DNA of 64,000 nt. It comes from Anaerococcus mediterraneensis (GTDB taxonomy: Bacteria; Bacillota; Clostridia; Tissierellales; Peptoniphilaceae). A program made the position numbers and the translations under genes. Numbering within the stretch: the first letter of the stretch is position 1; every line of letters starts with the position of its first letter. The notes beneath the pieces were generated by a model. That model ran no database searches. It was not told where the DNA came from and worked only from the letters and a program-made list of their open reading frames with translations. The DNA lies in assembly GCF_900128415.1 (NCBI RefSeq), contig NZ_LT635772.1, positions 682,001-746,000 of the forward strand, written 5' to 3'. Of this stretch, positions 1 through 64,000 are shown in pieces.

Positions 1-44
1 CTGATTTTTGCTAGGTTGTTTTTCAAGACCAGTTCATCTCTCAT
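1..44 (-). CDS. XRE-family helix-turn-helix regulator, N-terminal 14 codons only
   Basis: The gene is cut by the left window edge. Its ATG at 44-42 lies one base after the stop of the upstream membrane-protein gene, so the two are translationally coupled. The visible peptide MRDELVLKNNLAKI matches the way XRE regulators begin (LKNNLAKIR...). The XRE protein at 38385 starts MELRNNLADFR. It probably binds the paired operators at 378-427 and autoregulates. Only 14 codons are visible, so the family call rests on this short match and on the context. Confidence 0.6.
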   Translation of the reverse strand, partial: MRDELVLKNNLAKI

Positions 45-45
45 T

Positions 46-363
46 TTATTTTAGGCCCCTAAAATACATGATAAGACAGACTAGGGAAAAGATCGCAGCT
101 ATAGATCCCCTGACTAGGGATTTTTTATCCTTTAGCTTTGCGTAAATATATAAGTCGTGGCTTGCAATCATCAGAAGAAAGAGCCCAAGTAGACCGTCAC
201 TTTCTCCGTCAAAAAAATAAGTTTTGATGAAATTTATAATGGCTACAGCAAGTAAGCCTATGGCAGATGAAAAATTGCCTGCCTTGATCAAAACATCCTT
301 GGTCATCTCGTCCTTGTTTTCGTTTTCTTTTTTATATCTTGATAATATTTCTTCCCTATCCAT
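46..363 (-). CDS. Small three-helix membrane protein, DUF6442-like
   Basis: A 105-residue protein with a charged N-terminus (MDREEILSRYKKENENKDEM) and three hydrophobic segments at about residues 30-50, 57-77 and 82-103. The charged start and the size resemble DUF6442 proteins, which tend to sit beside XRE regulators; no biochemical role is known to me. The start is the ATG at 363 because AAGGAG lies just upstream in the minus sense; a TTG at 384 would place that site inside the gene. It is the first gene of a two-gene operon with the XRE regulator. Confidence 0.6.
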   Translation of the reverse strand: MDREEILSRYKKENENKDEMTKDVLIKAGNFSSAIGLLAVAIINFIKTYFFDGESDGLLGLFLLMIASHDLYIYAKLKDKKSLVRGSIAAIFSLVCLIMYFRGLK

Positions 364-377
364 GAGGTCTCCTTTCT

Positions 378-427
378 TTGCCAAGTGTACTTGTCAATAT
401 TATATTATCGCCAAGTTAACTTGTCAA
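378..427 (-). promoter_or_regulatory. Consensus promoter overlapped by two 20-bp operators
   Basis: On the minus strand TTGACA (427-422) and TATAAT (404-399) are separated by exactly 17 bases. Two near-palindromes, TTGACAAGTTAACTTGGCGA (427-408) and TTGACAAGTACACTTGGCAA (397-378), start exactly 30 bp apart. The first covers the -35 element and the second follows the -10. This geometry fits repression by the adjacent XRE protein. The same layout occurs at 38315-38364. Confidence 0.75.
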
Positions 428-542
428 AAATAAGATCAAATTTTTATTATTAGACTTAAAATTTCAAGAGAGACTCAAAAATAATTTTGAATCATTATAT
501 GATATTGAGTTTTGGAAAAATAAATACTTATATTAGATAAAG

Positions 543-570
543 AAAAAAGACCTGATTTCTCAGGTCCAAG
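543..570 (-). terminator. Rho-independent terminator of the alcohol dehydrogenase gene
   Basis: In the minus sense a 7-bp GACCTGA/TCAGGTC stem with a four-base loop is followed by six T residues. It is about 150 bases downstream of the dehydrogenase stop codon. Confidence 0.75.
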
Positions 571-697
571 AGCCTACAATCTCAAGAATCCTTGTCTTGA
601 CTGAATCTGTCAGAGATTTGGTGAGATTTCTCCACTCACTTCGTTCGGTCGAAATAAGGGAATTTTTATATAGACTCAGACTTGATTTTTCAGGTCT
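549..697. repeat. Small intergenic unit bounded by near-identical hairpins
   Basis: The 18-bp hairpin GACCTGATTTCTCAGGTC (549-566) recurs as GACTTGATTTTTCAGGTC (679-696), 16 of 18 bases identical and 130 bp apart. Only the first has a T-tract in the minus sense. Between them is a segment with CACTTCGTTCGGTCGAAAT that resembles dispersed intergenic repeats of clostridia. A weak reading frame crosses it but has no coding character. No further copy was seen in the window. Confidence 0.4.
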
Positions 698-720
698 AAA
701 AATAATAGGATTTAATTTTT

Positions 721-1875
721 CTAGAAGTCTACCTTTTCTCCATAGTAGGCTGCATGGTAGATATTTTTGATGTCTGCTGGACTTGTTTCTCTTGGGTTTG
801 TAAGGGTACAAGCATCCTTGAATGCATTTTCACTCATCTTATCTAAAACTTCTAGGAAGTCTTTTTCTTCTATGATGGTGTTTTTGCCATCTTTGATAGT
901 TGCACTTATGCCTACAGATTCGTTTAGTTTTCTGATCTCCTCTGCTAGGTCATCAACGCCAAGTATTCTTTCTATCTCTTTGTATTTGTCACAAGATTTT
1001 CTGTTGTAGTCTATGATGTATGGTAGCATGATAGCATTGGCTTCACCGTGGGTTAGGTGGAAAATACCGCCGATCTTGTGGGCCATAGAGTGGACTATAC
1101 CAAGTGATGAGTTTGTAAAGGCCATACCAGCTATACAAGAAGCAATGTGCATTTTTTCACGAGCTTCCATGTCTTCGCCATTGTCATATGCTCTCTTTAG
1201 GTATTCAAAAACTAATTTGATAGCCCTAATAGCATATGGGTCTGTAAAATCATCTGCACTAGTAGATACGAAAGCCTCAACAGCGTGGGTCATAACATCC
1301 ATACCTGTAGCTGCAGTAATTTTTGCAGGCATCTTTGCAGGGATTCTCATATCAAGAAGGGCAACTTCTGGCACGAAATCTGGGTGAACAAGTGGATATT
1401 TTATTTCTTTTTCTGTATCGGTTATAACAGAAAATGCAGTGATCTCACTAGCTGTACCTGATGTTGATGGGATACAGATCATCCTTGCCTTGTTTTTTAG
1501 TGGTGGGTTGTCAAATGCTGCTAGTCTTTCAAAATCCCAATCTGGGTGCTCATAGAAAACCCACATAGCCTTTGCAGCATCCATTGCAGATCCGCCACCG
1601 ATTGCGATTATCCATTCTGGTTCAAACTCTGCCATCTTTGCTCCACCAGCTAGGCAGGTTTTAACAGATGGATCTGGCTCTACTCCGTCTATTATTAGGA
1701 CTTCCATGCCGGCTTTTTCTAATTGTTTTTTGGCCTCATCCAAAAATCCGAATCTCTTCATAGAAGATCCGCCTGTAACAAGGACAGCTTTTTTACCCTT
1801 TAGGCTTGATAAGTATTCAAGAGCGTTTTCGCCATGAACTATAGTGTTTGGTACAGAAAATGTTGTGTATGTCAT
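721..1875 (-). CDS. Iron-containing alcohol dehydrogenase (group III)
   Basis: A cytosolic NAD(P)H-dependent dehydrogenase of 384 residues, the normal size for the Fe-ADH family, which interconverts aldehydes or ketones and alcohols (butanol, 1,3-propanediol, ethanol or lactaldehyde types). The nucleotide-binding GGGSAMDAAK motif is near residue 95. The metal ligands are visible as the D and H of DVMTH, then HSMAH and HLTHGEANA, near residues 190-280. The start has a strong TAAGGAGG site. It is monocistronic, with its own promoter, a Rex-like operator and a terminator, which suggests control by the NADH/NAD ratio in fermentation. The substrate cannot be told from sequence. Confidence 0.9.
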   Translation of the reverse strand: MTYTTFSVPNTIVHGENALEYLSSLKGKKAVLVTGGSSMKRFGFLDEAKKQLEKAGMEVLIIDGVEPDPSVKTCLAGGAKMAEFEPEWIIAIGGGSAMDAAKAMWVFYEHPDWDFERLAAFDNPPLKNKARMICIPSTSGTASEITAFSVITDTEKEIKYPLVHPDFVPEVALLDMRIPAKMPAKITAATGMDVMTHAVEAFVSTSADDFTDPYAIRAIKLVFEYLKRAYDNGEDMEAREKMHIASCIAGMAFTNSSLGIVHSMAHKIGGIFHLTHGEANAIMLPYIIDYNRKSCDKYKEIERILGVDDLAEEIRKLNESVGISATIKDGKNTIIEEKDFLEVLDKMSENAFKDACTLTNPRETSPADIKNIYHAAYYGEKVDF

Positions 1876-1892
1876 ATATCCTCCTTAAAATT

Positions 1893-1910
1893 ATGTTAAT
1901 TTATTAACTA
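1893..1910. promoter_or_regulatory. Probable Rex (redox repressor) operator
   Basis: ATGTTAATTTATTAACTA matches the Rex consensus TTGTTAA-N4-TTAACAA at 12 of 14 fixed positions. It lies between the -10 element and the ribosome binding site of the alcohol dehydrogenase, where bound repressor would block transcription. Rex control of alcohol dehydrogenases is well known in clostridia. Confidence 0.6.
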
Positions 1911-1924
1911 ACAATCTTATTTAT

Positions 1925-1952
1925 AATATACCAGGATATATTTTATTTTCAA
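1925..1952 (-). promoter_or_regulatory. Promoter of the alcohol dehydrogenase gene
   Basis: In the minus sense TTGAAA (1952-1947) is followed after 16 bases by TATATT (1930-1925). The preceding TGG gives an extended -10. Confidence 0.55.
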
Positions 1953-2020
1953 TATAAGTAATATATAAATATTTTTGTAAATATAAAACCATACTTACTT
2001 GTTGGAAAATCAGCACTTAA

Positions 2021-2049
2021 TTGACAAAAGGCTATATAAGGATTATAAT
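2021..2049 (+). promoter_or_regulatory. Consensus sigma-A promoter for the surface-protein operon
   Basis: TTGACA at 2021-2026, a 17-base spacer and TATAAT at 2044-2049 form a perfect consensus promoter. Transcription should begin near 2056, leaving a leader of about 45 bases before the ATG at 2100. This suggests high expression of the 973-residue protein and the lipoprotein. Confidence 0.85.
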
Positions 2050-2099
2050 TATAGTTAGAAAATAATAGAGAAATATAGGTAAAAACCTTAGGAGATACT

Positions 2100-5021
2100 A
2101 TGAATAAAAAAATATTGGCAGGACTTATGAGTCTGGGTCTGATTTTAGGACCTATGGGTAGGGGAGATGCCCTAGCCACAGAAATAAAAACCTATGACCA
2201 AGGCTTGGTTGATGAATTGATCTTATATACAAGCTTAGATGAGAGTCAGATCGGGCCGATTGATGGTGAATTAAAAAATGAATATTTAAAATTAAAATCT
2301 GATACAGAAGACCTTTTGGACTCTGAGGAAAAAACAGATGAATTGTTAAAAGAAAAAGTTGGGCTTTTTGACGATTTTTTTGCCAGAGCAGCTGATGCGG
2401 CTATAAATAGTTATACAAAAAGTCTAATCATCTATAGAAATTTTTTTGATGATAATAAAGAAATTTTAGCTGAAAAAGGTACTTATCACAAGGATAATAT
2501 TGATGTTTTGACCTCATATTTGGCTGAGATGATTTATGGAAAAAATGAAGGCGTTGACATCAAAGAAATTCATGAAAAATTATTAACTGATACAAATCGT
2601 TTAGAAACTGATATTCTAGAAGCTCTCAAAAAAGCTGAACCCAAAAAGACTGATGAAGAAATCAAGGCTATAGTTAAAAAAGAATATCCGGTCACTGAAG
2701 AAGCTATAAAAGCCTTAGCCCCAGATTTAGAAGCAGCTCACAAAAAGATGGAGGCTTTGAGAAGAAATAGGGATACTTTGTTAAAAGACAAGGCGAAATT
2801 TGTCCAAACTGAAGCCTATAAAAAAGCCGAAACATCCTTAAAAGAAACCTACGACAAAGCAATAAAAGGCGTAGAAGACATACTAGATTCTGGCTATAAT
2901 TATTTAAGTGAAAGCAAGGATATCGAGGAAGCTTACCTTGCCAGAACAGCCATCTCAAGTGAGGGCCTAATAAAATCTGGGGATGAGATAAAAATCCAAG
3001 ATAAAAGCTCAGAAAAATCCAAAGATGATCAACTTAGGGAAAAAATCCAAGAGGGCAAAAAAGAGCTGGAAAATTCTAAAATCAGCCAAGAGAGAAAGAA
3101 AGCCCTAGAAAAATCTATAAAAAAAGCAGAAGACCTACTTGCATCTCCTAGTAGAGACGAGGCAGAGATCGAAAAGGCAATCAAAGACCTGGATGAGAAG
3201 ATAAAAGCAGCCAAGGAAAGCGAAAAAGATACTGATGATGTCAAAGACTTAAAAGGCCAGCTTTCCTATGCCAAATACCTAAAAGAAAATATCTTCTATC
3301 AATTAAGATCGACAGAGGCAAAAGATGCCTTAGACAAGGCCATAAAAGAAGCAGAAGACCTCTTGGCCAAAGAAAATCCAGACGAAAGTGCTGTAAAAAA
3401 AGTGCTAGAAACTTTAAATAAAAAAGTTTCTGATGTGGTCTTTATAAGCCCAATCTATATAGAATATGCTAGTGGCGAGATTGTAGAAAAAGACCTAAAG
3501 GCCCTAGTTGATTCTAAAGAAAGGCTAGAAAGTCTAGAGGCATATAAAAAAGCTGATGAATATGATAAAATGCTCTACAAAAAGGCCCTAGATGCAGCGA
3601 GCGTTCTCCTAAAGGGACCAGCCGATAAAAAAACCAGCAAAAACCTAAAGGAAAAATATGTTGACTTATATAAATCTATAGAAAACTTGCCAAAGTCACA
3701 CCTAGACAAACTAAAAGATTTAGTAAATGATGATTCTAAATTTAGGACTCAGGATAATTATAAAAAAGCCAAGGAAGAAGGCAACGAAGTTGTCGATTAT
3801 TATAATGATCTGATAGAAAAAGCTAAAAAAATAAAAGATGATCCTAATGCAAATAAAGATGATATAGATGTTTTGTATAAGTGTTTGAATGATTCTGTTA
3901 GAGAAATTAACAAAAAAATAAAAACATTTGAAAGAAAAGCCTTAGCAGAAATCCATATTTCAAAGATTTTTGAAAAAAAGATTAAAAAAGATGACTCTAT
4001 AGATAAAGAAAAAGATAAGAAAAGAGTAGCCGAAACTTATTTAAGCAGCCTAAAGGAATTGAAGAAACTTGCAGAAGAAGGAAAATTAGATACAGATCAA
4101 GCAAATAAATTTACACAGCTTATGCAAGCATCCAGAATGTTTCTAGATGGCCAAGTAGGTATAAATTATTTTGATATGGTAGTTTTATTCCAAAGGTTAA
4201 GTCTAATTCAAGGTCATCCAAAATACAAAGATAAGATCGAGCAGCAAACAAGAGAAAAAATAGATCGAGCCATTGAGAAGGCAAAAGAAGCTATAAAAAA
4301 ACCAGCAGATGAAGAGTTAACAAAAGCAGCTTTGGGAGAATTAGAAAGTGCCATAAAAGAAAAATCTGTTGAAAACTTTGAGAAAGAAATCCAGAATGAC
4401 AAGGGTTCAGAAAATATAAAAGATGAACTTAGGACTAAATTGGAAGAAGAAATAGCAAAAGATTATAAAACCAATGGTAAGACCTTCAAGTATTCCAAGG
4501 CCCAAGCAGCATTGAGAAAGGCTTATGATTTGGCATTAGAAAATGCTAAAAAATTTGCCAAAGATCCCCTAGCCAGCGAGGATGACCTAAGGTCAGCTTA
4601 TAATAAGCTAGTAGAAGCTGGCAAAAACCTTGACGGGGACCTATTCCAATCTAGGATTCTTGCCTTGGCGGAGAAGTTCAAAAAAGAACAGCTAATGATA
4701 AAAGATCCAAATCAAAGACAGGCCATAGCAGAAAAAATCAACAAATTAGGATCAGACCCAACTAAGACTATGGATGATGTCATAGCTGTCGAAAAAGAAT
4801 TTGAAAGTCTAAAGACTCAGATCACAACTACAACAGTGCCAACCAATCAGGCTAGTGGCATCGTAACAACCACTACACCTATGCAGGGAAATAAAAATCC
4901 TGCATCAATTGTAAAAACGGGTATAGAATCTATAGGCAAGTTTGCAATTATTTTAGTCGCAGCTGCCATTATCTTAATAATCATGAACAAAAAAGGAGAA
5001 AAAAATGAAAATAACAAATAA
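2100..5021 (+). CDS. Large exported FIVAR-like helical surface protein with C-terminal membrane anchor
   Basis: A 973-residue protein with a signal peptide (residues 1-26, likely cut after ALA). The body is lysine- and glutamate-rich and almost entirely helical. Repeated units of about 60 residues have the pattern Y/A-x-x-A-...-A...L...A...L typical of FIVAR-like surface modules, for example around residues 315-375, 380-450, 540-610, 715-775 and 795-860. A threonine-rich linker precedes a transmembrane helix near residues 943-962 and a basic tail. The pre-anchor NPASIVKTG is not a clean LPxTG/NPxTG signal, so it is more likely membrane-anchored than sortase-linked. The lipoprotein gene overlaps its end by 17 bases. 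Function unknown; adhesion or host-protein binding is plausible. Confidence 0.75.
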   Translation: MNKKILAGLMSLGLILGPMGRGDALATEIKTYDQGLVDELILYTSLDESQIGPIDGELKNEYLKLKSDTEDLLDSEEKTDELLKEKVGLFDDFFARAADAAINSYTKSLIIYRNFFDDNKEILAEKGTYHKDNIDVLTSYLAEMIYGKNEGVDIKEIHEKLLTDTNRLETDILEALKKAEPKKTDEEIKAIVKKEYPVTEEAIKALAPDLEAAHKKMEALRRNRDTLLKDKAKFVQTEAYKKAETSLKETYDKAIKGVEDILDSGYNYLSESKDIEEAYLARTAISSEGLIKSGDEIKIQDKSSEKSKDDQLREKIQEGKKELENSKISQERKKALEKSIKKAEDLLASPSRDEAEIEKAIKDLDEKIKAAKESEKDTDDVKDLKGQLSYAKYLKENIFYQLRSTEAKDALDKAIKEAEDLLAKENPDESAVKKVLETLNKKVSDVVFISPIYIEYASGEIVEKDLKALVDSKERLESLEAYKKADEYDKMLYKKALDAASVLLKGPADKKTSKNLKEKYVDLYKSIENLPKSHLDKLKDLVNDDSKFRTQDNYKKAKEEGNEVVDYYNDLIEKAKKIKDDPNANKDDIDVLYKCLNDSVREINKKIKTFERKALAEIHISKIFEKKIKKDDSIDKEKDKKRVAETYLSSLKELKKLAEEGKLDTDQANKFTQLMQASRMFLDGQVGINYFDMVVLFQRLSLIQGHPKYKDKIEQQTREKIDRAIEKAKEAIKKPADEELTKAALGELESAIKEKSVENFEKEIQNDKGSENIKDELRTKLEEEIAKDYKTNGKTFKYSKAQAALRKAYDLALENAKKFAKDPLASEDDLRSAYNKLVEAGKNLDGDLFQSRILALAEKFKKEQLMIKDPNQRQAIAEKINKLGSDPTKTMDDVIAVEKEFESLKTQITTTTVPTNQASGIVTTTTPMQGNKNPASIVKTGIESIGKFAIILVAAAIILIIMNKKGEKNENNK

Positions 5022-5448
5022 AAAAATATTGGCTGTTATCTTACTTGCTGCTACACTTACAGCATGTGATAGCCTAAAAGGAAATGAAAAAGAAGCAAAA
5101 CCAGCAGATCCAAAAGTAGAAGAACAAACAGAAAAAACTGATGAAAAAGATGCTAAGGGTACAGAAGATCTAGAAAATACTGATGAAGAAAATACTAAGG
5201 GAGAAGATGCTGATAGCGAAAAGGCAGAAGAAGAAAACCAAGAAGCTGTCACATCAGAGGGTAGTACTCCTAGAGAAAAACTTGAAGATGCTATATTCAA
5301 GAGCAGAGTTCAAGCAAGAGCTGCAGAAATCCTACTAGAAACTGCACCAGATTCAATTTCAGATATAAGAGAAGACCTAGAAGCTTTAGTTGAGAAATCA
5401 AATAAGCTTATAGAGGAAGCTCAAAGAAGACTAGACGAAATGGAATAA
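5005..5448 (+). CDS. Acidic lipoprotein ending in a shared helical module
   Basis: A 147-residue lipoprotein: the lipobox LTAC places the acylated cysteine at residue 21. Residues 22-90 are a low-complexity glutamate-, lysine- and aspartate-rich linker. Residues about 95-147 form the helical module shared with four other exported proteins here (core ETAPDSISDIREDLEALV). The ATG at 5005 has AAGGAG upstream and lies within the end of the 973-residue gene, so the two are co-transcribed; a terminator follows. It probably displays the module on the outer face of the membrane. No partner or function is known. Confidence 0.75.
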   Translation: MKITNKKILAVILLAATLTACDSLKGNEKEAKPADPKVEEQTEKTDEKDAKGTEDLENTDEENTKGEDADSEKAEEENQEAVTSEGSTPREKLEDAIFKSRVQARAAEILLETAPDSISDIREDLEALVEKSNKLIEEAQRRLDEME

Positions 5449-5454
5449 GATAAA

Positions 5455-5487
5455 GGCCCTCGCAAATTTTGCTGGGGCCATTTTTCT
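5455..5487 (+). terminator. Rho-independent terminator
   Basis: GGCCC (5455-5459) pairs with GGGCC (5475-5479) around an internal GCAAATTTTGC segment, followed by five T. It closes the surface-protein/lipoprotein operon. Confidence 0.8.
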
Positions 5488-5565
5488 TTATAAAGCCTTA
5501 AAAAGGGGTATATTATATAAAGAACCAATTCAAATTTAAGAAGGAAAAATAGAAGAGGTAATATT

Positions 5566-6597
5566 ATGAAAAATAAAAAAATCGTTAAGTTAATGATGGC
5601 ATTTGCCCTTGCTGGAGCAGTATTTGCACCACAAATGGAAAAATCTTTCGCATCAGAAAAAGATGTAGTAAACCTATATACTGACGAAAATTATTTAAAA
5701 GCCAGTATAGAACTTGCAAACACAATAAACAAAGCTAAAGAAGCCAAGGCATCTTATAAATACCTAAACGCTTCAAAGATCTATAAGGATAATCTTGACT
5801 ATAGGTTAAAAGTTGCAGAAGAAGTATATTACGAGCTTCCAAGCTCATACTCAAGCTCATATTTGATAAACAAGCTTACCAATGCAAGGTATTTTCTACA
5901 AAATACTATAGATGACTTGGATGGCAAACTTGCCAATACAACTGATCTAAATGAATATATCCGTGACTATAATTATAAATTTGCTGATAGTGATGAATTT
6001 AAAAACGCAACATATAGCCAACAAATGGATTATAGAAGATTGATAGAAAGAGCTGAAAAATTTGCTAAGGATGGAGCTTATGGCAACTCACAAGCTGTTG
6101 TTGATAATTTGATTGAAAAAATTAAAGCTGCTAAAAAAGACATAATTGATTCATATAAAAACAACAAGGCGAGAGTAGAATTAAACCAAGAAATAAAAAC
6201 ATCATCTCTTCTTAGAAAAAAAGCAGATGATTATACAAAGAGCTCTTTTGAATCATTCTTATCAACCCTAAAACTTGTAGAAACAAGCGTAGAAGACGAA
6301 TCAAAAGCTAAGACTATAAAAGAATACGAAGAGCTAAGAGAGGCCCTCAAAAAAGCTAGACTTGCCCTAGTCAAAGTACAAAAAACCGATCCAGACATCG
6401 AAAAACAAATCAAAAGACTAGAAGATGCTATAGCAAGGTCATCAAAAACTGTTGACGCAGCAGAATTTTTGATAGAAAAGTATCCAAACACAATTAAAAG
6501 TGTCAGATCAGACCTAGATAAACTTCTTGCTAAACAAAAGAAAAATATAGAAGCTGCTAACAAAAAAATAGCTGAGCTAAAAGGTATAAAGGGATAA
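5566..6597 (+). CDS. Secreted helical protein with C-terminal shared module
   Basis: A 343-residue protein with a signal peptide (residues 1-30, cleavage near SFA). Two FIVAR-like helical segments (about residues 40-115 and 135-205) are followed by a coiled segment and, at about residues 285-343, the shared module with core EKYPNTIKSVRSDLDKLL. There is no transmembrane or sorting signal at the C-terminus, so it is secreted or held non-covalently, perhaps through the module. The next gene begins one base after its stop, so the two are co-transcribed and probably work together. Not a family I can name. Confidence 0.75.
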   Translation: MKNKKIVKLMMAFALAGAVFAPQMEKSFASEKDVVNLYTDENYLKASIELANTINKAKEAKASYKYLNASKIYKDNLDYRLKVAEEVYYELPSSYSSSYLINKLTNARYFLQNTIDDLDGKLANTTDLNEYIRDYNYKFADSDEFKNATYSQQMDYRRLIERAEKFAKDGAYGNSQAVVDNLIEKIKAAKKDIIDSYKNNKARVELNQEIKTSSLLRKKADDYTKSSFESFLSTLKLVETSVEDESKAKTIKEYEELREALKKARLALVKVQKTDPDIEKQIKRLEDAIARSSKTVDAAEFLIEKYPNTIKSVRSDLDKLLAKQKKNIEAANKKIAELKGIKG

Positions 6598-6598
6598 T

Positions 6599-7129
6599 AT
6601 GAAACTAGGTAAAAAAATCTTATCAGGTCTTTTTGCTATAACTTTTATCTTTACTGGCTCCTGCCTAGGCTATCAAAAAAATACTGTCTATGCTGATGAA
6701 GTTGACGCTGAGTATGAAATACAAAGAAAAGCCTTAGTAGAGGCGGTAAATGATAGGGCCAATGTTATAAGCACTGAAGCATTTTATTCCTATGCATCAG
6801 AAAACTCCAAGGCTATCTATGAAAAAGCCGTAGCAGATGCTGAGGCAGTTCTAGAGCTTGGCCATGGTGCAAGCTTTGATCAGATGTCCCAAGCTACAGA
6901 GGCTATAAACACAGCCAAACAAAATATAATCAAGGAAGTAAACCATATACTGACAAAAAGAAAACTCGAAAGAGTCCTAGAAAAAGTCAGAGCTACAAAC
7001 AGGGCTACAAAATTTATATTGGAGAAATATCCAAACACTATTGCCAAGGTTAGGCCTGAGATAGAAGCACTCTTGCAAAAGCAAGACAGACAGATAAGAG
7101 AAGCAGAGAAAAGACTACAAAATATGTAA
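6599..7129 (+). CDS. Small secreted helical protein with the same C-terminal module
   Basis: A 176-residue protein with a signal peptide (cleavage near VYA, residue 32), one FIVAR-like unit (about residues 40-112, with YASENSKAIYEKAVADAEAV) and the shared module at residues 118-176 (core EKYPNTIAKVRPEIEALL). The module is closest to that of the upstream 343-residue protein, which suggests duplication of a single-unit form. It is the second gene of the pair and is followed at once by a terminator. Confidence 0.75.
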   Translation: MKLGKKILSGLFAITFIFTGSCLGYQKNTVYADEVDAEYEIQRKALVEAVNDRANVISTEAFYSYASENSKAIYEKAVADAEAVLELGHGASFDQMSQATEAINTAKQNIIKEVNHILTKRKLERVLEKVRATNRATKFILEKYPNTIAKVRPEIEALLQKQDRQIREAEKRLQNM

Positions 7130-7130
7130 A

Positions 7131-7156
7131 AAAAGGGCTACTTTTGTAGCCTTTTT
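7131..7156 (+). terminator. Rho-independent terminator
   Basis: GGCTAC (7136-7141) and GTAGCC (7146-7151) around a TTTT loop, with an A-run before and five T after. Confidence 0.85.
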
Positions 7157-7171
7157 AAATAAGGAAAGCAA

Positions 7172-8260
7172 ATGAAAAAATTAAGAAAAATTGGCCTCCT
7201 AGTGGCCCTGATAAGCCTGCTAAACTTAGGACAGTCCCACGCAGCGACCAAACAAGAGATAATCCTAAATGTAGATACATCTAGATATACAAATACAATA
7301 AAACGTTGCAATGATTACCTAGAAAAAAACCCGGGGATCTCAAAAAAAGAACGCCAGGACCTAGAAAATTTGGTCAAAAAAATGGAGTCCTTAGTTAGAA
7401 AAATCGAAGCTTATCAAAAATCTCATAATGAAAATGACTTCATAAAAAACGAAATAAGAAAACACCTAAACAACAGGTCTACATATTTTTCTGTAGATAT
7501 AAATAGGCATATGACAAATGAATACTTATCCGACCTTTTTTTGCAAGTTGCCAAAGAAGACCCATATTTTTTCTATAGCCAATACGGTGCTTGCAAGATA
7601 TCCACAAGCTCCAACGAGGGCAAGGCAAAAGATGGCAAAAAATTTATAGAAAAAGCTAATTTTGACATCACATATAGGTCAAGCCTAGACCAAGACCAGC
7701 AGGTTAGAAACTTCATAGACCAGTGGGTAAGTGAAAATATAAGCGAAAACCAATCTGACTATGGTAAGGTCCTAGCTATCCATGACTTCATAGTAAAGAA
7801 AAACTTCTATAATAGAGGAGACAGCAAATCCATGAGCGGAGGCTATTCTATTTACAACCCAAGCTCTATCATTTACGGCAATGGCGGAGTTTGCAATGCC
7901 TATGCAACACTTTTTGACCTAATGGCAAAAAAAGCAGGCCTAAAAACCTATTATATGACAGGCAAATCCACAAGAAATGGCGAAGACCATATGTGGAATA
8001 TGGTAAACATATTTGGTCAGTGGTACCACATAGATACTACCTGGGATGACCCAGTAGTTAATTTCTCGGCTGGCCATATAGAAAACCTAGGAGATTTTGT
8101 AATCTATGATTATTTCCTAAAATCAGATGACCAAATAAAAAAATCAAGGACCATAGATGAGGATGGCAAAAGACCAAGCGCACCAAATTCTTATACAGTC
8201 CTAAATAATAACTCCAAAATCGAAATGATCGATGGCAAATATTGGATAATAAATGATTAA
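7172..8260 (+). CDS. Secreted transglutaminase-like protein with N-terminal shared module
   Basis: A 362-residue exported protein with a signal peptide (cleavage near SHA, residue 24). Residues about 38-85 carry the shared helical module (core EKNPGISKKERQDLENLV), here at the N-terminus of the mature protein. Residues about 190-300 are a transglutaminase-core domain: Cys241 in GGVCNAY, His273 in EDHMWNMV and Asp288 in YHIDTTWDDP form the expected Cys-His-Asp triad. Bacterial members can be amide-crosslinking enzymes or cysteine peptidases, so the reaction is uncertain. No wall-anchoring signal is seen. It has its own terminator and follows the module-bearing genes, suggesting work on the same surface structure. 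Confidence 0.8.
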   Translation: MKKLRKIGLLVALISLLNLGQSHAATKQEIILNVDTSRYTNTIKRCNDYLEKNPGISKKERQDLENLVKKMESLVRKIEAYQKSHNENDFIKNEIRKHLNNRSTYFSVDINRHMTNEYLSDLFLQVAKEDPYFFYSQYGACKISTSSNEGKAKDGKKFIEKANFDITYRSSLDQDQQVRNFIDQWVSENISENQSDYGKVLAIHDFIVKKNFYNRGDSKSMSGGYSIYNPSSIIYGNGGVCNAYATLFDLMAKKAGLKTYYMTGKSTRNGEDHMWNMVNIFGQWYHIDTTWDDPVVNFSAGHIENLGDFVIYDYFLKSDDQIKKSRTIDEDGKRPSAPNSYTVLNNNSKIEMIDGKYWIIND

Positions 8261-8271
8261 ATAAAAGAGTA

Positions 8272-8306
8272 AGTCCTCAGTCTATACACAGGCTGGGGAT
8301 TTTTTA
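8272..8306 (+). terminator. Rho-independent terminator
   Basis: TCCTCAG (8274-8280) pairs with CTGGGGA (8293-8299, one G-U pair), followed by seven T. Confidence 0.75.
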
Positions 8307-8631
8307 TCTTTAAATTTGAAATGCTCCTAGAATAAAGGCTTATCGGAATGAGAGAGATTTTAAATAAGATTATTTTTTATTTTTTTCTGCGACTAGGCAA
8401 AAGACTAGGATAAAATTTTTTAATACTTATACAAGGAAAATATCATAGGATTTTAAATCAAAAATATGCTTTAAATTAGCATATATATAGAAAGAATTAA
8501 AATACGCAAAAAAATAAGAAAAAAACCTTGATAAAAAATCTATGTGCTAGTATATTTAAACATAAGCCTTTGGTGCTTTTATTTTTTTTGCAAAAAACCT
8601 TGAAAAATTCATAATAAAAGTCAAAAAACAC
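8307..8631 (+). promoter_or_regulatory. AT-rich region before the S10 operon with an upstream promoter candidate
   Basis: No gene is seen in this stretch. TTGATA (8528-8533) and TATATT (8551-8556) with a 17-base spacer could be an upstream promoter for the ribosomal operon. The remaining sequence is A/T tracts that could act as UP elements. Confidence 0.4.
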
Positions 8632-8660
8632 TTGCCAAATGGCTATATATGTCGTATCAT
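8632..8660 (+). promoter_or_regulatory. Main promoter of the S10-spc-alpha super-operon
   Basis: TTGCCA (8632-8637) and TATCAT (8655-8660), each one mismatch from consensus, are spaced by 17 bases. Transcription would start near 8667 and give a leader of about 138 bases. Confidence 0.65.
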
Positions 8661-8710
8661 ATATAAGTGCTTTGAAGTTGGATGTTGCTTATGCATAGGC
8701 CAATACATAA

Positions 8711-8784
8711 GGAAACTCCGACCGAGCGAGCTTAGAAATGATTCTAAGCGGTTTCCAAAAATATATCAAACGCCCGGACGGGCG
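8711..8784 (+). promoter_or_regulatory. Structured 5' leader of the S10 operon
   Basis: GGAAAC (8711-8716) pairs with GTTTCC (8751-8756), enclosing an 8-bp hairpin GCTTAGAA/TTCTAAGC (8730-8749). A second hairpin CGCCCG/CGGGCG (8771-8784) lies about 20 bases before the rpsJ ATG. S10 leaders are commonly bound by L4 (encoded by rplD here) for feedback control. That this leader binds L4 is inferred from position and structure only. Confidence 0.5.
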
Positions 8785-8804
8785 TAAAAGAAAGAGAGAG
8801 GAAA

Positions 8805-9116
8805 ATGGCTAATCAACAAAAGATAAGAATAAGACTTAGAGCTTATGATCATGAAGTGATCGACAGCTCTGCAGAGAAGATCGTAGAAGCAGTAAAAAGA
8901 AGCGGAGCAGAAGTAAGTGGACCAATTCCATTACCAACAGAAATCGAAAGAATAACAATTCTTAGAGCGGTTCACAAGTACAAAGATTCCAGAGAACAGT
9001 TTGAACAAAGAACTCACAAAAGACTTATCGACATCATTGGACCAAATGCAAAAACATTAGATGCACTAAAGAAGTTAAATCTTCCAGCTGGTGTTGATAT
9101 CGAGATTAAACTATAA
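8805..9116 (+). CDS. rpsJ: 30S ribosomal protein S10
   Basis: Full-length S10, 103 residues, a 30S head protein that also pairs with NusB in transcription antitermination. The N-terminus [14 protein letters not shown] and the central [17 protein letters not shown] segment are diagnostic. It opens the super-operon behind a structured leader and a strong AGAGAGAGGA ribosome binding site. Confidence 0.98.
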
Positions 9117-9125
9117 CTGTAATTA

Positions 9126-9173
9126 GGATGATTGACTATAAGGTTAATAGGGATTAACTGAATTGATCAATCC
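9126..9173 (+). promoter_or_regulatory. Hairpin in the rpsJ-rplC spacer
   Basis: GTTAAT (9143-9148) and ATTAAC (9153-9158) close an AGGG loop. The flanks GGAT...TTGA and TCAATCC (9167-9173) can extend the stem with a bulge. It may tune expression between rpsJ and rplC; no known element was recognised. Confidence 0.3.
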
Positions 9174-9193
9174 GCTGTAATTAAGGAGGACTC

Positions 9194-9823
9194 ATGAAGA
9201 GTATATTTACAACAAAAGTAGGCATGACTCAAGTCATCGACGAAGATGGAGTTATTACTCCTGTTACTGTTTTAAAAGCTTGCGACAACGTGGTTGTACA
9301 AGTTAAGACAGTAGAAAATGATGGATACAATGCTATCCAAGTCGGAACAATCGACAAAAAAGAAAAAAATGTCAAAAAACCAATAAAAGGACACTTTGAC
9401 AAAGCTGGCGTTTCATACAAGAGATACCTAAGAGAGATCAATCTTGGAGATGAAACAACAGAGCTAAAAGCAGGCGATAACATAACAGTAGACATCTTTG
9501 AAGATGGTGAAATAGTAGATATCGTTGCAACCTCTAAAGGTAAAGGAACCCAAGGTGCTATCAAGAGATGGAACTACGGAAGAGGACCAGAAAGTCACGG
9601 TTCAAAATCTCACAGAGTAGCAGGTGCTAGAGCAGCAGGTTCTGACCCAGCTAGAGTATTCAAGGGTAGAAAAGGTTCAGGTAAGATGGGACATGATCGT
9701 GTAACTATCCAAAATGTTAAACTTGTAAAAGTAAACACAGAGGACAGCTACATCCTAGTTAAAGGCGGAGTACCAGGACCTAAGGGCGGACTTGTTGAAG
9801 TTAAACAAGCTGTTAAAGCCTAA
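9194..9823 (+). CDS. rplC: 50S ribosomal protein L3
   Basis: L3, 209 residues, one of the first proteins to bind 23S rRNA; its central loop reaches toward the peptidyl-transferase centre. TTKVGMTQVIDEDG at the start and the KGTQGAIKRW and HRVAGARAAGSDPARVFKG loop segments are characteristic. It has an AAGGAGG site seven bases before the ATG and lies 15 bases from rplD. Confidence 0.98.
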   Translation: MKSIFTTKVGMTQVIDEDGVITPVTVLKACDNVVVQVKTVENDGYNAIQVGTIDKKEKNVKKPIKGHFDKAGVSYKRYLREINLGDETTELKAGDNITVDIFEDGEIVDIVATSKGKGTQGAIKRWNYGRGPESHGSKSHRVAGARAAGSDPARVFKGRKGSGKMGHDRVTIQNVKLVKVNTEDSYILVKGGVPGPKGGLVEVKQAVKA

Positions 9824-9837
9824 TCAAGGAGGAGAAA

Positions 9838-10461
9838 ATGCCTAAAGTAGATATTTTAAATATTAAAGGAGAAAATGTTGGATCTCTTGACCTAAACGAA
9901 ACCCTATTTGCTACACAAATTAGCGAACATGCAGTTTATGAAGTAATCAAGAACCAACTAGCAAATAAAAGACAAGGTACCCAATCAGCAAAAACTCGTG
10001 CTGAGGTACGTGGTGGTGGAAGAAAGCCATTTAGACAAAAAGGAACAGGACGTGCTCGTCAAGGTTCTATAAGAGCTCCACACTACACAGGCGGTGGTGT
10101 TGTATTTGCACCAAAGCCAAGAGACTATAGCTACAAACTAGCTAAAAAACTTAGGAGAAAAGCCCTATATTCAGTACTAACAGCAAAAGTCAATGACAAT
10201 GAGCTTGTAGTAGTAGATAGCCTTTCTCTAGAAAATGCAAAAACAAAAGAAGCAGCTGCAGCCCTAAAGGCCCTAAATGCTGACAGCAAAGCATATGTAG
10301 TAACAGCAGAAAAAGATGACCTAGTATATAGATCATTCAGAAATATAGCTGGTGTAGAAGTAGCAGAAGCTAGACTAATAAATGTTTATGATTTAGTAAA
10401 ACATGACAAGCTAGTAATAAGCAAAGATGCTATTGCTAAACTTGAGGAGGTATTTATCTAA
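9838..10461 (+). CDS. rplD: 50S ribosomal protein L4
   Basis: L4, 207 residues. The long basic loop ([19 protein letters not shown], then [17 protein letters not shown]) lines the peptide exit tunnel. In many bacteria L4 also represses its own operon by binding the S10 leader, so the leader structures at 8711-8784 are a candidate target. Its TAA shares its last base with the rplW ATG. Confidence 0.98.
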
Positions 10462-10754
10462 TGAAATCACCTTACCAAATAATCAAAAGACCAATAATTA
10501 CAGAAAAAAGCATGGAAATGCTTGATGAGAATAAATACACATTTGAAGTAGACAAAAATGCAAACAAACCAGAAATAAAAGCTGCAGTAGAAGCTATTTT
10601 CGAAGGCGTAAAAGTCAAAGCTGTAACAACCATGAACTATAAAGGCAAGAAAGTCAGAACTAGATACGGTTATGGTAAAAGAGCTGACTGGAAAAAAGCT
10701 ATCGTAACTCTAACAGAAGATAGCCAAGCAATTGAATACTTCGACGGACTATAA
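10461..10754 (+). CDS. rplW: 50S ribosomal protein L23
   Basis: L23, 97 residues, at the tunnel exit, where it docks trigger factor and the signal recognition particle. [25 protein letters not shown] is the family's N-terminal region. It overlaps the rplD stop by one base, with GAGGAGG inside the end of rplD as its ribosome binding site. Confidence 0.98.
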
Positions 10755-10765
10755 GGAGGAGTTAA

Positions 10766-11599
10766 ATGGCTATTAGAAAATTAAAACCAACTTCAAACGG
10801 ACATAGAAATATGTCAGTAAACACCTTTGACGAAATCACCGTAGGTAAACCATACAAAAAACTAACTACAGACCTTAAAAGCAAGGGTGGTAGAAACAAT
10901 ACAGGTAGAACAACAGTTAGATTCCGTGGTGGCGGGGTTAAGAGAAGATATAGAATTATAGACTTCAAAAGAGATAAAGACAATATCCCAGCAAGAGTAC
11001 AAACCATAGAATACGATCCAAACAGAAGTGCATACATCGCACTAGTAGCTTATGCAGATGGTGAAAAAAGATATATCCTAGCTCCAAGAGGACTAAAAGT
11101 AGGAGATCTTATCGAATCAGGCGAACACGCTGATATCAAACCAGGTAACGCACTTGAGCTAAAAGATATACCAGTAGGTACAACAGTACACGCTGTAGAA
11201 CTTAGAGCAGGTCACGGTGCTACACTTGTAAGAAGTGCAGGAGTAGGCGCTCAGCTTATGGCTAAAGAAGGCAAATTTGCTACACTTAGACTACCAAGTG
11301 GTGAAATGAGAATGGTACACCTAAACTGCAAAGCAACTGTAGGTACAGTAGGAAACCAAGAACACGAACTTATAAGAGTAGGAAAAGCTGGTAAGAGCAG
11401 ATATGCTGGCAAAAGACCTCACGTAAGAGGATCAGCAATGAACCCAGTAGACCATCCACACGGTGGTGGTGAAGGTAGAACACCAATCGGTAGACCAAGC
11501 CCAATGACACCATGGGGCAAAAAAGCTATCGGTGTTAAGACAAGAAATCAAAAGAAACAATCTTCAGCATACATCGTAAGAAGAAGAAACGAGAAATAG
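10766..11599 (+). CDS. rplB: 50S ribosomal protein L2
   Basis: L2, 277 residues, the most conserved large-subunit protein, needed for subunit joining and the peptidyl-transferase centre. The C-terminal [14 protein letters not shown] loop holds the conserved functional histidine. The basic N- and C-terminal tails are intact. It sits 11 bases after rplW. Confidence 0.99.
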
Positions 11600-11608
11600 G
11601 GGGATATA

Positions 11609-11896
11609 ATGGCTAGATCACTTAAAAAAGGACCATTTGTCGATGATCATTTAATGAAAAAAATCGAAGAATTAAATGAAAAAAATGAAAAGAAAGTTAT
11701 AAGAACTTGGTCAAGACGTTCTACAGTATTCCCTGAATTTGTAGAACACACAATCGCAGTTCATGATGGTAGAAAACACGTTCCAATCTATATCACAGAA
11801 GATATGGTAGGTCATAAACTTGGCGAATTTGTACCAACAAGAACATTCAGAGGCCATGCTAAAAAGGCAACTGAAATGAAAAGCAAAATGCGTTAG
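11609..11896 (+). CDS. rpsS: 30S ribosomal protein S19
   Basis: S19, 95 residues, a 30S head protein in contact with S13 and the A-site region. [17 protein letters not shown] and the [16 protein letters not shown]-terminal motif are diagnostic. It has a GGGGG site before the ATG and lies in tight order between rplB and rplV. Confidence 0.98.
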
Positions 11897-11905
11897 GAGA
11901 GATAA

Positions 11906-12247
11906 ATGAAAGTAAGAGCAATAGCTAAATATCAAAGAATATCTCCTCTTAAAGTTAACTATATAGCAAGAGAAATTCGTGGCAAACAAGTTGATGAAGC
12001 GCTTAACATCCTAAAATTCACCAACAAAAAAGGTGCAAGACTTCTAGAAGATGTACTAAAAAGTGCAATTGCCAACGCTGAAAATAACAACGGACTTGAT
12101 AGAGAAGACCTAATAGTTGAAAAAGCATATGCAAATGATGCACCAACTATGAAAAGATACAGACCTAAAGCAAAGGGTGCTGCTTACCCAATCTTAAAAA
12201 GATCAAGTCATATCGGCGTAGAGTTAGCAGATATAGAGGAAAGGTAG
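11906..12247 (+). CDS. rplV: 50S ribosomal protein L22
   Basis: L22, 113 residues. Its beta-hairpin ([18 protein letters not shown]) lines the exit tunnel and is the site of macrolide resistance changes in other species; no insertion or deletion is apparent. [17 protein letters not shown] is the conserved N-terminal part. Confidence 0.98.
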
Positions 12248-12254
12248 GATTAAT

Positions 12255-12986
12255 ATGGGACAAAAAGTTAACCCTAAAGGATATAGAGTAGGCGTAATCA
12301 AAGACTGGGATTCTAAATGGTTCGCAGACAAAAAAGACTTCTCAGACCTTCTAGTAGAAGATTTTAAAATCAGAGAATTTATCAAAAAGACTGCATATGA
12401 TGCAGGAATCGCAGACATAGAAATCGAAAGAGCAGTAAACAACCTAAAGATTACAATCTTTACAGGCAAACCAGGCATGGTAATTGGTAGAGGTGGTGCT
12501 GGAGTAGAAGAGCTAAAAGCTAAGCTTGAAAAAATCGCTCCAGGCAAAAGAATCATCATCAACGTAGAAGAAATCAAATACCAAGACTTATCTGCACAAC
12601 TAGTAGCTGAAAACATTGCAAGCCAACTAGAAAACAGGGTAGCATTTAGACGTGCTATGAAACAAGCAATGCAAAGAACAATGAGAGCTGGAGCTAAGGG
12701 TATCAAAACCATGGTTTCAGGAAGACTTGGTGGAGCAGACATGGCAAGAAGTGAAGGATACTCAGAAGGTACAATTCCACTTCAAACCCTAAGAGCAAAT
12801 ATTGACTACGGTTTTGCTGAAGCAGACACAGAATATGGTAAGATCGGCTGCAAAGTTTGGATTTACAAAGGCGAAGTTCTTCCAGGACAAAAAGCTGAAA
12901 GAGAACCAAAACTAGCACCTGTTCAAAACAAGAGAAGAAAAAGAAATAATAGACGTCCAAACAGAAATAATAAGGGACAAAATTAG
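12255..12986 (+). CDS. rpsC: 30S ribosomal protein S3
   Basis: S3, 243 residues, with a KH domain ([19 protein letters not shown]) and the [16 protein letters not shown]-terminal domain; it forms part of the mRNA entry channel. The tail from about residue 225 is an extended basic Asn/Arg/Lys stretch ([16 protein letters not shown]), longer than in Escherichia coli. Confidence 0.98.
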
Positions 12987-13012
12987 TCGTAAAAGATTAG
13001 GAGAGTATTATT

Positions 13013-13441
13013 ATGTTAATGCCTAAAAGAGTGAAATATCGTAGACAACATAGAGGCAGAATGAAAGGTAATGCTACTAGAGGTAACCAACTTGCTTATG
13101 GTGAGTACGGTCTACAAGCCCTAGAAGCTAGCTGGATGACAGCTAACCAAATCGAGGCTGCACGTCGTGCGATGACAAGATATATAAAAAGAGGCGGAAA
13201 TATTTGGATAAAAGTATTTCCAGACAAACCAGTATCTAAAAAACCTGCAGAGGTAAGAATGGGTTCTGGTAAAGGTGCACCAGAGTACTGGGTAGCCGTT
13301 ATCAAACCAGGAAGAGTACTATTTGAGATGAGTGGTGTTAGTGAAGAAGTTGCAAAAGAAGCTATGAGACTTGCTGCACAAAAACTTCCAGTAAAAACAA
13401 AATTCATCCAAAGACTTGAAGTTACAGGTTCGGAGGAATAA
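13013..13441 (+). CDS. rplP: 50S ribosomal protein L16
   Basis: L16, 142 residues, organises the A-site region of the large subunit. The N-terminus [19 protein letters not shown] supports the ATG at 13013 over the one at 13019. [20 protein letters not shown] and the [11 protein letters not shown] motif are typical. rpmC follows two bases after the stop. Confidence 0.98.
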
Positions 13442-13443
13442 GG

Positions 13444-13650
13444 ATGAAAATAGCAGAAATCAGAAATTTATCAGATAGAGATCTAGAAAAACAACTATTT
13501 GATTTACAAAATGAGCTTTTCAATCTTCGTTTTAGGCTTGCCACAGGTCAATTAGAAAACCCAGCAGCTATTGGAACTGTTAAGAAAGATATAGCTAGAG
13601 TAAAGACTATCCAAACAGAAAGAAAGCTTGGAATTAGCAAGGAGGCTTAA
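13444..13650 (+). CDS. rpmC: 50S ribosomal protein L29
   Basis: L29, 68 residues, a two-helix protein beside L23 at the tunnel exit. The [20 protein letters not shown] segment is diagnostic. It is tightly coupled to rplP; the rpsQ start lies five bases downstream. Confidence 0.98.
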
Positions 13651-13655
13651 TCTTA

Positions 13656-13916
13656 ATGGAAAGAAATAGAAGAAATATACGTCAAGGTGTAGTTGTATCT
13701 GATAAAATGGATAAGACAATTACAGTTTTAGTAGAAGATAAAATATCACACCCAGTATATAAAAAGAGAATAAATAGAAGCAAAAAGTACAAAGCTCATG
13801 ATGAAAAAAATGAAGCAAAAGTTGGAGATAAAGTAGTTATAATGGAAACTAGAGCTTTATCAAAAACAAAAAGATGGAGACTAGTTCGCATTAGCCAAGC
13901 GGCAGAACTTGTTTAA
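13656..13916 (+). CDS. rpsQ: 30S ribosomal protein S17
   Basis: S17, 86 residues, a primary 16S rRNA-binding OB-fold protein. [20 protein letters not shown] and [19 protein letters not shown] are the conserved blocks. Confidence 0.98.
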
Positions 13917-13933
13917 CTTATAAGGAGATTATT

Positions 13934-14302
13934 ATGATACAACAAGAAACTCGTATGAGAGTAGCAGATAACTCCGGTGCAAGAGAACTTTTAGTAATCA
14001 AAGTTCTTGGAGGAACTAGAAGAAGATATGCCAACATTGGTGATGTAGTAGTTTGTTCAGTTAAGAGTGCAACACCCGGCGGAGCGGTAAAAAAAGGTCA
14101 AGTAGTAAAAGCTGTTATAGTTAGAACAAAAAGAGGACTAAAAAGAATCGATGGTTCTACAATAAACTTTGATGATAACGCTGCAGTTATCATAAAAGAT
14201 GACCTTTCACCAGTAGGTACAAGAATCTTTGGACCAGTTACAAGAGAACTCAGATCTGAAGGCTTCATGAGAATTATCTCACTAGCACCGGAAGTATTAT
14301 AG
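13934..14302 (+). CDS. rplN: 50S ribosomal protein L14
   Basis: L14, 122 residues, lies at the subunit interface and forms bridges to 16S rRNA; it is the target of the silencing factor Rsf[19 protein letters not shown] and the [16 protein letters not shown] C-terminal block are characteristic. First gene of the classical spc segment after rpsQ. Confidence 0.98.
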
Positions 14303-14311
14303 GGGGATAAA

Positions 14312-14620
14312 ATGCATATAAAAAAAGGCGATAAAGTCCAAATAATATCAGGTGAATATAAAGGACATGTTGGTGAAGTTATAAAAGCTTTCCCAAAAAC
14401 AAATAGAGTAATAGTTGAAGGTGCGAACGTTCAAATCAAACACCAAAGACCAACACAAATGGGCGGCGAGTCAGGTAGACTTGAAAAAAATGGTCCTATT
14501 GATGCATCAAATGTTCTTCTTTATTCTGAAGAGCTTAAAAAAGGTGTTCGTACAGAAATAGTTTACGAAGACGGTAAAAAGGTTCGTAAATCAAAAAAGA
14601 CTGACGAAAAATTCGACTAG
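14312..14620 (+). CDS. rplX: 50S ribosomal protein L24
   Basis: L24, 102 residues, an assembly initiator of the large subunit. The KOW motif GDKVQIISGEYKGHVGEV is at residues 6-23. A GGGGG ribosome binding site precedes the ATG. Confidence 0.98.
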   Translation: MHIKKGDKVQIISGEYKGHVGEVIKAFPKTNRVIVEGANVQIKHQRPTQMGGESGRLEKNGPIDASNVLLYSEELKKGVRTEIVYEDGKKVRKSKKTDEKFD

Positions 14621-14635
14621 TTGATAGGAGATACT

Positions 14636-15178
14636 ATGACAAGCAGACTAAAAGAAAAATATCAAAACGAAGTTGTTGAAAAACTAATCGAGAAATTCGG
14701 CTATAAAAATGTAATGCAAGTTCCAAAGCTAGAAAAAATTGTTATAAACGTAGGACTTGGTGAAGCAAAAGATAACCAAAACCTACTAACCACAGCTAAA
14801 AGAGAACTTAGCCTAATTACAGGTCAACAACCTATAGAAATAAAAGCTAAAAAATCAGTAGCAAACTTCAAACTAAGAGCAGGTCAACCAATCGGTACAA
14901 AAGTAACCCTTAGAAGAGAAAAAATGTATGACTTTTTAGATAAGTTAATATCAATTTCGCTTCCAAGAGTTAGAGACTTCAGAGGTATCAATCCAAACTC
15001 ATTTGATGGACGTGGTAACTACTCACTAGGTATCAAAGAGCAATTGATATTCCCTGAAATCAAATATGATGATGTAGACTTCCTACACGGTATGGACATC
15101 ACCATAGTTACAAGTGCTAAAACTGATGAAGAAGCAAAAGCATTCTTAGAATTAATGGGAATGCCATTTAAGAAATAG
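14636..15178 (+). CDS. rplE: 50S ribosomal protein L5
   Basis: L5, 180 residues, binds 5S rRNA and the P-site tRNA elbow. The ATG at 14636 is chosen because TAGGAG lies upstream of it; a TTG at 14621 would put the site inside the gene. [16 protein letters not shown] and [19 protein letters not shown] are diagnostic. Confidence 0.97.
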
Positions 15179-15189
15179 AAGGAGCAAAA

Positions 15190-15375
15190 ATGGCTAAAAA
15201 GTCACTAAGAGCTAAACAACAAAGAAAACAAAAATTCTCAACAAGAGAATACACAAGATGTAAACTTTGTGGAAGACCACACGGCTACTTAAGAAAATAT
15301 GGAATTTGCCGTATTTGCTTTAGAGAACTTGCAAATAATGGACAAATTCCAGGAGTAAGAAAAGCAAGCTGGTAA
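15190..15375 (+). CDS. rpsZ: 30S ribosomal protein S14, zinc-ribbon (type Z)
   Basis: A short 61-residue S14 with a CxxC...CxxC zinc site (CKLCGRP and CRICFREL). This is the zinc-binding form usual in Firmicutes; the longer zinc-free paralog is not seen in this window. Confidence 0.97.
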
Positions 15376-15394
15376 TTAAGGGGGAAAGATAATT

Positions 15395-15790
15395 ATGATG
15401 ACAGATCCAATAGCGGATATGCTAACAAGAATCAGAAATGGTAACAAGGCTAATCATAAAAGTATAGCAGTACCATCTTCTAATGAGAAAAAAGCTATTG
15501 CCCAAATACTTCTTGATGAAGGCTTTATAACAGGGTTTAACGTAGAAGAAGACGGCAAACAAGGTATTCTTACAATAGATTTAAAATATACAGATAATGG
15601 CGAAAGAGTAATCTCTGGTCTACGTAGAATCTCAAAACCAGGACTTAGAGTTTATGTAAAAGCTAATGAAGTTCCAAAGGTACTAGATGGACTTGGAACA
15701 GCGATTATTTCGACATCAAAAGGACTTTTAACTGACCGTGCTGCAAGACGCGAAAACGTAGGCGGCGAAGTTATTTGTTACGTATGGTAA
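15395..15790 (+). CDS. rpsH: 30S ribosomal protein S8
   Basis: S8, 131 residues, a central-domain 16S rRNA binder and, in Escherichia coli, the feedback regulator of the spc operon. [18 protein letters not shown] and the [20 protein letters not shown] end are diagnostic. Either ATG 15395 or 15398 could start; AAGGGGGAAAG lies upstream. Confidence 0.97.
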
Positions 15791-15800
15791 GGAGTAATAT

Positions 15801-16340
15801 ATGTCAAGAATAGGTAAACAACCAATCGTAATACCTTCTGGAGTAGAAGTTACTATAGATGGTCAAAATGTAAAAGTTAAAGGAAAAAATGGAGAAGATA
15901 GCTTAACAATAAGCGATAGAGTTACACTTGAGAAAGTAGAAAACGAACTACACCTTACAATTCCTGAAAACTACACAAAAGAACAAAACATTGACCACGG
16001 TCTATATAGGTCTTTACTACACAACATGGTAGTAGGTGTATCAGAAGGTTTCCAAAAAACACTTCAAATCGAAGGAACAGGATATAGAGCAGCAAAACAA
16101 GGTAAAAATCTTGTACTAAACCTAGGCTACTCTCACCAAGTAACAATGGCTGATCCTGAAGGCATCGAAGTAGAAGTACCAAACGATAGAACTATTATTG
16201 TTAAAGGACATAACAAACAATTAGTAGGTCAACATGCTGCAAACATCAGAGCAAAAAGAAAACCTGAACCATACAAAGGTAAAGGTATCAGATATGCTGA
16301 TGAGCATGTAAGACGTAAAGTTGGTAAGACAGGTAAGTAG
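15801..16340 (+). CDS. rplF: 50S ribosomal protein L6
   Basis: L6, 179 residues, two related RNA-binding folds near the factor-binding site. SRIGKQPIVIPSGVEVTIDG and the C-terminal RAKRKPEPYKGKGIRYADE motif are diagnostic. Confidence 0.98.
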   Translation: MSRIGKQPIVIPSGVEVTIDGQNVKVKGKNGEDSLTISDRVTLEKVENELHLTIPENYTKEQNIDHGLYRSLLHNMVVGVSEGFQKTLQIEGTGYRAAKQGKNLVLNLGYSHQVTMADPEGIEVEVPNDRTIIVKGHNKQLVGQHAANIRAKRKPEPYKGKGIRYADEHVRRKVGKTGK

Positions 16341-16349
16341 GAGAGAATA

Positions 16350-16709
16350 ATGGCTAAAAAAACTAAACAAGATAGACTATTAACTCGTAAAAAAAGAGTT
16401 AGAGCAAAAGTAAGCGGAACTCCTCAAAGACCAAGACTTTCAGTTTATAAATCAAATACTAATATTTATGCCCAACTAATAGATGATGTTAACGGTGTAA
16501 CACTAGCAAGTGCCAACACCCTACAAAAAGATGTAGCAGAAAAATCATCAGCAAACATTGAAGCTGCCAAAAAAGTTGGAGAAGCTATCGGTAAAAAAGC
16601 AATCGAAGCTGGCATCGAAGAAGTTGTATTTGATAGAAACGGATATTTATATCACGGAAAAGTCAAAGCATTAGCAGAAGCAGCTAGAGAAGCTGGTCTT
16701 AAGTTTTAG
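16350..16709 (+). CDS. rplR: 50S ribosomal protein L18
   Basis: L18, 119 residues, a 5S rRNA binder. [20 protein letters not shown] and the C-terminal [20 protein letters not shown] motif are typical. AGGAGG for rpsE follows its stop directly. Confidence 0.98.
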
Positions 16710-16721
16710 GAGGTTTGTAAG

Positions 16722-17231
16722 ATGAAATATTTATTAAAAAGTGAAGTAGAAAAACTAAACCTCGAAGATAGAGTAGTAAGCATCAACAGAGTTGCTAAAA
16801 CTGTAAAAGGTGGACGTAACATAAGATTTACAGCCCTAGTAGTTGTAGGAAACTCAAACGGAGTTGTAGGTGTTGGAACAGGTAAAGCTACAGAAGTACC
16901 AGAAGCAATCAGAAAAGCTACAGAAAATGCTAAAAAACACATGATTGAAGTTCCAGTTGTTGGAACAACAGTCCCACACAGAATCCACGGTCACTCAGCA
17001 GCAGGCAAAGTACTACTAATGCCAGCAGCAGAAGGTACAGGAATCATCGCAGGTGGTCCAGTGCGTGCAATTTGTGAGCTAGCAGGATACAAAGATATCA
17101 AAGCTAAAAACCTTGGAACAAGCAATCCAAGAAACATCATAAACGCATGTTTAAACGCATTTTATAACATGAAAACTGTAGAAGAAGTTTCAAGACTTCG
17201 TGGTATAGCGGTAGAAGAGCTTGACTATTAA
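16722..17231 (+). CDS. rpsE: 30S ribosomal protein S5
   Basis: S5, 169 residues, important for decoding fidelity and the mRNA entry helicase. [19 protein letters not shown] and [18 protein letters not shown] are the conserved blocks; the spectinomycin loop appears intact. Confidence 0.98.
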
Positions 17232-17241
17232 GGAGAAAACA

Positions 17242-17424
17242 ATGGCAAAAATTGAAATCACACTTAAAAGATCTTTTATCGGCAAAAAAGACGATCAGAT
17301 CGCAACAGCCAAAGCACTTGGCCTAAGAAAAATCGGTCAGTCAGTTGTCAAAGAAAATAATGCAGCAACCAAAGGCATGGTACACAAAATCATCCACATG
17401 GTTGACGTAAAAGAATTAGACTGA
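17242..17424 (+). CDS. rpmD: 50S ribosomal protein L30
   Basis: L30, 60 residues. The ATG at 17242 follows AAGGAG by seven bases and gives the canonical [19 protein letters not shown]; a TTG 21 bases earlier is not needed. It ends nine bases before rplO. Confidence 0.96.
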
Positions 17425-17432
17425 GGTGTAAA

Positions 17433-17912
17433 ATGAAATTACATGATTTACAACCAAACGTTAAATTAAAAGATAAAAAACGTGTAGGAAGAGGAGCTGG
17501 TTCAGGATTAGGTAAAAGATCTGGTCGTGGACAAGACGGACAAAACTCAAGAAGCGGTGGGGGCACAAGACCAGGATTTGAAGGTGGTCAAATGCCACTA
17601 TACAGACGTCTTCCAAAAAGAGGCTTCAAAAATATCAACAGAAAAATCTACGAGACAATCAATGTTGAAAGCCTAAACATCTTTGAAGACGGCACAGAAG
17701 TAACACCAGAACTACTATTTGAAAATAAAATCCTAAGAAAAAACAAAGCAAAAGCAGGCGTTAAGATATTAGGAGATGGAAATCTTGAAAAGAAACTAAC
17801 CATTAAGGCTCATAAATTTACAAAATCAGCAGTAGAAAAAATCGAAGCTGCTGGTGGATCTATAGAGACTATCGAAGTTAAGAAATGGGTAAAACCATCC
17901 AAAAAAGCTTAA
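17433..17912 (+). CDS. rplO: 50S ribosomal protein L15
   Basis: L15, 159 residues, a late assembly protein. The glycine- and arginine-rich N-terminal extension ([18 protein letters not shown] and [20 protein letters not shown]) that threads into 23S rRNA is clear. Confidence 0.98.
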
Positions 17913-17927
17913 TAGAAAGAAGTCAAT

Positions 17928-19202
17928 ATGCTAGATATAATTAAAAGAGCAGCTGGGGAAAAGGAAATTAGAATAAAATTCTACTTTACTCTCATGATGC
18001 TTGTTATCTATAGGCTTGGAAATAACATTCCAATCCCATTTATAGATACTAAAGCCCTAGCCAATGCTTATAGTAATATTGAGGGAACACTAGTTGACTA
18101 CCTAAATATGCTGACAGGTGGTGGACTATCAACCCTATCAATATTTGCCCTAGGTGTCCAACCATATATCACTGCATCCATTGTTATGCAGCTGTTGACA
18201 GTAGTCGTACCAAGACTAGAAGAGTTGACACGTGAAGGCGAGCAAGGCCGAAAGACTATTCAAAAATATACTAGATATATGACAATAGCCCTTGCAATAT
18301 TCCAAGCCATAGCCATAACCAACGGTCTATATGGTTCAGCCCTATCAAATGCCACAGGATATCAAAAATTCGTAATGAATGTTGTCCTAATAGGCGGTAC
18401 CATGTTTGTAACATGGATGGGAGAAACCATCACAGAAAAAGGCCTAGGCAATGGTACAAGTCTTTTGATCTTCATGGGTATAATAGCATCATTTCCTAGA
18501 ACAATTTCTAGGTGGCAAGAAAGTCTTCACTACAAAACAACTACAGTATTAGCTATAGTTATCATGTGCATAATCATAGTTCTGATAGTAATGGCAGTTG
18601 TTATGATATCTGAAGGCGAGAGAAAAGTTCCTATCCAATATGCAAAAAGAGTTGTCGGACGAAAAATGTACGGAGGCCAATCAACCCACATACCAGTAAA
18701 GGTAAACATGGGTGGTGTAATGCCAATAGTGTTTGCATCAGCGGTCCTTGCCATACCATCAACAATTTCCCTATTCTTTGGAAACGGTAATGGCAGTGCA
18801 TTAACAAACTTTTTTAACAATTCCACATTTGGATTTGTAGTATACCTAGTTATACAAAGTGCGCTAATATTGATATTTGCATACTTCTACAACCAAATCC
18901 AATTCAACACTGTTGAATATGCTAAGCAATTACAACAAAACGGTGGTTTCATCCCAGGTATTAGACAAGGGAAACCAACCAGTGATTTCCTAGCAAATGT
19001 ATCAACAAAAATAACATTCATAGGATCTGTTGCCCTTGCCCTACTAACAATAGTACCTGCTATAGCAAGCAGACTATTAGGACTTGATATATCCTTCGGT
19101 GGTTCATCAGTAATCATCGTAGTAGGGGTAATAATAGAAACAGTTAAACAAATCGAAGCTATGATGACAATGAAGCAATATAAAGGATTTTTAAATAGGT
19201 AA
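17928..19202 (+). CDS. secY: Protein translocase subunit SecY
   Basis: The 424-residue channel subunit of the SecYEG translocon, which exports the many signal-peptide proteins in this window. About ten membrane segments; the plug region FALGVQPYITASIVMQLL and the cytosolic loop with GERKVPIQYAKR are canonical. It follows rplO as usual, and adk begins three bases after its stop. Confidence 0.98.
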   Translation: MLDIIKRAAGEKEIRIKFYFTLMMLVIYRLGNNIPIPFIDTKALANAYSNIEGTLVDYLNMLTGGGLSTLSIFALGVQPYITASIVMQLLTVVVPRLEELTREGEQGRKTIQKYTRYMTIALAIFQAIAITNGLYGSALSNATGYQKFVMNVVLIGGTMFVTWMGETITEKGLGNGTSLLIFMGIIASFPRTISRWQESLHYKTTTVLAIVIMCIIIVLIVMAVVMISEGERKVPIQYAKRVVGRKMYGGQSTHIPVKVNMGGVMPIVFASAVLAIPSTISLFFGNGNGSALTNFFNNSTFGFVVYLVIQSALILIFAYFYNQIQFNTVEYAKQLQQNGGFIPGIRQGKPTSDFLANVSTKITFIGSVALALLTIVPAIASRLLGLDISFGGSSVIIVVGVIIETVKQIEAMMTMKQYKGFLNR

Positions 19203-19205
19203 GAG

Positions 19206-19856
19206 ATGAATATAATTTTGTTAGGCCCACCAGGAGCTGGAAAGGGCACGCTATCAAGTAAAATTTTAAAAAACAAAGATGCAGTTCAGATAGCAACAGG
19301 TGATATATTCAGATACAATATTTCAAATGAAACTGAACTGGGAATGAAAGCAAAATCTTTCATGGATAAAGGCGACCTAGTACCAGATGAACTAACAATT
19401 GATCTAGTATGGGATGCTTTTGACAAACTCGACAAAAAAGAGGGTCAAATAGTATTATTTGACGGTTTTCCAAGAAACATGCTACAAGCTAAGGCCCTTG
19501 ATGAAGGTATGAAAGAAAGAAATACCGAAATCTACAAGGTTATATACTTCGATGTAGATGAAGAAATCTTAATCGATAGGATAACCGGTAGGAGAGTTTG
19601 TCCAGACTGCGGAGCAACCTTCCACATACAAAACCACAAACCAGAAAAAGAAGGCATATGTGATAGGTGCGGATCAAAACTCATCCAAAGGAATGATGAT
19701 AACGAAGAGACAGTCAAAAACCGTATAGAAGTATACAACAGCCACACCAAGCCACTCATGGACTACTATGAAAAGGCGGGTAAGCTTATAACAATAGATG
19801 GCGCTAATTCTCCAGAAGAAGTTTTTAACGAATTTAAAGATAAATTAGGAAAGTAA
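19206..19856 (+). CDS. adk: Adenylate kinase, zinc-lid form
   Basis: A 216-residue cytosolic kinase (ATP + AMP = 2 ADP). P-loop GPPGAGKGT at residues 7-15; AMP-binding and FDGFPRN motifs are present. The LID has four cysteines (CPDCGATF and CDRCGSKL), the zinc-binding form of many Gram-positives. The methionine aminopeptidase gene map, which normally comes next in Firmicutes, is missing here. Confidence 0.98.
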   Translation: MNIILLGPPGAGKGTLSSKILKNKDAVQIATGDIFRYNISNETELGMKAKSFMDKGDLVPDELTIDLVWDAFDKLDKKEGQIVLFDGFPRNMLQAKALDEGMKERNTEIYKVIYFDVDEEILIDRITGRRVCPDCGATFHIQNHKPEKEGICDRCGSKLIQRNDDNEETVKNRIEVYNSHTKPLMDYYEKAGKLITIDGANSPEEVFNEFKDKLGK

Positions 19857-19978
19857 CTTAATTTATGATAAAAAGAAAAGTAGATGTGATAGAATCTTTA
19901 AAAGATTTCTAGATCAGTCTTTGATAAAACTAACAAGCGTTCAATAGACATAGAAAGAAATATAAGGAGGTTCTATCG

Positions 19979-20197
19979 ATGTCAAAAAAAGATGCTATAG
20001 AAGTTACAGGAGTTGTCGAAGAAGCAATGCCTAATGCAATCTTCAAAGTAAAACTAGACAACGGACACGAAGTACAAGCCCACTTATCAGGCAAACTTCG
20101 TATGAACAGCATTAGAATACTAGAAGGGGACAAGGTAACTGTAGAACTATCCCCATATGATCTTAGCCAAGGTAGAATAACTTGGAGGAAAAAATAG
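19979..20197 (+). CDS. infA: Translation initiation factor IF-1
   Basis: A 72-residue OB-fold protein that blocks the 30S A site during initiation. Typical blocks are [20 protein letters not shown] and [23 protein letters not shown] precedes the ATG. It lies 122 bases after adk; that spacer has no map gene, only a short unrecognised 15-codon frame. Confidence 0.98.
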
Positions 20198-20333
20198 CCC
20201 GACGATATATCGGCTAGTCCCACGATCTTGGGTGAAGGATTTACAATCCTTCATATTCGAGACAAGCGTAGCGATAAGTCAAAGCCACCGTTAGGACATT
20301 TTGCCAAAAAAATAGGCAAAACATTCATCCAAG
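20195..20333 (+). ncRNA. Structured intergenic RNA between infA and rpmJ
   Basis: A 187-base gap in an otherwise tight operon. TAGCC/GGCTA with inner GA/TC (20195-20216) starts at the infA stop codon; TGAAGGATT/AATCCTTCA is a perfect 9-bp hairpin with a three-base loop (20233-20253); TTTTGCC/GGCAAAA is a 7-bp hairpin (20299-20321). CTTGGGTGA (20227-20235) can pair with TCATCCAAG (20325-20333) as an outer or alternative stem. No long T-tract follows. It could be a ribosomal-protein-responsive leader for the alpha part of the operon or a processing site. No known family was recognised. Confidence 0.45.
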
Positions 20334-20384
20334 CTACCAAAGTTAAATCTAAAAACAAGATATAAACTTAAGTTAGGAGCAAAA

Positions 20385-20498
20385 ATGAAAGTTAGAGCAT
20401 CAGTTAAAAAAATGTGTGATAAATGCAAGGTTATCAAAAGAAATGGTAAAGTAATGGTAATCTGCGAAAATCAAAAACACAAACAAAGACAAGGTTAG
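20385..20498 (+). CDS. rpmJ: 50S ribosomal protein L36
   Basis: A 37-residue zinc-ribbon protein: [19 protein letters not shown], then [11 protein letters not shown]. The Cys-Cys-Cys-His zinc set is complete. TTAGGAG lies before the ATG, and rpsM starts nine bases after the stop. Confidence 0.97.
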
Positions 20499-20507
20499 GA
20501 GGGTTCA

Positions 20508-20852
20508 ATGCCAAGAATAGCTGGTATAGATTTACCTAGAGAAAAAAGAGCAGAAATAGGACTAACATATATCTATGGAGTTGGTCGTGCAACTGCAAAT
20601 GAAATCTTAAAAAACACAGGAATAAATCCTGATACAAAAATGAAAGACCTAACAGAAGATGAATTAGGTAAAATACGTGAACAACTAGATCACTACACAA
20701 TCGAAGGTGACCTAAGACGTGAAAGAAGTCTAAACATTAAAGCCCTTAGAGAAAACGGCTCATATAGAGGACTTAGACACAAAAACGGTCTACCTGTTAG
20801 AGGACAAAACACAAAAAATAACGCAAGAACAAGAAAAAACAGAAAGGGTTAA
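20508..20852 (+). CDS. rpsM: 30S ribosomal protein S13
   Basis: S13, 114 residues, a 30S head protein bridging to L5. [21 protein letters not shown] and the [14 protein letters not shown] basic tail are diagnostic. Confidence 0.98.
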
Positions 20853-20855
20853 TAA

Positions 20856-21254
20856 ATGGCTCCAAAAGGAAAAAAATCTACCAAGGGTAGAAGAAGAGTT
20901 AAAAAGAATGTTGAACGTGGCCAAGCTCACATCTCATCAACATTCAATAACACAATGGTAACACTTACTGATATGCAAGGAAACGCACTCTCTTGGGCAA
21001 GCGCAGGACAACTAGGCTTTAGAGGAAGCAGAAAATCTACTCCATTTGCAGCAGGTGAAGCAGCAGACGTAGCAGCTAAAAAAGCTATCGAACACGGCCT
21101 AAAAACTGTAGAAGTTTATGTAAAAGGACCAGGCTCAGGAAGAGAATCTGCAATCAGAAGCCTACAAGCAGCAGGTCTAGAAGTTACCATGATCAAAGAC
21201 GTAACACCAATCCCACACAACGGATGTAGACCACCAAAGAGAAGAAGAGTTTAA
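20856..21254 (+). CDS. rpsK: 30S ribosomal protein S11
   Basis: S11, 132 residues, lines the platform near the mRNA exit. [19 protein letters not shown] and the [17 protein letters not shown] end are diagnostic. It lies three bases from rpsM. Confidence 0.98.
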
Positions 21255-21266
21255 TAAGGAGATATT

Positions 21267-21860
21267 ATGGCAGTAAGCAAAGATCCAGTATATAAAAGAG
21301 CTAGAGCTTTAGGAATTTCTCCAGCCTACCTAGGATATACAGGTAGCTCAAATAGAGCTCTTCCACAAAGAAGAAGCAAACTATCTGAATATGGTATGCA
21401 ACAAAGAGAAAAACAAAAAGCTAAATTCATTTATGGTGTAAGTGAAAAACAATTTAGAGGCTACTACGACAAAGCTAGTAGAATGAAGGGTCAAACAGGT
21501 GAGCAATTAATCATCCTATGTGAAAGAAGACTTGACAACATAGCCTTTAGATCAGGACTTGCTAGAACAAGAAGAGAAGCAAGACAAATAGTAACACACG
21601 GCCACCTACTAGTAAACGGCAAACGTGTAGACATCCCATCATACCTAGTAGAAGAAGGCGATGTTATAGAAGTTTGTGAAAAATCAAGATCAAAAACACT
21701 ATTTAAAAACATCAAAGAAGTAAACGCATCATTTGGTGTAGTAGATTGGTTAGATTCTGATATAGAAAATCTAAAAGTAAAAGTAGAAAAATTCCCTACA
21801 AGAGAAGACATCGATATACCAGTAGAAGAACGTATGATAGTAGAGTTTTACTCTAAGTAA
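21267..21860 (+). CDS. rpsD: 30S ribosomal protein S4
   Basis: S4, 197 residues, a primary 16S rRNA binder. The S4 RNA-binding domain has ARQIVTHGHLLVNGKRVDIP. The N-terminus lacks the zinc CxxC set (zinc-free form). In Firmicutes S4 can repress its own mRNA; here it lies inside the alpha operon. Confidence 0.98.
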   Translation: MAVSKDPVYKRARALGISPAYLGYTGSSNRALPQRRSKLSEYGMQQREKQKAKFIYGVSEKQFRGYYDKASRMKGQTGEQLIILCERRLDNIAFRSGLARTRREARQIVTHGHLLVNGKRVDIPSYLVEEGDVIEVCEKSRSKTLFKNIKEVNASFGVVDWLDSDIENLKVKVEKFPTREDIDIPVEERMIVEFYSK

Positions 21861-21892
21861 AATTAAAATAAAGTTAGAACTAAGGAGCTACC

Positions 21893-22846
21893 ATGATCGA
21901 AAAAATAGATACAAATATAGAAATATTGGATATAAAGGAAGAAGACCACTACGGCAAATTCGCCCTATATCCACTAGAGAGAGGATATGGTACAACCATT
22001 GGAAACAGCATGAGAAGGGTGCTTCTATCATCCTTACCTGGTTCTAGCGTCTCAAAAATACTTATAGATGGAGTACTTCATGAATTTTCAGTAATTGATG
22101 GAGTAGTTGAAGACGTTCCAGAAATAATATTAAATATCAAAGGTCTAGATGTCAAAAAACACACAGACGAAGATGTAACACTATTTTTAGATATCGAAGG
22201 ACCAAAGATTGTAACAGCAAAAGATATAAAAGAAGATGCCTTAGTTGAAATAGCCAATCCAAACCACTATATAGCAACAGTCAACGAAAAAAGCAAACTT
22301 ACTATAGCTATGGATGTGACGAATGGAAAAGGCTACAGGGTAGCAGAAGAAAACAAAAACGACTCTGACCCAATAGGAACTATAGCAATCGACTCATCAT
22401 TCACCCCAGTAGAAAAAGTCAACTACACAGTTGAAAATACCAGGGTAGGAGAATCCACAAACTATGACAAACTAATCATAGAAGTATGGACAAATGGAAC
22501 AATCACCCCACAAGAAGCCCTAGCAGAAGGCTCATCAATCCTAACAAAAAACTTCGCATTCTTTGGCCAATTGCCAGATAAGCAATTCCCACCAGAAGAA
22601 GAAGAGATAGTAGAAGAAATAGTAGAAGATGAGAGGGACGAAAACCTAGATAAAACAATCGAGGAACTAGACCTATCACTTAGATCATTCAACTGTCTAA
22701 AAAGAGCAGGATTTGACACACTTGGGGATGTCATACAAGTTTCAGAATCTGAGCTAAAAACAATCAAAAACTTCGGCAAAAAATCACTAACAGAAGTCAT
22801 AGACAAAATCCACGAACTTGGACTAAGTCTAAAAGATGAACAATAG
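21893..22846 (+). CDS. rpoA: RNA polymerase alpha subunit
   Basis: A 317-residue subunit that nucleates polymerase assembly. The N-terminal dimer domain shows [20 protein letters not shown]; an acidic linker near residues 238-255 joins the C-terminal domain ([15 protein letters not shown]), which contacts UP elements and activators. It lies between rpsD and rplQ as in most Firmicutes. Confidence 0.98.
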
Positions 22847-22854
22847 GAGGAAAT

Positions 22855-23196
22855 ATGGCAGGCAAGAGAAAACTAGGCAGAAGAACAGACCATAGATCTG
22901 CTATGCTAAGAAACCTTGTGCAATCACTTCTTGAAAACGGCAAAATCGAAACAACCGTCACAAGAGCAAAAGAATGCCAAAAAATGGCAGACAAAATGAT
23001 CACACTAGGCAAGAAAAACACTCTTCACACCAGAAGACAAGCAGCAAGCTACTTATACAAGCCATCAGTAGTTCAAAAACTATTTAATGAAATAGCACCA
23101 GAATACGAAGAAAGAAATGGTGGTTATACAAGAGTAATAAAATTAGGACCTAGAAGAGGCGACGGCTCAGAAAGAGCAATAATTGAACTAGTCTAA
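22855..23196 (+). CDS. rplQ: 50S ribosomal protein L17
   Basis: L17, 113 residues. [18 protein letters not shown] at the start and [16 protein letters not shown] at the end are canonical. Last gene of the super-operon; two hairpins follow. Confidence 0.98.
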
Positions 23197-23206
23197 ACAC
23201 CACCAG

Positions 23207-23287
23207 CCCATTTTCGCGGCAATGGGCAGATTTTATTTAGATTATAATTTAAATAAAGACCACTCTCTGATGAGAGTGGCTTTTTTT
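23207..23287 (+). terminator. Double terminator of the ribosomal super-operon
   Basis: GCCCATT/AATGGGC forms a first hairpin at about 23207-23228 with a weak T-rich tail. CCACTCTC (23260-23267) and GAGAGTGG (23272-23279) with a TGAT loop, followed by seven T, form a strong terminator. Confidence 0.85.
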
Positions 23288-23320
23288 GTGTATTTAGACA
23301 AATTATTTATAATATAATTT

Positions 23321-23348
23321 TTGAAGATAATTGTATATAAAGTATGAT
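23321..23348 (+). promoter_or_regulatory. Probable promoter of the wall-anchored protein gene
   Basis: TTGAAG (23321-23326) and TATGAT (23343-23348) with a 16-base spacer, 36 bases before the ATG. Confidence 0.45.
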
Positions 23349-23383
23349 GTATAAAGACAGTAAAGGTTTTCAAGGAGGATATA

Positions 23384-25108
23384 ATGAAAAATACAGAAAA
23401 AAAACCAAAATATGCAATGAGAAAACTAAGCATAGGCCTAGTATCATGTATGCTAGGATTCGCACTAATAGCTCAACCAAGCCATTCTTTAGCAGATGGG
23501 GGGGTGGATACTGATCCAGCATCTGTAGAAGAAGGTCTCGAAGAAAAAGAAGAAGAAAAAGATTCTGAACCTACAAATGAAATAGGAGTTGATAACAATC
23601 AAAACGAGGGTAATTCTGATATAGAATTTAGTGATAATATTGATAATGAACCTGTTCAAGCAGTTGCCCAAGAATATACTCATAAAATAGTATGGGGTAA
23701 AGATACAGGTAAATACGGTAAAAATTATGACAAAGATCTAGATGGCGAGAAAATAAAAGCACAGGTTGCTTTGAGGTTATATGCTGAAGATGCTCAAGGC
23801 AAGAGAGTACACCTATTCGCTGGATTTAAAGAAGAGGATTTAGTAGTAGGTGAAGATAAAGTTATTGATTATTCTAAGTATACTTTCTATGATACAAATG
23901 GTTGGAAGAAAGTAAATAAGGAAGACTATAAAAATATAGGAGTAGAAGGACTAGAATGGCCAGTTTCTGATAAAACAGGAAACACTATGTGGAGTACATA
24001 TTCAGGATATAATACTGGATATACAGCTCTATATCAAAATATGAATAGTGAGATAGAATATAAAAAAACACCTGGCTCACTAATCCTAGAAGAGGATAAA
24101 AATAATTTAGATATTAAATACAATATTAAAAAAGAAGACGGTAAACTTGTAGAGAATGAAAAAAGAGAGGTAATCGTAGAAGAAAATGATAAATTTAAAG
24201 AGGGTGAGAAAAAATGGCTGTCACATATAGGTGGTCCTTATAAGAAAAAATTTGATGATAGGGAAAATTCTATAAATTTAGCTATAGAGCAGGGATACCT
24301 TGAAATGTACAACCCATATACAGGTAAGCATAACTCATACGAGCTATTGGGTAGTTTTAAAAATGAAAAGCACAACAAATACTATAAATTAATAATAGAG
24401 GGATCTGACAGAAGAGGCTGGACTGTAACCCTTGGTTCAAACCTAAAAGAAGAAAAAATCCCCGAAGATAAAAAAATTGACTATGGTATAGAGTATGTAG
24501 AAGACCCTAATTTATACGAAGGCGAAGAAGTTGTAGATAGAGAAGGCCGAAAGGGTTTGGTTAGAGATACTCTTAATCACATATACCTATTAGATAAGGA
24601 TGGCAATAAAGAAACTGTCAAAAAAACTCTTATTAAAAGTGAAAAAATCTCAGAAATTATGAACAAGATAGTTAGGATTGGTACAAGAAGACCTATACCT
24701 CTAGATCCAAATAGTTTTAAAAACAAAGAGGATGAGGAAGAGTACAACAAGCTTGTAGGCGAATTGACCGATGAGATCGAAAAAGAAGTAGAAAAATCAA
24801 AAGAAAATACAAATAAAGAAAATCCAAGTCAAGAAAATAAAGATGACAAAAAGGAAGAAAAACCAAGCCAAGAAAAAACAGATGACAAAAAGGAAGAAAA
24901 ACCATCTGTAGAAAAAGAAAAAGAAACTGACAAAAAGGAAGAAAATACCGATCCTAAAAAAGTTAAAAAAGAAAACAAGAAATCAATGTCTACACCAGCC
25001 AAGGGTAAAATAAACCCAAAAACAGGTGTGGCAGGATCTGGATCTATTATAAGCATTCTTGCAGGAGCAGCCCTAGCAAGTCTTGGTCTAAGAAAAAAGA
25101 ATGACTAA
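23384..25108 (+). CDS. Wall-anchored surface protein with G5-like domain and NPKTG sorting signal
   Basis: A 574-residue exported protein. The signal peptide carries a YSIRK-like motif (YAMRKLSIGLVSCMLGF, residues 11-27), which directs secretion near the septum in other Gram-positives. An acidic linker leads to a unique region (about residues 95-355), then a G5-like domain at about 360-445 with DYGIEYVEDPNLYEGEEVV and a closing VRIGTRRP. A lysine/glutamate/proline-rich wall-spanning region with DDKKEEKPS repeats follows. The end is NPKTG, a hydrophobic stretch and RKKND, a sortase signal with Asn in place of Leu. G5 domains often bind N-acetylglucosamine-containing or zinc-linked surfaces; the ligand here is unknown. 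Confidence 0.8.
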   Translation: MKNTEKKPKYAMRKLSIGLVSCMLGFALIAQPSHSLADGGVDTDPASVEEGLEEKEEEKDSEPTNEIGVDNNQNEGNSDIEFSDNIDNEPVQAVAQEYTHKIVWGKDTGKYGKNYDKDLDGEKIKAQVALRLYAEDAQGKRVHLFAGFKEEDLVVGEDKVIDYSKYTFYDTNGWKKVNKEDYKNIGVEGLEWPVSDKTGNTMWSTYSGYNTGYTALYQNMNSEIEYKKTPGSLILEEDKNNLDIKYNIKKEDGKLVENEKREVIVEENDKFKEGEKKWLSHIGGPYKKKFDDRENSINLAIEQGYLEMYNPYTGKHNSYELLGSFKNEKHNKYYKLIIEGSDRRGWTVTLGSNLKEEKIPEDKKIDYGIEYVEDPNLYEGEEVVDREGRKGLVRDTLNHIYLLDKDGNKETVKKTLIKSEKISEIMNKIVRIGTRRPIPLDPNSFKNKEDEEEYNKLVGELTDEIEKEVEKSKENTNKENPSQENKDDKKEEKPSQEKTDDKKEEKPSVEKEKETDKKEENTDPKKVKKENKKSMSTPAKGKINPKTGVAGSGSIISILAGAALASLGLRKKND

Positions 25109-25117
25109 TCTATAAAA

Positions 25118-25141
25118 AACACCCTTGTGGGTGTTTTTTTA
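25118..25141 (+). terminator. Rho-independent terminator
   Basis: AACACCC (25118-25124) and GGGTGTT (25129-25135) around TTGT, with A-run and T-run flanks, so it may act on both strands. Confidence 0.85.
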
Positions 25142-25301
25142 TTTTATGTTTATTGACCAAAGCTTGTGAAAATATAGAAAAAACTTATGTAAAATGGCTT
25201 ATTCATCGTCTTTATAATTTTTGTAAAAAATTGATCTTCTTAACATAAATTTAACATCCAATATTTTATTATAAAAATATAAATTTTAAGGAGTTAAGAC
25301 A

Positions 25302-27287
25302 ATGAAAAAGAATAGAATTATTATAACAAGTTTGGTGATGGCATCAGTCCTGCCTTTTGTAGGTGGGGTCAATTCTGCAAGGGCAGATGAGATTAAAAAC
25401 ATTAGCGAAAAGGCAAAGTCTGACCTAGATATGGCAAGGGAAAACCTAAAAGAAGCCGAGGAAAAGAAGACTCAGTTAGTAAATGAACTAGAACAAGCGA
25501 AAAAAGCAGCGGCAGAAAAATTAGAAGAAAAAAAGTCAGAAGAAGATAAGCTTGCCATAGTAGAAGACAATATAAAAAACAATGAAGCAATCATAGAAAA
25601 AGATTCTGAGATCAAAAAAATAGACAAAGAACTTGAATCCTTGGGTAAACAAATCAGTCAGGCAGAAAAAGAGGCCCAACAAGCTCAGGAAAAAGTCAAA
25701 CAAGCAGAGAAAGCCTACGAAAAAGCCAAAAACCAGTCTCCTGATGGGGAAAAATTCATCCCAGAAGATAAAAGGGAAGAACTAAAAAAACAATATGAGG
25801 CGGCTGATGATATTTTAACTCAAAATAAGAAAAAGCAAGCTGAATTTCAGGAAGAATATAATAAAAATGTGCAAAAGCGAAATGAACTTTCCTCAAAAAA
25901 GGAAGGAATAAAAGAATTTTTTGATGGGTATGAAAGAGAAACAGATAAGTCAGAAAAAATAAAAAGTCAAGACTATTTAGATTTTAAGGCAAAACAAAAA
26001 GAAAATATTAAAAAGATTGATGAGGAAATTCGTCAAAAGAATGATGAAGCTGGTCCAATTGGTAAAGCCCTAAAGAGCATAGGTGAAACCATAGAGGGAG
26101 ATCAAAAAACCAGGGATGATAAGTTAAAAGCCTATGAAAAACACAAACAGGCCCGAGAAATACAAAAACTTTTTGAAGGAGATAAGTCAAAAAATCTAGA
26201 TAAATTTATCGAAGATAAGCAAGAAGAAAAACAAAAAGTAGAGCAAGAACTCGGTGAGGCAAAGGAAAATACAAAAAAAGCCCTTGGTGACTACTCAAAA
26301 CTAATTTTCAAAGAAGCTGAAAGAAAAAAAGAGGTGGCAAGGTCTAAAGCTGCCGCTGATTTTTTAGAAGAGAGATTGACTAAGAAAGAAGACCCTTTTG
26401 TCATAAATAATGAAGAAGATCTCAGAGGTGAAAAAGATATTTACCTAAAAAAGGCAAAAGCTTCTCAATCAGTATTAGATAATATCCAAAGCCAAAAAGA
26501 AGAAAAGAAAAATGCCCTCGATAAACTAAATGAACAAGAATCAAAACTGCAAGAGGACTATGATAACAAGCTAAGATCTTTGGAAATAGCTAGAGAATTA
26601 AAAGCATTCTTAGAAAATAAAAAGAATGATAAAACCAAGGATGACCGTCTAAAAGAATTACAAAAAGCGGTGGACCAAGCAAAAGCTGACCTATATAAAA
26701 AGACAGCTGCTATGGATGAACTCTCTAAAAAAGAGAATGAACTAAGAGAGAAGAAAGGGAAACTTGGAGATCCTGTCGATCAAAACACTTTAGAAACTGC
26801 CAAAGCTCAACTAGAAAAAGATAGGGCAGATGTCGAAAAGATAAAAGCCCATATCAAAGAATTAGAAAAATCTCCTGAGATGGAAAAGGTCAAAAAATTA
26901 GAAGATGATATCAGGGAAATAGAAACAAAGATCAAAGAGATCGAAGAAAAGATCAAATCTTTAGAAAATAATAAGCAAAAAGAAAGCCCAGATAAAGACA
27001 ATAATAGGAATCAAAAAGAAAGTCAGGAAAATGATGACTATGGTATAGATCTTTCTAGCTTTACCCTAGAAAAAATCGATGAAAAGGCAAAAATAAAAAA
27101 TACTATTTCTAAGTTTAAAATAGCAGTGAAAAAAGTTAAAAAGACTATTGCTAGGGCAGAAGAATTTGTAAAAACACCAAATATTGATGAACAATTAAGA
27201 CATGACCTTATAAAACTTATAGAAAAACAAAAATCAATTATAAAACGTGTAGAAAAATATATAGAAAAACTAGAGAAATCTCTATAA
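25302..27287 (+). CDS. Secreted coiled-coil protein with C-terminal shared module
   Basis: A 661-residue protein with a signal peptide ending near ARADE (residue 30). Residues about 35-550 are a nearly continuous charged coiled coil with many K/E/Q heptads. The C-terminal 60 residues carry the shared helical module (core VKTPNIDEQLRHDLIKLI, then EKQKSIIKRVEKYIEKLE), the same as in the cluster at 5005-8260, 17 kb away. No membrane or sortase signal is seen at the end, so the module could be the means of cell attachment. AAGGAG precedes the ATG; a terminator follows. The fold recalls M-like or structural surface proteins, but similarity from coiled-coil composition alone is not evidence of kinship. 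Confidence 0.75.
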   Translation: MKKNRIIITSLVMASVLPFVGGVNSARADEIKNISEKAKSDLDMARENLKEAEEKKTQLVNELEQAKKAAAEKLEEKKSEEDKLAIVEDNIKNNEAIIEKDSEIKKIDKELESLGKQISQAEKEAQQAQEKVKQAEKAYEKAKNQSPDGEKFIPEDKREELKKQYEAADDILTQNKKKQAEFQEEYNKNVQKRNELSSKKEGIKEFFDGYERETDKSEKIKSQDYLDFKAKQKENIKKIDEEIRQKNDEAGPIGKALKSIGETIEGDQKTRDDKLKAYEKHKQAREIQKLFEGDKSKNLDKFIEDKQEEKQKVEQELGEAKENTKKALGDYSKLIFKEAERKKEVARSKAAADFLEERLTKKEDPFVINNEEDLRGEKDIYLKKAKASQSVLDNIQSQKEEKKNALDKLNEQESKLQEDYDNKLRSLEIARELKAFLENKKNDKTKDDRLKELQKAVDQAKADLYKKTAAMDELSKKENELREKKGKLGDPVDQNTLETAKAQLEKDRADVEKIKAHIKELEKSPEMEKVKKLEDDIREIETKIKEIEEKIKSLENNKQKESPDKDNNRNQKESQENDDYGIDLSSFTLEKIDEKAKIKNTISKFKIAVKKVKKTIARAEEFVKTPNIDEQLRHDLIKLIEKQKSIIKRVEKYIEKLEKSL

Positions 27288-27293
27288 AATAAA

Positions 27294-27337
27294 GGCTAGG
27301 TGGCGGAGGATTTTTTCCTCTCCTACCTGGTCTTTTT
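27294..27337 (+). terminator. Long-stem rho-independent terminator
   Basis: A 16-base arm (27294-27309) pairs with 27317-27332 at 15 positions including G-U pairs, followed by five T. Confidence 0.8.
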
Positions 27338-27353
27338 CTATAGGACAAGTCGA

Positions 27354-27381
27354 TTGCAGAAAATATCTAATAGAATATAGT
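27354..27381 (+). promoter_or_regulatory. Probable promoter of the phosphatase-deoC-amylase-rnhA operon
   Basis: TTGCAG (27354-27359) and TATAGT (27376-27381) with a 16-base spacer, 26 bases before the first ATG. Confidence 0.45.
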
Positions 27382-27406
27382 TATATTAGTATAAAAAGGG
27401 GTAGGT

Positions 27407-28507
27407 ATGACAAAAAATATTTTGGAAAATAAAAATTTAGAACAAAATATCAATTTTTTCATCCTAAATGCCATGGACGATTGGGTTAGGATTATAGATG
27501 ATAGGGGCCAGGTGGCCTTTATTAACGATGCCCTAAAAAATGCTATAGATCAAAGTGATAGTCTCAGAAATTACCTAGAGGAAAATATAGATTTGATCTT
27601 TGCCACCAATAACCAGCTTATAAAAAATACAAGCATGATAGAGGAGAGGCTTATAGATGGCAAATATTATTCTATAAAAACTTCACCTATATATTTGGAC
27701 GATTTTTTTGCAGGAGTGATCGAGGTTTATAGGGATATAACTAGGGAGTCTATCCTAAAGATAGACCTGTACAATGCCAACAAGGATATGCTAGATGATA
27801 TCCGTTTTGTAAGGCGTGTCCAATCTTCTATTTTGCCCAAAAACAAGGACTACGGCAGGCTAAGCCTGTCTGCTATTTATAACCCATCAGAAAAGGTGTC
27901 TGGGGATATCTATGACTTGATAAAGATAGACGAAAATAGGTCGGCTTTTTATATAGCTGATGTCATGGGCCATGGGGTCAAGGCTTCTATTATGACTATG
28001 TTTTTGAAGGTGACCATGTTTGCTATTTTTGACAAGCATCCGGATTATTCGCCTGGCCAAGTCCTTTTAAGCCTCAGGAAAAAATTTACAGACTTGGGTA
28101 TAGATTCTAGCCAATATTTCACAGCTTGGCTGGGGATTTTTGATTTTAATACAGGGTCTCTTGTTTTTTCTAATGCTGGCCACAATTGCCCGCCACTGAT
28201 CATAAGCAGGGACTCAGTCGAGGCTTCTTATCTTTTGGTATCTGGCAGGATGATCTCAAATATCATAGAGCCAGATATCTACGAAGAAAAGGCGGTAGAC
28301 CTAGCCGATGGGGACAAAATTTTGTTTTTCACAGATGGGGCTATAGAGGCCAAGGATGAAAACTCTAGGGAGTTTGGCCTAGAAAGACTGAGAGAATCTT
28401 TTTATAAAAACCAAGATTTGGAAAAAATAATTGCAGAGATAAATGATTTTAATTGGCAGGAGATGAGTGACGACCTAACCCTTGCCATGGTAGAATACAA
28501 GGAGTAA
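27407..28507 (+). CDS. PAS domain plus SpoIIE-type PP2C serine/threonine phosphatase
   Basis: A 366-residue cytosolic protein. Residues about 20-125 look like a PAS sensor ([20 protein letters not shown]). A short coiled linker with [11 protein letters not shown] leads to a PP2C-type SpoIIE/RsbU phosphatase domain ([53 protein letters not shown]), with the metal-binding aspartates in place. Such proteins usually dephosphorylate anti-anti-sigma factors, but none is encoded nearby, so the partner is unknown. It starts an operon with deoC two bases downstream. Confidence 0.85.
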
Positions 28508-28509
28508 AG

Positions 28510-29148
28510 ATGAAAATAAATTCTTATATAGACCACACAAACCTAAAAGCTGACGCAAGCTTTGCTGATATAAAGGCATTGGTTGACCAGGCTGTAGAAA
28601 ATAATTTCTACTCAGTCTGTGTCAATTCTTCTTTTGTGGACTTTATCAGATCCTACAACAAGGACATAAGGATAGCATCTGTAGTTGGATTCCCACTTGG
28701 GGCAATGTCTACTGCCGCCAAGGTTTTTGAGGCCCAAAAGGCCATAGAAGATGGGGCTAGCGAGATGGATATGGTTATAAATATCTCCAGGCTAAAGGAA
28801 AAAGACTACGATTATGTAGAAAATGAAATCAGGGCTATAAAAAAAGCTATTGGGGATAATATCCTCAAAGTAATTATAGAAACTTGCCTTTTGACAGATG
28901 AGGAAAAAATAAAGGCCTGTGAGCTAGCAGTGAATGCTGGTGCAGACTTTGTCAAAACCTCTACAGGATTTTCTACAGGAGGGGCTAGGGTCTCTGATGT
29001 TAAAATCATGAAAAAAACTGTAGGAGATAAGGCCAAGGTCAAGGCAAGTGGAGGTATCCACACGAGAAAAGAAGCTATGGACCTGATAGAAGCAGGAGCA
29101 GATAGGATTGGCGCAAGCAAATCCATAGACATATGTAAGGAAGACTAA
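28510..29148 (+). CDS. deoC: Deoxyribose-phosphate aldolase
   Basis: A 212-residue class I aldolase splitting 2-deoxyribose 5-phosphate into glyceraldehyde 3-phosphate and acetaldehyde. The Schiff-base lysine is in [14 protein letters not shown]; the second lysine is in [20 protein letters not shown] at the start is typical. The acetaldehyde could feed an alcohol dehydrogenase such as the one at 721. Its stop overlaps the amylase ATG by one base. Confidence 0.95.
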
Positions 29149-30599
29149 TGGCAAATGAAATAATGATGCAGTCCTTTGAGTGGGACACAGATGGATCTGG
29201 AGATTTTTATAAAAACTTATCCAGGGATGCAAAAAAATTAAAAGAAGCAGGGATTGATGCCCTTTGGCTACCACCAGCCTGCAAGGGCGGTGGAGAAAAT
29301 GATGTAGGCTATGGCATCTATGACCTTTGGGACCTGGGCGAATTTGACCAGAAAGGCACAGTCAGAACCAAATACGGTACAAAAGATGAGCTAATAAAGG
29401 CCATAGCCGATCTCCATGAGGCAGGTATAAAATCCTACGCAGATGTAGTCCTAAATCACAAGGGCAATGCAGACTTTACTGAGACCTTCAAGGCCAAGAT
29501 GGTCGATCAAAACAATAGGGAACTAGATGTATCTGGAGAAATCGAAATAGAAGCCTGGACAGGTTTTGATTTTGAGGGCAGAAATAACAAATACTCTGAT
29601 ATGAAATGGCACTATTACCATTTCACAGGGGTTGATTATGATGTCAAAACAGAAACCTCTGCCATCTATAGGATATTAGGAGATGGCAAATACTGGGACC
29701 AGGACGTATCAGCAGAAAAAGGCAATTTTGATTATCTGATGAATTGTGACATAGACCACTCCCATCCAGAGGTCAAAGCTGAGATCTACAAGTGGGTAGA
29801 TTGGCTCATAGAAACTACCAAGGTTGATGGCTTTAGGTATGATGCCCTAAAACACATATCAGAAGAATTTATCTTTGAACTTTCTAGGTATTTGACAGAA
29901 AAATATGGAGAGAACAAGTTTTATCTTTTTGGAGAATTTTGGCAATATGACAAGGGCGCTATAGAAAATTACCTAAAAAATTCTGACTTTGAGATAGATC
30001 TATTTGATGTGCCTTTGCATTTTCATATGCAGGAGGCAAGCAAGTCTATGGGCGAATATGACATGAGAAAAATCTTTGACAATACAATTGTAGGAGATTT
30101 CCCAGCCCAGGCTGTAACCTTTGTCGATAACCATGATTCCCAACCGGGCCAGGCTCTAGATTCTTGGGTAGAAGAATGGTTCAAAGAGATTGCCTACGCC
30201 CTGATATTATTTAGGAGAGATGGCTATCCATGTATCTTTGCCGGAGACTATTATGGGCTAATAGGAGATGTCAAAACTGATCCTCTAAAGGATATGCTCG
30301 ATACGATGATGGGAGTGAGAAAAAAATACAACTACGGCGACCAGGATGATTATTTTGACCATCCATCAGTTATAGGTTGGGTCAGACGAGGGGATGAAGA
30401 CCACAGCCCACTAGCAGTCTTGATTTCTATCAAGGATATGGCAGAAAAACAGATGTTTGTAGGAGAAGACCAAGCGGGCGCAACCTATGTAGACCTATCT
30501 GGCAAAAATGAAGATGTAATAATAGATGAAAATGGCAATGGTCTTTTCACAGTAGGACCTGGCACAGTCACTTATTGGGCAAACAAAGATAGCCTATGA
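29148..30599 (+). CDS. Cytoplasmic alpha-amylase, GH13
   Basis: A 483-residue glycoside hydrolase of the bacterial liquefying-amylase type. The nucleophile is in VDGFRYDALKH, the acid/base Glu in YLFGEFW and the stabilising Asp in FVDNHDSQ; the ADVVLNHK block is also present. There is no signal peptide (it starts [13 protein letters not shown]), so it acts on internal glycogen or imported maltodextrins. It overlaps deoC by one base and rnhA by four, so it is expressed with them. Confidence 0.93.
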   Translation: MANEIMMQSFEWDTDGSGDFYKNLSRDAKKLKEAGIDALWLPPACKGGGENDVGYGIYDLWDLGEFDQKGTVRTKYGTKDELIKAIADLHEAGIKSYADVVLNHKGNADFTETFKAKMVDQNNRELDVSGEIEIEAWTGFDFEGRNNKYSDMKWHYYHFTGVDYDVKTETSAIYRILGDGKYWDQDVSAEKGNFDYLMNCDIDHSHPEVKAEIYKWVDWLIETTKVDGFRYDALKHISEEFIFELSRYLTEKYGENKFYLFGEFWQYDKGAIENYLKNSDFEIDLFDVPLHFHMQEASKSMGEYDMRKIFDNTIVGDFPAQAVTFVDNHDSQPGQALDSWVEEWFKEIAYALILFRRDGYPCIFAGDYYGLIGDVKTDPLKDMLDTMMGVRKKYNYGDQDDYFDHPSVIGWVRRGDEDHSPLAVLISIKDMAEKQMFVGEDQAGATYVDLSGKNEDVIIDENGNGLFTVGPGTVTYWANKDSL

Positions 30600-31180
30600 A
30601 ATATTACGCAGTAAGAAAGGGCAGGAATCCTGGGATTTACACATCCTGGGATTCTTGTTTGAAAGAAGTAAAGGGCTATTCTGGAGCAATTTATAAATCT
30701 TTTAAAACAAAATCCGAAGCGGAAGCTTTTATTAAAGGCGGAGAGAATAAAATCGAAGTTGACACAGACACAGTAATTGCCTATGTGGATGGGTCTTTCA
30801 ATCTGCCAGAAAAAACTTACGGGGCAGGAGTAGTCCTCATCAAGGATGGGTCAGAAGAGCATTTTAAAAAATCCTACAAAGATTCATATTATATCCACAG
30901 AAATGTAGCAGGAGAAGTCAAGGCAAGCGAGCTTGCCATAGACATGGCTATAGAAAAAGGCTACAAAAAAATAATAATCTACCACGACTACCAAGGAATA
31001 AAATCATGGGCGGATGGAGATTGGAAAACCAACAATGACCTTACAAAAGCCTATAAAACTTTTATAGATGGCAAGAGAAAAGAAATTCAAATTTCCTTTG
31101 TCAAAGTCAAGGGCCACTCCAACGACAAATACAACGACCTAGCAGACAGACTCGCCAAGGATGCTTGCGGTATAAAATAA
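30596..31180 (+). CDS. rnhA: Ribonuclease H1 with viroplasmin-type N-terminal domain
   Basis: A 194-residue nuclease that cuts RNA in RNA:DNA hybrids. Residues 1-46 are the hybrid-binding viroplasmin-like domain (YYAVRKGRNPGIYTSWDSC). The catalytic domain has D in AYVDGSF, E in VKASELA, D in YHDYQGI and the KVKGHSNDKYNDLADRLA loop. It starts at an ATGA overlap with the amylase stop and is the last gene of the operon. Confidence 0.95.
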   Translation: MKYYAVRKGRNPGIYTSWDSCLKEVKGYSGAIYKSFKTKSEAEAFIKGGENKIEVDTDTVIAYVDGSFNLPEKTYGAGVVLIKDGSEEHFKKSYKDSYYIHRNVAGEVKASELAIDMAIEKGYKKIIIYHDYQGIKSWADGDWKTNNDLTKAYKTFIDGKRKEIQISFVKVKGHSNDKYNDLADRLAKDACGIK

Positions 31181-31200
31181 AAAAATCTTATTATTTTTAT

Positions 31201-31229
31201 AGGTCCAAAATATTTTTGGGTCTTTTTTT
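31201..31229 (+). terminator. Rho-independent terminator
   Basis: AGGTCCAAAA (31201-31210) pairs with TTTTGGGTCT (31214-31223) through two G-U pairs, followed by six more T. Confidence 0.75.
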
Positions 31230-31395
31230 GTGGGAAAAATCTTGTATAAAAATCAAAGTTTATTATATAAAATAATTAATATATTTCTAATAAAAACAAT
31301 CTATTTTGTCTTTGTAAAAATAATTTTACAAAAAAAATTTAATTTATAAAATAAGTTCGTATCTATCTTAGAATGACTTTACTTTATTTTATCAA

Positions 31396-31432
31396 TGGTA
31401 TAATAGTAGTACGCATTCCCTAGCAAATAGGG
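31396..31432 (+). promoter_or_regulatory. Extended -10 promoter and leader hairpin of the activase gene
   Basis: TGGTATAAT at 31396-31404 is an extended -10; no clear -35 is seen. A 5-bp hairpin CCCTA/TAGGG with a GCAAA loop (31418-31432) lies at the start of the transcript. The rest of the gap 31230-31523 is A/T tracts with no gene. Confidence 0.5.
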
Positions 31433-31523
31433 TGGATATAAATATAAAAAAAATAGAAATTTTCCTAAAAATTTTTATAATTATAGAGATCGTAAATTAA
31501 TTATTCAGTTAGAGAGGAAGAAT

Positions 31524-34500
31524 ATGAATTTACACATGGGTTTAGATGTCGGTTCTACAACGGTCAAAATCGTTGTGACTGATAGGGATTACAATACAAT
31601 TTATTCTGTATATACCAGGCACAAGTCTGATGTAAAAGAAACTGTAAAGAGGGTTTTGACTGATGCCAGTGATAGGTTCGGGGATGATTTTGTCACTGTG
31701 GCTGTCACAGGATCTGGCGGTATGTTTCTTGAAAAAAGTCTGGGCATAAATTTCGTCCAGGAGGTCATAGCTGAAACTAGGGCTATAAAGGAGTTTATAC
31801 CAGATACTGATGTTGTGATAGAGCTTGGGGGTGAGGATTCTAAGATCACCTACCTCACAGGATCTGTCGAGCAGAGGATGAATTCTATCTGTGCAGGCGG
31901 TACAGGTGCTTTTATAGACCAGATGGCAGCCCTCCTTGATACCGATGCGGCAGGCCTAAACGAGCTTTCAAAATCTTATAAGAAAGTTTATCCAATAGCA
32001 TCTAGATGTGGGGTTTTTGCAAAAACTGATATCCAGGCCTTGATGAACCAGGGAGCTAGTAGGGAAGACATAGCCATATCTGTTTTTCAATCAGTGGTCA
32101 ATCAGACTATATCAAACCTAGCTTGTGGTAGGCCAATTTCTGGCAATGTCACATTTTTGGGTGGACCACTTCACTTTTTGTCATCTCTCAGGGATAGGTT
32201 TGTCGAAACCCTAGGCGAGGATGAAAATACTTTTTATATACCAGAAGATGCCCAGCTTTATGTAGCCAAGGGCGCAGCTATCTTATCTAGCGAAAACTCA
32301 AAACCAATTGCCTACAAGGATCTTATGGCAAGGCTTGATTCTGATATAGAAGAGGATATGGAGATGACAAAAAGACTAGATCCTCTTTTTGCTTCTGAAT
32401 CAGAATACGAAGATTTCAAAAAAAGACACAAGACAGACAAGATTGTCTACAGGGATATAAAAGACTACGAGGGTCCGATCTACCTGGGAGTAGATGCAGG
32501 ATCTACAACTTCAAAAATAGTCCTACTTTCAGAAGATAGTGAGATTTTATTAGAAGACTATAGGATGAATTTGGGCCAACCCCTAGATGTTGTTATAGAA
32601 ATGATAAAAGCTGCCTACCAAAAGAAAAATCCAAAAGCCTATATAGCCTCATCAGGTATCTGTGGCTATGGGGAGGATTTTATAAAAAACGCCCTCCATA
32701 TAGACATGGGAGAGGTAGAGACAATTGCCCACTATAGGGCCGCCAAGTTTTTTGATCCAGATGTAGATTTTATCCTAGATATAGGCGGTCAAGACATGAA
32801 GGCAATCCATATCAGGGACGGGATCATAGATTCTATCCAGCTAAATGAGGCCTGCTCTTCTGGTTGCGGATCATTTTTATCAACCTTTGCAGCCTCTGTG
32901 TCTATGGATGTCAAAGAGTTCCAACAAAGAGCAGTCAGAAGTAAGAGCCCGTCAGATCTTGGTTCTAGGTGTACAGTTTTCATGAACTCAAAGGTCAAAC
33001 AAGCCCAAAAAGAAGGGGCGGAGCTTGAGGATATAGCAGCTGGGCTTTGCTATTCGGTTATAAAAAATGCTATACAAAAGGTAATCAAGGTCAGAGACCC
33101 AAAAAGCTTGGGCGAAAATATAGTTGTCCAAGGTGGTACCTTCTACGGGGATGCCATCCTTAGGGCCTTTGAAAAAATATCAGAAAGAGAAGTCACAAGG
33201 CCAGAGATCGCAGGCCTTATGGGGGCTATGGGTATGGCTCTCATTGCCAAAGATAAGTCCACAGGCCAATCAAGCCTAGCAGACCTTGATCAATTAAATG
33301 ACTTTTCCTATAGTCAAAAAAATGCTAGGTGCGGCAAGTGTACCAACAATTGCTCCTTGATGATAAATATTTTCTCTGACGGTAGGAGATATATAACAGG
33401 CAATAGGTGCGAAAGGGGAGCCGGGGTCAAGATAGACAAGTCAAAAGATGATATGAATATGTACAAATACAAGTACAAGCTTCTTTTTGACAGAAAAACT
33501 TTGGGAGAGGCGGCCAAAATGGGCACAGTCGGTATCCCTAGGGTCCTAAATATGTACGAAAACTATCCATTCTGGCACAAATTTTTTACAAGCCTAGGCT
33601 TTGATATAGTCTTATCGCCAGATTCTGATAGGAAACTTTATGAAAAAGGCATAGCCTCTATATCATCAGAGACTGCTTGCTATCCAGCAAAACTTGCCCA
33701 TGGCCATATAGAAAGTCTGATAGAAAAAAATCCTGATTTCATTTTCTACCCAGGCGTATTTTATGAGTACAAGCAGTTTGACATGGCAAAGAACCATATG
33801 AATTGCCCAGTTGTATCAGGCTATCCAAATCTGATAGAAAACAACGTTGATAATCTCAAAAAAACAAAATACATGGCCCCATATATATCTTTTGAGTCAA
33901 AAGAAATAGTCAAAAAAAGATTGGTAGAGATTTTTGCAGGCTTTAGCCATGGGGATAATACTATAAATAAAAAGCAAATTGAAAATGCTACAGACTTTGC
34001 TTGGCAGGCCCAAGACGACTACCACAAGGACATAAAGAAAAAAGGCAAGGAAATCCTAGATATGATCGAGGAAGCGGACCTAAATGCCATAGTTCTAGCT
34101 GGTAGACCATACCATGTCGACCCAGAAATCAACCACGGGGTGGCAGACCTGATCGAGACTATGGGACTACCAGTTTTGTCAGAAGATGCCATAGCCTACA
34201 ATATGGGGGATATAAACAAAGACCTCAGAGTCCTAGACCAATGGTCCTACCACGCTAGGCTTTATAGGGCGGCAAATTATGTGGCAAAAAATGACAATAT
34301 AGAACTCATCCAGCTAAACTCCTTTGGCTGTGGTCTAGATGCAGTCACAAGCGACCAGGTCGAAGATCTCCTAAAATCTCACGGCAAGATTTATACACTT
34401 CTAAAAATAGATGAGGTTTCAAACCTAGGAGCAGCCAAGATCAGGATCAGGTCCCTAATCCAGGCCCTAAAAGAGAAAAAATCTGACGGAGAAAAAATCC

Positions 34501-35774
34501 ACAAAGACCTATCGATAATAGACTATGAGCCAGTAGAGTTTACAAAAGAGATGAAGGATGATAATTATACAATCCTTGCCCCACAGATGGCCAGGGAGCA
34601 TTTTAGGATAATGGAGCGAGCCTTCAATGACTATGGCTACAACATAGAGTTTTTAGACCACATCGACGAATCAGTCATAGATACTGGATTAAAATATGTA
34701 AACAACGACTCTTGCTACCCATCAATCACAGTTGTAGGTCAGCTCATAAGTGCGGTCAAATCTGGCAAGTACGATACAGATAGGCTAGCCCTCCTCATGA
34801 GCCAGACTGGTGGGGCCTGCAGGGCGTCTAACTACGTCGGCTACATCAGAAAGGCCTTAAAGGATGCAGGCTACGGCCATATACCAGTTATAGCCATGTC
34901 TGCCCAAGGCATAGAAACAAGTCCTGGTTTTGATATAGCTAAAATCAAAAATATAAAACTTCTCAAAAACCTAATCAGGTCAATCCTCATAGGCGACCTT
35001 ATAAATAGACTGGCCAATGCAACTAGGGTCTATGAAGTAGAAAAAGGATCGGTCAATGCCCTAAAAGAGTCATGGATAAAAAGATTTGAAGATGAAATCT
35101 CAACTATGACTAGCAGAAAATACAAGGCCATGATAGGTGAAATGGTAGAGGATTTTGATACTATCCCTATAGAAAAAACACCAAAGCCAAAGGCTGGTAT
35201 AGTTGGGGAAATTTTGGTCAAATTTTTGCCAGAAGCAAACAACCACCTCCAAGACCTCCTAGAAGCCGAAGGGGCAGAGGTAATAATGCCTGACCTAACA
35301 GACTTTTTGATGTACTGCCTAAAAAATTCAGAGATCAAAAAAGATATTTACGGCAAAAGCATGGTCACAGCCCAGCTTTCAAAGATGGGTATTGGCTTTA
35401 TAGAGATGTATAGAAAACCAATCAGACAGGCCCTTAGAGCAAGCGAGCGTTTCGAAGAGCCAGAATATATAGACAATATAGCCCAGATGGCATCAGGTGT
35501 TACAAGCCTGGGCAACCAAGCAGGTGAGGGTTGGCTCTTATCTGGTGAGATGGTAGAGCTTATCCACCAGGGAGCAGAAAATATAGTCTGTATCCAGCCT
35601 TTTGGCTGTCTGCCAAACCACATCACAGGCAAGGGAGTCATGAAAAAAATCAGAGACACCTATCCACAGGCAAATATAGTCGCCATAGACTATGACCCAG
35701 GTGCATCTGAGGTCAATCAGATCAACAGGGTCAAGCTCATGATGAGCTCTGCCAGGGATAAGATGAAAGTTTAA
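31524..35774 (+). CDS. 2-hydroxyacyl-CoA dehydratase activase-related protein, fused form
   Basis: A 1416-residue cytosolic protein. Two ASKHA ATPase domains of the HgdC/BcrA type lie in tandem: MGLDVGSTTVKIVVTD with CAGGTGAFIDQMA (residues 4-260) and GVDAGSTTSKIVLLSED with ACSSGCGSFLSTF (about 321-590). The conserved cysteines would ligate a bridging [4Fe-4S] cluster. A DUF2229-like region with RCGKCTNNCSLMI follows (about 600-860), then a C-terminal HgdB-like region. Such fusions are widespread in anaerobes. They are assumed to couple ATP hydrolysis to low-potential electron transfer, but the substrate is unknown. It is monocistronic, with no separate dehydratase subunits nearby. Confidence 0.88.
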   Translation: MNLHMGLDVGSTTVKIVVTDRDYNTIYSVYTRHKSDVKETVKRVLTDASDRFGDDFVTVAVTGSGGMFLEKSLGINFVQEVIAETRAIKEFIPDTDVVIELGGEDSKITYLTGSVEQRMNSICAGGTGAFIDQMAALLDTDAAGLNELSKSYKKVYPIASRCGVFAKTDIQALMNQGASREDIAISVFQSVVNQTISNLACGRPISGNVTFLGGPLHFLSSLRDRFVETLGEDENTFYIPEDAQLYVAKGAAILSSENSKPIAYKDLMARLDSDIEEDMEMTKRLDPLFASESEYEDFKKRHKTDKIVYRDIKDYEGPIYLGVDAGSTTSKIVLLSEDSEILLEDYRMNLGQPLDVVIEMIKAAYQKKNPKAYIASSGICGYGEDFIKNALHIDMGEVETIAHYRAAKFFDPDVDFILDIGGQDMKAIHIRDGIIDSIQLNEACSSGCGSFLSTFAASVSMDVKEFQQRAVRSKSPSDLGSRCTVFMNSKVKQAQKEGAELEDIAAGLCYSVIKNAIQKVIKVRDPKSLGENIVVQGGTFYGDAILRAFEKISEREVTRPEIAGLMGAMGMALIAKDKSTGQSSLADLDQLNDFSYSQKNARCGKCTNNCSLMINIFSDGRRYITGNRCERGAGVKIDKSKDDMNMYKYKYKLLFDRKTLGEAAKMGTVGIPRVLNMYENYPFWHKFFTSLGFDIVLSPDSDRKLYEKGIASISSETACYPAKLAHGHIESLIEKNPDFIFYPGVFYEYKQFDMAKNHMNCPVVSGYPNLIENNVDNLKKTKYMAPYISFESKEIVKKRLVEIFAGFSHGDNTINKKQIENATDFAWQAQDDYHKDIKKKGKEILDMIEEADLNAIVLAGRPYHVDPEINHGVADLIETMGLPVLSEDAIAYNMGDINKDLRVLDQWSYHARLYRAANYVAKNDNIELIQLNSFGCGLDAVTSDQVEDLLKSHGKIYTLLKIDEVSNLGAAKIRIRSLIQALKEKKSDGEKIHKDLSIIDYEPVEFTKEMKDDNYTILAPQMAREHFRIMERAFNDYGYNIEFLDHIDESVIDTGLKYVNNDSCYPSITVVGQLISAVKSGKYDTDRLALLMSQTGGACRASNYVGYIRKALKDAGYGHIPVIAMSAQGIETSPGFDIAKIKNIKLLKNLIRSILIGDLINRLANATRVYEVEKGSVNALKESWIKRFEDEISTMTSRKYKAMIGEMVEDFDTIPIEKTPKPKAGIVGEILVKFLPEANNHLQDLLEAEGAEVIMPDLTDFLMYCLKNSEIKKDIYGKSMVTAQLSKMGIGFIEMYRKPIRQALRASERFEEPEYIDNIAQMASGVTSLGNQAGEGWLLSGEMVELIHQGAENIVCIQPFGCLPNHITGKGVMKKIRDTYPQANIVAIDYDPGASEVNQINRVKLMMSSARDKMKV

Positions 35775-35783
35775 ATATAATTT

Positions 35784-35810
35784 AAAAGCTGGTTTTCATG
35801 CCGGCTTTTT
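35784..35810 (+). terminator. Rho-independent terminator
   Basis: AAAAGCTGG (35784-35792) pairs with CCGGCTTTT (35801-35809), with one G-U pair and a T tail. Confidence 0.8.
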
Positions 35811-35858
35811 GATTGTATAATAATTAAGTAAAATGAAATAAAATTGAAAGAAGGAATT

Positions 35859-37127
35859 ATGACAAAAGCTAGTGAACAATTTTTGGACTTGCAAAACAAA
35901 TTGAAAGAGTCCTGCAAACTTGGTGGACTTTCTGATTCTTTTTATGAGCTTATAAAAGAACCTGAGAGGATCATCGAAGTAAATATACCTGTCAAAATGG
36001 ATAATGGATCTGTAAAGACCTTTAGGGCCTACAGGTCTGCTCATTCTACAGCCCTGGGCCCATCAAAGGGTGGTGTCCGCTTTCACGAATCGGTGACCTA
36101 CGATGAGGTCAAGGTCCTATCGACCCTCATGAGCCTAAAGGTGGCACTCTTGTCCCTACCACTTGGCGGTGGCAAGGGAGGGATCGTAGTTGATCCCAAA
36201 TCCCTATCAGAAAGAGAACTTGAGAGCCTATCCCGTGGTTTTGTAAGGGCTATCAACAATTACCTAGGACCTAGGATTGATGTGCCAGCCCCAGATGTCA
36301 ATACCAATGCCAAGATAATGGGATATTTTACAGACGAATATATAGCCCTAAATGGATCTAGGCAAGATATAGCAACCTTTACAGGAAAATCAGTAGACAT
36401 GGGAGGATCTGTCGGTAGGTCTGCTGCCACAGGTTTTGGGGTCTACCTAACCATCAAAAAATACTACGAAAAAATTGGCAAATCCCTAAAGGGTGCGACC
36501 TTTGCCCTCCAGGGATTTGGAAATGTAGGCTCCTTTGCAGCGAGATTTTTAGTTGATGACGGGGCAAAATTGGTCGCTGTCAATGCCAGGGATAAAAAAT
36601 CCGAGTCAGGTTCATCTGCTATTTTTGATCCTGAAGGTTTTGATCCAGAAGACCTCGATAAAATAAGAAGCGAAAGCGGATCAGTCCTAAATAAGGATGC
36701 AAAAAAAATCTCAAATGAAGAATTTTTTGCCTTAGAGTGTGACATTCTAATCCCAGCTGCCATGGAAAATGTCATCGATGGAGATAATGCAGATACTATA
36801 AAAGCCAAACTTGTAGTAGAAGCAGCCAATGGCCCTGTGACAGAGGCAGGAGAAAAAATCCTAAATGAAAAAAATATCCCACTAATCCCAGATATCCTAG
36901 CCAACTCCGGTGGAGTCCTAGTCAGCCACTACGAGTGGATCCAAAATATGACAGGCGACTACTGGGATGAGGAAAAAGTTATGGCAAAACAAGAAAAAGA
37001 TATGGCAAAGGCCATAGGAGAAGTTTTTGCCACAGCTGATGATCACAAGGTAAGCTTTAGACAAGCAGCCTTTATCCTAGCCCTAACAAAAATAGAAAAA
37101 GCCCTAAAGATGAAGGGCAGAATTTAA
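35859..37127 (+). CDS. gdhA: Glutamate dehydrogenase
   Basis: A 422-residue hexameric-type enzyme converting glutamate to 2-oxoglutarate and ammonia, central to amino-acid fermentation. LPLGGGKGGIVVDP holds the substrate lysine, and FALQGFGNVGSFAA is the dinucleotide-binding loop. The ATG at 35859 follows AAGAAGGA; an in-frame TTG at 35844 is less likely. Cofactor preference cannot be fixed by eye; NAD is typical of this group. Its TAA overlaps the next ATG by one base. Confidence 0.95.
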   Translation: MTKASEQFLDLQNKLKESCKLGGLSDSFYELIKEPERIIEVNIPVKMDNGSVKTFRAYRSAHSTALGPSKGGVRFHESVTYDEVKVLSTLMSLKVALLSLPLGGGKGGIVVDPKSLSERELESLSRGFVRAINNYLGPRIDVPAPDVNTNAKIMGYFTDEYIALNGSRQDIATFTGKSVDMGGSVGRSAATGFGVYLTIKKYYEKIGKSLKGATFALQGFGNVGSFAARFLVDDGAKLVAVNARDKKSESGSSAIFDPEGFDPEDLDKIRSESGSVLNKDAKKISNEEFFALECDILIPAAMENVIDGDNADTIKAKLVVEAANGPVTEAGEKILNEKNIPLIPDILANSGGVLVSHYEWIQNMTGDYWDEEKVMAKQEKDMAKAIGEVFATADDHKVSFRQAAFILALTKIEKALKMKGRI

Positions 37128-37984
37128 TGCAAATTCGTCCTCTACAAAGACCTGACTTGGCAAAAGTTAGGCCTTTGCTAGACCTAGCTGTGGGAGATAA
37201 GACCCATTTTTCTTATCCTAGATTTTACAAAATAAATGACATTTTTAGGGAGCTAGAATATTCTATAGAATTTATGGCTACAGAAAGTCTAGTAATTGAG
37301 GAAAATGGCGACCTAGAAGGCCTTGCAACTTATTTTTGGGATGAAGATGAAAAATATATCCAAACAACCCTTCTTGTTATTAAAAATAAGGATATAAAGG
37401 TATTTGAAGAGCTTATTTCTTATATAAAAAAAGACTTTAAGGATTACAGCCTAAATATCGGCCTATCCCACACTTGCTGGCTAAATGAAGAAGATTATTT
37501 TAAGGAAAACGCCCAAATAATCGAACACTCTCATGTCTTAGAAAGCAAAAATATTAATAAAAATCCGGCTGAGATAGAAGGTGTAAAAGTCTTAAGCAAA
37601 GAAGATTTCCCACAATATGAGGCCTTCCACGACAAATTTGCCGGGAAAATGTATTATAATAGCAAAAATCTCTTGAGAGACTTTGATAAGTTTAGGGTTT
37701 TTGTAAAAGAAAATCAAGGAGAGATTGTGGCAAGCCTCCTTGTAAAAATCTACGGAGAAAATCCTTGCAAGGGGGAAATCTTTGGACTTTTTATAGAAGA
37801 TAGTAAAGAAAAGGCTAAAATATGTTATGAACTTTTAAAGGCCATGGAAAACTCACTTATAGATGAATTTGGAAAAATTTTCACCATAAAATATTTTGTG
37901 GAAGTAGATAAAAAAATAGAGCTAGAGACTGCTCTAGGGCTTGGTTTTGAAAAACTTGATACCTATCTCTATTATAAATTATAA
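37127..37984 (+). CDS. GNAT-like protein coupled to glutamate dehydrogenase
   Basis: A 285-residue protein whose start (MQIRPLQRPDLAKVRPLLDLA) and C-terminal half (EIVASLLVKIYGENPCKGEIFGLF, later ALGLGFEKLDTYLYYKL) resemble GNAT acyltransferases; it may be two GNAT-like folds, the first degenerate. No clear acetyl-CoA P-loop (R/QxxGxG/A) is seen, so catalysis is uncertain. It overlaps gdhA by one base and shares its terminator. Confidence 0.55.
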   Translation: MQIRPLQRPDLAKVRPLLDLAVGDKTHFSYPRFYKINDIFRELEYSIEFMATESLVIEENGDLEGLATYFWDEDEKYIQTTLLVIKNKDIKVFEELISYIKKDFKDYSLNIGLSHTCWLNEEDYFKENAQIIEHSHVLESKNINKNPAEIEGVKVLSKEDFPQYEAFHDKFAGKMYYNSKNLLRDFDKFRVFVKENQGEIVASLLVKIYGENPCKGEIFGLFIEDSKEKAKICYELLKAMENSLIDEFGKIFTIKYFVEVDKKIELETALGLGFEKLDTYLYYKL

Positions 37985-37990
37985 ATAAAA

Positions 37991-38015
37991 AATCCTCCAA
38001 GCGGAGGATTTTTTT
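37991..38015 (+). terminator. Strong terminator after gdhA operon
   Basis: AATCCTCC/GGAGGATT with an AAGC loop and A/T flanks on both sides, so it can act in both directions. Confidence 0.85.
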
Positions 38016-38085
38016 ATAATAAATTCATTATTAAACCGATGATTACCGGTATGGCAATGGCAGGGGAGTCTATACCCAAAAGCAC
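38014..38085 (-). pseudogene. Possible 23-codon remnant of a membrane-protein gene
   Basis: In the minus sense an open frame encodes VLLGIDSPAIAIPVIIGLIM plus NLL and a stop, directly against the bidirectional terminator. It looks like the hydrophobic C-terminal end of a transporter, but the frame is closed by a TAG at 38088-38086. No start or ribosome binding site is seen. The rest of the gap 38086-38314 is AT-rich with no gene. Confidence 0.3.
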
Positions 38086-38314
38086 CTAGCATGGCTTTCT
38101 CCTTTTTTATATATTTTAGGTATTATTCGACAGAAATGAAAAAATGCATAGAAAAACGGGAAAATTTTGTTTTATTCACAATTTATGCAGATATTATTTA
38201 AAATTAGGCTTTTTAAATCACTTTTTTTATAAGAGAAAATATTCAATACGTATCTTCATTTTGCATTTTCATTAAATTTTTTAAAAACTTATTAAAAAAT
38301 ATTTTTCGCAGGTA

Positions 38315-38364
38315 TTGACAAATATAGTTGTCAAATATATAATAATGACAAGAATAGTTGTCAA
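38315..38364 (+). promoter_or_regulatory. Consensus promoter with two 20-bp operators for the XRE/ABC operon
   Basis: TTGACA (38315-38320), 17 bases, TATAAT (38338-38343). Operators TTGACAAATATAGTTGTCAA (38315-38334) and ATGACAAGAATAGTTGTCAA (38345-38364) begin exactly 30 bp apart, one over the -35 and one just after the -10. The likely ligand is the XRE protein encoded immediately downstream. Confidence 0.8.
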
Positions 38365-38384
38365 TTATTTTGAAAGGAGGGCAG

Positions 38385-38597
38385 ATGGAATTAAGAAATA
38401 ACTTGGCGGACTTTAGAAAAAAGAGAGGCTACAACCAAGCTGACCTTGGAAAAATGGTCGGAGTCAGCCGCCAAACCATAAGCCTAATAGAAAGAGGAGA
38501 TTACAACCCATCTGTGACTGTGGCCCTAACAATAGCCAAGGTCCTCGGTGTGGATATTAATGAGATTTTTAGCTTGGAGGAAAGTGATGAAAAATAA
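38385..38597 (+). CDS. XRE-family transcriptional regulator
   Basis: A 70-residue single-domain helix-turn-helix protein (MELRNNLADFRKKRGYNQ; recognition helix VGVSRQTISLIERGDYNPS). The ATG at 38385 has AAAGGAGG six bases upstream. It probably autorepresses at the double operator and so controls the four-gene operon with DUF3169 and ABC transporter genes. The following gene starts inside its last codons. Confidence 0.92.
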   Translation: MELRNNLADFRKKRGYNQADLGKMVGVSRQTISLIERGDYNPSVTVALTIAKVLGVDINEIFSLEESDEK

Positions 38598-39312
38598 TAA
38601 GAAAACCATTATATCTAGCGTGCTAGCCATGGCTGGTTTTGGACTGCTAGTGGGTTTTGGTTCAGGTTTTATTTTTAATAAATTAAATATAGGCGGACTT
38701 ATTGAAGTTCTTTCTATTTTTCTAAGTGAAAATGTCTTGGCCTTAATTATTGGACTTTGTAGTCTTTTTGTAGGTCTTGGCTTGTATTTTTATTTTAAGG
38801 CTAAAAAAGAGGTGGAAAATGGCCTAAGAGAAGATGGGTTCATAGAAACAAAGTATATAGACTACGCAAATGCCATGAGAGATGCGGGTTTATTTACCCT
38901 TTTGTCTTTTATTATAATTATTTATAATGAGATGAAAAAAAGTTCTGATCCATTAAAAAACGCTTTGATTATACTTGTAATTCTATTTGTATTTACAGCG
39001 ATAAACTCAATCCTATCTTATCTAACTTATAGACTTGTCAAAAAAATTGAGCCAGAAAGAAAGACCGAGGTCTTTGACTTCTTTTTTGATAGAAAATTCA
39101 TGGCTGAATCTGATGAGAGAGATAAGGTCAAATACTACAAAAAAGGCTATCTTGCCTTTAAAAGAATGCTTATGTGTCAATTTGTGATAATAATAATTCT
39201 ATTTTGCTCAGCCCTTTACGAGGAAATAAGCCCGATTATAGCCCTAATCGTCCTTATACCATGTTTGGTAGGGGTTTTAACAAAGGGCTTTGCAGGAGAA
39301 AAAAATGATTGA
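38587..39312 (+). CDS. Membrane protein, DUF3169-like
   Basis: A 241-residue protein with about six membrane segments (residues ~8-30, 43-65, 95-115, 125-145, 190-210, 215-235) and a soluble patch with ENGLREDGFIETKYIDYANA. The size and this patch fit DUF3169, often encoded beside XRE regulators and ABC exporters. The start at 38587 overlaps the regulator gene; GGAGG is inside that gene. No function is established. Confidence 0.6.
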   Translation: MKNNKKTIISSVLAMAGFGLLVGFGSGFIFNKLNIGGLIEVLSIFLSENVLALIIGLCSLFVGLGLYFYFKAKKEVENGLREDGFIETKYIDYANAMRDAGLFTLLSFIIIIYNEMKKSSDPLKNALIILVILFVFTAINSILSYLTYRLVKKIEPERKTEVFDFFFDRKFMAESDERDKVKYYKKGYLAFKRMLMCQFVIIIILFCSALYEEISPIIALIVLIPCLVGVLTKGFAGEKND

Positions 39313-40189
39313 AATAAAAAACTTATCTAAAAACTTCGGAGCCTTAAAGGCTCTTGACTATGTGACTTTTGAAGTCCAAAAAGGCGAACTTTTCGGAGTC
39401 ATCGGTCAAAATGGGGCGGGCAAGTCTACGCTTTTTCGTTCCATGATGAATTTTTATGACCACTTTGATGGAGAGATTCTCTATGAAGGAGAGAAAATGA
39501 GTAAAGTGCCCCTTGAAAAAATTGGATTTCTTCCAGAAGAGCGTTCGCTTTCTCCAAAGAAAACCATCAGAGAAGAGATAAAATATTTTGCAAGGCTAAA
39601 CCAAATGAAAAATCTTGATGATGATACTTTACAAAATTACTTTGATCGTTTTGAAATAAAAGGAAGTCTGGATGATAAAATAAAATCACTATCCAAGGGC
39701 AACCAACAAAAGGTCCAGCTTTTAGCAAGCCTTATCTACAAGCCAGAATTTCTGATCCTAGACGAACCATTTTCTGGACTTGATCCCTACAATGCTAATT
39801 TATTGATGGGAATAATAAAGGAAATAAATGCAGAGGGGACTACGATTTTATTTTCCTCCCACAATATGGAAAATGTCGAGCACCTTTGCGACAGGCTCAT
39901 CATGTTAAAAAACGGGAAAATTGTCCTAAATGGTTCTCCAGATGAGATTAGAAATTCTTATGAAAAAGACCTTGTAAAAGTCAGAACAGATACAAATTTA
40001 TCAGAGATTTTCCCTCAATATGATATAAAAAGAGATGGAAATCTTTGGACTATCAGATTAGAAAATGAAGCAGACGGCAGGGAAATTTTTGAGAAACTTG
40101 TAGGAAAACTCGGCTACCTTGAAATGTTTAGCCAAGAGCCACCAAGCCTAAATGAAATCTTTGCCAGAAAGGTGGAAGAAAATGAATAG
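39305..40189 (+). CDS. ABC transporter ATP-binding protein
   Basis: A 294-residue ATPase of the NatA/CcmA type. Walker A is GQNGAGKST, the signature region is LSKGNQQKVQLLASL, Walker B is FLILDEPFSGLDP, and the H-loop histidine is in FSSHNMENV. A C-terminal extension (about residues 215-294) is typical of sodium or drug exporter ATPases. It overlaps the DUF3169 gene by eight bases and the permease by eight. Confidence 0.93.
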   Translation: MIEIKNLSKNFGALKALDYVTFEVQKGELFGVIGQNGAGKSTLFRSMMNFYDHFDGEILYEGEKMSKVPLEKIGFLPEERSLSPKKTIREEIKYFARLNQMKNLDDDTLQNYFDRFEIKGSLDDKIKSLSKGNQQKVQLLASLIYKPEFLILDEPFSGLDPYNANLLMGIIKEINAEGTTILFSSHNMENVEHLCDRLIMLKNGKIVLNGSPDEIRNSYEKDLVKVRTDTNLSEIFPQYDIKRDGNLWTIRLENEADGREIFEKLVGKLGYLEMFSQEPPSLNEIFARKVEENE

Positions 40190-41390
40190 AAAATTAATAG
40201 TAGCCCTAGATTCCTTCAAAAAACAAATAAAATCTCCAGCCTTTTGGGCCATGGTGATAGTGCCTATTCTTGTAATGCTAGTGCCAATTGGGATAAATTA
40301 TTTCTTAGCAAAGTCAGATCAGGCCAAGCTTGGAAGTGATGAAAATAAATATCAACTTGTAGCAGATGAAAATACTAGTCCGTTTTTTAAGGGGATGGAA
40401 AATGAATATAAACTAGTTTCAAAAGAAGCGGCAGAAAAGGCCTTAAAGGCAGAAAAAATTGAGTCTTATGGAGAAATTTCTGAAGAAAATGGCCAGGTAG
40501 TCCTAGTTATTGAGACTAAAACCATGGACGCTAAGGCGATTTCAAAATTGCCCCTTCTTGCAAATGAGATTCAAAATGCCATCAACATCAAAAATGCAGG
40601 TCTAAATGAAAAGCAAATTGGGATTTTTTCCAAAAAGGCAGATGTAAAAATCAACCAACTTGATAAGGGCAAGAGCCTAATGGTCTATGCTTCCTACTTT
40701 ATCCTCCTGATGTTCATGTATTTTATGCTAATTATGTACTCAAATATCCTAGTCGTTGACATAGCCACAGAAAAAGGGTCAAAGATGATTGAATTTATAT
40801 TTTCATCAGTATCCGCCAAGGACTACTTTGCAGGCAAAATTTTGGGCAATTTCTTTGCTATCATAGTCCATTCGATCCTATATATAATTTTGGGAATCAT
40901 TTCTTATTTCATCGCCAAATCCAAGGGGCTTTTAGAGATGATAAAGATAAATATTTCCATAGACAGGGACGGACTTTTAATTATCGGTGGGATATTTATC
41001 CTCATAATCCTAAGCCTTTTGGCCTATATGATAATAGCTGCCATGCTAGGATCACTTGCTAGCAAACAAGAGGACGCATCAAAGGTTGCAACGCCACTAA
41101 TGGTGACAATCATAGGAGCCTTTATGATAGCTATGATTTTTATAAATAGGCCTACAAATCTTTTTGTAAAAGTCGCTTCATATGTACCTTATATATCTGT
41201 ATTTTTCATGCCCCTAAGATTGATAAAGGCAAGTGCAGGACTTAGTCAGGCAGGTATTTCTATTGCTATCCTACTAGCAAGCCTTTATATATCCTATATC
41301 CTAGCATCTAGGGTCTACAAAAAACACATCCTAAACTATTCAGCCGGATCATTTTTGACAAAAAAATCTAGAAAGAAGAAAAACAAATAA
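40182..41390 (+). CDS. ABC-2 type transporter permease (NatB-like)
   Basis: A 402-residue permease: one N-terminal membrane helix (residues ~18-40), an extracellular domain of about 130 residues, then five or six helices from about residue 170. This is the NatB/ABC-2 layout. A basic RKKKNK tail closes it. The start MNRKLIVALDSFKKQ lies in the end of the ATPase gene. The substrate (sodium, a peptide or a drug) is not readable from the sequence. Confidence 0.85.
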   Translation: MNRKLIVALDSFKKQIKSPAFWAMVIVPILVMLVPIGINYFLAKSDQAKLGSDENKYQLVADENTSPFFKGMENEYKLVSKEAAEKALKAEKIESYGEISEENGQVVLVIETKTMDAKAISKLPLLANEIQNAINIKNAGLNEKQIGIFSKKADVKINQLDKGKSLMVYASYFILLMFMYFMLIMYSNILVVDIATEKGSKMIEFIFSSVSAKDYFAGKILGNFFAIIVHSILYIILGIISYFIAKSKGLLEMIKINISIDRDGLLIIGGIFILIILSLLAYMIIAAMLGSLASKQEDASKVATPLMVTIIGAFMIAMIFINRPTNLFVKVASYVPYISVFFMPLRLIKASAGLSQAGISIAILLASLYISYILASRVYKKHILNYSAGSFLTKKSRKKKNK

Positions 41391-41392
41391 AA

Positions 41393-41418
41393 AGCGAGTC
41401 GCAAGGCTCTCTTTTTTT
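41393..41418 (+). terminator. Rho-independent terminator
   Basis: AGCGAGTC/GGCTCTCT around GCAA (one mismatch, one G-U), followed by seven T. Confidence 0.75.
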
Positions 41419-41527
41419 ATAAAAATCTCCTCGTAAAGGCCCTGTAAAATTTGTCACAAATCCCCCTATGTATTGATTTTTATAGACATTTATTAGATAA
41501 TAATATAAAGAAGTGAAAGGAGATTTT

Positions 41528-42148
41528 ATGCTAGGAAATGACCTTTTTATAGCAGCAAGCTTTGTCTTGGCGGCAGTATCCCTAATGTTTGTTTTGTTTA
41601 CCAAAAAGAAACTAGTTTTTGGAGCTATAACCCTGGGTCTATTTGCATATTTTTATATAGCCAACTCTATGTACAATATAGCAGATAATATCACTATCCT
41701 AACCTTTATAGTTGGCATATGCCTACTGAGCCTAGAGCTTTTTATACCAAGCTTTGGCATAATAGGAGTGACAGGCCTTGCCCTAACCATATATTCGGTG
41801 ATGGATTCTTTTGTAGATAAAAAAACAGGGCTTTTTGTAATCGTAGCTACAGGTCTTGCTGTCATCATAAGTCTGACAATTTTTATAAAACTTGGTTTTA
41901 GGGCAGACTTGTTTGCTGATTCTATCCTAGAGGCTAAGGATATAAAAAAGGAAAAGAAAGAAAAAGAAGATCTCAAAAACCTCCTAGGAGCTACAGGAGT
42001 AACAAAAACTATCCTAAGGCCAACAGGCAGGATAGAAATCGATGGCAATCTTTATGATGGCCTAGCCAGATCAGAGTTTATAGAGGAAAACACAGTTATA
42101 AGCGTAGTAGGTATCAAAGAAGGAAGAATTATAGTAAAGGAGAAATAA
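41528..42148 (+). CDS. NfeD-family membrane protein
   Basis: A 206-residue protein with four or five membrane helices and a C-terminal OB-fold domain (GATGVTKTILRPTGRIEIDGNLYDG, then VVGIKEGRIIVKE). NfeD proteins pair with flotillin/SPFH proteins, and floA starts with no gap. The ATG at 41528 follows AAAGGAGA; an earlier in-frame codon at 41513 would bury that site. Likely part of membrane microdomains, as with YqeZ-YqfA in Bacillus. Confidence 0.85.
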   Translation: MLGNDLFIAASFVLAAVSLMFVLFTKKKLVFGAITLGLFAYFYIANSMYNIADNITILTFIVGICLLSLELFIPSFGIIGVTGLALTIYSVMDSFVDKKTGLFVIVATGLAVIISLTIFIKLGFRADLFADSILEAKDIKKEKKEKEDLKNLLGATGVTKTILRPTGRIEIDGNLYDGLARSEFIEENTVISVVGIKEGRIIVKEK

Positions 42149-43093
42149 ATGGAATTTATAATCATAGGACTAATATTTGTATTAGTTGTAGTATTTTTTA
42201 CCATGGTGCCAGTTGGCCTATGGATCACAGCCAGGTTTTCAGGACTAAAAATATCCATGGCAAGCCTTGTAGCTATGAGATTTAGAAGGGTATCTCCATC
42301 TAAAATTGTCTATGCCATGATCAAAAGTCACCAAGCAGGCATACCAATACCAACCAACGACCTAGAAAGCCACTTTTTGGCTGGTGGTAATATCAACCAA
42401 GTAGTAGATGCCCTCATAGCGGCAGAAAGAGCAAATATAGACCTATCTTTTGAGCAAGCAGCAGCTATTGACCTTGCTGGTCGTAATGTTTTTGAGGCTG
42501 TCCAAGTTTCTGTAACACCAAAGGTCATAAACACACCAATCATAGCAGCAGTTGCCAAAAATGGTATAGAAGTAAAAGTAATTGCCAAAGTCACAGTTAG
42601 GGCCAATATAGAAAGGCTAGTCGGTGGTGCTGGTGAGGAGACAATCATAGCCAGAGTCGGCGAGGGAATCGTAACTACTGTTGGTTCATCAGAAACCCAT
42701 GCAGAAGTTTTGGAAAACCCAGACAATATTTCTCAAACCGTACTAAACAAGGGGCTTGACTCAGGTACAGCCTTTGAAATCTTATCAATAGATATAGCAG
42801 ATGTGGATGTCGGTAGAAACGTAGGAGCTGAGCTTCAAAGAGACCAGGCAGAGGCTGATAAAAATATTGCCCAAGCCAAGGCTGAGGAACGTCGTGCCCA
42901 GGCTATAGCCCTAGAGCAAGAAAACAGAGCCAAGGTTATAGAAGCAGAAAGCGAGATCCCACTAGCCATAGCAGAAGCCTTTAGAAACGGCAACCTAGGC
43001 GTGATGGATTATTATAACCTAGAAAATGTCCAGGCTGATACAAAGATGAGAAAATCAATCTCAGATGAGGGAAATGACTTCCATGTCAATTAG
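42149..43093 (+). CDS. floA: Flotillin-like protein FloA
   Basis: A 314-residue scaffold protein of membrane microdomains. An N-terminal hydrophobic hairpin (residues 1-26) is followed by the SPFH region and an alanine/glutamate-rich coiled coil ([20 protein letters not shown]). The [32 protein letters not shown] block is diagnostic of FloA. It directly follows nfeD and is co-transcribed with it. Confidence 0.93.
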
Positions 43094-43511
43094 GCCAAAA
43101 TCATCTTTTAAAGACTTTTTTGATGAGCTAAAAAAAGAGATTGAAGAAGAAAATAAAAAAAATCAGAAGACTTCTAAAAAAACGGAAACAAAAAAAATAA
43201 AAAGATCTTTGGGTCGCAAAAAGACTTTCAGAGATGTTTTGAGAGATTTTGCTGATGAGTTAAACGATAGCCTTGTCATGGGCCAGGGGAAAAATATAGA
43301 AAATTCAAGCCCAAAAGCAAAGCCTAAGGCAAGAGAAGAAGGCGACCTAGCCGCCTACAAAAGACAAAAAGAAAAAGATGCGGCAAAAAAGCAAGAGAAG
43401 ATCAGAAAAGAGATTGCCAGGGAAAATAAAAACAAAAAATTCAGGCAAGCTGTTTTGATGGCAGAGATTTTAGATAAACCAGTATCTAAAAGAAGGAGTA
43501 GATTAAAATAA
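43083..43511 (+). CDS. Basic hypothetical protein between floA and phoH
   Basis: A very basic protein of about 142 residues ([19 protein letters not shown]), largely helical, with a lysine-rich middle and a conserved-looking end [20 protein letters not shown]. There is no signal or membrane segment. The start is uncertain: ATG 43074 (inside floA) and ATG 43083 are both in frame, and GAGGG lies 11 bases before the second. Its end carries the AAGGAG used by phoH. Family not recognised. Confidence 0.6.
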
Positions 43512-44506
43512 AAGAATATATAGATATAGTAGACCAAGAGAGGCTTAGGAGCCTCTTTGGTAGTTTTGATAAAAATAAAAAATATATAGAAGACAGGTTT
43601 TCAACAAGGCTAAAGCTAAAGGATAACAGGCTAGAAATCTCAGGTGATGAGGGCAATGTAGGACTAGCTACAAAGCTTATTAGGCAATTGCTCTCAGAGC
43701 TTGATAGGAATAATGAGCTTGATTTTCAAAAGATAAAATACGATGCAGATATGCTAGAAAGAGAAAACAAGGATGTGGTAAAGGCCCTCTTGGACCAAGT
43801 TATTATCACAACATCTTCTGGCAAGCCAATCAAGCCTAAAACCCTAGGCCAAAAGTCTTATATAGAAAAGATTATGAAAAATGACATAGTTTTTGGTATG
43901 GGACCAGCTGGTACTGGAAAAACTTACCTAGCAGTGGCTATGGCAGTCCGTGCCTTTAAAAACAACGAGGTAAATAGGATCATCCTTACCCGTCCGGCAG
44001 TAGAAGCTGGTGAGAGTCTAGGATTTTTGCCAGGAGACCTCCAGGATAAGGTAGACCCATATCTTAGACCCCTTTATGATGGGCTTTTTGATATCCTAGG
44101 TTTTGATACCTACCAGGCTCTTTTGGAAAAAGGCATTATAGAGATAGCTCCCCTTGCCTATATGAGGGGTAGGACCCTTGATGATTCTTTTGTGATTTTA
44201 GATGAGGCACAAAATACGACATTTGAACAGATGAAGATGTTTCTAACCCGTTTGGGCTATGGATCAAAGGCCATAATCACAGGTGACCAAAGCCAGGTAG
44301 ACCTGCCTAGGGGCAGAAAATCAGGACTTATATCAGCCTCTTATATCCTAAAAGATGTAGAGGGTATAGAATTTATGCACTTCTCATCCATAGACGTAGT
44401 CCGTCATCCTCTTGTTCAAAGGATCATAGATGCCTACGAAAAGGATGATCTCAAAAGAGAAGAAGAGAGAAAAAGGAGAGCAAATGAATCTGCTGATATC
44501 CAATAA
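43508..44506 (+). CDS. phoH: PhoH-family ATPase, apparent non-AUG start
   Basis: A PhoH/PhoL ATPase: Walker A MGPAGTGKTYLAVA, Walker B FVILDEAQNTT, and ITGDQSQVDLP. The family's KH-like N-terminal domain is encoded upstream of the first ATG/GTG/TTG (TTG 43688): the open frame from 43502 reads EYIDIVDQERLRSLFGSFDK and RLKLKDNRLEISGDEGNVG, as in other PhoH proteins. No standard start exists there. ATA at 43508 lies nine bases after AAGGAG (43493-43498); ATT at 43502 lies three after. I take ATA 43508, giving 332 residues. PhoH precedes ybeY in many bacteria and is linked to RNA metabolism. Confidence 0.8.
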   Translation: MKEYIDIVDQERLRSLFGSFDKNKKYIEDRFSTRLKLKDNRLEISGDEGNVGLATKLIRQLLSELDRNNELDFQKIKYDADMLERENKDVVKALLDQVIITTSSGKPIKPKTLGQKSYIEKIMKNDIVFGMGPAGTGKTYLAVAMAVRAFKNNEVNRIILTRPAVEAGESLGFLPGDLQDKVDPYLRPLYDGLFDILGFDTYQALLEKGIIEIAPLAYMRGRTLDDSFVILDEAQNTTFEQMKMFLTRLGYGSKAIITGDQSQVDLPRGRKSGLISASYILKDVEGIEFMHFSSIDVVRHPLVQRIIDAYEKDDLKREEERKRRANESADIQ

Positions 44507-44942
44507 TACCAAAGAAGACTTGGACTTAGAAAAAATCAGTGGTCAGGCAGAAAAAACTATAAAAGAAGTCCTAAGGACAGAAGATTTTAGCGAAAATGTA
44601 GAAGTCTCACTTTCTATAGTAGATGAGGATCAGATCCATAAACTAAATAAAGAGTACAGAAATGTAGACAGAAAGACAGACGTTCTCTCCTTTCCCATGG
44701 ACGAAAAGGCCTATGACGATGAGGGTAATCCTATAATTCTCCTTGGTGATATAGTAATTTGCCTGGATGTGGCAAAGGACCAGGCACTTGACTTTGGCCA
44801 CTCTTTTGAAAGAGAGATCATGTATCTGATCTGCCATTCGACCCTTCATCTTTTAGGCTATGACCATATAGAAGAGGATGATAAAAAAGTCATGCGTGCT
44901 AAGGAAAAGGAGATAATGAAAAACTTGGGAGTTTTCAAGTAG
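44484..44942 (+). CDS. ybeY: Endoribonuclease / rRNA maturation factor YbeY
   Basis: A 152-residue zinc metalloenzyme for 16S rRNA 3' maturation. The HSTLHLLGYDH motif supplies the three zinc histidines. RNVDRKTDVLSFP is a second hallmark. The ATG at 44484 follows AAAGGAG and overlaps the phoH end by 23 bases. Confidence 0.95.
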   Translation: MNLLISNNTKEDLDLEKISGQAEKTIKEVLRTEDFSENVEVSLSIVDEDQIHKLNKEYRNVDRKTDVLSFPMDEKAYDDEGNPIILLGDIVICLDVAKDQALDFGHSFEREIMYLICHSTLHLLGYDHIEEDDKKVMRAKEKEIMKNLGVFK

Positions 44943-44948
44943 TTATAG

Positions 44949-45764
44949 ATGGATAAAAATAAAGATGAATTTAAAGAAAATTTAAAAAGAGAAATCATTG
45001 AAGAGCTAAAAAATGAAAACAAGTCCGACCAAAAAGACTATGAGCCACTAAATCTGACCCACGGGCAGAAATTTTTGAAGGGCTTTGACTATGCCTACGA
45101 GGGGCTAGTCTATGCCATAAACCACGAAAAAAATATGAAATTTCATATCCTGGCATCTGTTTTGGTCCTTGTGGGCTCTTTGTTTTTCAATTTGTCTAGG
45201 ATCGAGATGATGTTTTTGGTTTTTGCCATAGTTTTTGTCATATCCCTTGAGCTTTTAAATACAGCCTTGGAGGAGGCAGTCAACCTAGCCAGTGACGGCA
45301 AATATTCTAAAATGGCCAAGGCTGCTAAGGATGTATCAGCAGCTGCGACCTTTGTTGCTGCTATAAATGCAGTCTTTGTTGGCTATCTGATATTTTTTGA
45401 TAAATTTTTAAATTTCTACGATTCGGTTATCCTAAAAATAGCTAGACGCCCATCACATTTGGCCCTTATCACTTTATCCCTGATCATAATTGTGACCATA
45501 TTCTTGAAGGGAGTTTTTTATGAGGGACGAGGGACTGCCTTCAAGGGCGGTTTTGTAAGCGGTCATACTTCCTTGGCCTTTGGTCTTGCAACTATTGGGA
45601 TTTTTTTGGTAGATGAGCCTTTGGTTAGGTTTTTGCTAGCTGGCCTTGCAATCATAGTTGCAGAGTCTAGGTACGAAGCAGATATCCACTCAGCCAAAGA
45701 GATTATAAGAGGAGCCATCCTGGGTACATCCATGGCCATGGCGATTTTTGGGATATTTTCATGA
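44949..45764 (+). CDS. Diacylglycerol/undecaprenol kinase fused to PAP2 phosphatase
   Basis: A 271-residue membrane protein. After a charged N-terminus, residues about 40-150 are a DgkA domain (GLVYAINHEKNMKFHILAS; SLELLNTALEEAVNLAS holds the catalytic Glu). Residues about 165-271 are a PAP2-type phosphatase (KGGFVSGHTSLAF with the catalytic His, then ESRYEADIHSAKEI). Opposing kinase and phosphatase activities in one chain suggest tuning of undecaprenyl phosphate or phosphatidate pools for wall synthesis. An ATGA overlap leads into cdd. Confidence 0.88.
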   Translation: MDKNKDEFKENLKREIIEELKNENKSDQKDYEPLNLTHGQKFLKGFDYAYEGLVYAINHEKNMKFHILASVLVLVGSLFFNLSRIEMMFLVFAIVFVISLELLNTALEEAVNLASDGKYSKMAKAAKDVSAAATFVAAINAVFVGYLIFFDKFLNFYDSVILKIARRPSHLALITLSLIIIVTIFLKGVFYEGRGTAFKGGFVSGHTSLAFGLATIGIFLVDEPLVRFLLAGLAIIVAESRYEADIHSAKEIIRGAILGTSMAMAIFGIFS

Positions 45765-46156
45765 CAGATATAGAAAAATTGATAGATCTAGCTATAAAAA
45801 ACAAGGACAATTCCTATTCTCCCTACTCTAATTTTAGGGTTTCGGCTGTCCTTATGACTAAATCTGGTAAGATATATAAGGGAGTAAATATAGAAAATGC
45901 AAGCTATTCCCCAACAATCTGTGCAGAAAGATCAGCCATAGCGGCAGCTGTATCATATGGAGAAAAAACTATCAAATACATTGTAATCACAGGCGATAGC
46001 CCCTACACATATCCGTGTGGTCTTTGTAGGCAGGTTATAAGGGAGTTTGCAGATGAAAAAACTCAAATAATAATAGCAAAATCTGCTGATGATTACAAAA
46101 TACATACCATAGAGGAGCTTTTGCCCTTTAGTTTTTCCAAGGAGGATTTAGGATGA
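45761..46156 (+). CDS. cdd: Cytidine deaminase
   Basis: A 131-residue homotetrameric-type zinc enzyme converting cytidine or deoxycytidine to uridine forms. CAERSAIAAAVS holds the first zinc Cys and catalytic Glu; PCGLCRQVI holds the other two Cys. It overlaps both neighbours by four bases. Confidence 0.95.
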   Translation: MTDIEKLIDLAIKNKDNSYSPYSNFRVSAVLMTKSGKIYKGVNIENASYSPTICAERSAIAAAVSYGEKTIKYIVITGDSPYTYPCGLCRQVIREFADEKTQIIIAKSADDYKIHTIEELLPFSFSKEDLG

Positions 46157-47037
46157 TAAAATCAGGATTTGTTTCAGTTGTTGGCAGGGCCAATGTCGGC
46201 AAGTCGACCTTGATGGAAAAGATTTTAAAAGAAAAAATTTCCATCATTTCAAACAAGGCCCAAACAACCAGGGACAAGATAAATATAATATATAACGATG
46301 AGGATAGCCAGATAATTTTTATAGATACACCGGGCATCCAAAGACCAAAAAACGTCCTCCAAGAAAGACTCCTTAGCTTTTCAAAAGAAAGCCTTGGCGA
46401 ATCAGACCTAGTAGTCTTTGTAGTAGATGAGTCGAAGGAAATTGGAAGCCTTGATAGGATGATAATAGATGAGCTAAAAAAGGTAAAAGTCCCAATAGTA
46501 CTTTTGATCAACAAGATCGATCTTTTGGATGGCGATGACCTAGAGGGTCTTATAGAAATGTATAAAAACGAAGGGATCTTTGCGGAGATCTTTGCCATGT
46601 CGGCCCTTGTTGATTCTAATGTGGACAATTTCATAAAGCTTGTCAAAGAATACCTCAAAGAAGGCCCAGCCTACTACGATAGGGAAATGATCACAGATAG
46701 GTCTGAGAGATTTATAGTTTCTGAAATCATCAGAGAAAAAACCCTCAAACTCCTATCAGAAGAAGTCCCACACGGCATAGCAGTAAGGATTGATGATTTT
46801 AAAGAAAGAGAAAATAAAGACCTGATTGATATCAGAGCTTCAATCATAGTAGAAAAAAACTCTCATAAGCAAATAGTGATTGGCAAAAATGGCCAGATGA
46901 TAAAGCAAATAGGCATAGATGCCAGAAGCGAGATAGAAAATTTCTTGTCATCTAAGGTCAACCTCCAACTTTGGGTCAAGGTTGAAAAAGACTGGCGCAA
47001 GAAAGAAAAATTGGTGGATAGGTTTGGCTACAAATGA
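46153..47037 (+). CDS. era: GTPase Era
   Basis: A 294-residue GTPase needed for 30S assembly. G1 GRANVGKST, G3 DTPGIQ and G4 NKID are clear. The C-terminal KH domain has IVIGKNGQMIKQIGIDAR. It lies beside ybeY and recO, the usual Firmicutes cluster. Confidence 0.97.
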   Translation: MIKSGFVSVVGRANVGKSTLMEKILKEKISIISNKAQTTRDKINIIYNDEDSQIIFIDTPGIQRPKNVLQERLLSFSKESLGESDLVVFVVDESKEIGSLDRMIIDELKKVKVPIVLLINKIDLLDGDDLEGLIEMYKNEGIFAEIFAMSALVDSNVDNFIKLVKEYLKEGPAYYDREMITDRSERFIVSEIIREKTLKLLSEEVPHGIAVRIDDFKERENKDLIDIRASIIVEKNSHKQIVIGKNGQMIKQIGIDARSEIENFLSSKVNLQLWVKVEKDWRKKEKLVDRFGYK

Positions 47038-47800
47038 TCTAAAGGATATAGATGGTTTTATCCTAAGAGAGTTTGACTACAAAGAGTCATCAAAGATTAT
47101 AGAAGTCTTTACCAAAGACCTGGGCAGGATACCTGTCATAGCCAAGGGTATAAATAAAAAAAATTCTAAAAACCTCGCCCTAAGCCAGAGATTTATCCTG
47201 GCAAACTTATCACTATATAAAACCAAGGGCCAATTTTATGGCCTAAAAGAGGGTTATGTCAAAAAATCTTATCCCAAATCCAAAAAATCCTATGACATCA
47301 TCCTCTACAAATCAGCCATAGCAGATCTTTTGACAAGGACAATGGACCAAATACAGATAGATACAGTCTATACTCTTTTGGATCGTACCTTTGATGCCTT
47401 CGAAGAAGCGGATGGGGCCTATATAAATATATTTTTATCGTTTTTATTAAAATACGTTTCATTTTCAGGCTACAAACCAAACTTCACGTCATGTGGGATC
47501 TGCGGCAAAAAAATCAGTGGAAATGATTTTTATTTTTCACCAGACCAGTCATCTCTTGTATGCGATGATTGCAAGGGTCAGGCTATGGATAGGACCTACC
47601 TAACCAAGCAGGAGTATTTGTATTTTTATAAGCTCCTCTACACCAGATCAGACGAATTAAAAGATATAAAATTAGTGGAAAATTTTGAGAAAATAGGCAA
47701 AATAATAATAGACTACAGCCTTAAAAATTTAGACTTAGGGAGATTTTCTTCCATAGAATGGGTCATTAAGGCATTGGAAAGGAATGTAAATGTACTTTGA
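47024..47800 (+). CDS. recO: DNA repair protein RecO
   Basis: A 258-residue mediator that loads RecA at gaps with RecF/RecR. The N-terminal OB-fold starts [18 protein letters not shown]. The zinc site is intact (CGICGKK and CDDCKG). The TTG at 47024 is chosen since it gives a normal-length N-terminus and lies in the last codons of era; an earlier TTG at 46982 would add 14 residues unlike the family. Confidence 0.9.
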
Positions 47801-48671
47801 AGATTTGATTTTAAAACTAGAAGAGTATTGGAAAAACGAAGGTTGTTCTGTAATGCTCCCATACGATGTTGAAAAAGGAGCAGGAACTATGAATCCTCAC
47901 ACCTTTTTGCGCGCTCTAGGCCCAGAACCATGGAGAACATGCTATGTTGAGCCATCAAGAAGACCTGCAGATGGTAGGTATGGAGACAACCCAAACAGGC
48001 TCTACCAACACCACCAGATGCAAATTCTCTTGAAACCAACACCTCAAAACATCCAGGACTTATACCTAAAATGTCTAGAGGCTATAGGCATAGATCCAAA
48101 GGCCCACGACATCAGATTTGTAGAGGACAACTGGGAAAGTCCAACCCTTGGAGCTTGGGGACTTGGTTGGGAAGTTTGGCTTGATGGGATGGAGATAACC
48201 CAGTTTACCTATTTCCAACAAGTCGGCGGTATCAACTGCGAGCTAGAAAGTGGAGAGATAACCATAGGACTAGAAAGAATTTGTATGTACCTACAAAACG
48301 TAGACAATGTTTATGACATAAAATGGTCAGAAAACCTCACCTACGGAGATGTATTCCATACTAGAGAATATGAAAACTCAAAATATTCTTTCGAAGATGC
48401 TGACAACAAAGTTTTAGAAGAACTTTTTACAATCTACGAAAAAGAAGCAGCAAGGCTCATAGACCTAGGCCTAATATATCCTGCCTATGACAATGTCCTA
48501 AAAACCAGCCACACCTTCAACACCCTAGATGCCAAGGGGGCCATATCTGTATCAGAAAGAAGCCACTACATCAAAAGGGTCAGAGATATTTCAAGCCTTG
48601 TAGCAGAAAAATATATAGAAAAAAGAGAAGAACTAGGATTTCCACTCCTAAGAAAGGAAAATCATGCATAA
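47790..48671 (+). CDS. glyQ: Glycine-tRNA ligase alpha subunit
   Basis: A 293-residue catalytic subunit. [20 protein letters not shown] and [17 protein letters not shown] are diagnostic class II motifs. It overlaps recO by 11 bases and glyS by eight, so no room exists for a T-box leader. Confidence 0.97.
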
Positions 48672-50727
48672 TTACCTATTAGAAATAGGAGTTGAAGAAA
48701 TACCTTCAGCCTATGTCAAAAATACCAAAGCCCAATTAGGGGAAAAGTTCAAAAAACTATTAGACGAAAATAAAATAAGTTTTGAAAATATAATGGTGGA
48801 TTCCACCCCAAGACGTTTTGCAATCCTTATAGAAAACGCCAAGGAAAATGAAAACGTAGAGACTAAATCAGTCAGAGGTCCAAGTGCCAAAATCGCCTAC
48901 GATAGCGAAGGCAATGCCCAAAAGCCTCTACTAGGATTTCTAAAGGGGCAAAATGCAAGCCTTGATGATGTTATAATAAAAGAACAAAAAGGCGAATCCT
49001 ATATCTTTATAGAAAAAAAGCTAGAAAATAAAACTCTAGAAGATGTCCTAAAAGAAAATGTCTATGACCTAGTCAAATCTATATCATTTCCTAGGTCAAT
49101 GAGATGGGGTGGCAAGTCTATCAGATGGGCCAGACCTATCAGATGGTTTGTATCAATCCTTGATGATAAAGTCCTAGAATTTGATGCAGAGGGCATAGAA
49201 GTAGGCAATGTCACAAAAGGCCACAGGACCCTTGGATCTGACCACATAGTTATAGAAAAAATCGCAGACTATGAAAGACTTCTCAAAGAAAACTATGTCA
49301 TCCTCAAAGGCAAGGACAGAAAAGATATAATCCTCAAAGGCCTAAATAGCCTATCCAACCAAGTTGGCGGCGAATACATGAAAGATGAGGATCTTTTAGA
49401 AGAGGTTGTAAATATTGTAGAATACCCAACAGTCTTGGTTGGCGATATAGATCCAGCCTATCTTGCCCTACCAACTGAGGTTATAACTACTCCTATGAAG
49501 GACCACCAGAGATATTTCCCGATCCTAGATGATAAGAAAAAACTCTTGCCATATTTTTGCTTGGTCAGAAATGGTGATAATTACATGAGCGAAAATGTCA
49601 TAGAGGGCAACAAAAAAGTCCTAGTAGCAAGGCTAGAAGATGCCAAGTTCTTTTATGAAATAGATGCTAAGAAAAACCTAGAAGAATATACAGCAGACCT
49701 TGATAGACTGGTATTTTTCGAGGGCCTAGGCTCTATGAAAGACAAAACAAATAGGTTAGTAGAGCTTGCAACACGCTACCAACAAGAGCTTAGCCTGGGT
49801 GATGATTTGACAGAGGATGTCAAAAGAGCAGCAAAACTTTCAAAGGCTGACCTTGTTACAAAAATGGTTGTAGAATTTACTGAGCTCCAGGGTACAATGG
49901 GTGAGATTTATGCCAAAAACTCTGGCGAAAACCAAAGAGTAGCCACAGCTATCAGGGAACAATACCTACCAAAAAGTCAAAAGTCAGAGATGCCAAAATC
50001 AATCGTCGGCATCATCCTATCTATAGCAGACAAGATGGATTCTATTGTAGGTCTTTATGCTATAGAAAAATATGTCACAGGTAGCCAAGACCCATTTGGT
50101 CTAAGGCGTGCAGCCCTAGGTATTATAAATATAATCCTAGAAAATGGCATAGATGTAGACCTTAGAAAACTAATAAGCGAAGCCCTCTTGGTATATACAG
50201 AGATAAATGCCCTATCCTTTGACTACGACACAAGCCTAGAAAAAAGTTTGTCATTTATAAAAGATAGGCTAAAAAATAAACTTTTAGATGATGGCGTGAG
50301 GTATGATATTGTAAATGCTGTTGTAGATACAGATTTTTCAAACATCCTAAAGATGAGCGAAAAAGTCAAAGCCCTATCAGAATTTATAGAAGAAAATGAT
50401 GATAGCCTTTCTTATTTTACAAGGATAATAAACCTAGCCAAAGACTCAGAAGCGAGCGAAATAAGTGAGGACCTATTAGAGACAGACCTAGAAAAAGACT
50501 TTTATAGACAGATCAATTCTATAGAAAATATTGGCTTGGTATCAGCAGCTGACTACAAAAAAGAGCTTGAAAACATCCAAAAAACAAGCATCGTGGGCAA
50601 TGATTACCTAGACAATACAATGATAAATGTAGAGGATGAAAGAGTCAAAAACAATAGACTTGCAATGCTAAACTTACTTGCAAAAAGAATTTCACAGATT
50701 TTTGATATATCTCAAATAGTTAGATAG
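48664..50727 (+). CDS. glyS: Glycine-tRNA ligase beta subunit
   Basis: A 687-residue partner of GlyQ with tRNA recognition and HD-like domains. [16 protein letters not shown] at the start and [14 protein letters not shown] with [14 protein letters not shown] are characteristic. Full length. Confidence 0.97.
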
Positions 50728-50735
50728 GAGGCCGC

Positions 50736-51566
50736 ATGGAAGATGTTTTAACGGTTGTGATTATAAGTGATTCGACAGGTGAAACAGCGATCAACTATAT
50801 AAAGTCAGTTACGAGTCAATTCCCAGACCTCAAAAAAAGAGTCATTAGAAAACCGGACATACAAACAACAGAAGAAATAGATGAAATTATAGAAGAAATA
50901 CCAGACTATAGCGTAGTAGTCCAGACTATAGCCAACAAAGAATTGGCCAAATACTTAAAAGACCTTTGCCAAAAGCTAGATATAAAAGACCTTGATATCC
51001 TATCCTATGGGATAAATAAATTTGAGGAATATACAGGCGAAAAAGCTATCAGGAAGCCTGGCCTTACTAGGAAACTATCCAGAGATTATTTTTCTATGAT
51101 AGACTCTATAGAGTTTGCCATAAATTATGATGATGGCAAGGATCCAAGAGGTTTTCTCAAATCAGATATAGTCCTTTTGGGTGTTTCTAGAACATCAAAA
51201 ACACCAACAACTATGATCCTTGCGACCAAAAATTTCAAGGTTTCAAACCTGCCCTTGCTCCTAGAATCAAAACTACCAAGGGAGATTTTTGAGGTAGATC
51301 CAGATAGGATCATAGGTCTTATAATAGATCCAAAAAAATTAGAAAATATAAGGTCAGAAAGAGGCAAAAAACTTGGTCTTGATGGACCAAGCAGGTATTT
51401 TGATCATGATAGGATAGAAAAAGAGCTAGCCTATGCCAAAGAGGTCTTTAAAGACTTGGGCTGCAAGGTCATAGATGTGACAGAAAACACCATAGAGCAG
51501 ACGGCTACAGAGATTGTCCAATACTATTATGAGAAATTCCCAGAAGAAAGACAAAGCGAAGGTTAA
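50736..51566 (+). CDS. ppsR: Pyruvate, phosphate dikinase regulatory protein (kinase/pyrophosphorylase)
   Basis: A 276-residue DUF299 protein. The P-loop-like GVSRTSKTPTTM is at about residues 150-160, and SDSTGETA is near the start. Homologs switch PPDK or PEP synthase on and off by ADP-dependent phosphorylation and phosphate-dependent dephosphorylation. The target gene is not in this window. AGGAGG lies six bases before the ATG. Confidence 0.92.
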   Translation: MEDVLTVVIISDSTGETAINYIKSVTSQFPDLKKRVIRKPDIQTTEEIDEIIEEIPDYSVVVQTIANKELAKYLKDLCQKLDIKDLDILSYGINKFEEYTGEKAIRKPGLTRKLSRDYFSMIDSIEFAINYDDGKDPRGFLKSDIVLLGVSRTSKTPTTMILATKNFKVSNLPLLLESKLPREIFEVDPDRIIGLIIDPKKLENIRSERGKKLGLDGPSRYFDHDRIEKELAYAKEVFKDLGCKVIDVTENTIEQTATEIVQYYYEKFPEERQSEG

Positions 51567-51585
51567 TCAAAGAAAGGAAAAACAA

Positions 51586-53118
51586 ATGAGCAAAGAAAAA
51601 ATCCTAGTCCTAAATTTTGGTGGTCAGTACGACCAACTCATTGTTAGACGTGTTAGGGAAATGGGAGTATTTGCAGAGCTTGAAGAGTGCGATAGCCAAC
51701 TAGAAGACCTAGACCTAGAAAACCTAGCAGGCATCATACTTACAGGCGGCCCACAATCAGTCAATAATGATGACAGCCCAAAAGCTGATAAAAAAATCTT
51801 TGACCTAGGCGTGCCAGTGCTAGGTATTTGCTATGGCCACCAATTTATAAACAGCGTCTACGGCGGCGAAGTCGAAACACCAAATTTGGCAGAATACGGC
51901 AAGACTGACCTAGAAGTAGATACAAAATCAGAACTTTTCAAAAACGTGCCAGAAAAATCCATTATTTGGATGAACCACAAAGACAGGATATCAAATATTG
52001 CAGATGGATTTGTCGCCACAGCCAAAACAGCTAATACTGATGTGGCAGCCATGGAAAATCCTGACAGAAAAATCTACTCAGTCCAATTCCACCCAGAAGT
52101 AGTCCACTCTGAATACGGCAGGGAAATTCTAGAAAACTTCGTCCTAAACATTTGCCAGGCAGAAAAAACTTGGAAAATGGGCGAATTTGCCAAAGAAATC
52201 ATAGAAGAAATCAAAGAAAAATACGCTGGCAAAAAAATGATCTGCGGCCTATCAGGCGGAGTAGATAGCTCAGTTGCAGCAACAATCGTCTCAAAGGCCA
52301 TAGGAGATAATCTCCAATGTATCTTTGTAGACCATGGTCTACTTAGAAAAGACGAAGCCAAATCTGTCATGGAAACCTATAAAAACCTCGGCCTAAATGT
52401 CAAAATGGTAGATAAAAGTGAGGAATTCCTCAAACTACTAGAGGGAGTCAGCGATCCTGAGACAAAAAGAAAAATCATCGGAAACCACTTTGTCGAAGTC
52501 TTCGAAGAAGAAGCCCACAAAATCGGCGGAGCTTCCTACCTAGTCCAAGGCACCATCTACCCAGACGTCATAGAATCTGGAAAAGATAAGGCAAGTGTCA
52601 TCAAAAGCCATCACAACGTAGGCGGCCTACCAGAAGAAATGGACTTCAAAGGCCTAGTAGAACCACTCAGACTATTATTTAAAGATGAAGTTAGAGCCCT
52701 AGGAGAGGAAATAGGAGTCCCACACGACATGGTATGGAGACAACCATTTCCAGGACCAGGCCTTGGCATCAGAGTCATGGGAGACATCACCGAAGACAAA
52801 CTAAGAATAGTCAGAGAAACCGACGCCATCCTAAGAGAAGAAGTCAAAAACTTTGGCTTAAACGAAAAAATCTGGCAATACTTCACAGTATGGACCCCAA
52901 TCAAAACAGTAGGGGTAAAAGGCGATGCGAGAGCCTACGAAAATGTAGTAGCCATCAGAGCCGTCACATCCACAGACGCCATGACAGTAGAAGCAGCCAA
53001 CCTCCCATACGAACTAATGCAAAAACTATCAAACAGAATGATAAACGAAGTAGATGGAGTAGGCAGAATAGTCTACGACATAACCAGCAAACCACCAGGA
53101 ACAATCGAATGGGAATAA
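51586..53118 (+). CDS. guaA: GMP synthase (glutamine-hydrolysing)
   Basis: A 510-residue enzyme converting XMP to GMP. The class I amidotransferase has GGPQSVN, GICYGHQ (catalytic Cys) and FHPEVVHS; the ATP-pyrophosphatase loop is GLSGGVDSSVA. The ATG at 51586 is chosen for the AAAGGAAA site. The last codons (GAATGGGAATAA) are the left core of an integrated element: the stop TAA is completed by element DNA, whereas the empty site would end in TAG, so the protein is unchanged. Confidence 0.97.
   Translation: MSKEKILVLNFGGQYDQLIVRRVREMGVFAELEECDSQLEDLDLENLAGIILTGGPQSVNNDDSPKADKKIFDLGVPVLGICYGHQFINSVYGGEVETPNLAEYGKTDLEVDTKSELFKNVPEKSIIWMNHKDRISNIADGFVATAKTANTDVAAMENPDRKIYSVQFHPEVVHSEYGREILENFVLNICQAEKTWKMGEFAKEIIEEIKEKYAGKKMICGLSGGVDSSVAATIVSKAIGDNLQCIFVDHGLLRKDEAKSVMETYKNLGLNVKMVDKSEEFLKLLEGVSDPETKRKIIGNHFVEVFEEEAHKIGGASYLVQGTIYPDVIESGKDKASVIKSHHNVGGLPEEMDFKGLVEPLRLLFKDEVRALGEEIGVPHDMVWRQPFPGPGLGIRVMGDITEDKLRIVRETDAILREEVKNFGLNEKIWQYFTVWTPIKTVGVKGDARAYENVVAIRAVTSTDAMTVEAANLPYELMQKLSNRMINEVDGVGRIVYDITSKPPGTIEWE
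53107..53117 (+). repeat. Left attachment core (attL)
   Basis: GAATGGGAATA spans the last codons of guaA and matches 62667-62677 exactly. A partial copy GAATGGGAA also occurs at 53135-53143. Confidence 0.8.
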
Positions 53119-53208
53119 ATATATAAAATGATTTGAATGGGAAACTCTAAATTTCAACGTTTTTAAATGATGAAAGTCAATGAAATCAAATGAATTGATA
53201 TATAGATC

Positions 53209-53227
53209 CCTGCCAAAATCCTGCCAA
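53209..53227 (+). repeat. Left arm-type repeat, two CCTGCCAA units
   Basis: CCTGCCAAAATCCTGCCAA is identical at 62588-62606. Each copy holds CCTGCCAA twice with an 11-bp period, about one helical turn, as expected for integrase arm-binding sites. It lies 92 bp inside the left core. Confidence 0.65.
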
Positions 53228-53265
53228 GGATTTATAAAATTGAGAAAAACGTAGTTTTTTACATT

Positions 53266-53332
53266 GCGTCTTTTAGCATTTGATATAGTAAGTATAATAA
53301 AATGACTTGCTATGTCAAATGCTAAAGGACGC
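53266..53332 (+). ncRNA. Long perfect stem-loop near attL
   Basis: Arms of 28 bases (53266-53293 and 53305-53332) pair throughout, with an 11-base loop. The only non-Watson-Crick pairs are three U-G wobbles, which pair only if the plus strand is transcribed. The tail TTATTTTG is T-rich, so it may terminate guaA read-through; other roles are open. No other gene is seen in 53119-53488. Confidence 0.6.
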
Positions 53333-53358
53333 TTATTTTGAATGCGAGAAAATGTAAG

Positions 53359-53411
53359 CTTAGACGAATTTCAACCGAAAATCTATGATTTGAATTGAAT
53401 TTCGTCGTAAG
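53359..53411 (+). other. Second stem-loop upstream of the methylase gene
   Basis: CTTAGACGAATTTCAA (53359-53374) pairs with 53395-53411 with one bulge and one mismatch. It is followed by an extended -10, TGGTATATT (53438-53446), that probably drives the restriction-modification genes. Confidence 0.45.
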
Positions 53412-53488
53412 TTCAGTATGTAAAAAATGTTAAAAATTGGTATATTATAAGAGATAGACACAGGATTATAAATTAGAGTGGAGAAAGC

Positions 53489-55417
53489 ATGCAAAGGCAC
53501 GATATAGTTAATAGAATAGGCAATGAATATAAAACATCTAATATTGAGGGCGGCGAATTCTCATATGTTAAAGCAGCTGGTTCTAGGGACAAACTAGTAA
53601 ATTTACTAGGATATACTCCTGATCATTTTAAACTAGATATTAGATTTGAAAATAGAGAAAGAGGAGTTGTTGTTCTAGTAGAAACAAAAGCTGATTTTGT
53701 TGAATCTGATAAAGAACAACTCAGACAATATGTTGATGAAGAAAAAGTTTTATTCAATACTAAAAAAATAATTGCTATTTTGGCTAATACAAATAATGAT
53801 AAATTCAAGATTTGGAAAAACAAAATATCTGACGAAACATTACTTAATAATGAAAATGTCATCGACACTATGGAGTATTACACTTCATTATTCAATGCAA
53901 GCAAACAGAATGACAGGGAAAAAGTTTTAAAAAACACCTATGCACTTAATGAACTTTTACATAAAAAAGACATACCCGAAAAATTAAGAAGTCAATTTGT
54001 AGGTTCTTCTTTGTTATATATAAAAGATGTGGTAAAACAAAGAGGTTTCATAACAATTGATGATAAAGCGGTAGAAGAGTTAAGGGATTATTGGTCTTAC
54101 AATAAACCGTCTGGAATTATAGGTTCAATTAAAGAAACTCTTGAGAATTTATTGGATGGATCAGATAATAAAGCAAAGAAGATAGAGTTGCTTCAAAAAA
54201 ACGTATTGAATAATCAAAAAGTTAAAGCCTTGGATATAAAGGATTGGGTAGGAATACTATCATATATCTTAGAAAATATTTATGCTTATATTGATGAAGA
54301 CTCAGATGAAGGTCAAGATATACTTAATTTATTTTTCATAGCATTTAATAAATACACAGGGAAAGATGATAAGAATCAAGCATTCACACCCGATCATATT
54401 ACAGAGTTTATGTGTAGAATAACAGAAGTGAACAGGTATAAAAGGGTATTTGATGGTGCTTGTGGTTCAGGGTCTTTTTTAGTACAAGCAATGGTTAAGG
54501 AGTTAGCTGATTGTGATAAAGCACGAATTACAGATGCAGAAAAACAAATTTTAAAAGAAAATATTAAGAAAAACAATATATATGGTGTTGAAATTGAAGA
54601 AACAGCTTTTGGTTTATCAACTACTAACATGTTAATTCACGGTGATGGTAACTCCAATATAAAATTAGCTTCTTTATTTGATAGTGAGGAATTTTTTATT
54701 GAAGCAAACCCAGATATTGTTTTAATGAATCCTCCTTACAATGCTAAGCCTAGAACGATACCAGGAAAATACAAAATAGGCTGGAAACCTAATCAAATAA
54801 ATGGGAAAGAAGATCCTAGCAAAGGATTTTCGTTTGCTGAATTTATTTCAGATTGTGTTAAGAAGATTAATATTAATAGGGTAAATGATGGAAAGGCCAA
54901 GAAAGAAGTAAAGTTAGCTATACTATTACCTGTATCAGCTGCCATTGGTTCAAATAATATATTAAAATCAGCAAAAGAAAAAATGTTAGAAGACAATACA
55001 TTAGAAGCTGTTTTTACCTTACCTAATGAAGTATTTTACCCTGGAGCATCAGTATCTGCTTGTTGTATGGTTTTTACATTAGGAAGGCCACATATTTCGG
55101 CTGATGGTAGTATAAGAGAGACATTCTTTGGCTATTATAAAGATGATGGTTTTATAAAGCGAAAAAATCTTGGAAGAGTCGAACAATTTAGTAAAGAAGA
55201 TGAATCTTTATGGAAAAAAATTGAAGAAAAATGGCTAGACTTATACAGAAATAAAAAAGTAGTTGAAGGCTTGAGTGCAACTGCAAAGGTGGATCATAAT
55301 GATGAATGGCTGGCAGAAGCATATATGAAAACCGATTACTCAACTTTGACAGAAGCAGATTTTGAAAAAACTATTAGGAACTATTATGCATTCCTTATAA
55401 AAGATGGGGTAATTTAA
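53489..55417 (+). CDS. Fused restriction nuclease and N6-adenine methyltransferase, BcgI-A-like
   Basis: A 642-residue protein. The N-terminal PD-(D/E)xK nuclease core is Asp50 in KLDIRFENR with Glu65 and Lys67 in VLVETK. A helical linker (about 150-300) leads to a gamma-class N6-adenine methyltransferase with motif I FDGACGSGSF near residue 321 and motif IV NPPY near 414. The domain order and length match BcgI subunit A (type IIB), which cuts on both sides of its site only when complexed with its specificity subunit. The S gene begins one base after the stop. An HsdM of a type I system is less likely, given the nuclease motif and the lack of hsdR. Confidence 0.8.
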   Translation: MQRHDIVNRIGNEYKTSNIEGGEFSYVKAAGSRDKLVNLLGYTPDHFKLDIRFENRERGVVVLVETKADFVESDKEQLRQYVDEEKVLFNTKKIIAILANTNNDKFKIWKNKISDETLLNNENVIDTMEYYTSLFNASKQNDREKVLKNTYALNELLHKKDIPEKLRSQFVGSSLLYIKDVVKQRGFITIDDKAVEELRDYWSYNKPSGIIGSIKETLENLLDGSDNKAKKIELLQKNVLNNQKVKALDIKDWVGILSYILENIYAYIDEDSDEGQDILNLFFIAFNKYTGKDDKNQAFTPDHITEFMCRITEVNRYKRVFDGACGSGSFLVQAMVKELADCDKARITDAEKQILKENIKKNNIYGVEIEETAFGLSTTNMLIHGDGNSNIKLASLFDSEEFFIEANPDIVLMNPPYNAKPRTIPGKYKIGWKPNQINGKEDPSKGFSFAEFISDCVKKININRVNDGKAKKEVKLAILLPVSAAIGSNNILKSAKEKMLEDNTLEAVFTLPNEVFYPGASVSACCMVFTLGRPHISADGSIRETFFGYYKDDGFIKRKNLGRVEQFSKEDESLWKKIEEKWLDLYRNKKVVEGLSATAKVDHNDEWLAEAYMKTDYSTLTEADFEKTIRNYYAFLIKDGVI

Positions 55418-55418
55418 G

Positions 55419-56531
55419 ATGATTGAAATTGATAATTGGAAAGAATTTAATGTTGGAAAACTATTAAATCCACAAACAACTAAATTATCTATTAAAAATG
55501 ATTTAGATGAAGGAAAAGTTCCTTTCATTTCAAGAACTGGACTTAATAATGGTGTTGATTGTTATGTTGATGTGTCAAATGATAGAATAACGAAAGGAGA
55601 TTGCATAACAATAGGGGCAGAAGGGGTTATAGCATTTTACCAAAGATATGATTTTGCTACAGGCAACAAAGTTTATACGTTAAGAAATCCTAAAATGAAC
55701 GAAAAAAGTGCCCTATTTATATGCACAGTATTAAATTTAGAAATTTTCAAATATTCATATGGTAGAGCTAGAGTATTGAATAAATTAAAAGACGAAGTTA
55801 TAAAATTACCTGCAAAAGTTGATAAAAATGATTGTTTTGTAATTGATAAAGATAAACAATTTAACAAGGAAGGATATATTCCTGACTGGGAATACATGGA
55901 AAATTTTATAGAAAGGCTTGAAACTAGAGAGAGAGAGAGTCAAAGCTCTATTAGAGATTCTTTAATAACAAAAAATTATAATAATATATCGTATAATCTT
56001 AATATTGATTTATGGAAGGAATTTAAAGTTAAAGACATATTTAACGTAAAATATGGTGTTAATCTTGAGCTAAATAAATGTATAGAAGTAAATAATGGTA
56101 TTAATTTTGTCTCAAGAACAGCAGAGAACAATGGCGTTTCTGCAATTGTAGAATTAATTGATGATGTAATACCACAAAAACCAGGTTTACTTACAGTAGC
56201 AGGCGGTGGTAGTGTATTATCTACCTTTTTACAGAATAAAGAATTTTATAGTGGTCGAGATTTGTATACTCTTGAATCTAAAGAAGAACTATCTGATTTA
56301 GTGAAACTTTTTTTGACTACTATTATAGAAAAAAATAAATATAAATATAATTATGGTAGGCAAGCTAATAAAACTTTACCTGATTTAATTTTAGAACTCC
56401 CAATCAAGAGGAATTCAGATGACAATCCTATTATAGATAAAAATAGAACTTATTCTTATGATGGTTATATACCTGATTGGGATTTTATGGAAAAATATAT
56501 AAAATCTTTACCTTTTGGAGATAGAATTTAA
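55419..56531 (+). CDS. Restriction-modification specificity subunit, BcgI-B-like
   Basis: A 370-residue S subunit made of two homologous halves. Each begins with a target-recognition domain (WKEFNVGKLLNPQTTK at ~6; LWKEFKVKDIFNVKYG at ~199) and ends with the same block (GYIPDWEYMENFI; GYIPDWDFMEKYI). Each half should read one part of a bipartite DNA site. BcgI-B is of similar size. The recognition sequence cannot be predicted from the protein alone. Confidence 0.82.
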   Translation: MIEIDNWKEFNVGKLLNPQTTKLSIKNDLDEGKVPFISRTGLNNGVDCYVDVSNDRITKGDCITIGAEGVIAFYQRYDFATGNKVYTLRNPKMNEKSALFICTVLNLEIFKYSYGRARVLNKLKDEVIKLPAKVDKNDCFVIDKDKQFNKEGYIPDWEYMENFIERLETRERESQSSIRDSLITKNYNNISYNLNIDLWKEFKVKDIFNVKYGVNLELNKCIEVNNGINFVSRTAENNGVSAIVELIDDVIPQKPGLLTVAGGGSVLSTFLQNKEFYSGRDLYTLESKEELSDLVKLFLTTIIEKNKYKYNYGRQANKTLPDLILELPIKRNSDDNPIIDKNRTYSYDGYIPDWDFMEKYIKSLPFGDRI

Positions 56532-56535
56532 AATA

Positions 56536-56563
56536 AGGCGATAATAACATCGCCTCATTTTTT
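56536..56563. terminator. Bidirectional terminator between convergent genes
   Basis: AGGCGAT (56536-56542) and ATCGCCT (56549-56555) with T-rich sequence on the right (ATTTTTT) and TTATTTT in the minus sense on the left. It serves the S gene and the opposing gene. Confidence 0.75.
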
Positions 56564-56581
56564 ATGTCCAAATGGATCTTT

Positions 56582-57571
56582 TTAATCTATTGCATTGCCA
56601 TTTTCTTTTTCTTCAATAATGAAGTAGTCATATTTAGAAAGTCGCCAATTTGCGATTTCGAATTCTTTACTTGGATATTTATTACAGATTGTGTACAAGT
56701 CTTTTTCTATTTCATCCTTAAGTATTGTAATTCCTATCCTGGATAAAGCTTTTATTATGTTTTCAATAATGTATCTGTTTGACTGAGATTGACCCGGGAA
56801 TCGTTCTGATTGGTCATATGATACAGCATCTTCTAAATAATCATGTATTCTTAGTGTTCCATATCTTATGTTATCAAACCAATCATTAAAACTCCAATCG
56901 TTCTTATAACATAATTCATATTTAGAATAATAATCTTTTTTCAGTATTTCCTTTAAATCACCTAAGCTATCAAACCAATCCTTGAAAGAAGGGTTTTTTT
57001 TCCTCCAGCAGCTGAAGTTAGAATTTATTTCAACATTATATTTAGCGGAATGCTTGAGGCGTTCATTATTATCCTCTTTCCATTCTTCTAAACTAGGAAG
57101 GAAATTTGTAGAAAAAAACTTTTCACAAACCTTTGTAATTTCATCATATGATTCTTTTGGTTTTTCTGGATTGTAATATTCAATATATCTGACTATTTCC
57201 TGATTTTTTACTATATATTCAATATCTGATAAATCCTTCAGAGCTTCACGTATATCACTTCCTAGTTTTTTTTCTATTTTTTTTCTTGCACTAATATCTA
57301 AATATTTCTCTATAATATGATCTTGGACTATATTCCTATATATTTTTTTATCTGCATCACTTAAAGAGTTCCAAATAACATCAACATCCTTTACTAGTTT
57401 TGAATTCTCGTGGTTTTTTCCTTTATAATATTCTCTCAAGTGTTTTTTTAAGTATTCCCTTAATGCATGTTTTTTATTATCTGACATTTTTTCATTATCA
57501 AGCGAAATTTCAAAAAAAGTATATATACTTTGGTAAAATTTCTCGTTCTGTTTTTCTTTTTTTTCATTCAT
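56582..57571 (-). CDS. Unrecognised element cargo protein
   Basis: A 329-residue protein with no signal or membrane segment, rich in charged and aromatic residues and predicted largely helical. Repeated W-x-x-W/F patterns (FKDWFDSLGDL, WSFNDWFDNIRYG) and a tyrosine-rich C-terminal part stand out. AAGGAG precedes the ATG. It is the only minus-strand gene in the element and lies convergent to the restriction-modification pair, a usual place for defence or toxin cargo, but no domain is recognisable. Confidence 0.55.
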   Translation of the reverse strand: MNEKKEKQNEKFYQSIYTFFEISLDNEKMSDNKKHALREYLKKHLREYYKGKNHENSKLVKDVDVIWNSLSDADKKIYRNIVQDHIIEKYLDISARKKIEKKLGSDIREALKDLSDIEYIVKNQEIVRYIEYYNPEKPKESYDEITKVCEKFFSTNFLPSLEEWKEDNNERLKHSAKYNVEINSNFSCWRKKNPSFKDWFDSLGDLKEILKKDYYSKYELCYKNDWSFNDWFDNIRYGTLRIHDYLEDAVSYDQSERFPGQSQSNRYIIENIIKALSRIGITILKDEIEKDLYTICNKYPSKEFEIANWRLSKYDYFIIEEKENGNAID

Positions 57572-57868
57572 AAAAACTCCTTAAAATTGTATTATTTTTA
57601 AAAATGAGGTATTTTTTTAAAAAAATGAGGTGATATTTACTAAGATAATCTAGGTAATATGTGTATATATAAGCATTATATGGTGTTTTAAAAGAAAGTC
57701 AAACATTTCTTTTGCACACTAGGAAGATGAGGTTTTTTCCGATATAATTATAATAGAAGTCGAAAGGATGTGATGAAAAAGTCTTAATAATCTTGATAAA
57801 ATATGTCCTGAAAAGGATGAAGATATGTGAAAGTAGAAGAATGAACAAACATGATCGGGGGTGAATTA
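57572..57868 (+). promoter_or_regulatory. Divergent intergenic region with leader reading frame
   Basis: The gap separates the minus-strand cargo gene from the mobility operon. It holds three ATGAGGT motifs, two of them in adjacent near-repeats (AAAAATGAGGT), and a TATAATTATAAT -10-like stretch at 57743-57754. A 15-codon open frame (57817-57864, MKICESRRMNKHDRG) ends over the ribosome binding site of the next gene. A promoter for the mobility operon probably lies here. Confidence 0.4.
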
Positions 57869-58243
57869 ATGAAAGAAAAAAAAGAAGTTAAAATAATTAA
57901 TAACTTCATGGAAACATACACTAGAATGCTTATTGTAAAAGCAATGCTAGATAACTATAAGGATTCTGGTGAGGTTGGAAGTAAAGAGCTAATGGAAAAT
58001 CTGTATAAGATACTGACTGAACCTATAATTCATTTAGGTTTAAATCCTGATGGAGAATATAGGATTAATGATTACGATGCTCTTTATAAGATAGTTGAAA
58101 AAAGAACTATTATAAAAGAAGTTCTAATTCAAATATTCAGTATTACAAACAAAGCACTTATGTCTAATAATGTAGATATGGATTTGTGTATTGCTGATAT
58201 TGATAGAAATGTTACTTACTTAGTAGAAAGGAGTGTATTATGA
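57869..58243 (+). CDS. Hypothetical protein, first gene of the mobility operon
   Basis: A 124-residue soluble helical protein (MKEKKEVKIINNFMETYTRM). ATG 57869 is preferred over 57851 because GGGGGTG lies just before it. It ends with an ATGA overlap to the DUF961-like gene. Its place at the head of the transfer genes matches small accessory proteins of Tn916-type elements. Family not recognised. Confidence 0.55.
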   Translation: MKEKKEVKIINNFMETYTRMLIVKAMLDNYKDSGEVGSKELMENLYKILTEPIIHLGLNPDGEYRINDYDALYKIVEKRTIIKEVLIQIFSITNKALMSNNVDMDLCIADIDRNVTYLVERSVL

Positions 58244-58584
58244 AGGGGCTAAGTAAATTTATGGCGTTTAATGCCAGTGCGTTTTTTAAAGATAAAGAAA
58301 TTATGGTTATAGCAAATGAAGATTGGGTTGACTATGAAAATGGTAAACCTACAGAACCTAAAGGAACTAAATACAAATGTATGATTGTTACTGATAAAAC
58401 AAATTACGGTGAAGGTGCTTCTAAACTTAACGAAGGTGAACAAATAATCATTAAAGTTGAGGGTAAAGCAAAACCATATGATAAGTTTTCTAGAGTTAAG
58501 ATGATAAATCCTAAATGTAATGTTTACGGAGAATATAGAAATAATATTTCTATAACAGCCGAAGATGTGGAGTTCTCTAAATGA
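58240..58584 (+). CDS. DUF961/YdcP-like element protein
   Basis: A 114-residue protein whose end (FSRVKMINPKCNVYGEYRN, then ITAEDVEF) matches the R-V-K-L-V-N-P...A-D-D pattern of DUF961 proteins encoded just upstream of the coupling ATPase in Tn916 and ICEBs1. The role in transfer is auxiliary. ATGA overlaps on both sides show tight coupling. Confidence 0.5.
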   Translation: MKGLSKFMAFNASAFFKDKEIMVIANEDWVDYENGKPTEPKGTKYKCMIVTDKTNYGEGASKLNEGEQIIIKVEGKAKPYDKFSRVKMINPKCNVYGEYRNNISITAEDVEFSK

Positions 58585-59873
58585 GAACTCCAAGATATAT
58601 TAGAGGTGTTTTTGCTACCTTTATCATGATTATAAGCTTGATAATATTTTTAGGATTACAAATTCTGAGTCCTTTATTAGAAAAATATAAAATTGTGAAT
58701 ATCGGTGTATTTGCAAATCTATTTTTAATAATTCCAGCTTGCATATTAGTTATTTTGTTAATGTCATGGTCTTATAGGAATAGATTGAATCGTGGTCTTA
58801 AATATGCTTTTACACATTACAGAATAAGTAAAAAGTTAAGAAAACAACTTATAGATAGTAAATATTATATTGAAAACAAAGTTTTTAATGTTCTGATATT
58901 GCCACTTGTTAAGGTGGAATTTATAGATGGGGATAATCTAAATCAAGGAATTATAAGTATAGAAAACAATATTAAGTTTGATAAGAAACTAGAAGATATA
59001 AGGCTTAATGGAGGCTTAAGTGATTATATAGTTACACAACAGTATTTAAGTAATGATGGCAACGCATATATTTATAACATATCCTCTAAAGAAATGTTTA
59101 ATCAATTAGAATTTAATAGTATTAAAGATTATTTAGTTTGGTCTAAAACTGGTACAGATGATTATTCGTTTAAATTGTCAGATAGTGATGTTCTACCATT
59201 TCATCATATGGGTATAGCTGCTCAAACTGGTGGTGGAAAGAGTTTTATGTTACAGTCTTTACTCATACAGATTTTAAATAAAGAAATTAAACATTTAGTT
59301 TATCTTATTGATCCAAAGTCTGCCGATTTACTATCATTTGGAAAGAATAATTTAAAACAAGGGTTTTATGCTGATAAAGAGGATGCTATATCAATGATAG
59401 AAAAATTTTATAATGATATGGTTCAGAGAAAAGAAGATTTACAGGATTTTTTCGATAAGAAATCTAACTTTGATTATCAAGACGTAGGGCTACCAGCTAG
59501 AATATTAGTGATTGATGAGTTTGGAGCATTAAGAGCTTCATGGAATACTTTGGCAAAGAAAGATAGGGATTATATTGAATCATTGTTATCTAATATAGTG
59601 TTTATGGGTAGACAATTAGGTTTCTTTGTGTTTTTGGTATTACAAAGGTTTTCGGCTGAAACGGTACCTAGAGCAATAACTGAACAATTAGTTATAAGGA
59701 TAGTTCTTAGTGAATCTGATGATTTAACGTATAGAACGTTATTTTCACAGTCTGCAAATATACCTAGTTTAAATTTAAAACCAGGAATGGGATTCTTTTC
59801 TTGTCCGAAACTGGCAAAGGTAGACTCGCCTAAACTATTTGTATTCCCTTTCTGTAGATTTCTAAAAACTTAG
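58581..59873 (+). CDS. FtsK/HerA-type DNA-translocating coupling ATPase
   Basis: A 430-residue protein with two N-terminal membrane helices (about residues 10-30 and 42-62) and a cytosolic FtsK/SpoIIIE motor: Walker A GIAAQTGGGKS near residue 210 and Walker B RILVIDEFGAL near 308. It resembles ICEBs1 ConQ and Tn916 Orf21, which bring the relaxase-DNA complex to a mating pore. The candidate oriT starts right at its stop codon. Confidence 0.88.
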   Translation: MRTPRYIRGVFATFIMIISLIIFLGLQILSPLLEKYKIVNIGVFANLFLIIPACILVILLMSWSYRNRLNRGLKYAFTHYRISKKLRKQLIDSKYYIENKVFNVLILPLVKVEFIDGDNLNQGIISIENNIKFDKKLEDIRLNGGLSDYIVTQQYLSNDGNAYIYNISSKEMFNQLEFNSIKDYLVWSKTGTDDYSFKLSDSDVLPFHHMGIAAQTGGGKSFMLQSLLIQILNKEIKHLVYLIDPKSADLLSFGKNNLKQGFYADKEDAISMIEKFYNDMVQRKEDLQDFFDKKSNFDYQDVGLPARILVIDEFGALRASWNTLAKKDRDYIESLLSNIVFMGRQLGFFVFLVLQRFSAETVPRAITEQLVIRIVLSESDDLTYRTLFSQSANIPSLNLKPGMGFFSCPKLAKVDSPKLFVFPFCRFLKT

Positions 59874-59932
59874 TTACTGATACGCGTAGCGTATCAGTAA
59901 CTGAGAGCGTGGGTATTCTAATAGCCACGCTC
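59872..59932 (+). other. Candidate oriT / replication origin: two perfect hairpins
   Basis: Hairpin 1 has a 14-bp stem (59872-59885 with 59889-59902) and a GTA loop. Hairpin 2 has the stem GAGCGTGG/CCACGCTC (59905-59912, 59925-59932) and a 12-base loop GTATTCTAATAG. The loop resembles the nick region of pT181-family double-strand origins (TACTCT/AATAG), which are cut by Rep_trans proteins like the one encoded next. Position between coupling ATPase and relaxase genes matches oriT of Tn916-type elements. Confidence 0.7.
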
Positions 59933-59988
59933 CACATATGGAGATAATAGGTTATAGTTGTTGGCATATACAGATTTGGAGGTTTAAA

Positions 59989-60510
59989 ATGATGAAATTA
60001 GGTGTGGATCAATTTACATTAATATTGATTCCGAATGAAAAGTTTGATTTTGATAGTTGGAGATTGTTAGTAGCGCCAAAAATAATAAATATATTTAATA
60101 GTTGTACAAAAATTGAAAGTATATTAGGAAAATTATCCTTAGTAGATGCAAATGTTGGTAAAGATATTAATTTTAAATTACCAACAGGCTATACTAAGGG
60201 ATATTATATAAAAAATGCGCTGTTCTATTTTTCGATAGCATATAATGAGGCTATGCCTAATATGTGTGTAATCATATATTTTAGTGCCACAGCCTGGAAA
60301 ATATATTGTGAGAATTATACCAATACTTATAATAAACCAATGAATATCAGGAGGTTTTTAAAAATGATAAAAACTACCTATTTTAAGTGTAGGCTTTCAA
60401 GATTAGATATTTGTGTTGATTTTATAGACGAAGGCCTATCAGTAAGTCAGTTATCAAAATCAATTCAACGTGGAAGAACTGAGGTGAGATATGGGAAAAT
60501 CCAAATATAA
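59989..60510 (+). CDS. Rep_trans relaxase/initiator, N-terminal part
   Basis: A 173-residue reading frame covering the N-terminal half of a Rep_trans (pT181-type) initiator/relaxase, with LGVDQFTLILIPNEKF at the start and SRLDICVDFIDEG near its end. The start ATG 59989 follows TGGAGG; an upstream ATG at 59938 would run through the origin region. The frame closes at 60510, inside the next frame, so it lacks the catalytic tyrosine. See the two following entries: together they make one family-length protein. Confidence 0.75.
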   Translation: MMKLGVDQFTLILIPNEKFDFDSWRLLVAPKIINIFNSCTKIESILGKLSLVDANVGKDINFKLPTGYTKGYYIKNALFYFSIAYNEAMPNMCVIIYFSATAWKIYCENYTNTYNKPMNIRRFLKMIKTTYFKCRLSRLDICVDFIDEGLSVSQLSKSIQRGRTEVRYGKIQI

Positions 60511-60688
60511 GAATTTATATGACAGAGTTGTTAATGAAAATAAAAAGAAAAGATATCCTAGAAATCCTTCTAAGATAAGTGATGTATCTAATAATTTTAA
60601 TGCAGAGACACTCTATATTGGCTCAAGGAAACGAAATTCAAAAGTTTTGTTGAGAATTTATGATAAAAAGAAGGAGCAGTTATCATGA
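60491..60688 (+). CDS. Rep_trans relaxase, middle part with catalytic motif
   Basis: 65 codons in the +1 frame relative to the first part, overlapping it by 20 bases. It carries the active-site block ETLYIGSRKRNSK and RIYDKKKEQ, in which the tyrosine of RIYDK is the expected nicking residue. GAGGTGAG precedes its ATG, so separate initiation is possible. Alternatively a one-base insertion in the AAAA of TATGGGAAAATCC split the gene. Confidence 0.65.
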   Translation: MGKSKYKNLYDRVVNENKKKRYPRNPSKISDVSNNFNAETLYIGSRKRNSKVLLRIYDKKKEQLS

Positions 60689-61179
60689 AACCTTATAGAC
60701 ATATTGCCAAAAATGTAAACGACTGGGTGAGGTTAGAAGCAGAATTTTCTAGTGATTATGCTCATCAGATAACAGATATGATACTTGAGTGCAAGAACGA
60801 TAAAGAATTAAAAGAAGTACTATTATGTTCAATTCTTAGTAGATATATGTTTTTTTATGCGAGATCAAATAAACCTCATAAAATAACTAAGTTGATGATT
60901 GATGAGTTAGAAGATATGAATTACACATTGTCATTACCTTCACCTAGAGATAATGATCTTGATAGGTCGATTGAATATATTATCAACAATAGCGGCTTAT
61001 TTTCTATATTCTATAAGATTCAATATCTATATGGATTTGATGAGTTATATGATTTTATTATATTTCTAGTAGATGAATATAAAAAATATACGGTAAAAGA
61101 TGATGTGTTAATTTGGCTTAAGAAACACGAAAAAAATTATTTGGGCAAAGCCCCGCCATGGAGAAAGGATGGTGAATGA
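60685..61179 (+). CDS. Rep_trans relaxase, C-terminal part
   Basis: 164 codons back in the first frame, starting at an ATGA overlap with the middle part and eight bases after AAGGAG. WVRLEAEFSSDYAHQITDMI is the conserved block that follows the catalytic motif in the family. The three parts add up to about 400 residues, the normal size of a single relaxase, with no missing segment evident. Confidence 0.7.
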   Translation: MKPYRHIAKNVNDWVRLEAEFSSDYAHQITDMILECKNDKELKEVLLCSILSRYMFFYARSNKPHKITKLMIDELEDMNYTLSLPSPRDNDLDRSIEYIINNSGLFSIFYKIQYLYGFDELYDFIIFLVDEYKKYTVKDDVLIWLKKHEKNYLGKAPPWRKDGE

Positions 61180-61382
61180 AGATGATGGTTACTAAAGACG
61201 ACTTGATAGATATAGGATTTAAAGAGCATCAAGCTAAGGTTATTATACAACGAGCAAAGAAAGAGCTTGTAAATGATGGTTATCCATTATATAATGGAAC
61301 AAGGATAGGTTGTGTGCCTAAATCCTACGTTGAAAAAATAATTGGAGTTTCCCTAGACGATAAGGGGGAACAGAATGAGTAA
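61176..61382 (+). CDS. DUF3173-like small protein next to the integrase
   Basis: A 68-residue protein (VTKDDLIDIGFKEHQAKVII, then RIGCVPKSYVEKIIG) with a winged-helix-like pattern. DUF3173 proteins lie directly upstream of Tn916-type integrases and may act as excision factors. It overlaps the relaxase part by four bases and int by eight. Confidence 0.7.
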   Translation: MKMMVTKDDLIDIGFKEHQAKVIIQRAKKELVNDGYPLYNGTRIGCVPKSYVEKIIGVSLDDKGEQNE

Positions 61383-62613
61383 AACTAAATATCCTTGTGT
61401 TTATAAGGATAAAAACGGAAAATTTTTTTATCAGGTAGAATTAGGAATAGATAATATAACTGGCAAGAGAATTCAAAAAAAAGGTCGTAAGGATAATAAT
61501 GGAAAAAATTTTAGTACAGCTAAATCATGCTATGACTATTCTATTTATCTAAAAAGAAAATATGTAGAATCTCAAGGGATATTTGCAAATGGAATAAAAT
61601 TAGATGATTTCATAGAAAAATATTTTATAGGACACTATAAAGCAAAGGTGCAAGATTCTACGTTTAGAACAAAGATTCATATAATAAGAAAAGTTCAAAA
61701 ATACTTTGCTAATGTTAAGATTGAAGATATAAATGTTAGAAAATGTGAAGCATTTAAATCTGATCTTATCAACAATGGTGATTATAGTAAAACTTATGCT
61801 TCAATGATATATGGATGCTTTAGACAAATATTAGATTATGCTGTAAATTTAGAATTTGTTCATGAGAATGTAAGTAAGAAAACCAAATCTATACCCAAAG
61901 AAAAAATATATGTGCCGTTTTGGACTTTAGATGAATTTCAAAAAGTAATTTCTACCTTTTGTTTAGACGATTTATATGAGCACATGGGATTTGTAATGTT
62001 GTGGCTCTATTTTAATACAGGTATAAGGGTAGGAGAGGGTCAGGCTTTAACATGGAATAAAGTAAATTTCAAAGACAAGACCCTTACAATTAATTCTACA
62101 ATTGATTTAAGTAGTCCTAGCTCCTATACGATAAAAAACAGAACCAAAACAGATTCTGGTAATAGAATTATATCATTAGATGACTCAACAATCAACATAT
62201 TAAAAAGATGGAAAAGCACTCAGAAGAAATACGGAGTTAGCAAATTTATAATAAGTTATTGTGACAAACCTATTAGAAGGAATACAATTCATAGAATTAT
62301 TAATAGACATGCTAAATTGGCTAATGTTAAGAGGATTCAGGCTAAGGGGTTGAGGCACTCTCATGTAAGCTATTTGATCAATCATTTTAATGCAGATATT
62401 TTAACAGTAAGTAATAGATTGGGGCATTCAGGACCAGAGATAACATTAAAACATTATAGTCATCTTTGGCCTAATAGAGACCGAAGTTTAGCTAAAAAAA
62501 TGAGTGGAATTATTAAGTTTGATAATCCAAAAAAATCAATGGTGGAGTTCAATGGAAATCAGTTTATTAAATATAATAGTAGTGATTCCTGCCAAAATCC
62601 TGCCAAAAGCTAA
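61375..62613 (+). CDS. int: Tyrosine recombinase (integrase)
   Basis: A 412-residue integrase of the Tn916/phage type with an arm-binding N-terminal domain (YPCVYKDKNGKFFYQVELG), a core-binding domain (about 75-180) and a catalytic domain. The catalytic residues are Arg218 (TGIRVGE), Arg327 (GLRHSH), His351 (LGHSG) and Tyr361 (KHYSHLW). The usual His three residues before the second Arg is Lys324. Its 3' end contains the right arm-type repeat. It should catalyse exchange at GAATGGGAATA in guaA. Confidence 0.92.
   Translation: MSKTKYPCVYKDKNGKFFYQVELGIDNITGKRIQKKGRKDNNGKNFSTAKSCYDYSIYLKRKYVESQGIFANGIKLDDFIEKYFIGHYKAKVQDSTFRTKIHIIRKVQKYFANVKIEDINVRKCEAFKSDLINNGDYSKTYASMIYGCFRQILDYAVNLEFVHENVSKKTKSIPKEKIYVPFWTLDEFQKVISTFCLDDLYEHMGFVMLWLYFNTGIRVGEGQALTWNKVNFKDKTLTINSTIDLSSPSSYTIKNRTKTDSGNRIISLDDSTINILKRWKSTQKKYGVSKFIISYCDKPIRRNTIHRIINRHAKLANVKRIQAKGLRHSHVSYLINHFNADILTVSNRLGHSGPEITLKHYSHLWPNRDRSLAKKMSGIIKFDNPKKSMVEFNGNQFIKYNSSDSCQNPAKS
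62588..62606 (+). repeat. Right arm-type repeat
   Basis: CCTGCCAAAATCCTGCCAA, identical to 53209-53227 and in the same orientation, lies in the last codons of int, 60 bp inside the right core. Confidence 0.65.
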
Positions 62614-62666
62614 TAGCAATGCTTAAAGTGTTGAAAACAACAATGTTTAATATCTTATTTGCTATT

Positions 62667-62677
62667 GAATGGGAATA
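62667..62677 (+). repeat. Right attachment core (attR)
   Basis: GAATGGGAATA followed by G gives a TAG stop in the guaA frame; this would be the end of guaA in the empty chromosome. The following 62678-62817 holds no gene. Confidence 0.8.
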
Positions 62678-62817
62678 GTAGCAAAAAAACAAAAAACTTT
62701 GTAAAATTAATGGTTACAGAAGATTAAAAACTGTAACTGGGATTAAAATGGGAACATTTGTCAAAAAGAATAAATTGAATAATAGTTCCAAGTGGTTTAC
62801 ATTTGGACAAAAAATTA

Positions 62818-62846
62818 GACCGTAGTTTCAAGCTGCGGTCTTTTTT
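62818..62846 (+). terminator. Rho-independent terminator right of the element
   Basis: GACCGTAG/CTGCGGTC with a seven-base loop and six T. It may be the original guaA terminator, displaced by the insertion. Confidence 0.8.
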
Positions 62847-62858
62847 GCGTAAAAATTT

Positions 62859-64000
62859 TTATTTAATTTCAATTACTCCATTACATAAATCTTTGAATTC
62901 TTTTTGATTATATGCGGTATGGATTATATTTTTTTCAGCACATTCAATTAAATAATTTATAATTTCATTCAATCTATCTCCTAGCAAATCGGATTTAATC
63001 AATTCTAAAATTTCTTTAATATTTTGGATTTTGATTGTATTGTTTTCATTAATAGATTGCAAATTATCTTGTAATAAAGCAATTAAAATTTTAATTTGCT
63101 CTTTTGAAAGAATTTTAAAGAAATTATCGTAATACAACTTTGCACTTGGGGAAACACCGTTGCAATAATTAACCTCGCGTCCTATTCTACATTCTAAAAA
63201 AGTTTTTATTAATTTTGATGATTGTTCCTCAGGTATATCTGATGATAGTTTTATATATTTCATTATTTCTTTTGCAATAGGTGGTTCATTGTAATAATTA
63301 TCCCATCCATGTGTTGTTAAATATAAATCATCACACAAATTATTTATAGTTAAACTTTTTTCGGTTAATGTTAGATAATTTAGACCATTGCATTTTTCAA
63401 AAAAAGTATACGCTAAGTCTTCTTTATCTTTTTCTAAATTATTTTTAAAAAATTCTTTTTTAGTACCGAGATCATATTTAGTTGATTCTAAAACATATCC
63501 CCATAATTTCGATGAAACTAAAAGAATATTATTTCGAACAATAGTAGGGGTATCACTAGAAACATAAATACCAAATAGAGTTACTAAAAGTGCAGATGCA
63601 GTATTAGTTGAAAGATCTTTAAATGATATATCTAGACTCTGTATAGTAACATCATCTATTTCCTCTTTCAACCCCTTTATATTTTCTATAATATTTTTAG
63701 CTACTATTGCAGATTTAGATGGTTTTTCGTTTATAACCTCTTTAACACAGACATCTAGCCAACCAAGCAATTCATATGCATTAATAACTGAAACATTAGG
63801 ATGTGAAGCACCGATTTGATTTCTCATATCTAAAATATGACATAGTTTACGATATATTATATCAGAAATCCACTCTAATTTTCTACACGTGTCTAATAGA
63901 GTTTTATCTTTTATTCCAGATAAGTCATCTTTATTAGAATATTCGCTTCTTCTCTTGTTTCCAACGGCATTATCATAGAATGTATCTAAACCATAATAAT
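62859..64000 (-). CDS. HEPN-like protein, 5' end beyond the window
   Basis: The frame is open from its stop at 62859 to the window edge (at least 380 codons), so an internal ATG at 63827 is probably not the start. The region reading KLCHILDMRNQIGASHPN has an R-x6-H pattern (R-N-Q-I-G-A-S-H) like the RNase motif of HEPN domains, preceded by LDTCRKLEWISDIIYR. A long helical C-terminal part follows. HEPN proteins are frequent in abortive-infection and toxin systems. Function is inferred from one motif. Confidence 0.5.
   Translation of the reverse strand, partial: YYGLDTFYDNAVGNKRRSEYSNKDDLSGIKDKTLLDTCRKLEWISDIIYRKLCHILDMRNQIGASHPNVSVINAYELLGWLDVCVKEVINEKPSKSAIVAKNIIENIKGLKEEIDDVTIQSLDISFKDLSTNTASALLVTLFGIYVSSDTPTIVRNNILLVSSKLWGYVLESTKYDLGTKKEFFKNNLEKDKEDLAYTFFEKCNGLNYLTLTEKSLTINNLCDDLYLTTHGWDNYYNEPPIAKEIMKYIKLSSDIPEEQSSKLIKTFLECRIGREVNYCNGVSPSAKLYYDNFFKILSKEQIKILIALLQDNLQSINENNTIKIQNIKEILELIKSDLLGDRLNEIINYLIECAEKNIIHTAYNQKEFKDLCNGVIEIK

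Follow-up and report, generated by a model that had tools for sequence, protein, structure and literature searches.

Receptor-plug pairing is familiar from the cohesin-dockerin system, which serves here as a working analogy, and the FIVAR domain is known as a three-helix bundle. Subtilase, pullulanase, GA and G5 proteins are often surface proteins in other organisms. In the WxL system (PMC10599100), a C-terminal attachment domain, small proteins that consist of little more than this domain and a membrane-anchored partner (WxLIP, DUF916-DUF3324) are found in the same gene clusters.

The window analysed here is a stretch of 64,000 nucleotides, positions 682001-746000 of a 2,080,215-base Anaerococcus mediterraneensis contig. 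Five of its exported proteins share a module of about 56-58 residues. The features discussed below, numbered from the first letter of the window, are as follows.

2021..2049, + strand: sigma-70 type promoter match (TTGACA-17-TATAAT, 12/12), 5' of the five-gene run; pattern match only
2100..5021, + strand: exported protein of 973 residues with FIVAR domains and no module
5005..5448, + strand: lipoprotein of 147 residues with lipobox LTAC, a 70-residue acidic linker and a C-terminal acidic module (net charge -6); proposed membrane-anchored hub
5056..5067, + strand: lipobox LTAC of the lipoprotein, from the translation
5272..5445, + strand: module of the lipoprotein (acidic) type, residues 90-147; E 3.5e-21 with a profile made without window rows
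5566..6597, + strand: exported helical protein of 343 residues with a C-terminal module
6409..6582, + strand: module of the 5566 protein, residues 282-339; profile E 1.5e-18
6599..7129, + strand: exported protein of 176 residues, one FIVAR-like bundle and a C-terminal module; model m0cc75bd5a9ed
6956..7126, + strand: module of the 6599 protein, residues 120-176; profile E 5.5e-15; a hairpin in the model
7172..8260, + strand: exported transglutaminase-like protein of 362 residues
7283..7420, + strand: N-terminal module of the 7172 protein, residues 38-83; not significant alone, clear in orthologues
8271..8302, + strand: intrinsic terminator-like stem of 13 pairs followed by a T-rich tail, 3' of the gene run; pattern match only
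25302..27287, + strand: exported protein of 661 residues, largely coiled-coil-like, with a C-terminal module
27105..27275, + strand: module of the 25302 protein, residues 602-658; profile E 5.1e-5

The genes at 2100, 5005, 5566, 6599 and 7172 are closely spaced on one strand between the promoter match and the terminator-like stem, and the run 2100-8260 would therefore probably be expressed as a unit. The first gene overlaps that of the lipoprotein by 17 bases, and its product ends in a sorting-type tail (IVKTG, a hydrophobic stretch and a basic end). The FIVAR-like bundle of the 6599 protein scores 28.6 bits with the Pfam profile, slightly below the cut-off of 29.2. In the transglutaminase-like protein, Cys241, His273 and Asp288 are kept in all nine aligned sequences (itself and eight relatives). 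At the second site (22855-28510) a G5 protein and the 25302 protein are flanked on one side by the rpoA/ribosomal L17 end and on the other by a SpoIIE-type phosphatase-like gene. The rpoA neighbours in two other genomes, G025 (L145) and G028 (L146), are a subtilase and a module protein instead, and the site beside rpoA is possibly one of variable cargo.

The module family and its predicted fold

A sequence-only reading of this DNA had grouped the proteins at 5005, 5566, 6599, 7172 and 25302 by an 18-residue core. Reading the translations again confirmed the five genes, the segments and the shared Pro4, Arg11, Asp/Glu13, Leu/Ile14, Leu17 and Lys20, as well as the placement of the module, which is C-terminal in four proteins and N-terminal in the transglutaminase-like protein. 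The family is real, and it is larger than was first noted. When the window's seven exported proteins, a small set, were compared by BLAST, 5005, 5566 and 6599 were linked over 53-57 residues with E values of 3e-10 to 5e-9; the link to 25302 was weak (best E 0.002) and that to 7172 was not significant. For a non-circular test we used a profile of 89 modules from other loci, from which window rows and transglutaminase-like rows were excluded, with E values given for a search of 2000 proteins. This profile recovered 5005, 5566, 6599 and 25302 (E values as listed above). The 7172 protein alone gave an E value of 0.24, poorer than the best of 2100 shuffled window proteins (0.025) and the best of 700 reversed open reading frames (0.0028), but six of its orthologues matched at the corresponding place with E values of 2e-8 to 8e-12. 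Judged by sequence comparison, the module is thus a property of four of the five proteins on their own evidence, and of the transglutaminase-like protein by way of its orthologues, with a hairpin in its model at the same place.

The proposed length of about 45 residues proved too short, and the conservation described for the five window copies is local to them: among 93 diverse modules the proline is kept in 92, while the arginine position is lysine or arginine in 63. A Pfam scan of these 93 modules found no fitting family, so that the earlier statement that this is not a named domain holds for Pfam. The commonest match was DUF948, in 21 of the 93 (best E 5.4e-4). In an NCBIfam scan, none of the window proteins had an above-cut-off match that covered a module, and searches of the open-access literature found no paper on it. 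A generic coiled coil is ruled out, because the profile has no match at E 0.001 in any of the 99 genomes of the family that lie outside the genus.

The sequence-only reading had placed the module at two loci. We find 13 copies in 12 proteins at seven places in this genome: the 5005-8260 cluster, 25302, 493 kb, 1080-1083 kb (three genes), 1537 kb, 1810 kb and 2072 kb. A four-row profile gave ten strong copies, its training rows included, together with 7172 (1.5e-4). The carrier at 1810 kb, a beta-lactamase-like protein (Pfam E 3.5e-25), has two copies, which scored 4.5e-4 and 0.014 with this profile and were clearer with a 93-row profile. Matches at 569717 (E 0.05) and 285264 (E 0.12) were not counted.

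With the 93-row profile, 24 of the 31 Anaerococcus genomes match at E 0.001. The match in G001 is a glycosyltransferase frame and was removed as a false positive, which leaves 23 module-positive genomes. The genus total is about 251 matches, with a maximum of 30 in one genome (G025). The family search covered 130 genomes, and none of the 99 from outside Anaerococcus matched. In a class sample of 391 genomes, a weaker control in that scoring was limited to 16 first-look candidates per genome, there was one borderline match outside the genus at a threshold of 1e-4 (G222, E 9.7e-5, in a genome that is 75% complete). By these profile searches the module appears to be specific to Anaerococcus among the genera searched.

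The module is predicted to fold as an antiparallel two-helix hairpin. In the single-chain model of the 6599 protein (mean pLDDT 86, pTM 0.69) helix 1 of the module is a continuation of the last helix of the FIVAR-like bundle and ends at residue 143; the conserved proline lies in a short loop that leads to helix 2 (residues 149-175), with blocks from residue 121 onwards at pLDDT 97-98. The model of the 7172 protein (mean pLDDT 71) has a similar N-terminal hairpin, with helices at 37-52 and 58-100. Structure matches to the 6599 model lie mostly in its FIVAR-like part (residues 30-121) and include a NagJ-NagH entry as a helical match. Across the 93 modules, both helices have mostly hydrophobic residues at heptad positions a, d and e, and several of the a and d sites have a small or polar residue (Ala, Asn, Ser or Thr). 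A lone hairpin should not need to bury three hydrophobic positions in each heptad, which suggests pairing with a second hairpin, and from this pattern we infer a further packing surface in addition to the core of the hairpin itself.

Carriers, tail replacement and the lipoprotein type

The fetched loci contain 121 distinct carrier proteins. The last module ends within eight residues of the C-terminus in 99 of them and within 25 residues in 108; in 13, more than 100 residues follow. A crude signal-peptide test was passed by 110 of the 117 carriers with their own start, and for some of the seven that failed the assigned start seems wrong or too late; the test is permissive, since 68 of 126 other long open reading frames from the same surface-gene-rich loci also pass. 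With the modules masked, the carriers fall into 43 groups, 12 of which are lipoproteins split by their low-complexity linkers. By this clustering there would be some 25-32 unrelated kinds of carrier, at most 32, a number that would fall if fragments and probable relatives were joined. The partners identified by Pfam are subtilase with FIVAR, pullulanase (PUD, CBM48, alpha-amylase), GA, G5, CAP, beta-lactamase-like and transglutaminase-like domains. The position of the module can change, as CAP precedes it in one group (group 2; Pfam CAP 9.3e-6) and follows two copies in L057, where CAP is slightly below cut-off. Several proteins have tandem copies, and some secreted proteins are nearly module-only (L183, a 118-residue frame, and L070, 97 residues). 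One predicted beta-lactamase-like exported protein (L024:1486-2784:-) ends in two modules in tandem. A search with the protein L009:6504-7289 found three close relatives only.

The transglutaminase-like and CAP carriers are each found in 15 of the 31 genus genomes and in none of the eight module-negative ones; shared ancestry may explain part of this co-occurrence. Eight of ten named loci of the transglutaminase-like family, to which the protein at 7172-8260 belongs, are from Anaerococcus.

The module itself has neither a sorting motif nor a hydrophobic tail. An ending that can stand in its place is seen among the pullulanases, for which the search returned 104 relatives. Five of these (P0004-P0008, 74-94% identical to the query; P0004 is from Anaerococcus) have the module at the C-terminus. 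In P0009 (63% identical over 88% of the query) NVKTG and a hydrophobic and basic tail occupy the place of the module, and P0010 (48%) ends in APETG with a tail of the same kind. Among the remoter pullulanases several end in a hydrophobic stretch with basic residues and many others have neither ending. The same replacement was not borne out for the subtilases, where homologues of module-bearing proteins in G025 and G028 have neither module nor sorting tail; these are large proteins (L145:6359-12181:- and L146:1918-8274:+). The GA carrier (L078) gave no test of tail replacement, because other proteins match only its C-terminal 90 residues or so, and the CAP copies found are all in module-positive genomes and so provide no anchor contrast.

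Sortases are present in all 31 genus genomes, so the module is not a substitute for a lost sortase. We also note three consecutive sortase matches, as in pilus loci, at 825-827 kb on contig 1 of this genome, outside the window. A sorting-signal test flagged five of the 117 carriers; one (L066:6760-8232) looks spurious, and in the other four an internal module precedes the signal by some 100 residues or more. Five genomes have proteins in which an internal module is combined with a KTG sorting-type tail at the C-terminus (L012:3523-4851:-; L066:16575-18527:-; L068:1682-2917:+; L086:928-2154:-; L172), and from their sequences these proteins probably have a covalent anchor as well as the module.

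The remark that most of the proteins lack any other anchor does not extend to 5005, which has a lipobox. Lipoproteins with a module, recognized by a lipobox pattern, number 21 and are found in 21 of the 23 module-positive genomes. G017 has a weak candidate, and none was seen in G004 (86% complete) at the loci of its two module matches. As the census covered 148 modules from fetched loci against about 251 matches in the genus, a count of one lipoprotein per genome is not exhaustive. The lipoprotein modules have net charges of -6 to -11 (mean -8.5, n = 21). For the 127 other modules the mean is +2.1, with 87 positive, ten zero and 30 negative, and 112 of 125 are more basic than the remainder of their own protein. 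In all 21 genomes the charge of the lipoprotein module is below the mean of the other modules examined there. Glu4, Phe8, Arg15 and Glu18 are invariant in the 21 lipoprotein modules and position 11 is arginine or lysine; these five residues form a stripe along helix 1, spaced by three or four, which varies in the other modules.

Several observations bear on how this contrast should be read. In a tree, all 18 lipoprotein modules included fall in one clade with four others (support 0.989); they are essentially one lineage, and the 21 genomes are therefore not 21 independent tests. The non-module part of the lipoprotein is even more acidic than its module, so that composition alone could explain part of the acidity. 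Three other modules have a net charge of -6 or lower, one of which (-9, in G022) is below the lipoprotein module of the same genome (-8), and in five genomes the mean of the other modules is -1 or lower. An opposed co-variation of hub and client charge across genomes was sought and not found; the two rise and fall together (Spearman +0.68). The negative modules and this positive co-variation are not what pure electrostatics would predict.

Interpretation and comparison with known systems

In our view, the placement of the module, the variety of its carriers and the replacement of tails in the pullulanases make it probable that it is a surface-retention domain. The suggestion of the sequence-only reading that it attaches proteins to the surface or to each other fits this C-terminal placement and tail replacement, and also the presence of a putatively lipid-anchored copy in 21 of 23 module-positive genomes. 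We infer further that the module itself retains the protein, that contact between modules does so and that the lipoprotein is the hub. The module would be a genus-specific, non-covalent retention domain that acts as a plug-in dock: the 5005 lipoprotein would be anchored in the membrane and present its acidic copy at the end of a long acidic linker, and secreted clients with a neutral-to-basic copy, usually C-terminal, would pair with that copy and so be kept in the envelope. Taken as a whole, retention by pairing with the lipoprotein's copy draws on recurrence, the conserved face, the charge contrast and the broad hydrophobic face, and we put it somewhat short of an even chance. The subtilases in G025 and G028 that have neither module nor sorting tail count against this reading, as do the proteins in five genomes that have both a module and a sorting-type tail.

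The main rival is non-covalent binding to a wall polymer, either peptidoglycan or an anionic glycopolymer, in the manner of SLH, WxL and LysM domains, with the lipoprotein tying the membrane to the wall. C-terminal placement and the replacement of a sorting tail would be expected of such a domain, and a basic average charge of the modules outside the lipoproteins would suit anionic polymers; against this, the lipoprotein module is acidic in every one of the 21 genomes, nearly a quarter of the other modules (30 of 127) are net negative and no aromatic column is kept in most of the 93 modules, the best being a tyrosine in 29. We consider it somewhat unlikely. The modules could also self-associate as homotypic four-helix bundles that gather secreted proteins together or join one cell to another, the lipoprotein being simply a further member. 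Such bundles would agree with the three hydrophobic heptad positions of each helix, the tandem copies and the nearly module-only proteins L183 and L070, but the lipoprotein type is a separate, conserved and acidic lineage, which points to distinct partners, and we think self-association unlikely.

A module without a role in retention, FIVAR- or GA-like in style and serving as a helical cap, a spacer or a helical domain adhesive to host ligands, is quite improbable. The module does extend the last helix of the FIVAR-like bundle in 6599 and often follows helical repeats; yet it is also found after enzymes (pullulanase, beta-lactamase-like, CAP) and begins the transglutaminase-like protein, and its profile-profile probability with FIVAR is 0.7%. 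A C-terminal tag for export or quality control, read during secretion, would account for the strong C-terminal bias; internal and N-terminal copies, with the 13 carriers that run on for more than 100 residues, speak against such a tag, as does the passing of the signal-peptide test by most carriers, and we think it highly improbable.

Returning to retention by pairing with the lipoprotein, we offer a wider proposal as a tentative possibility: Anaerococcus may have its own protein-only display system, in which a lipid-anchored acidic hairpin on an acidic tether is a universal socket and complementary hairpins are plugs on secreted proteins, permitting surface enzymes and host-binding proteins to be exchanged independently of sortase. 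Up to 29 further module matches accompany that of the lipoprotein in one genome, and the proposed socket and the first plugs lie in one gene run (2100-8260). If this proposal is correct, it predicts which secreted Anaerococcus proteins remain cell-bound and offers a genetically encodable hairpin pair for enzyme display on a Gram-positive cell. A domain unmatched in Pfam on so many exported proteins is in any case a way into the surface proteome of this human-associated genus, and about 250 matches in 31 genomes could receive a name.

The nearest known scheme is that of WxL and WxLIP, which has in common with our proposal a C-terminal attachment domain, small domain-only proteins and a membrane-anchored partner. 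It differs in that the present module is a helical hairpin of about 57 residues found in a single genus, and a lipoprotein with the same domain is proposed as its partner at the membrane. The 93 modules have no conserved tryptophan column; without tryptophan motifs and predicted to be helical, the module is not a WxL member. FIVAR (PF07554) is likewise helical, occurs in some of the same proteins and directly precedes the module in 6599, where the single-chain model has three main helices in the FIVAR-like part and two in the module. At most one of the 93 modules matches the FIVAR Pfam profile at E 0.1, and the profile-profile comparison is not significant. GA (PF01468) is not among the Pfam families matched by at least two of the 93 modules, and is found elsewhere in some carriers. 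Sortase sorting signals of the LPXTG type occupy the same end of the protein and take the place of the module in the 63%-identical pullulanase homologue; unlike them, the module has no such motif or tail. The cohesin-dockerin analogy would extend to a receptor-plug scheme common to many secreted enzymes, with the difference that the two partners would in this case be variants of a single helical hairpin.
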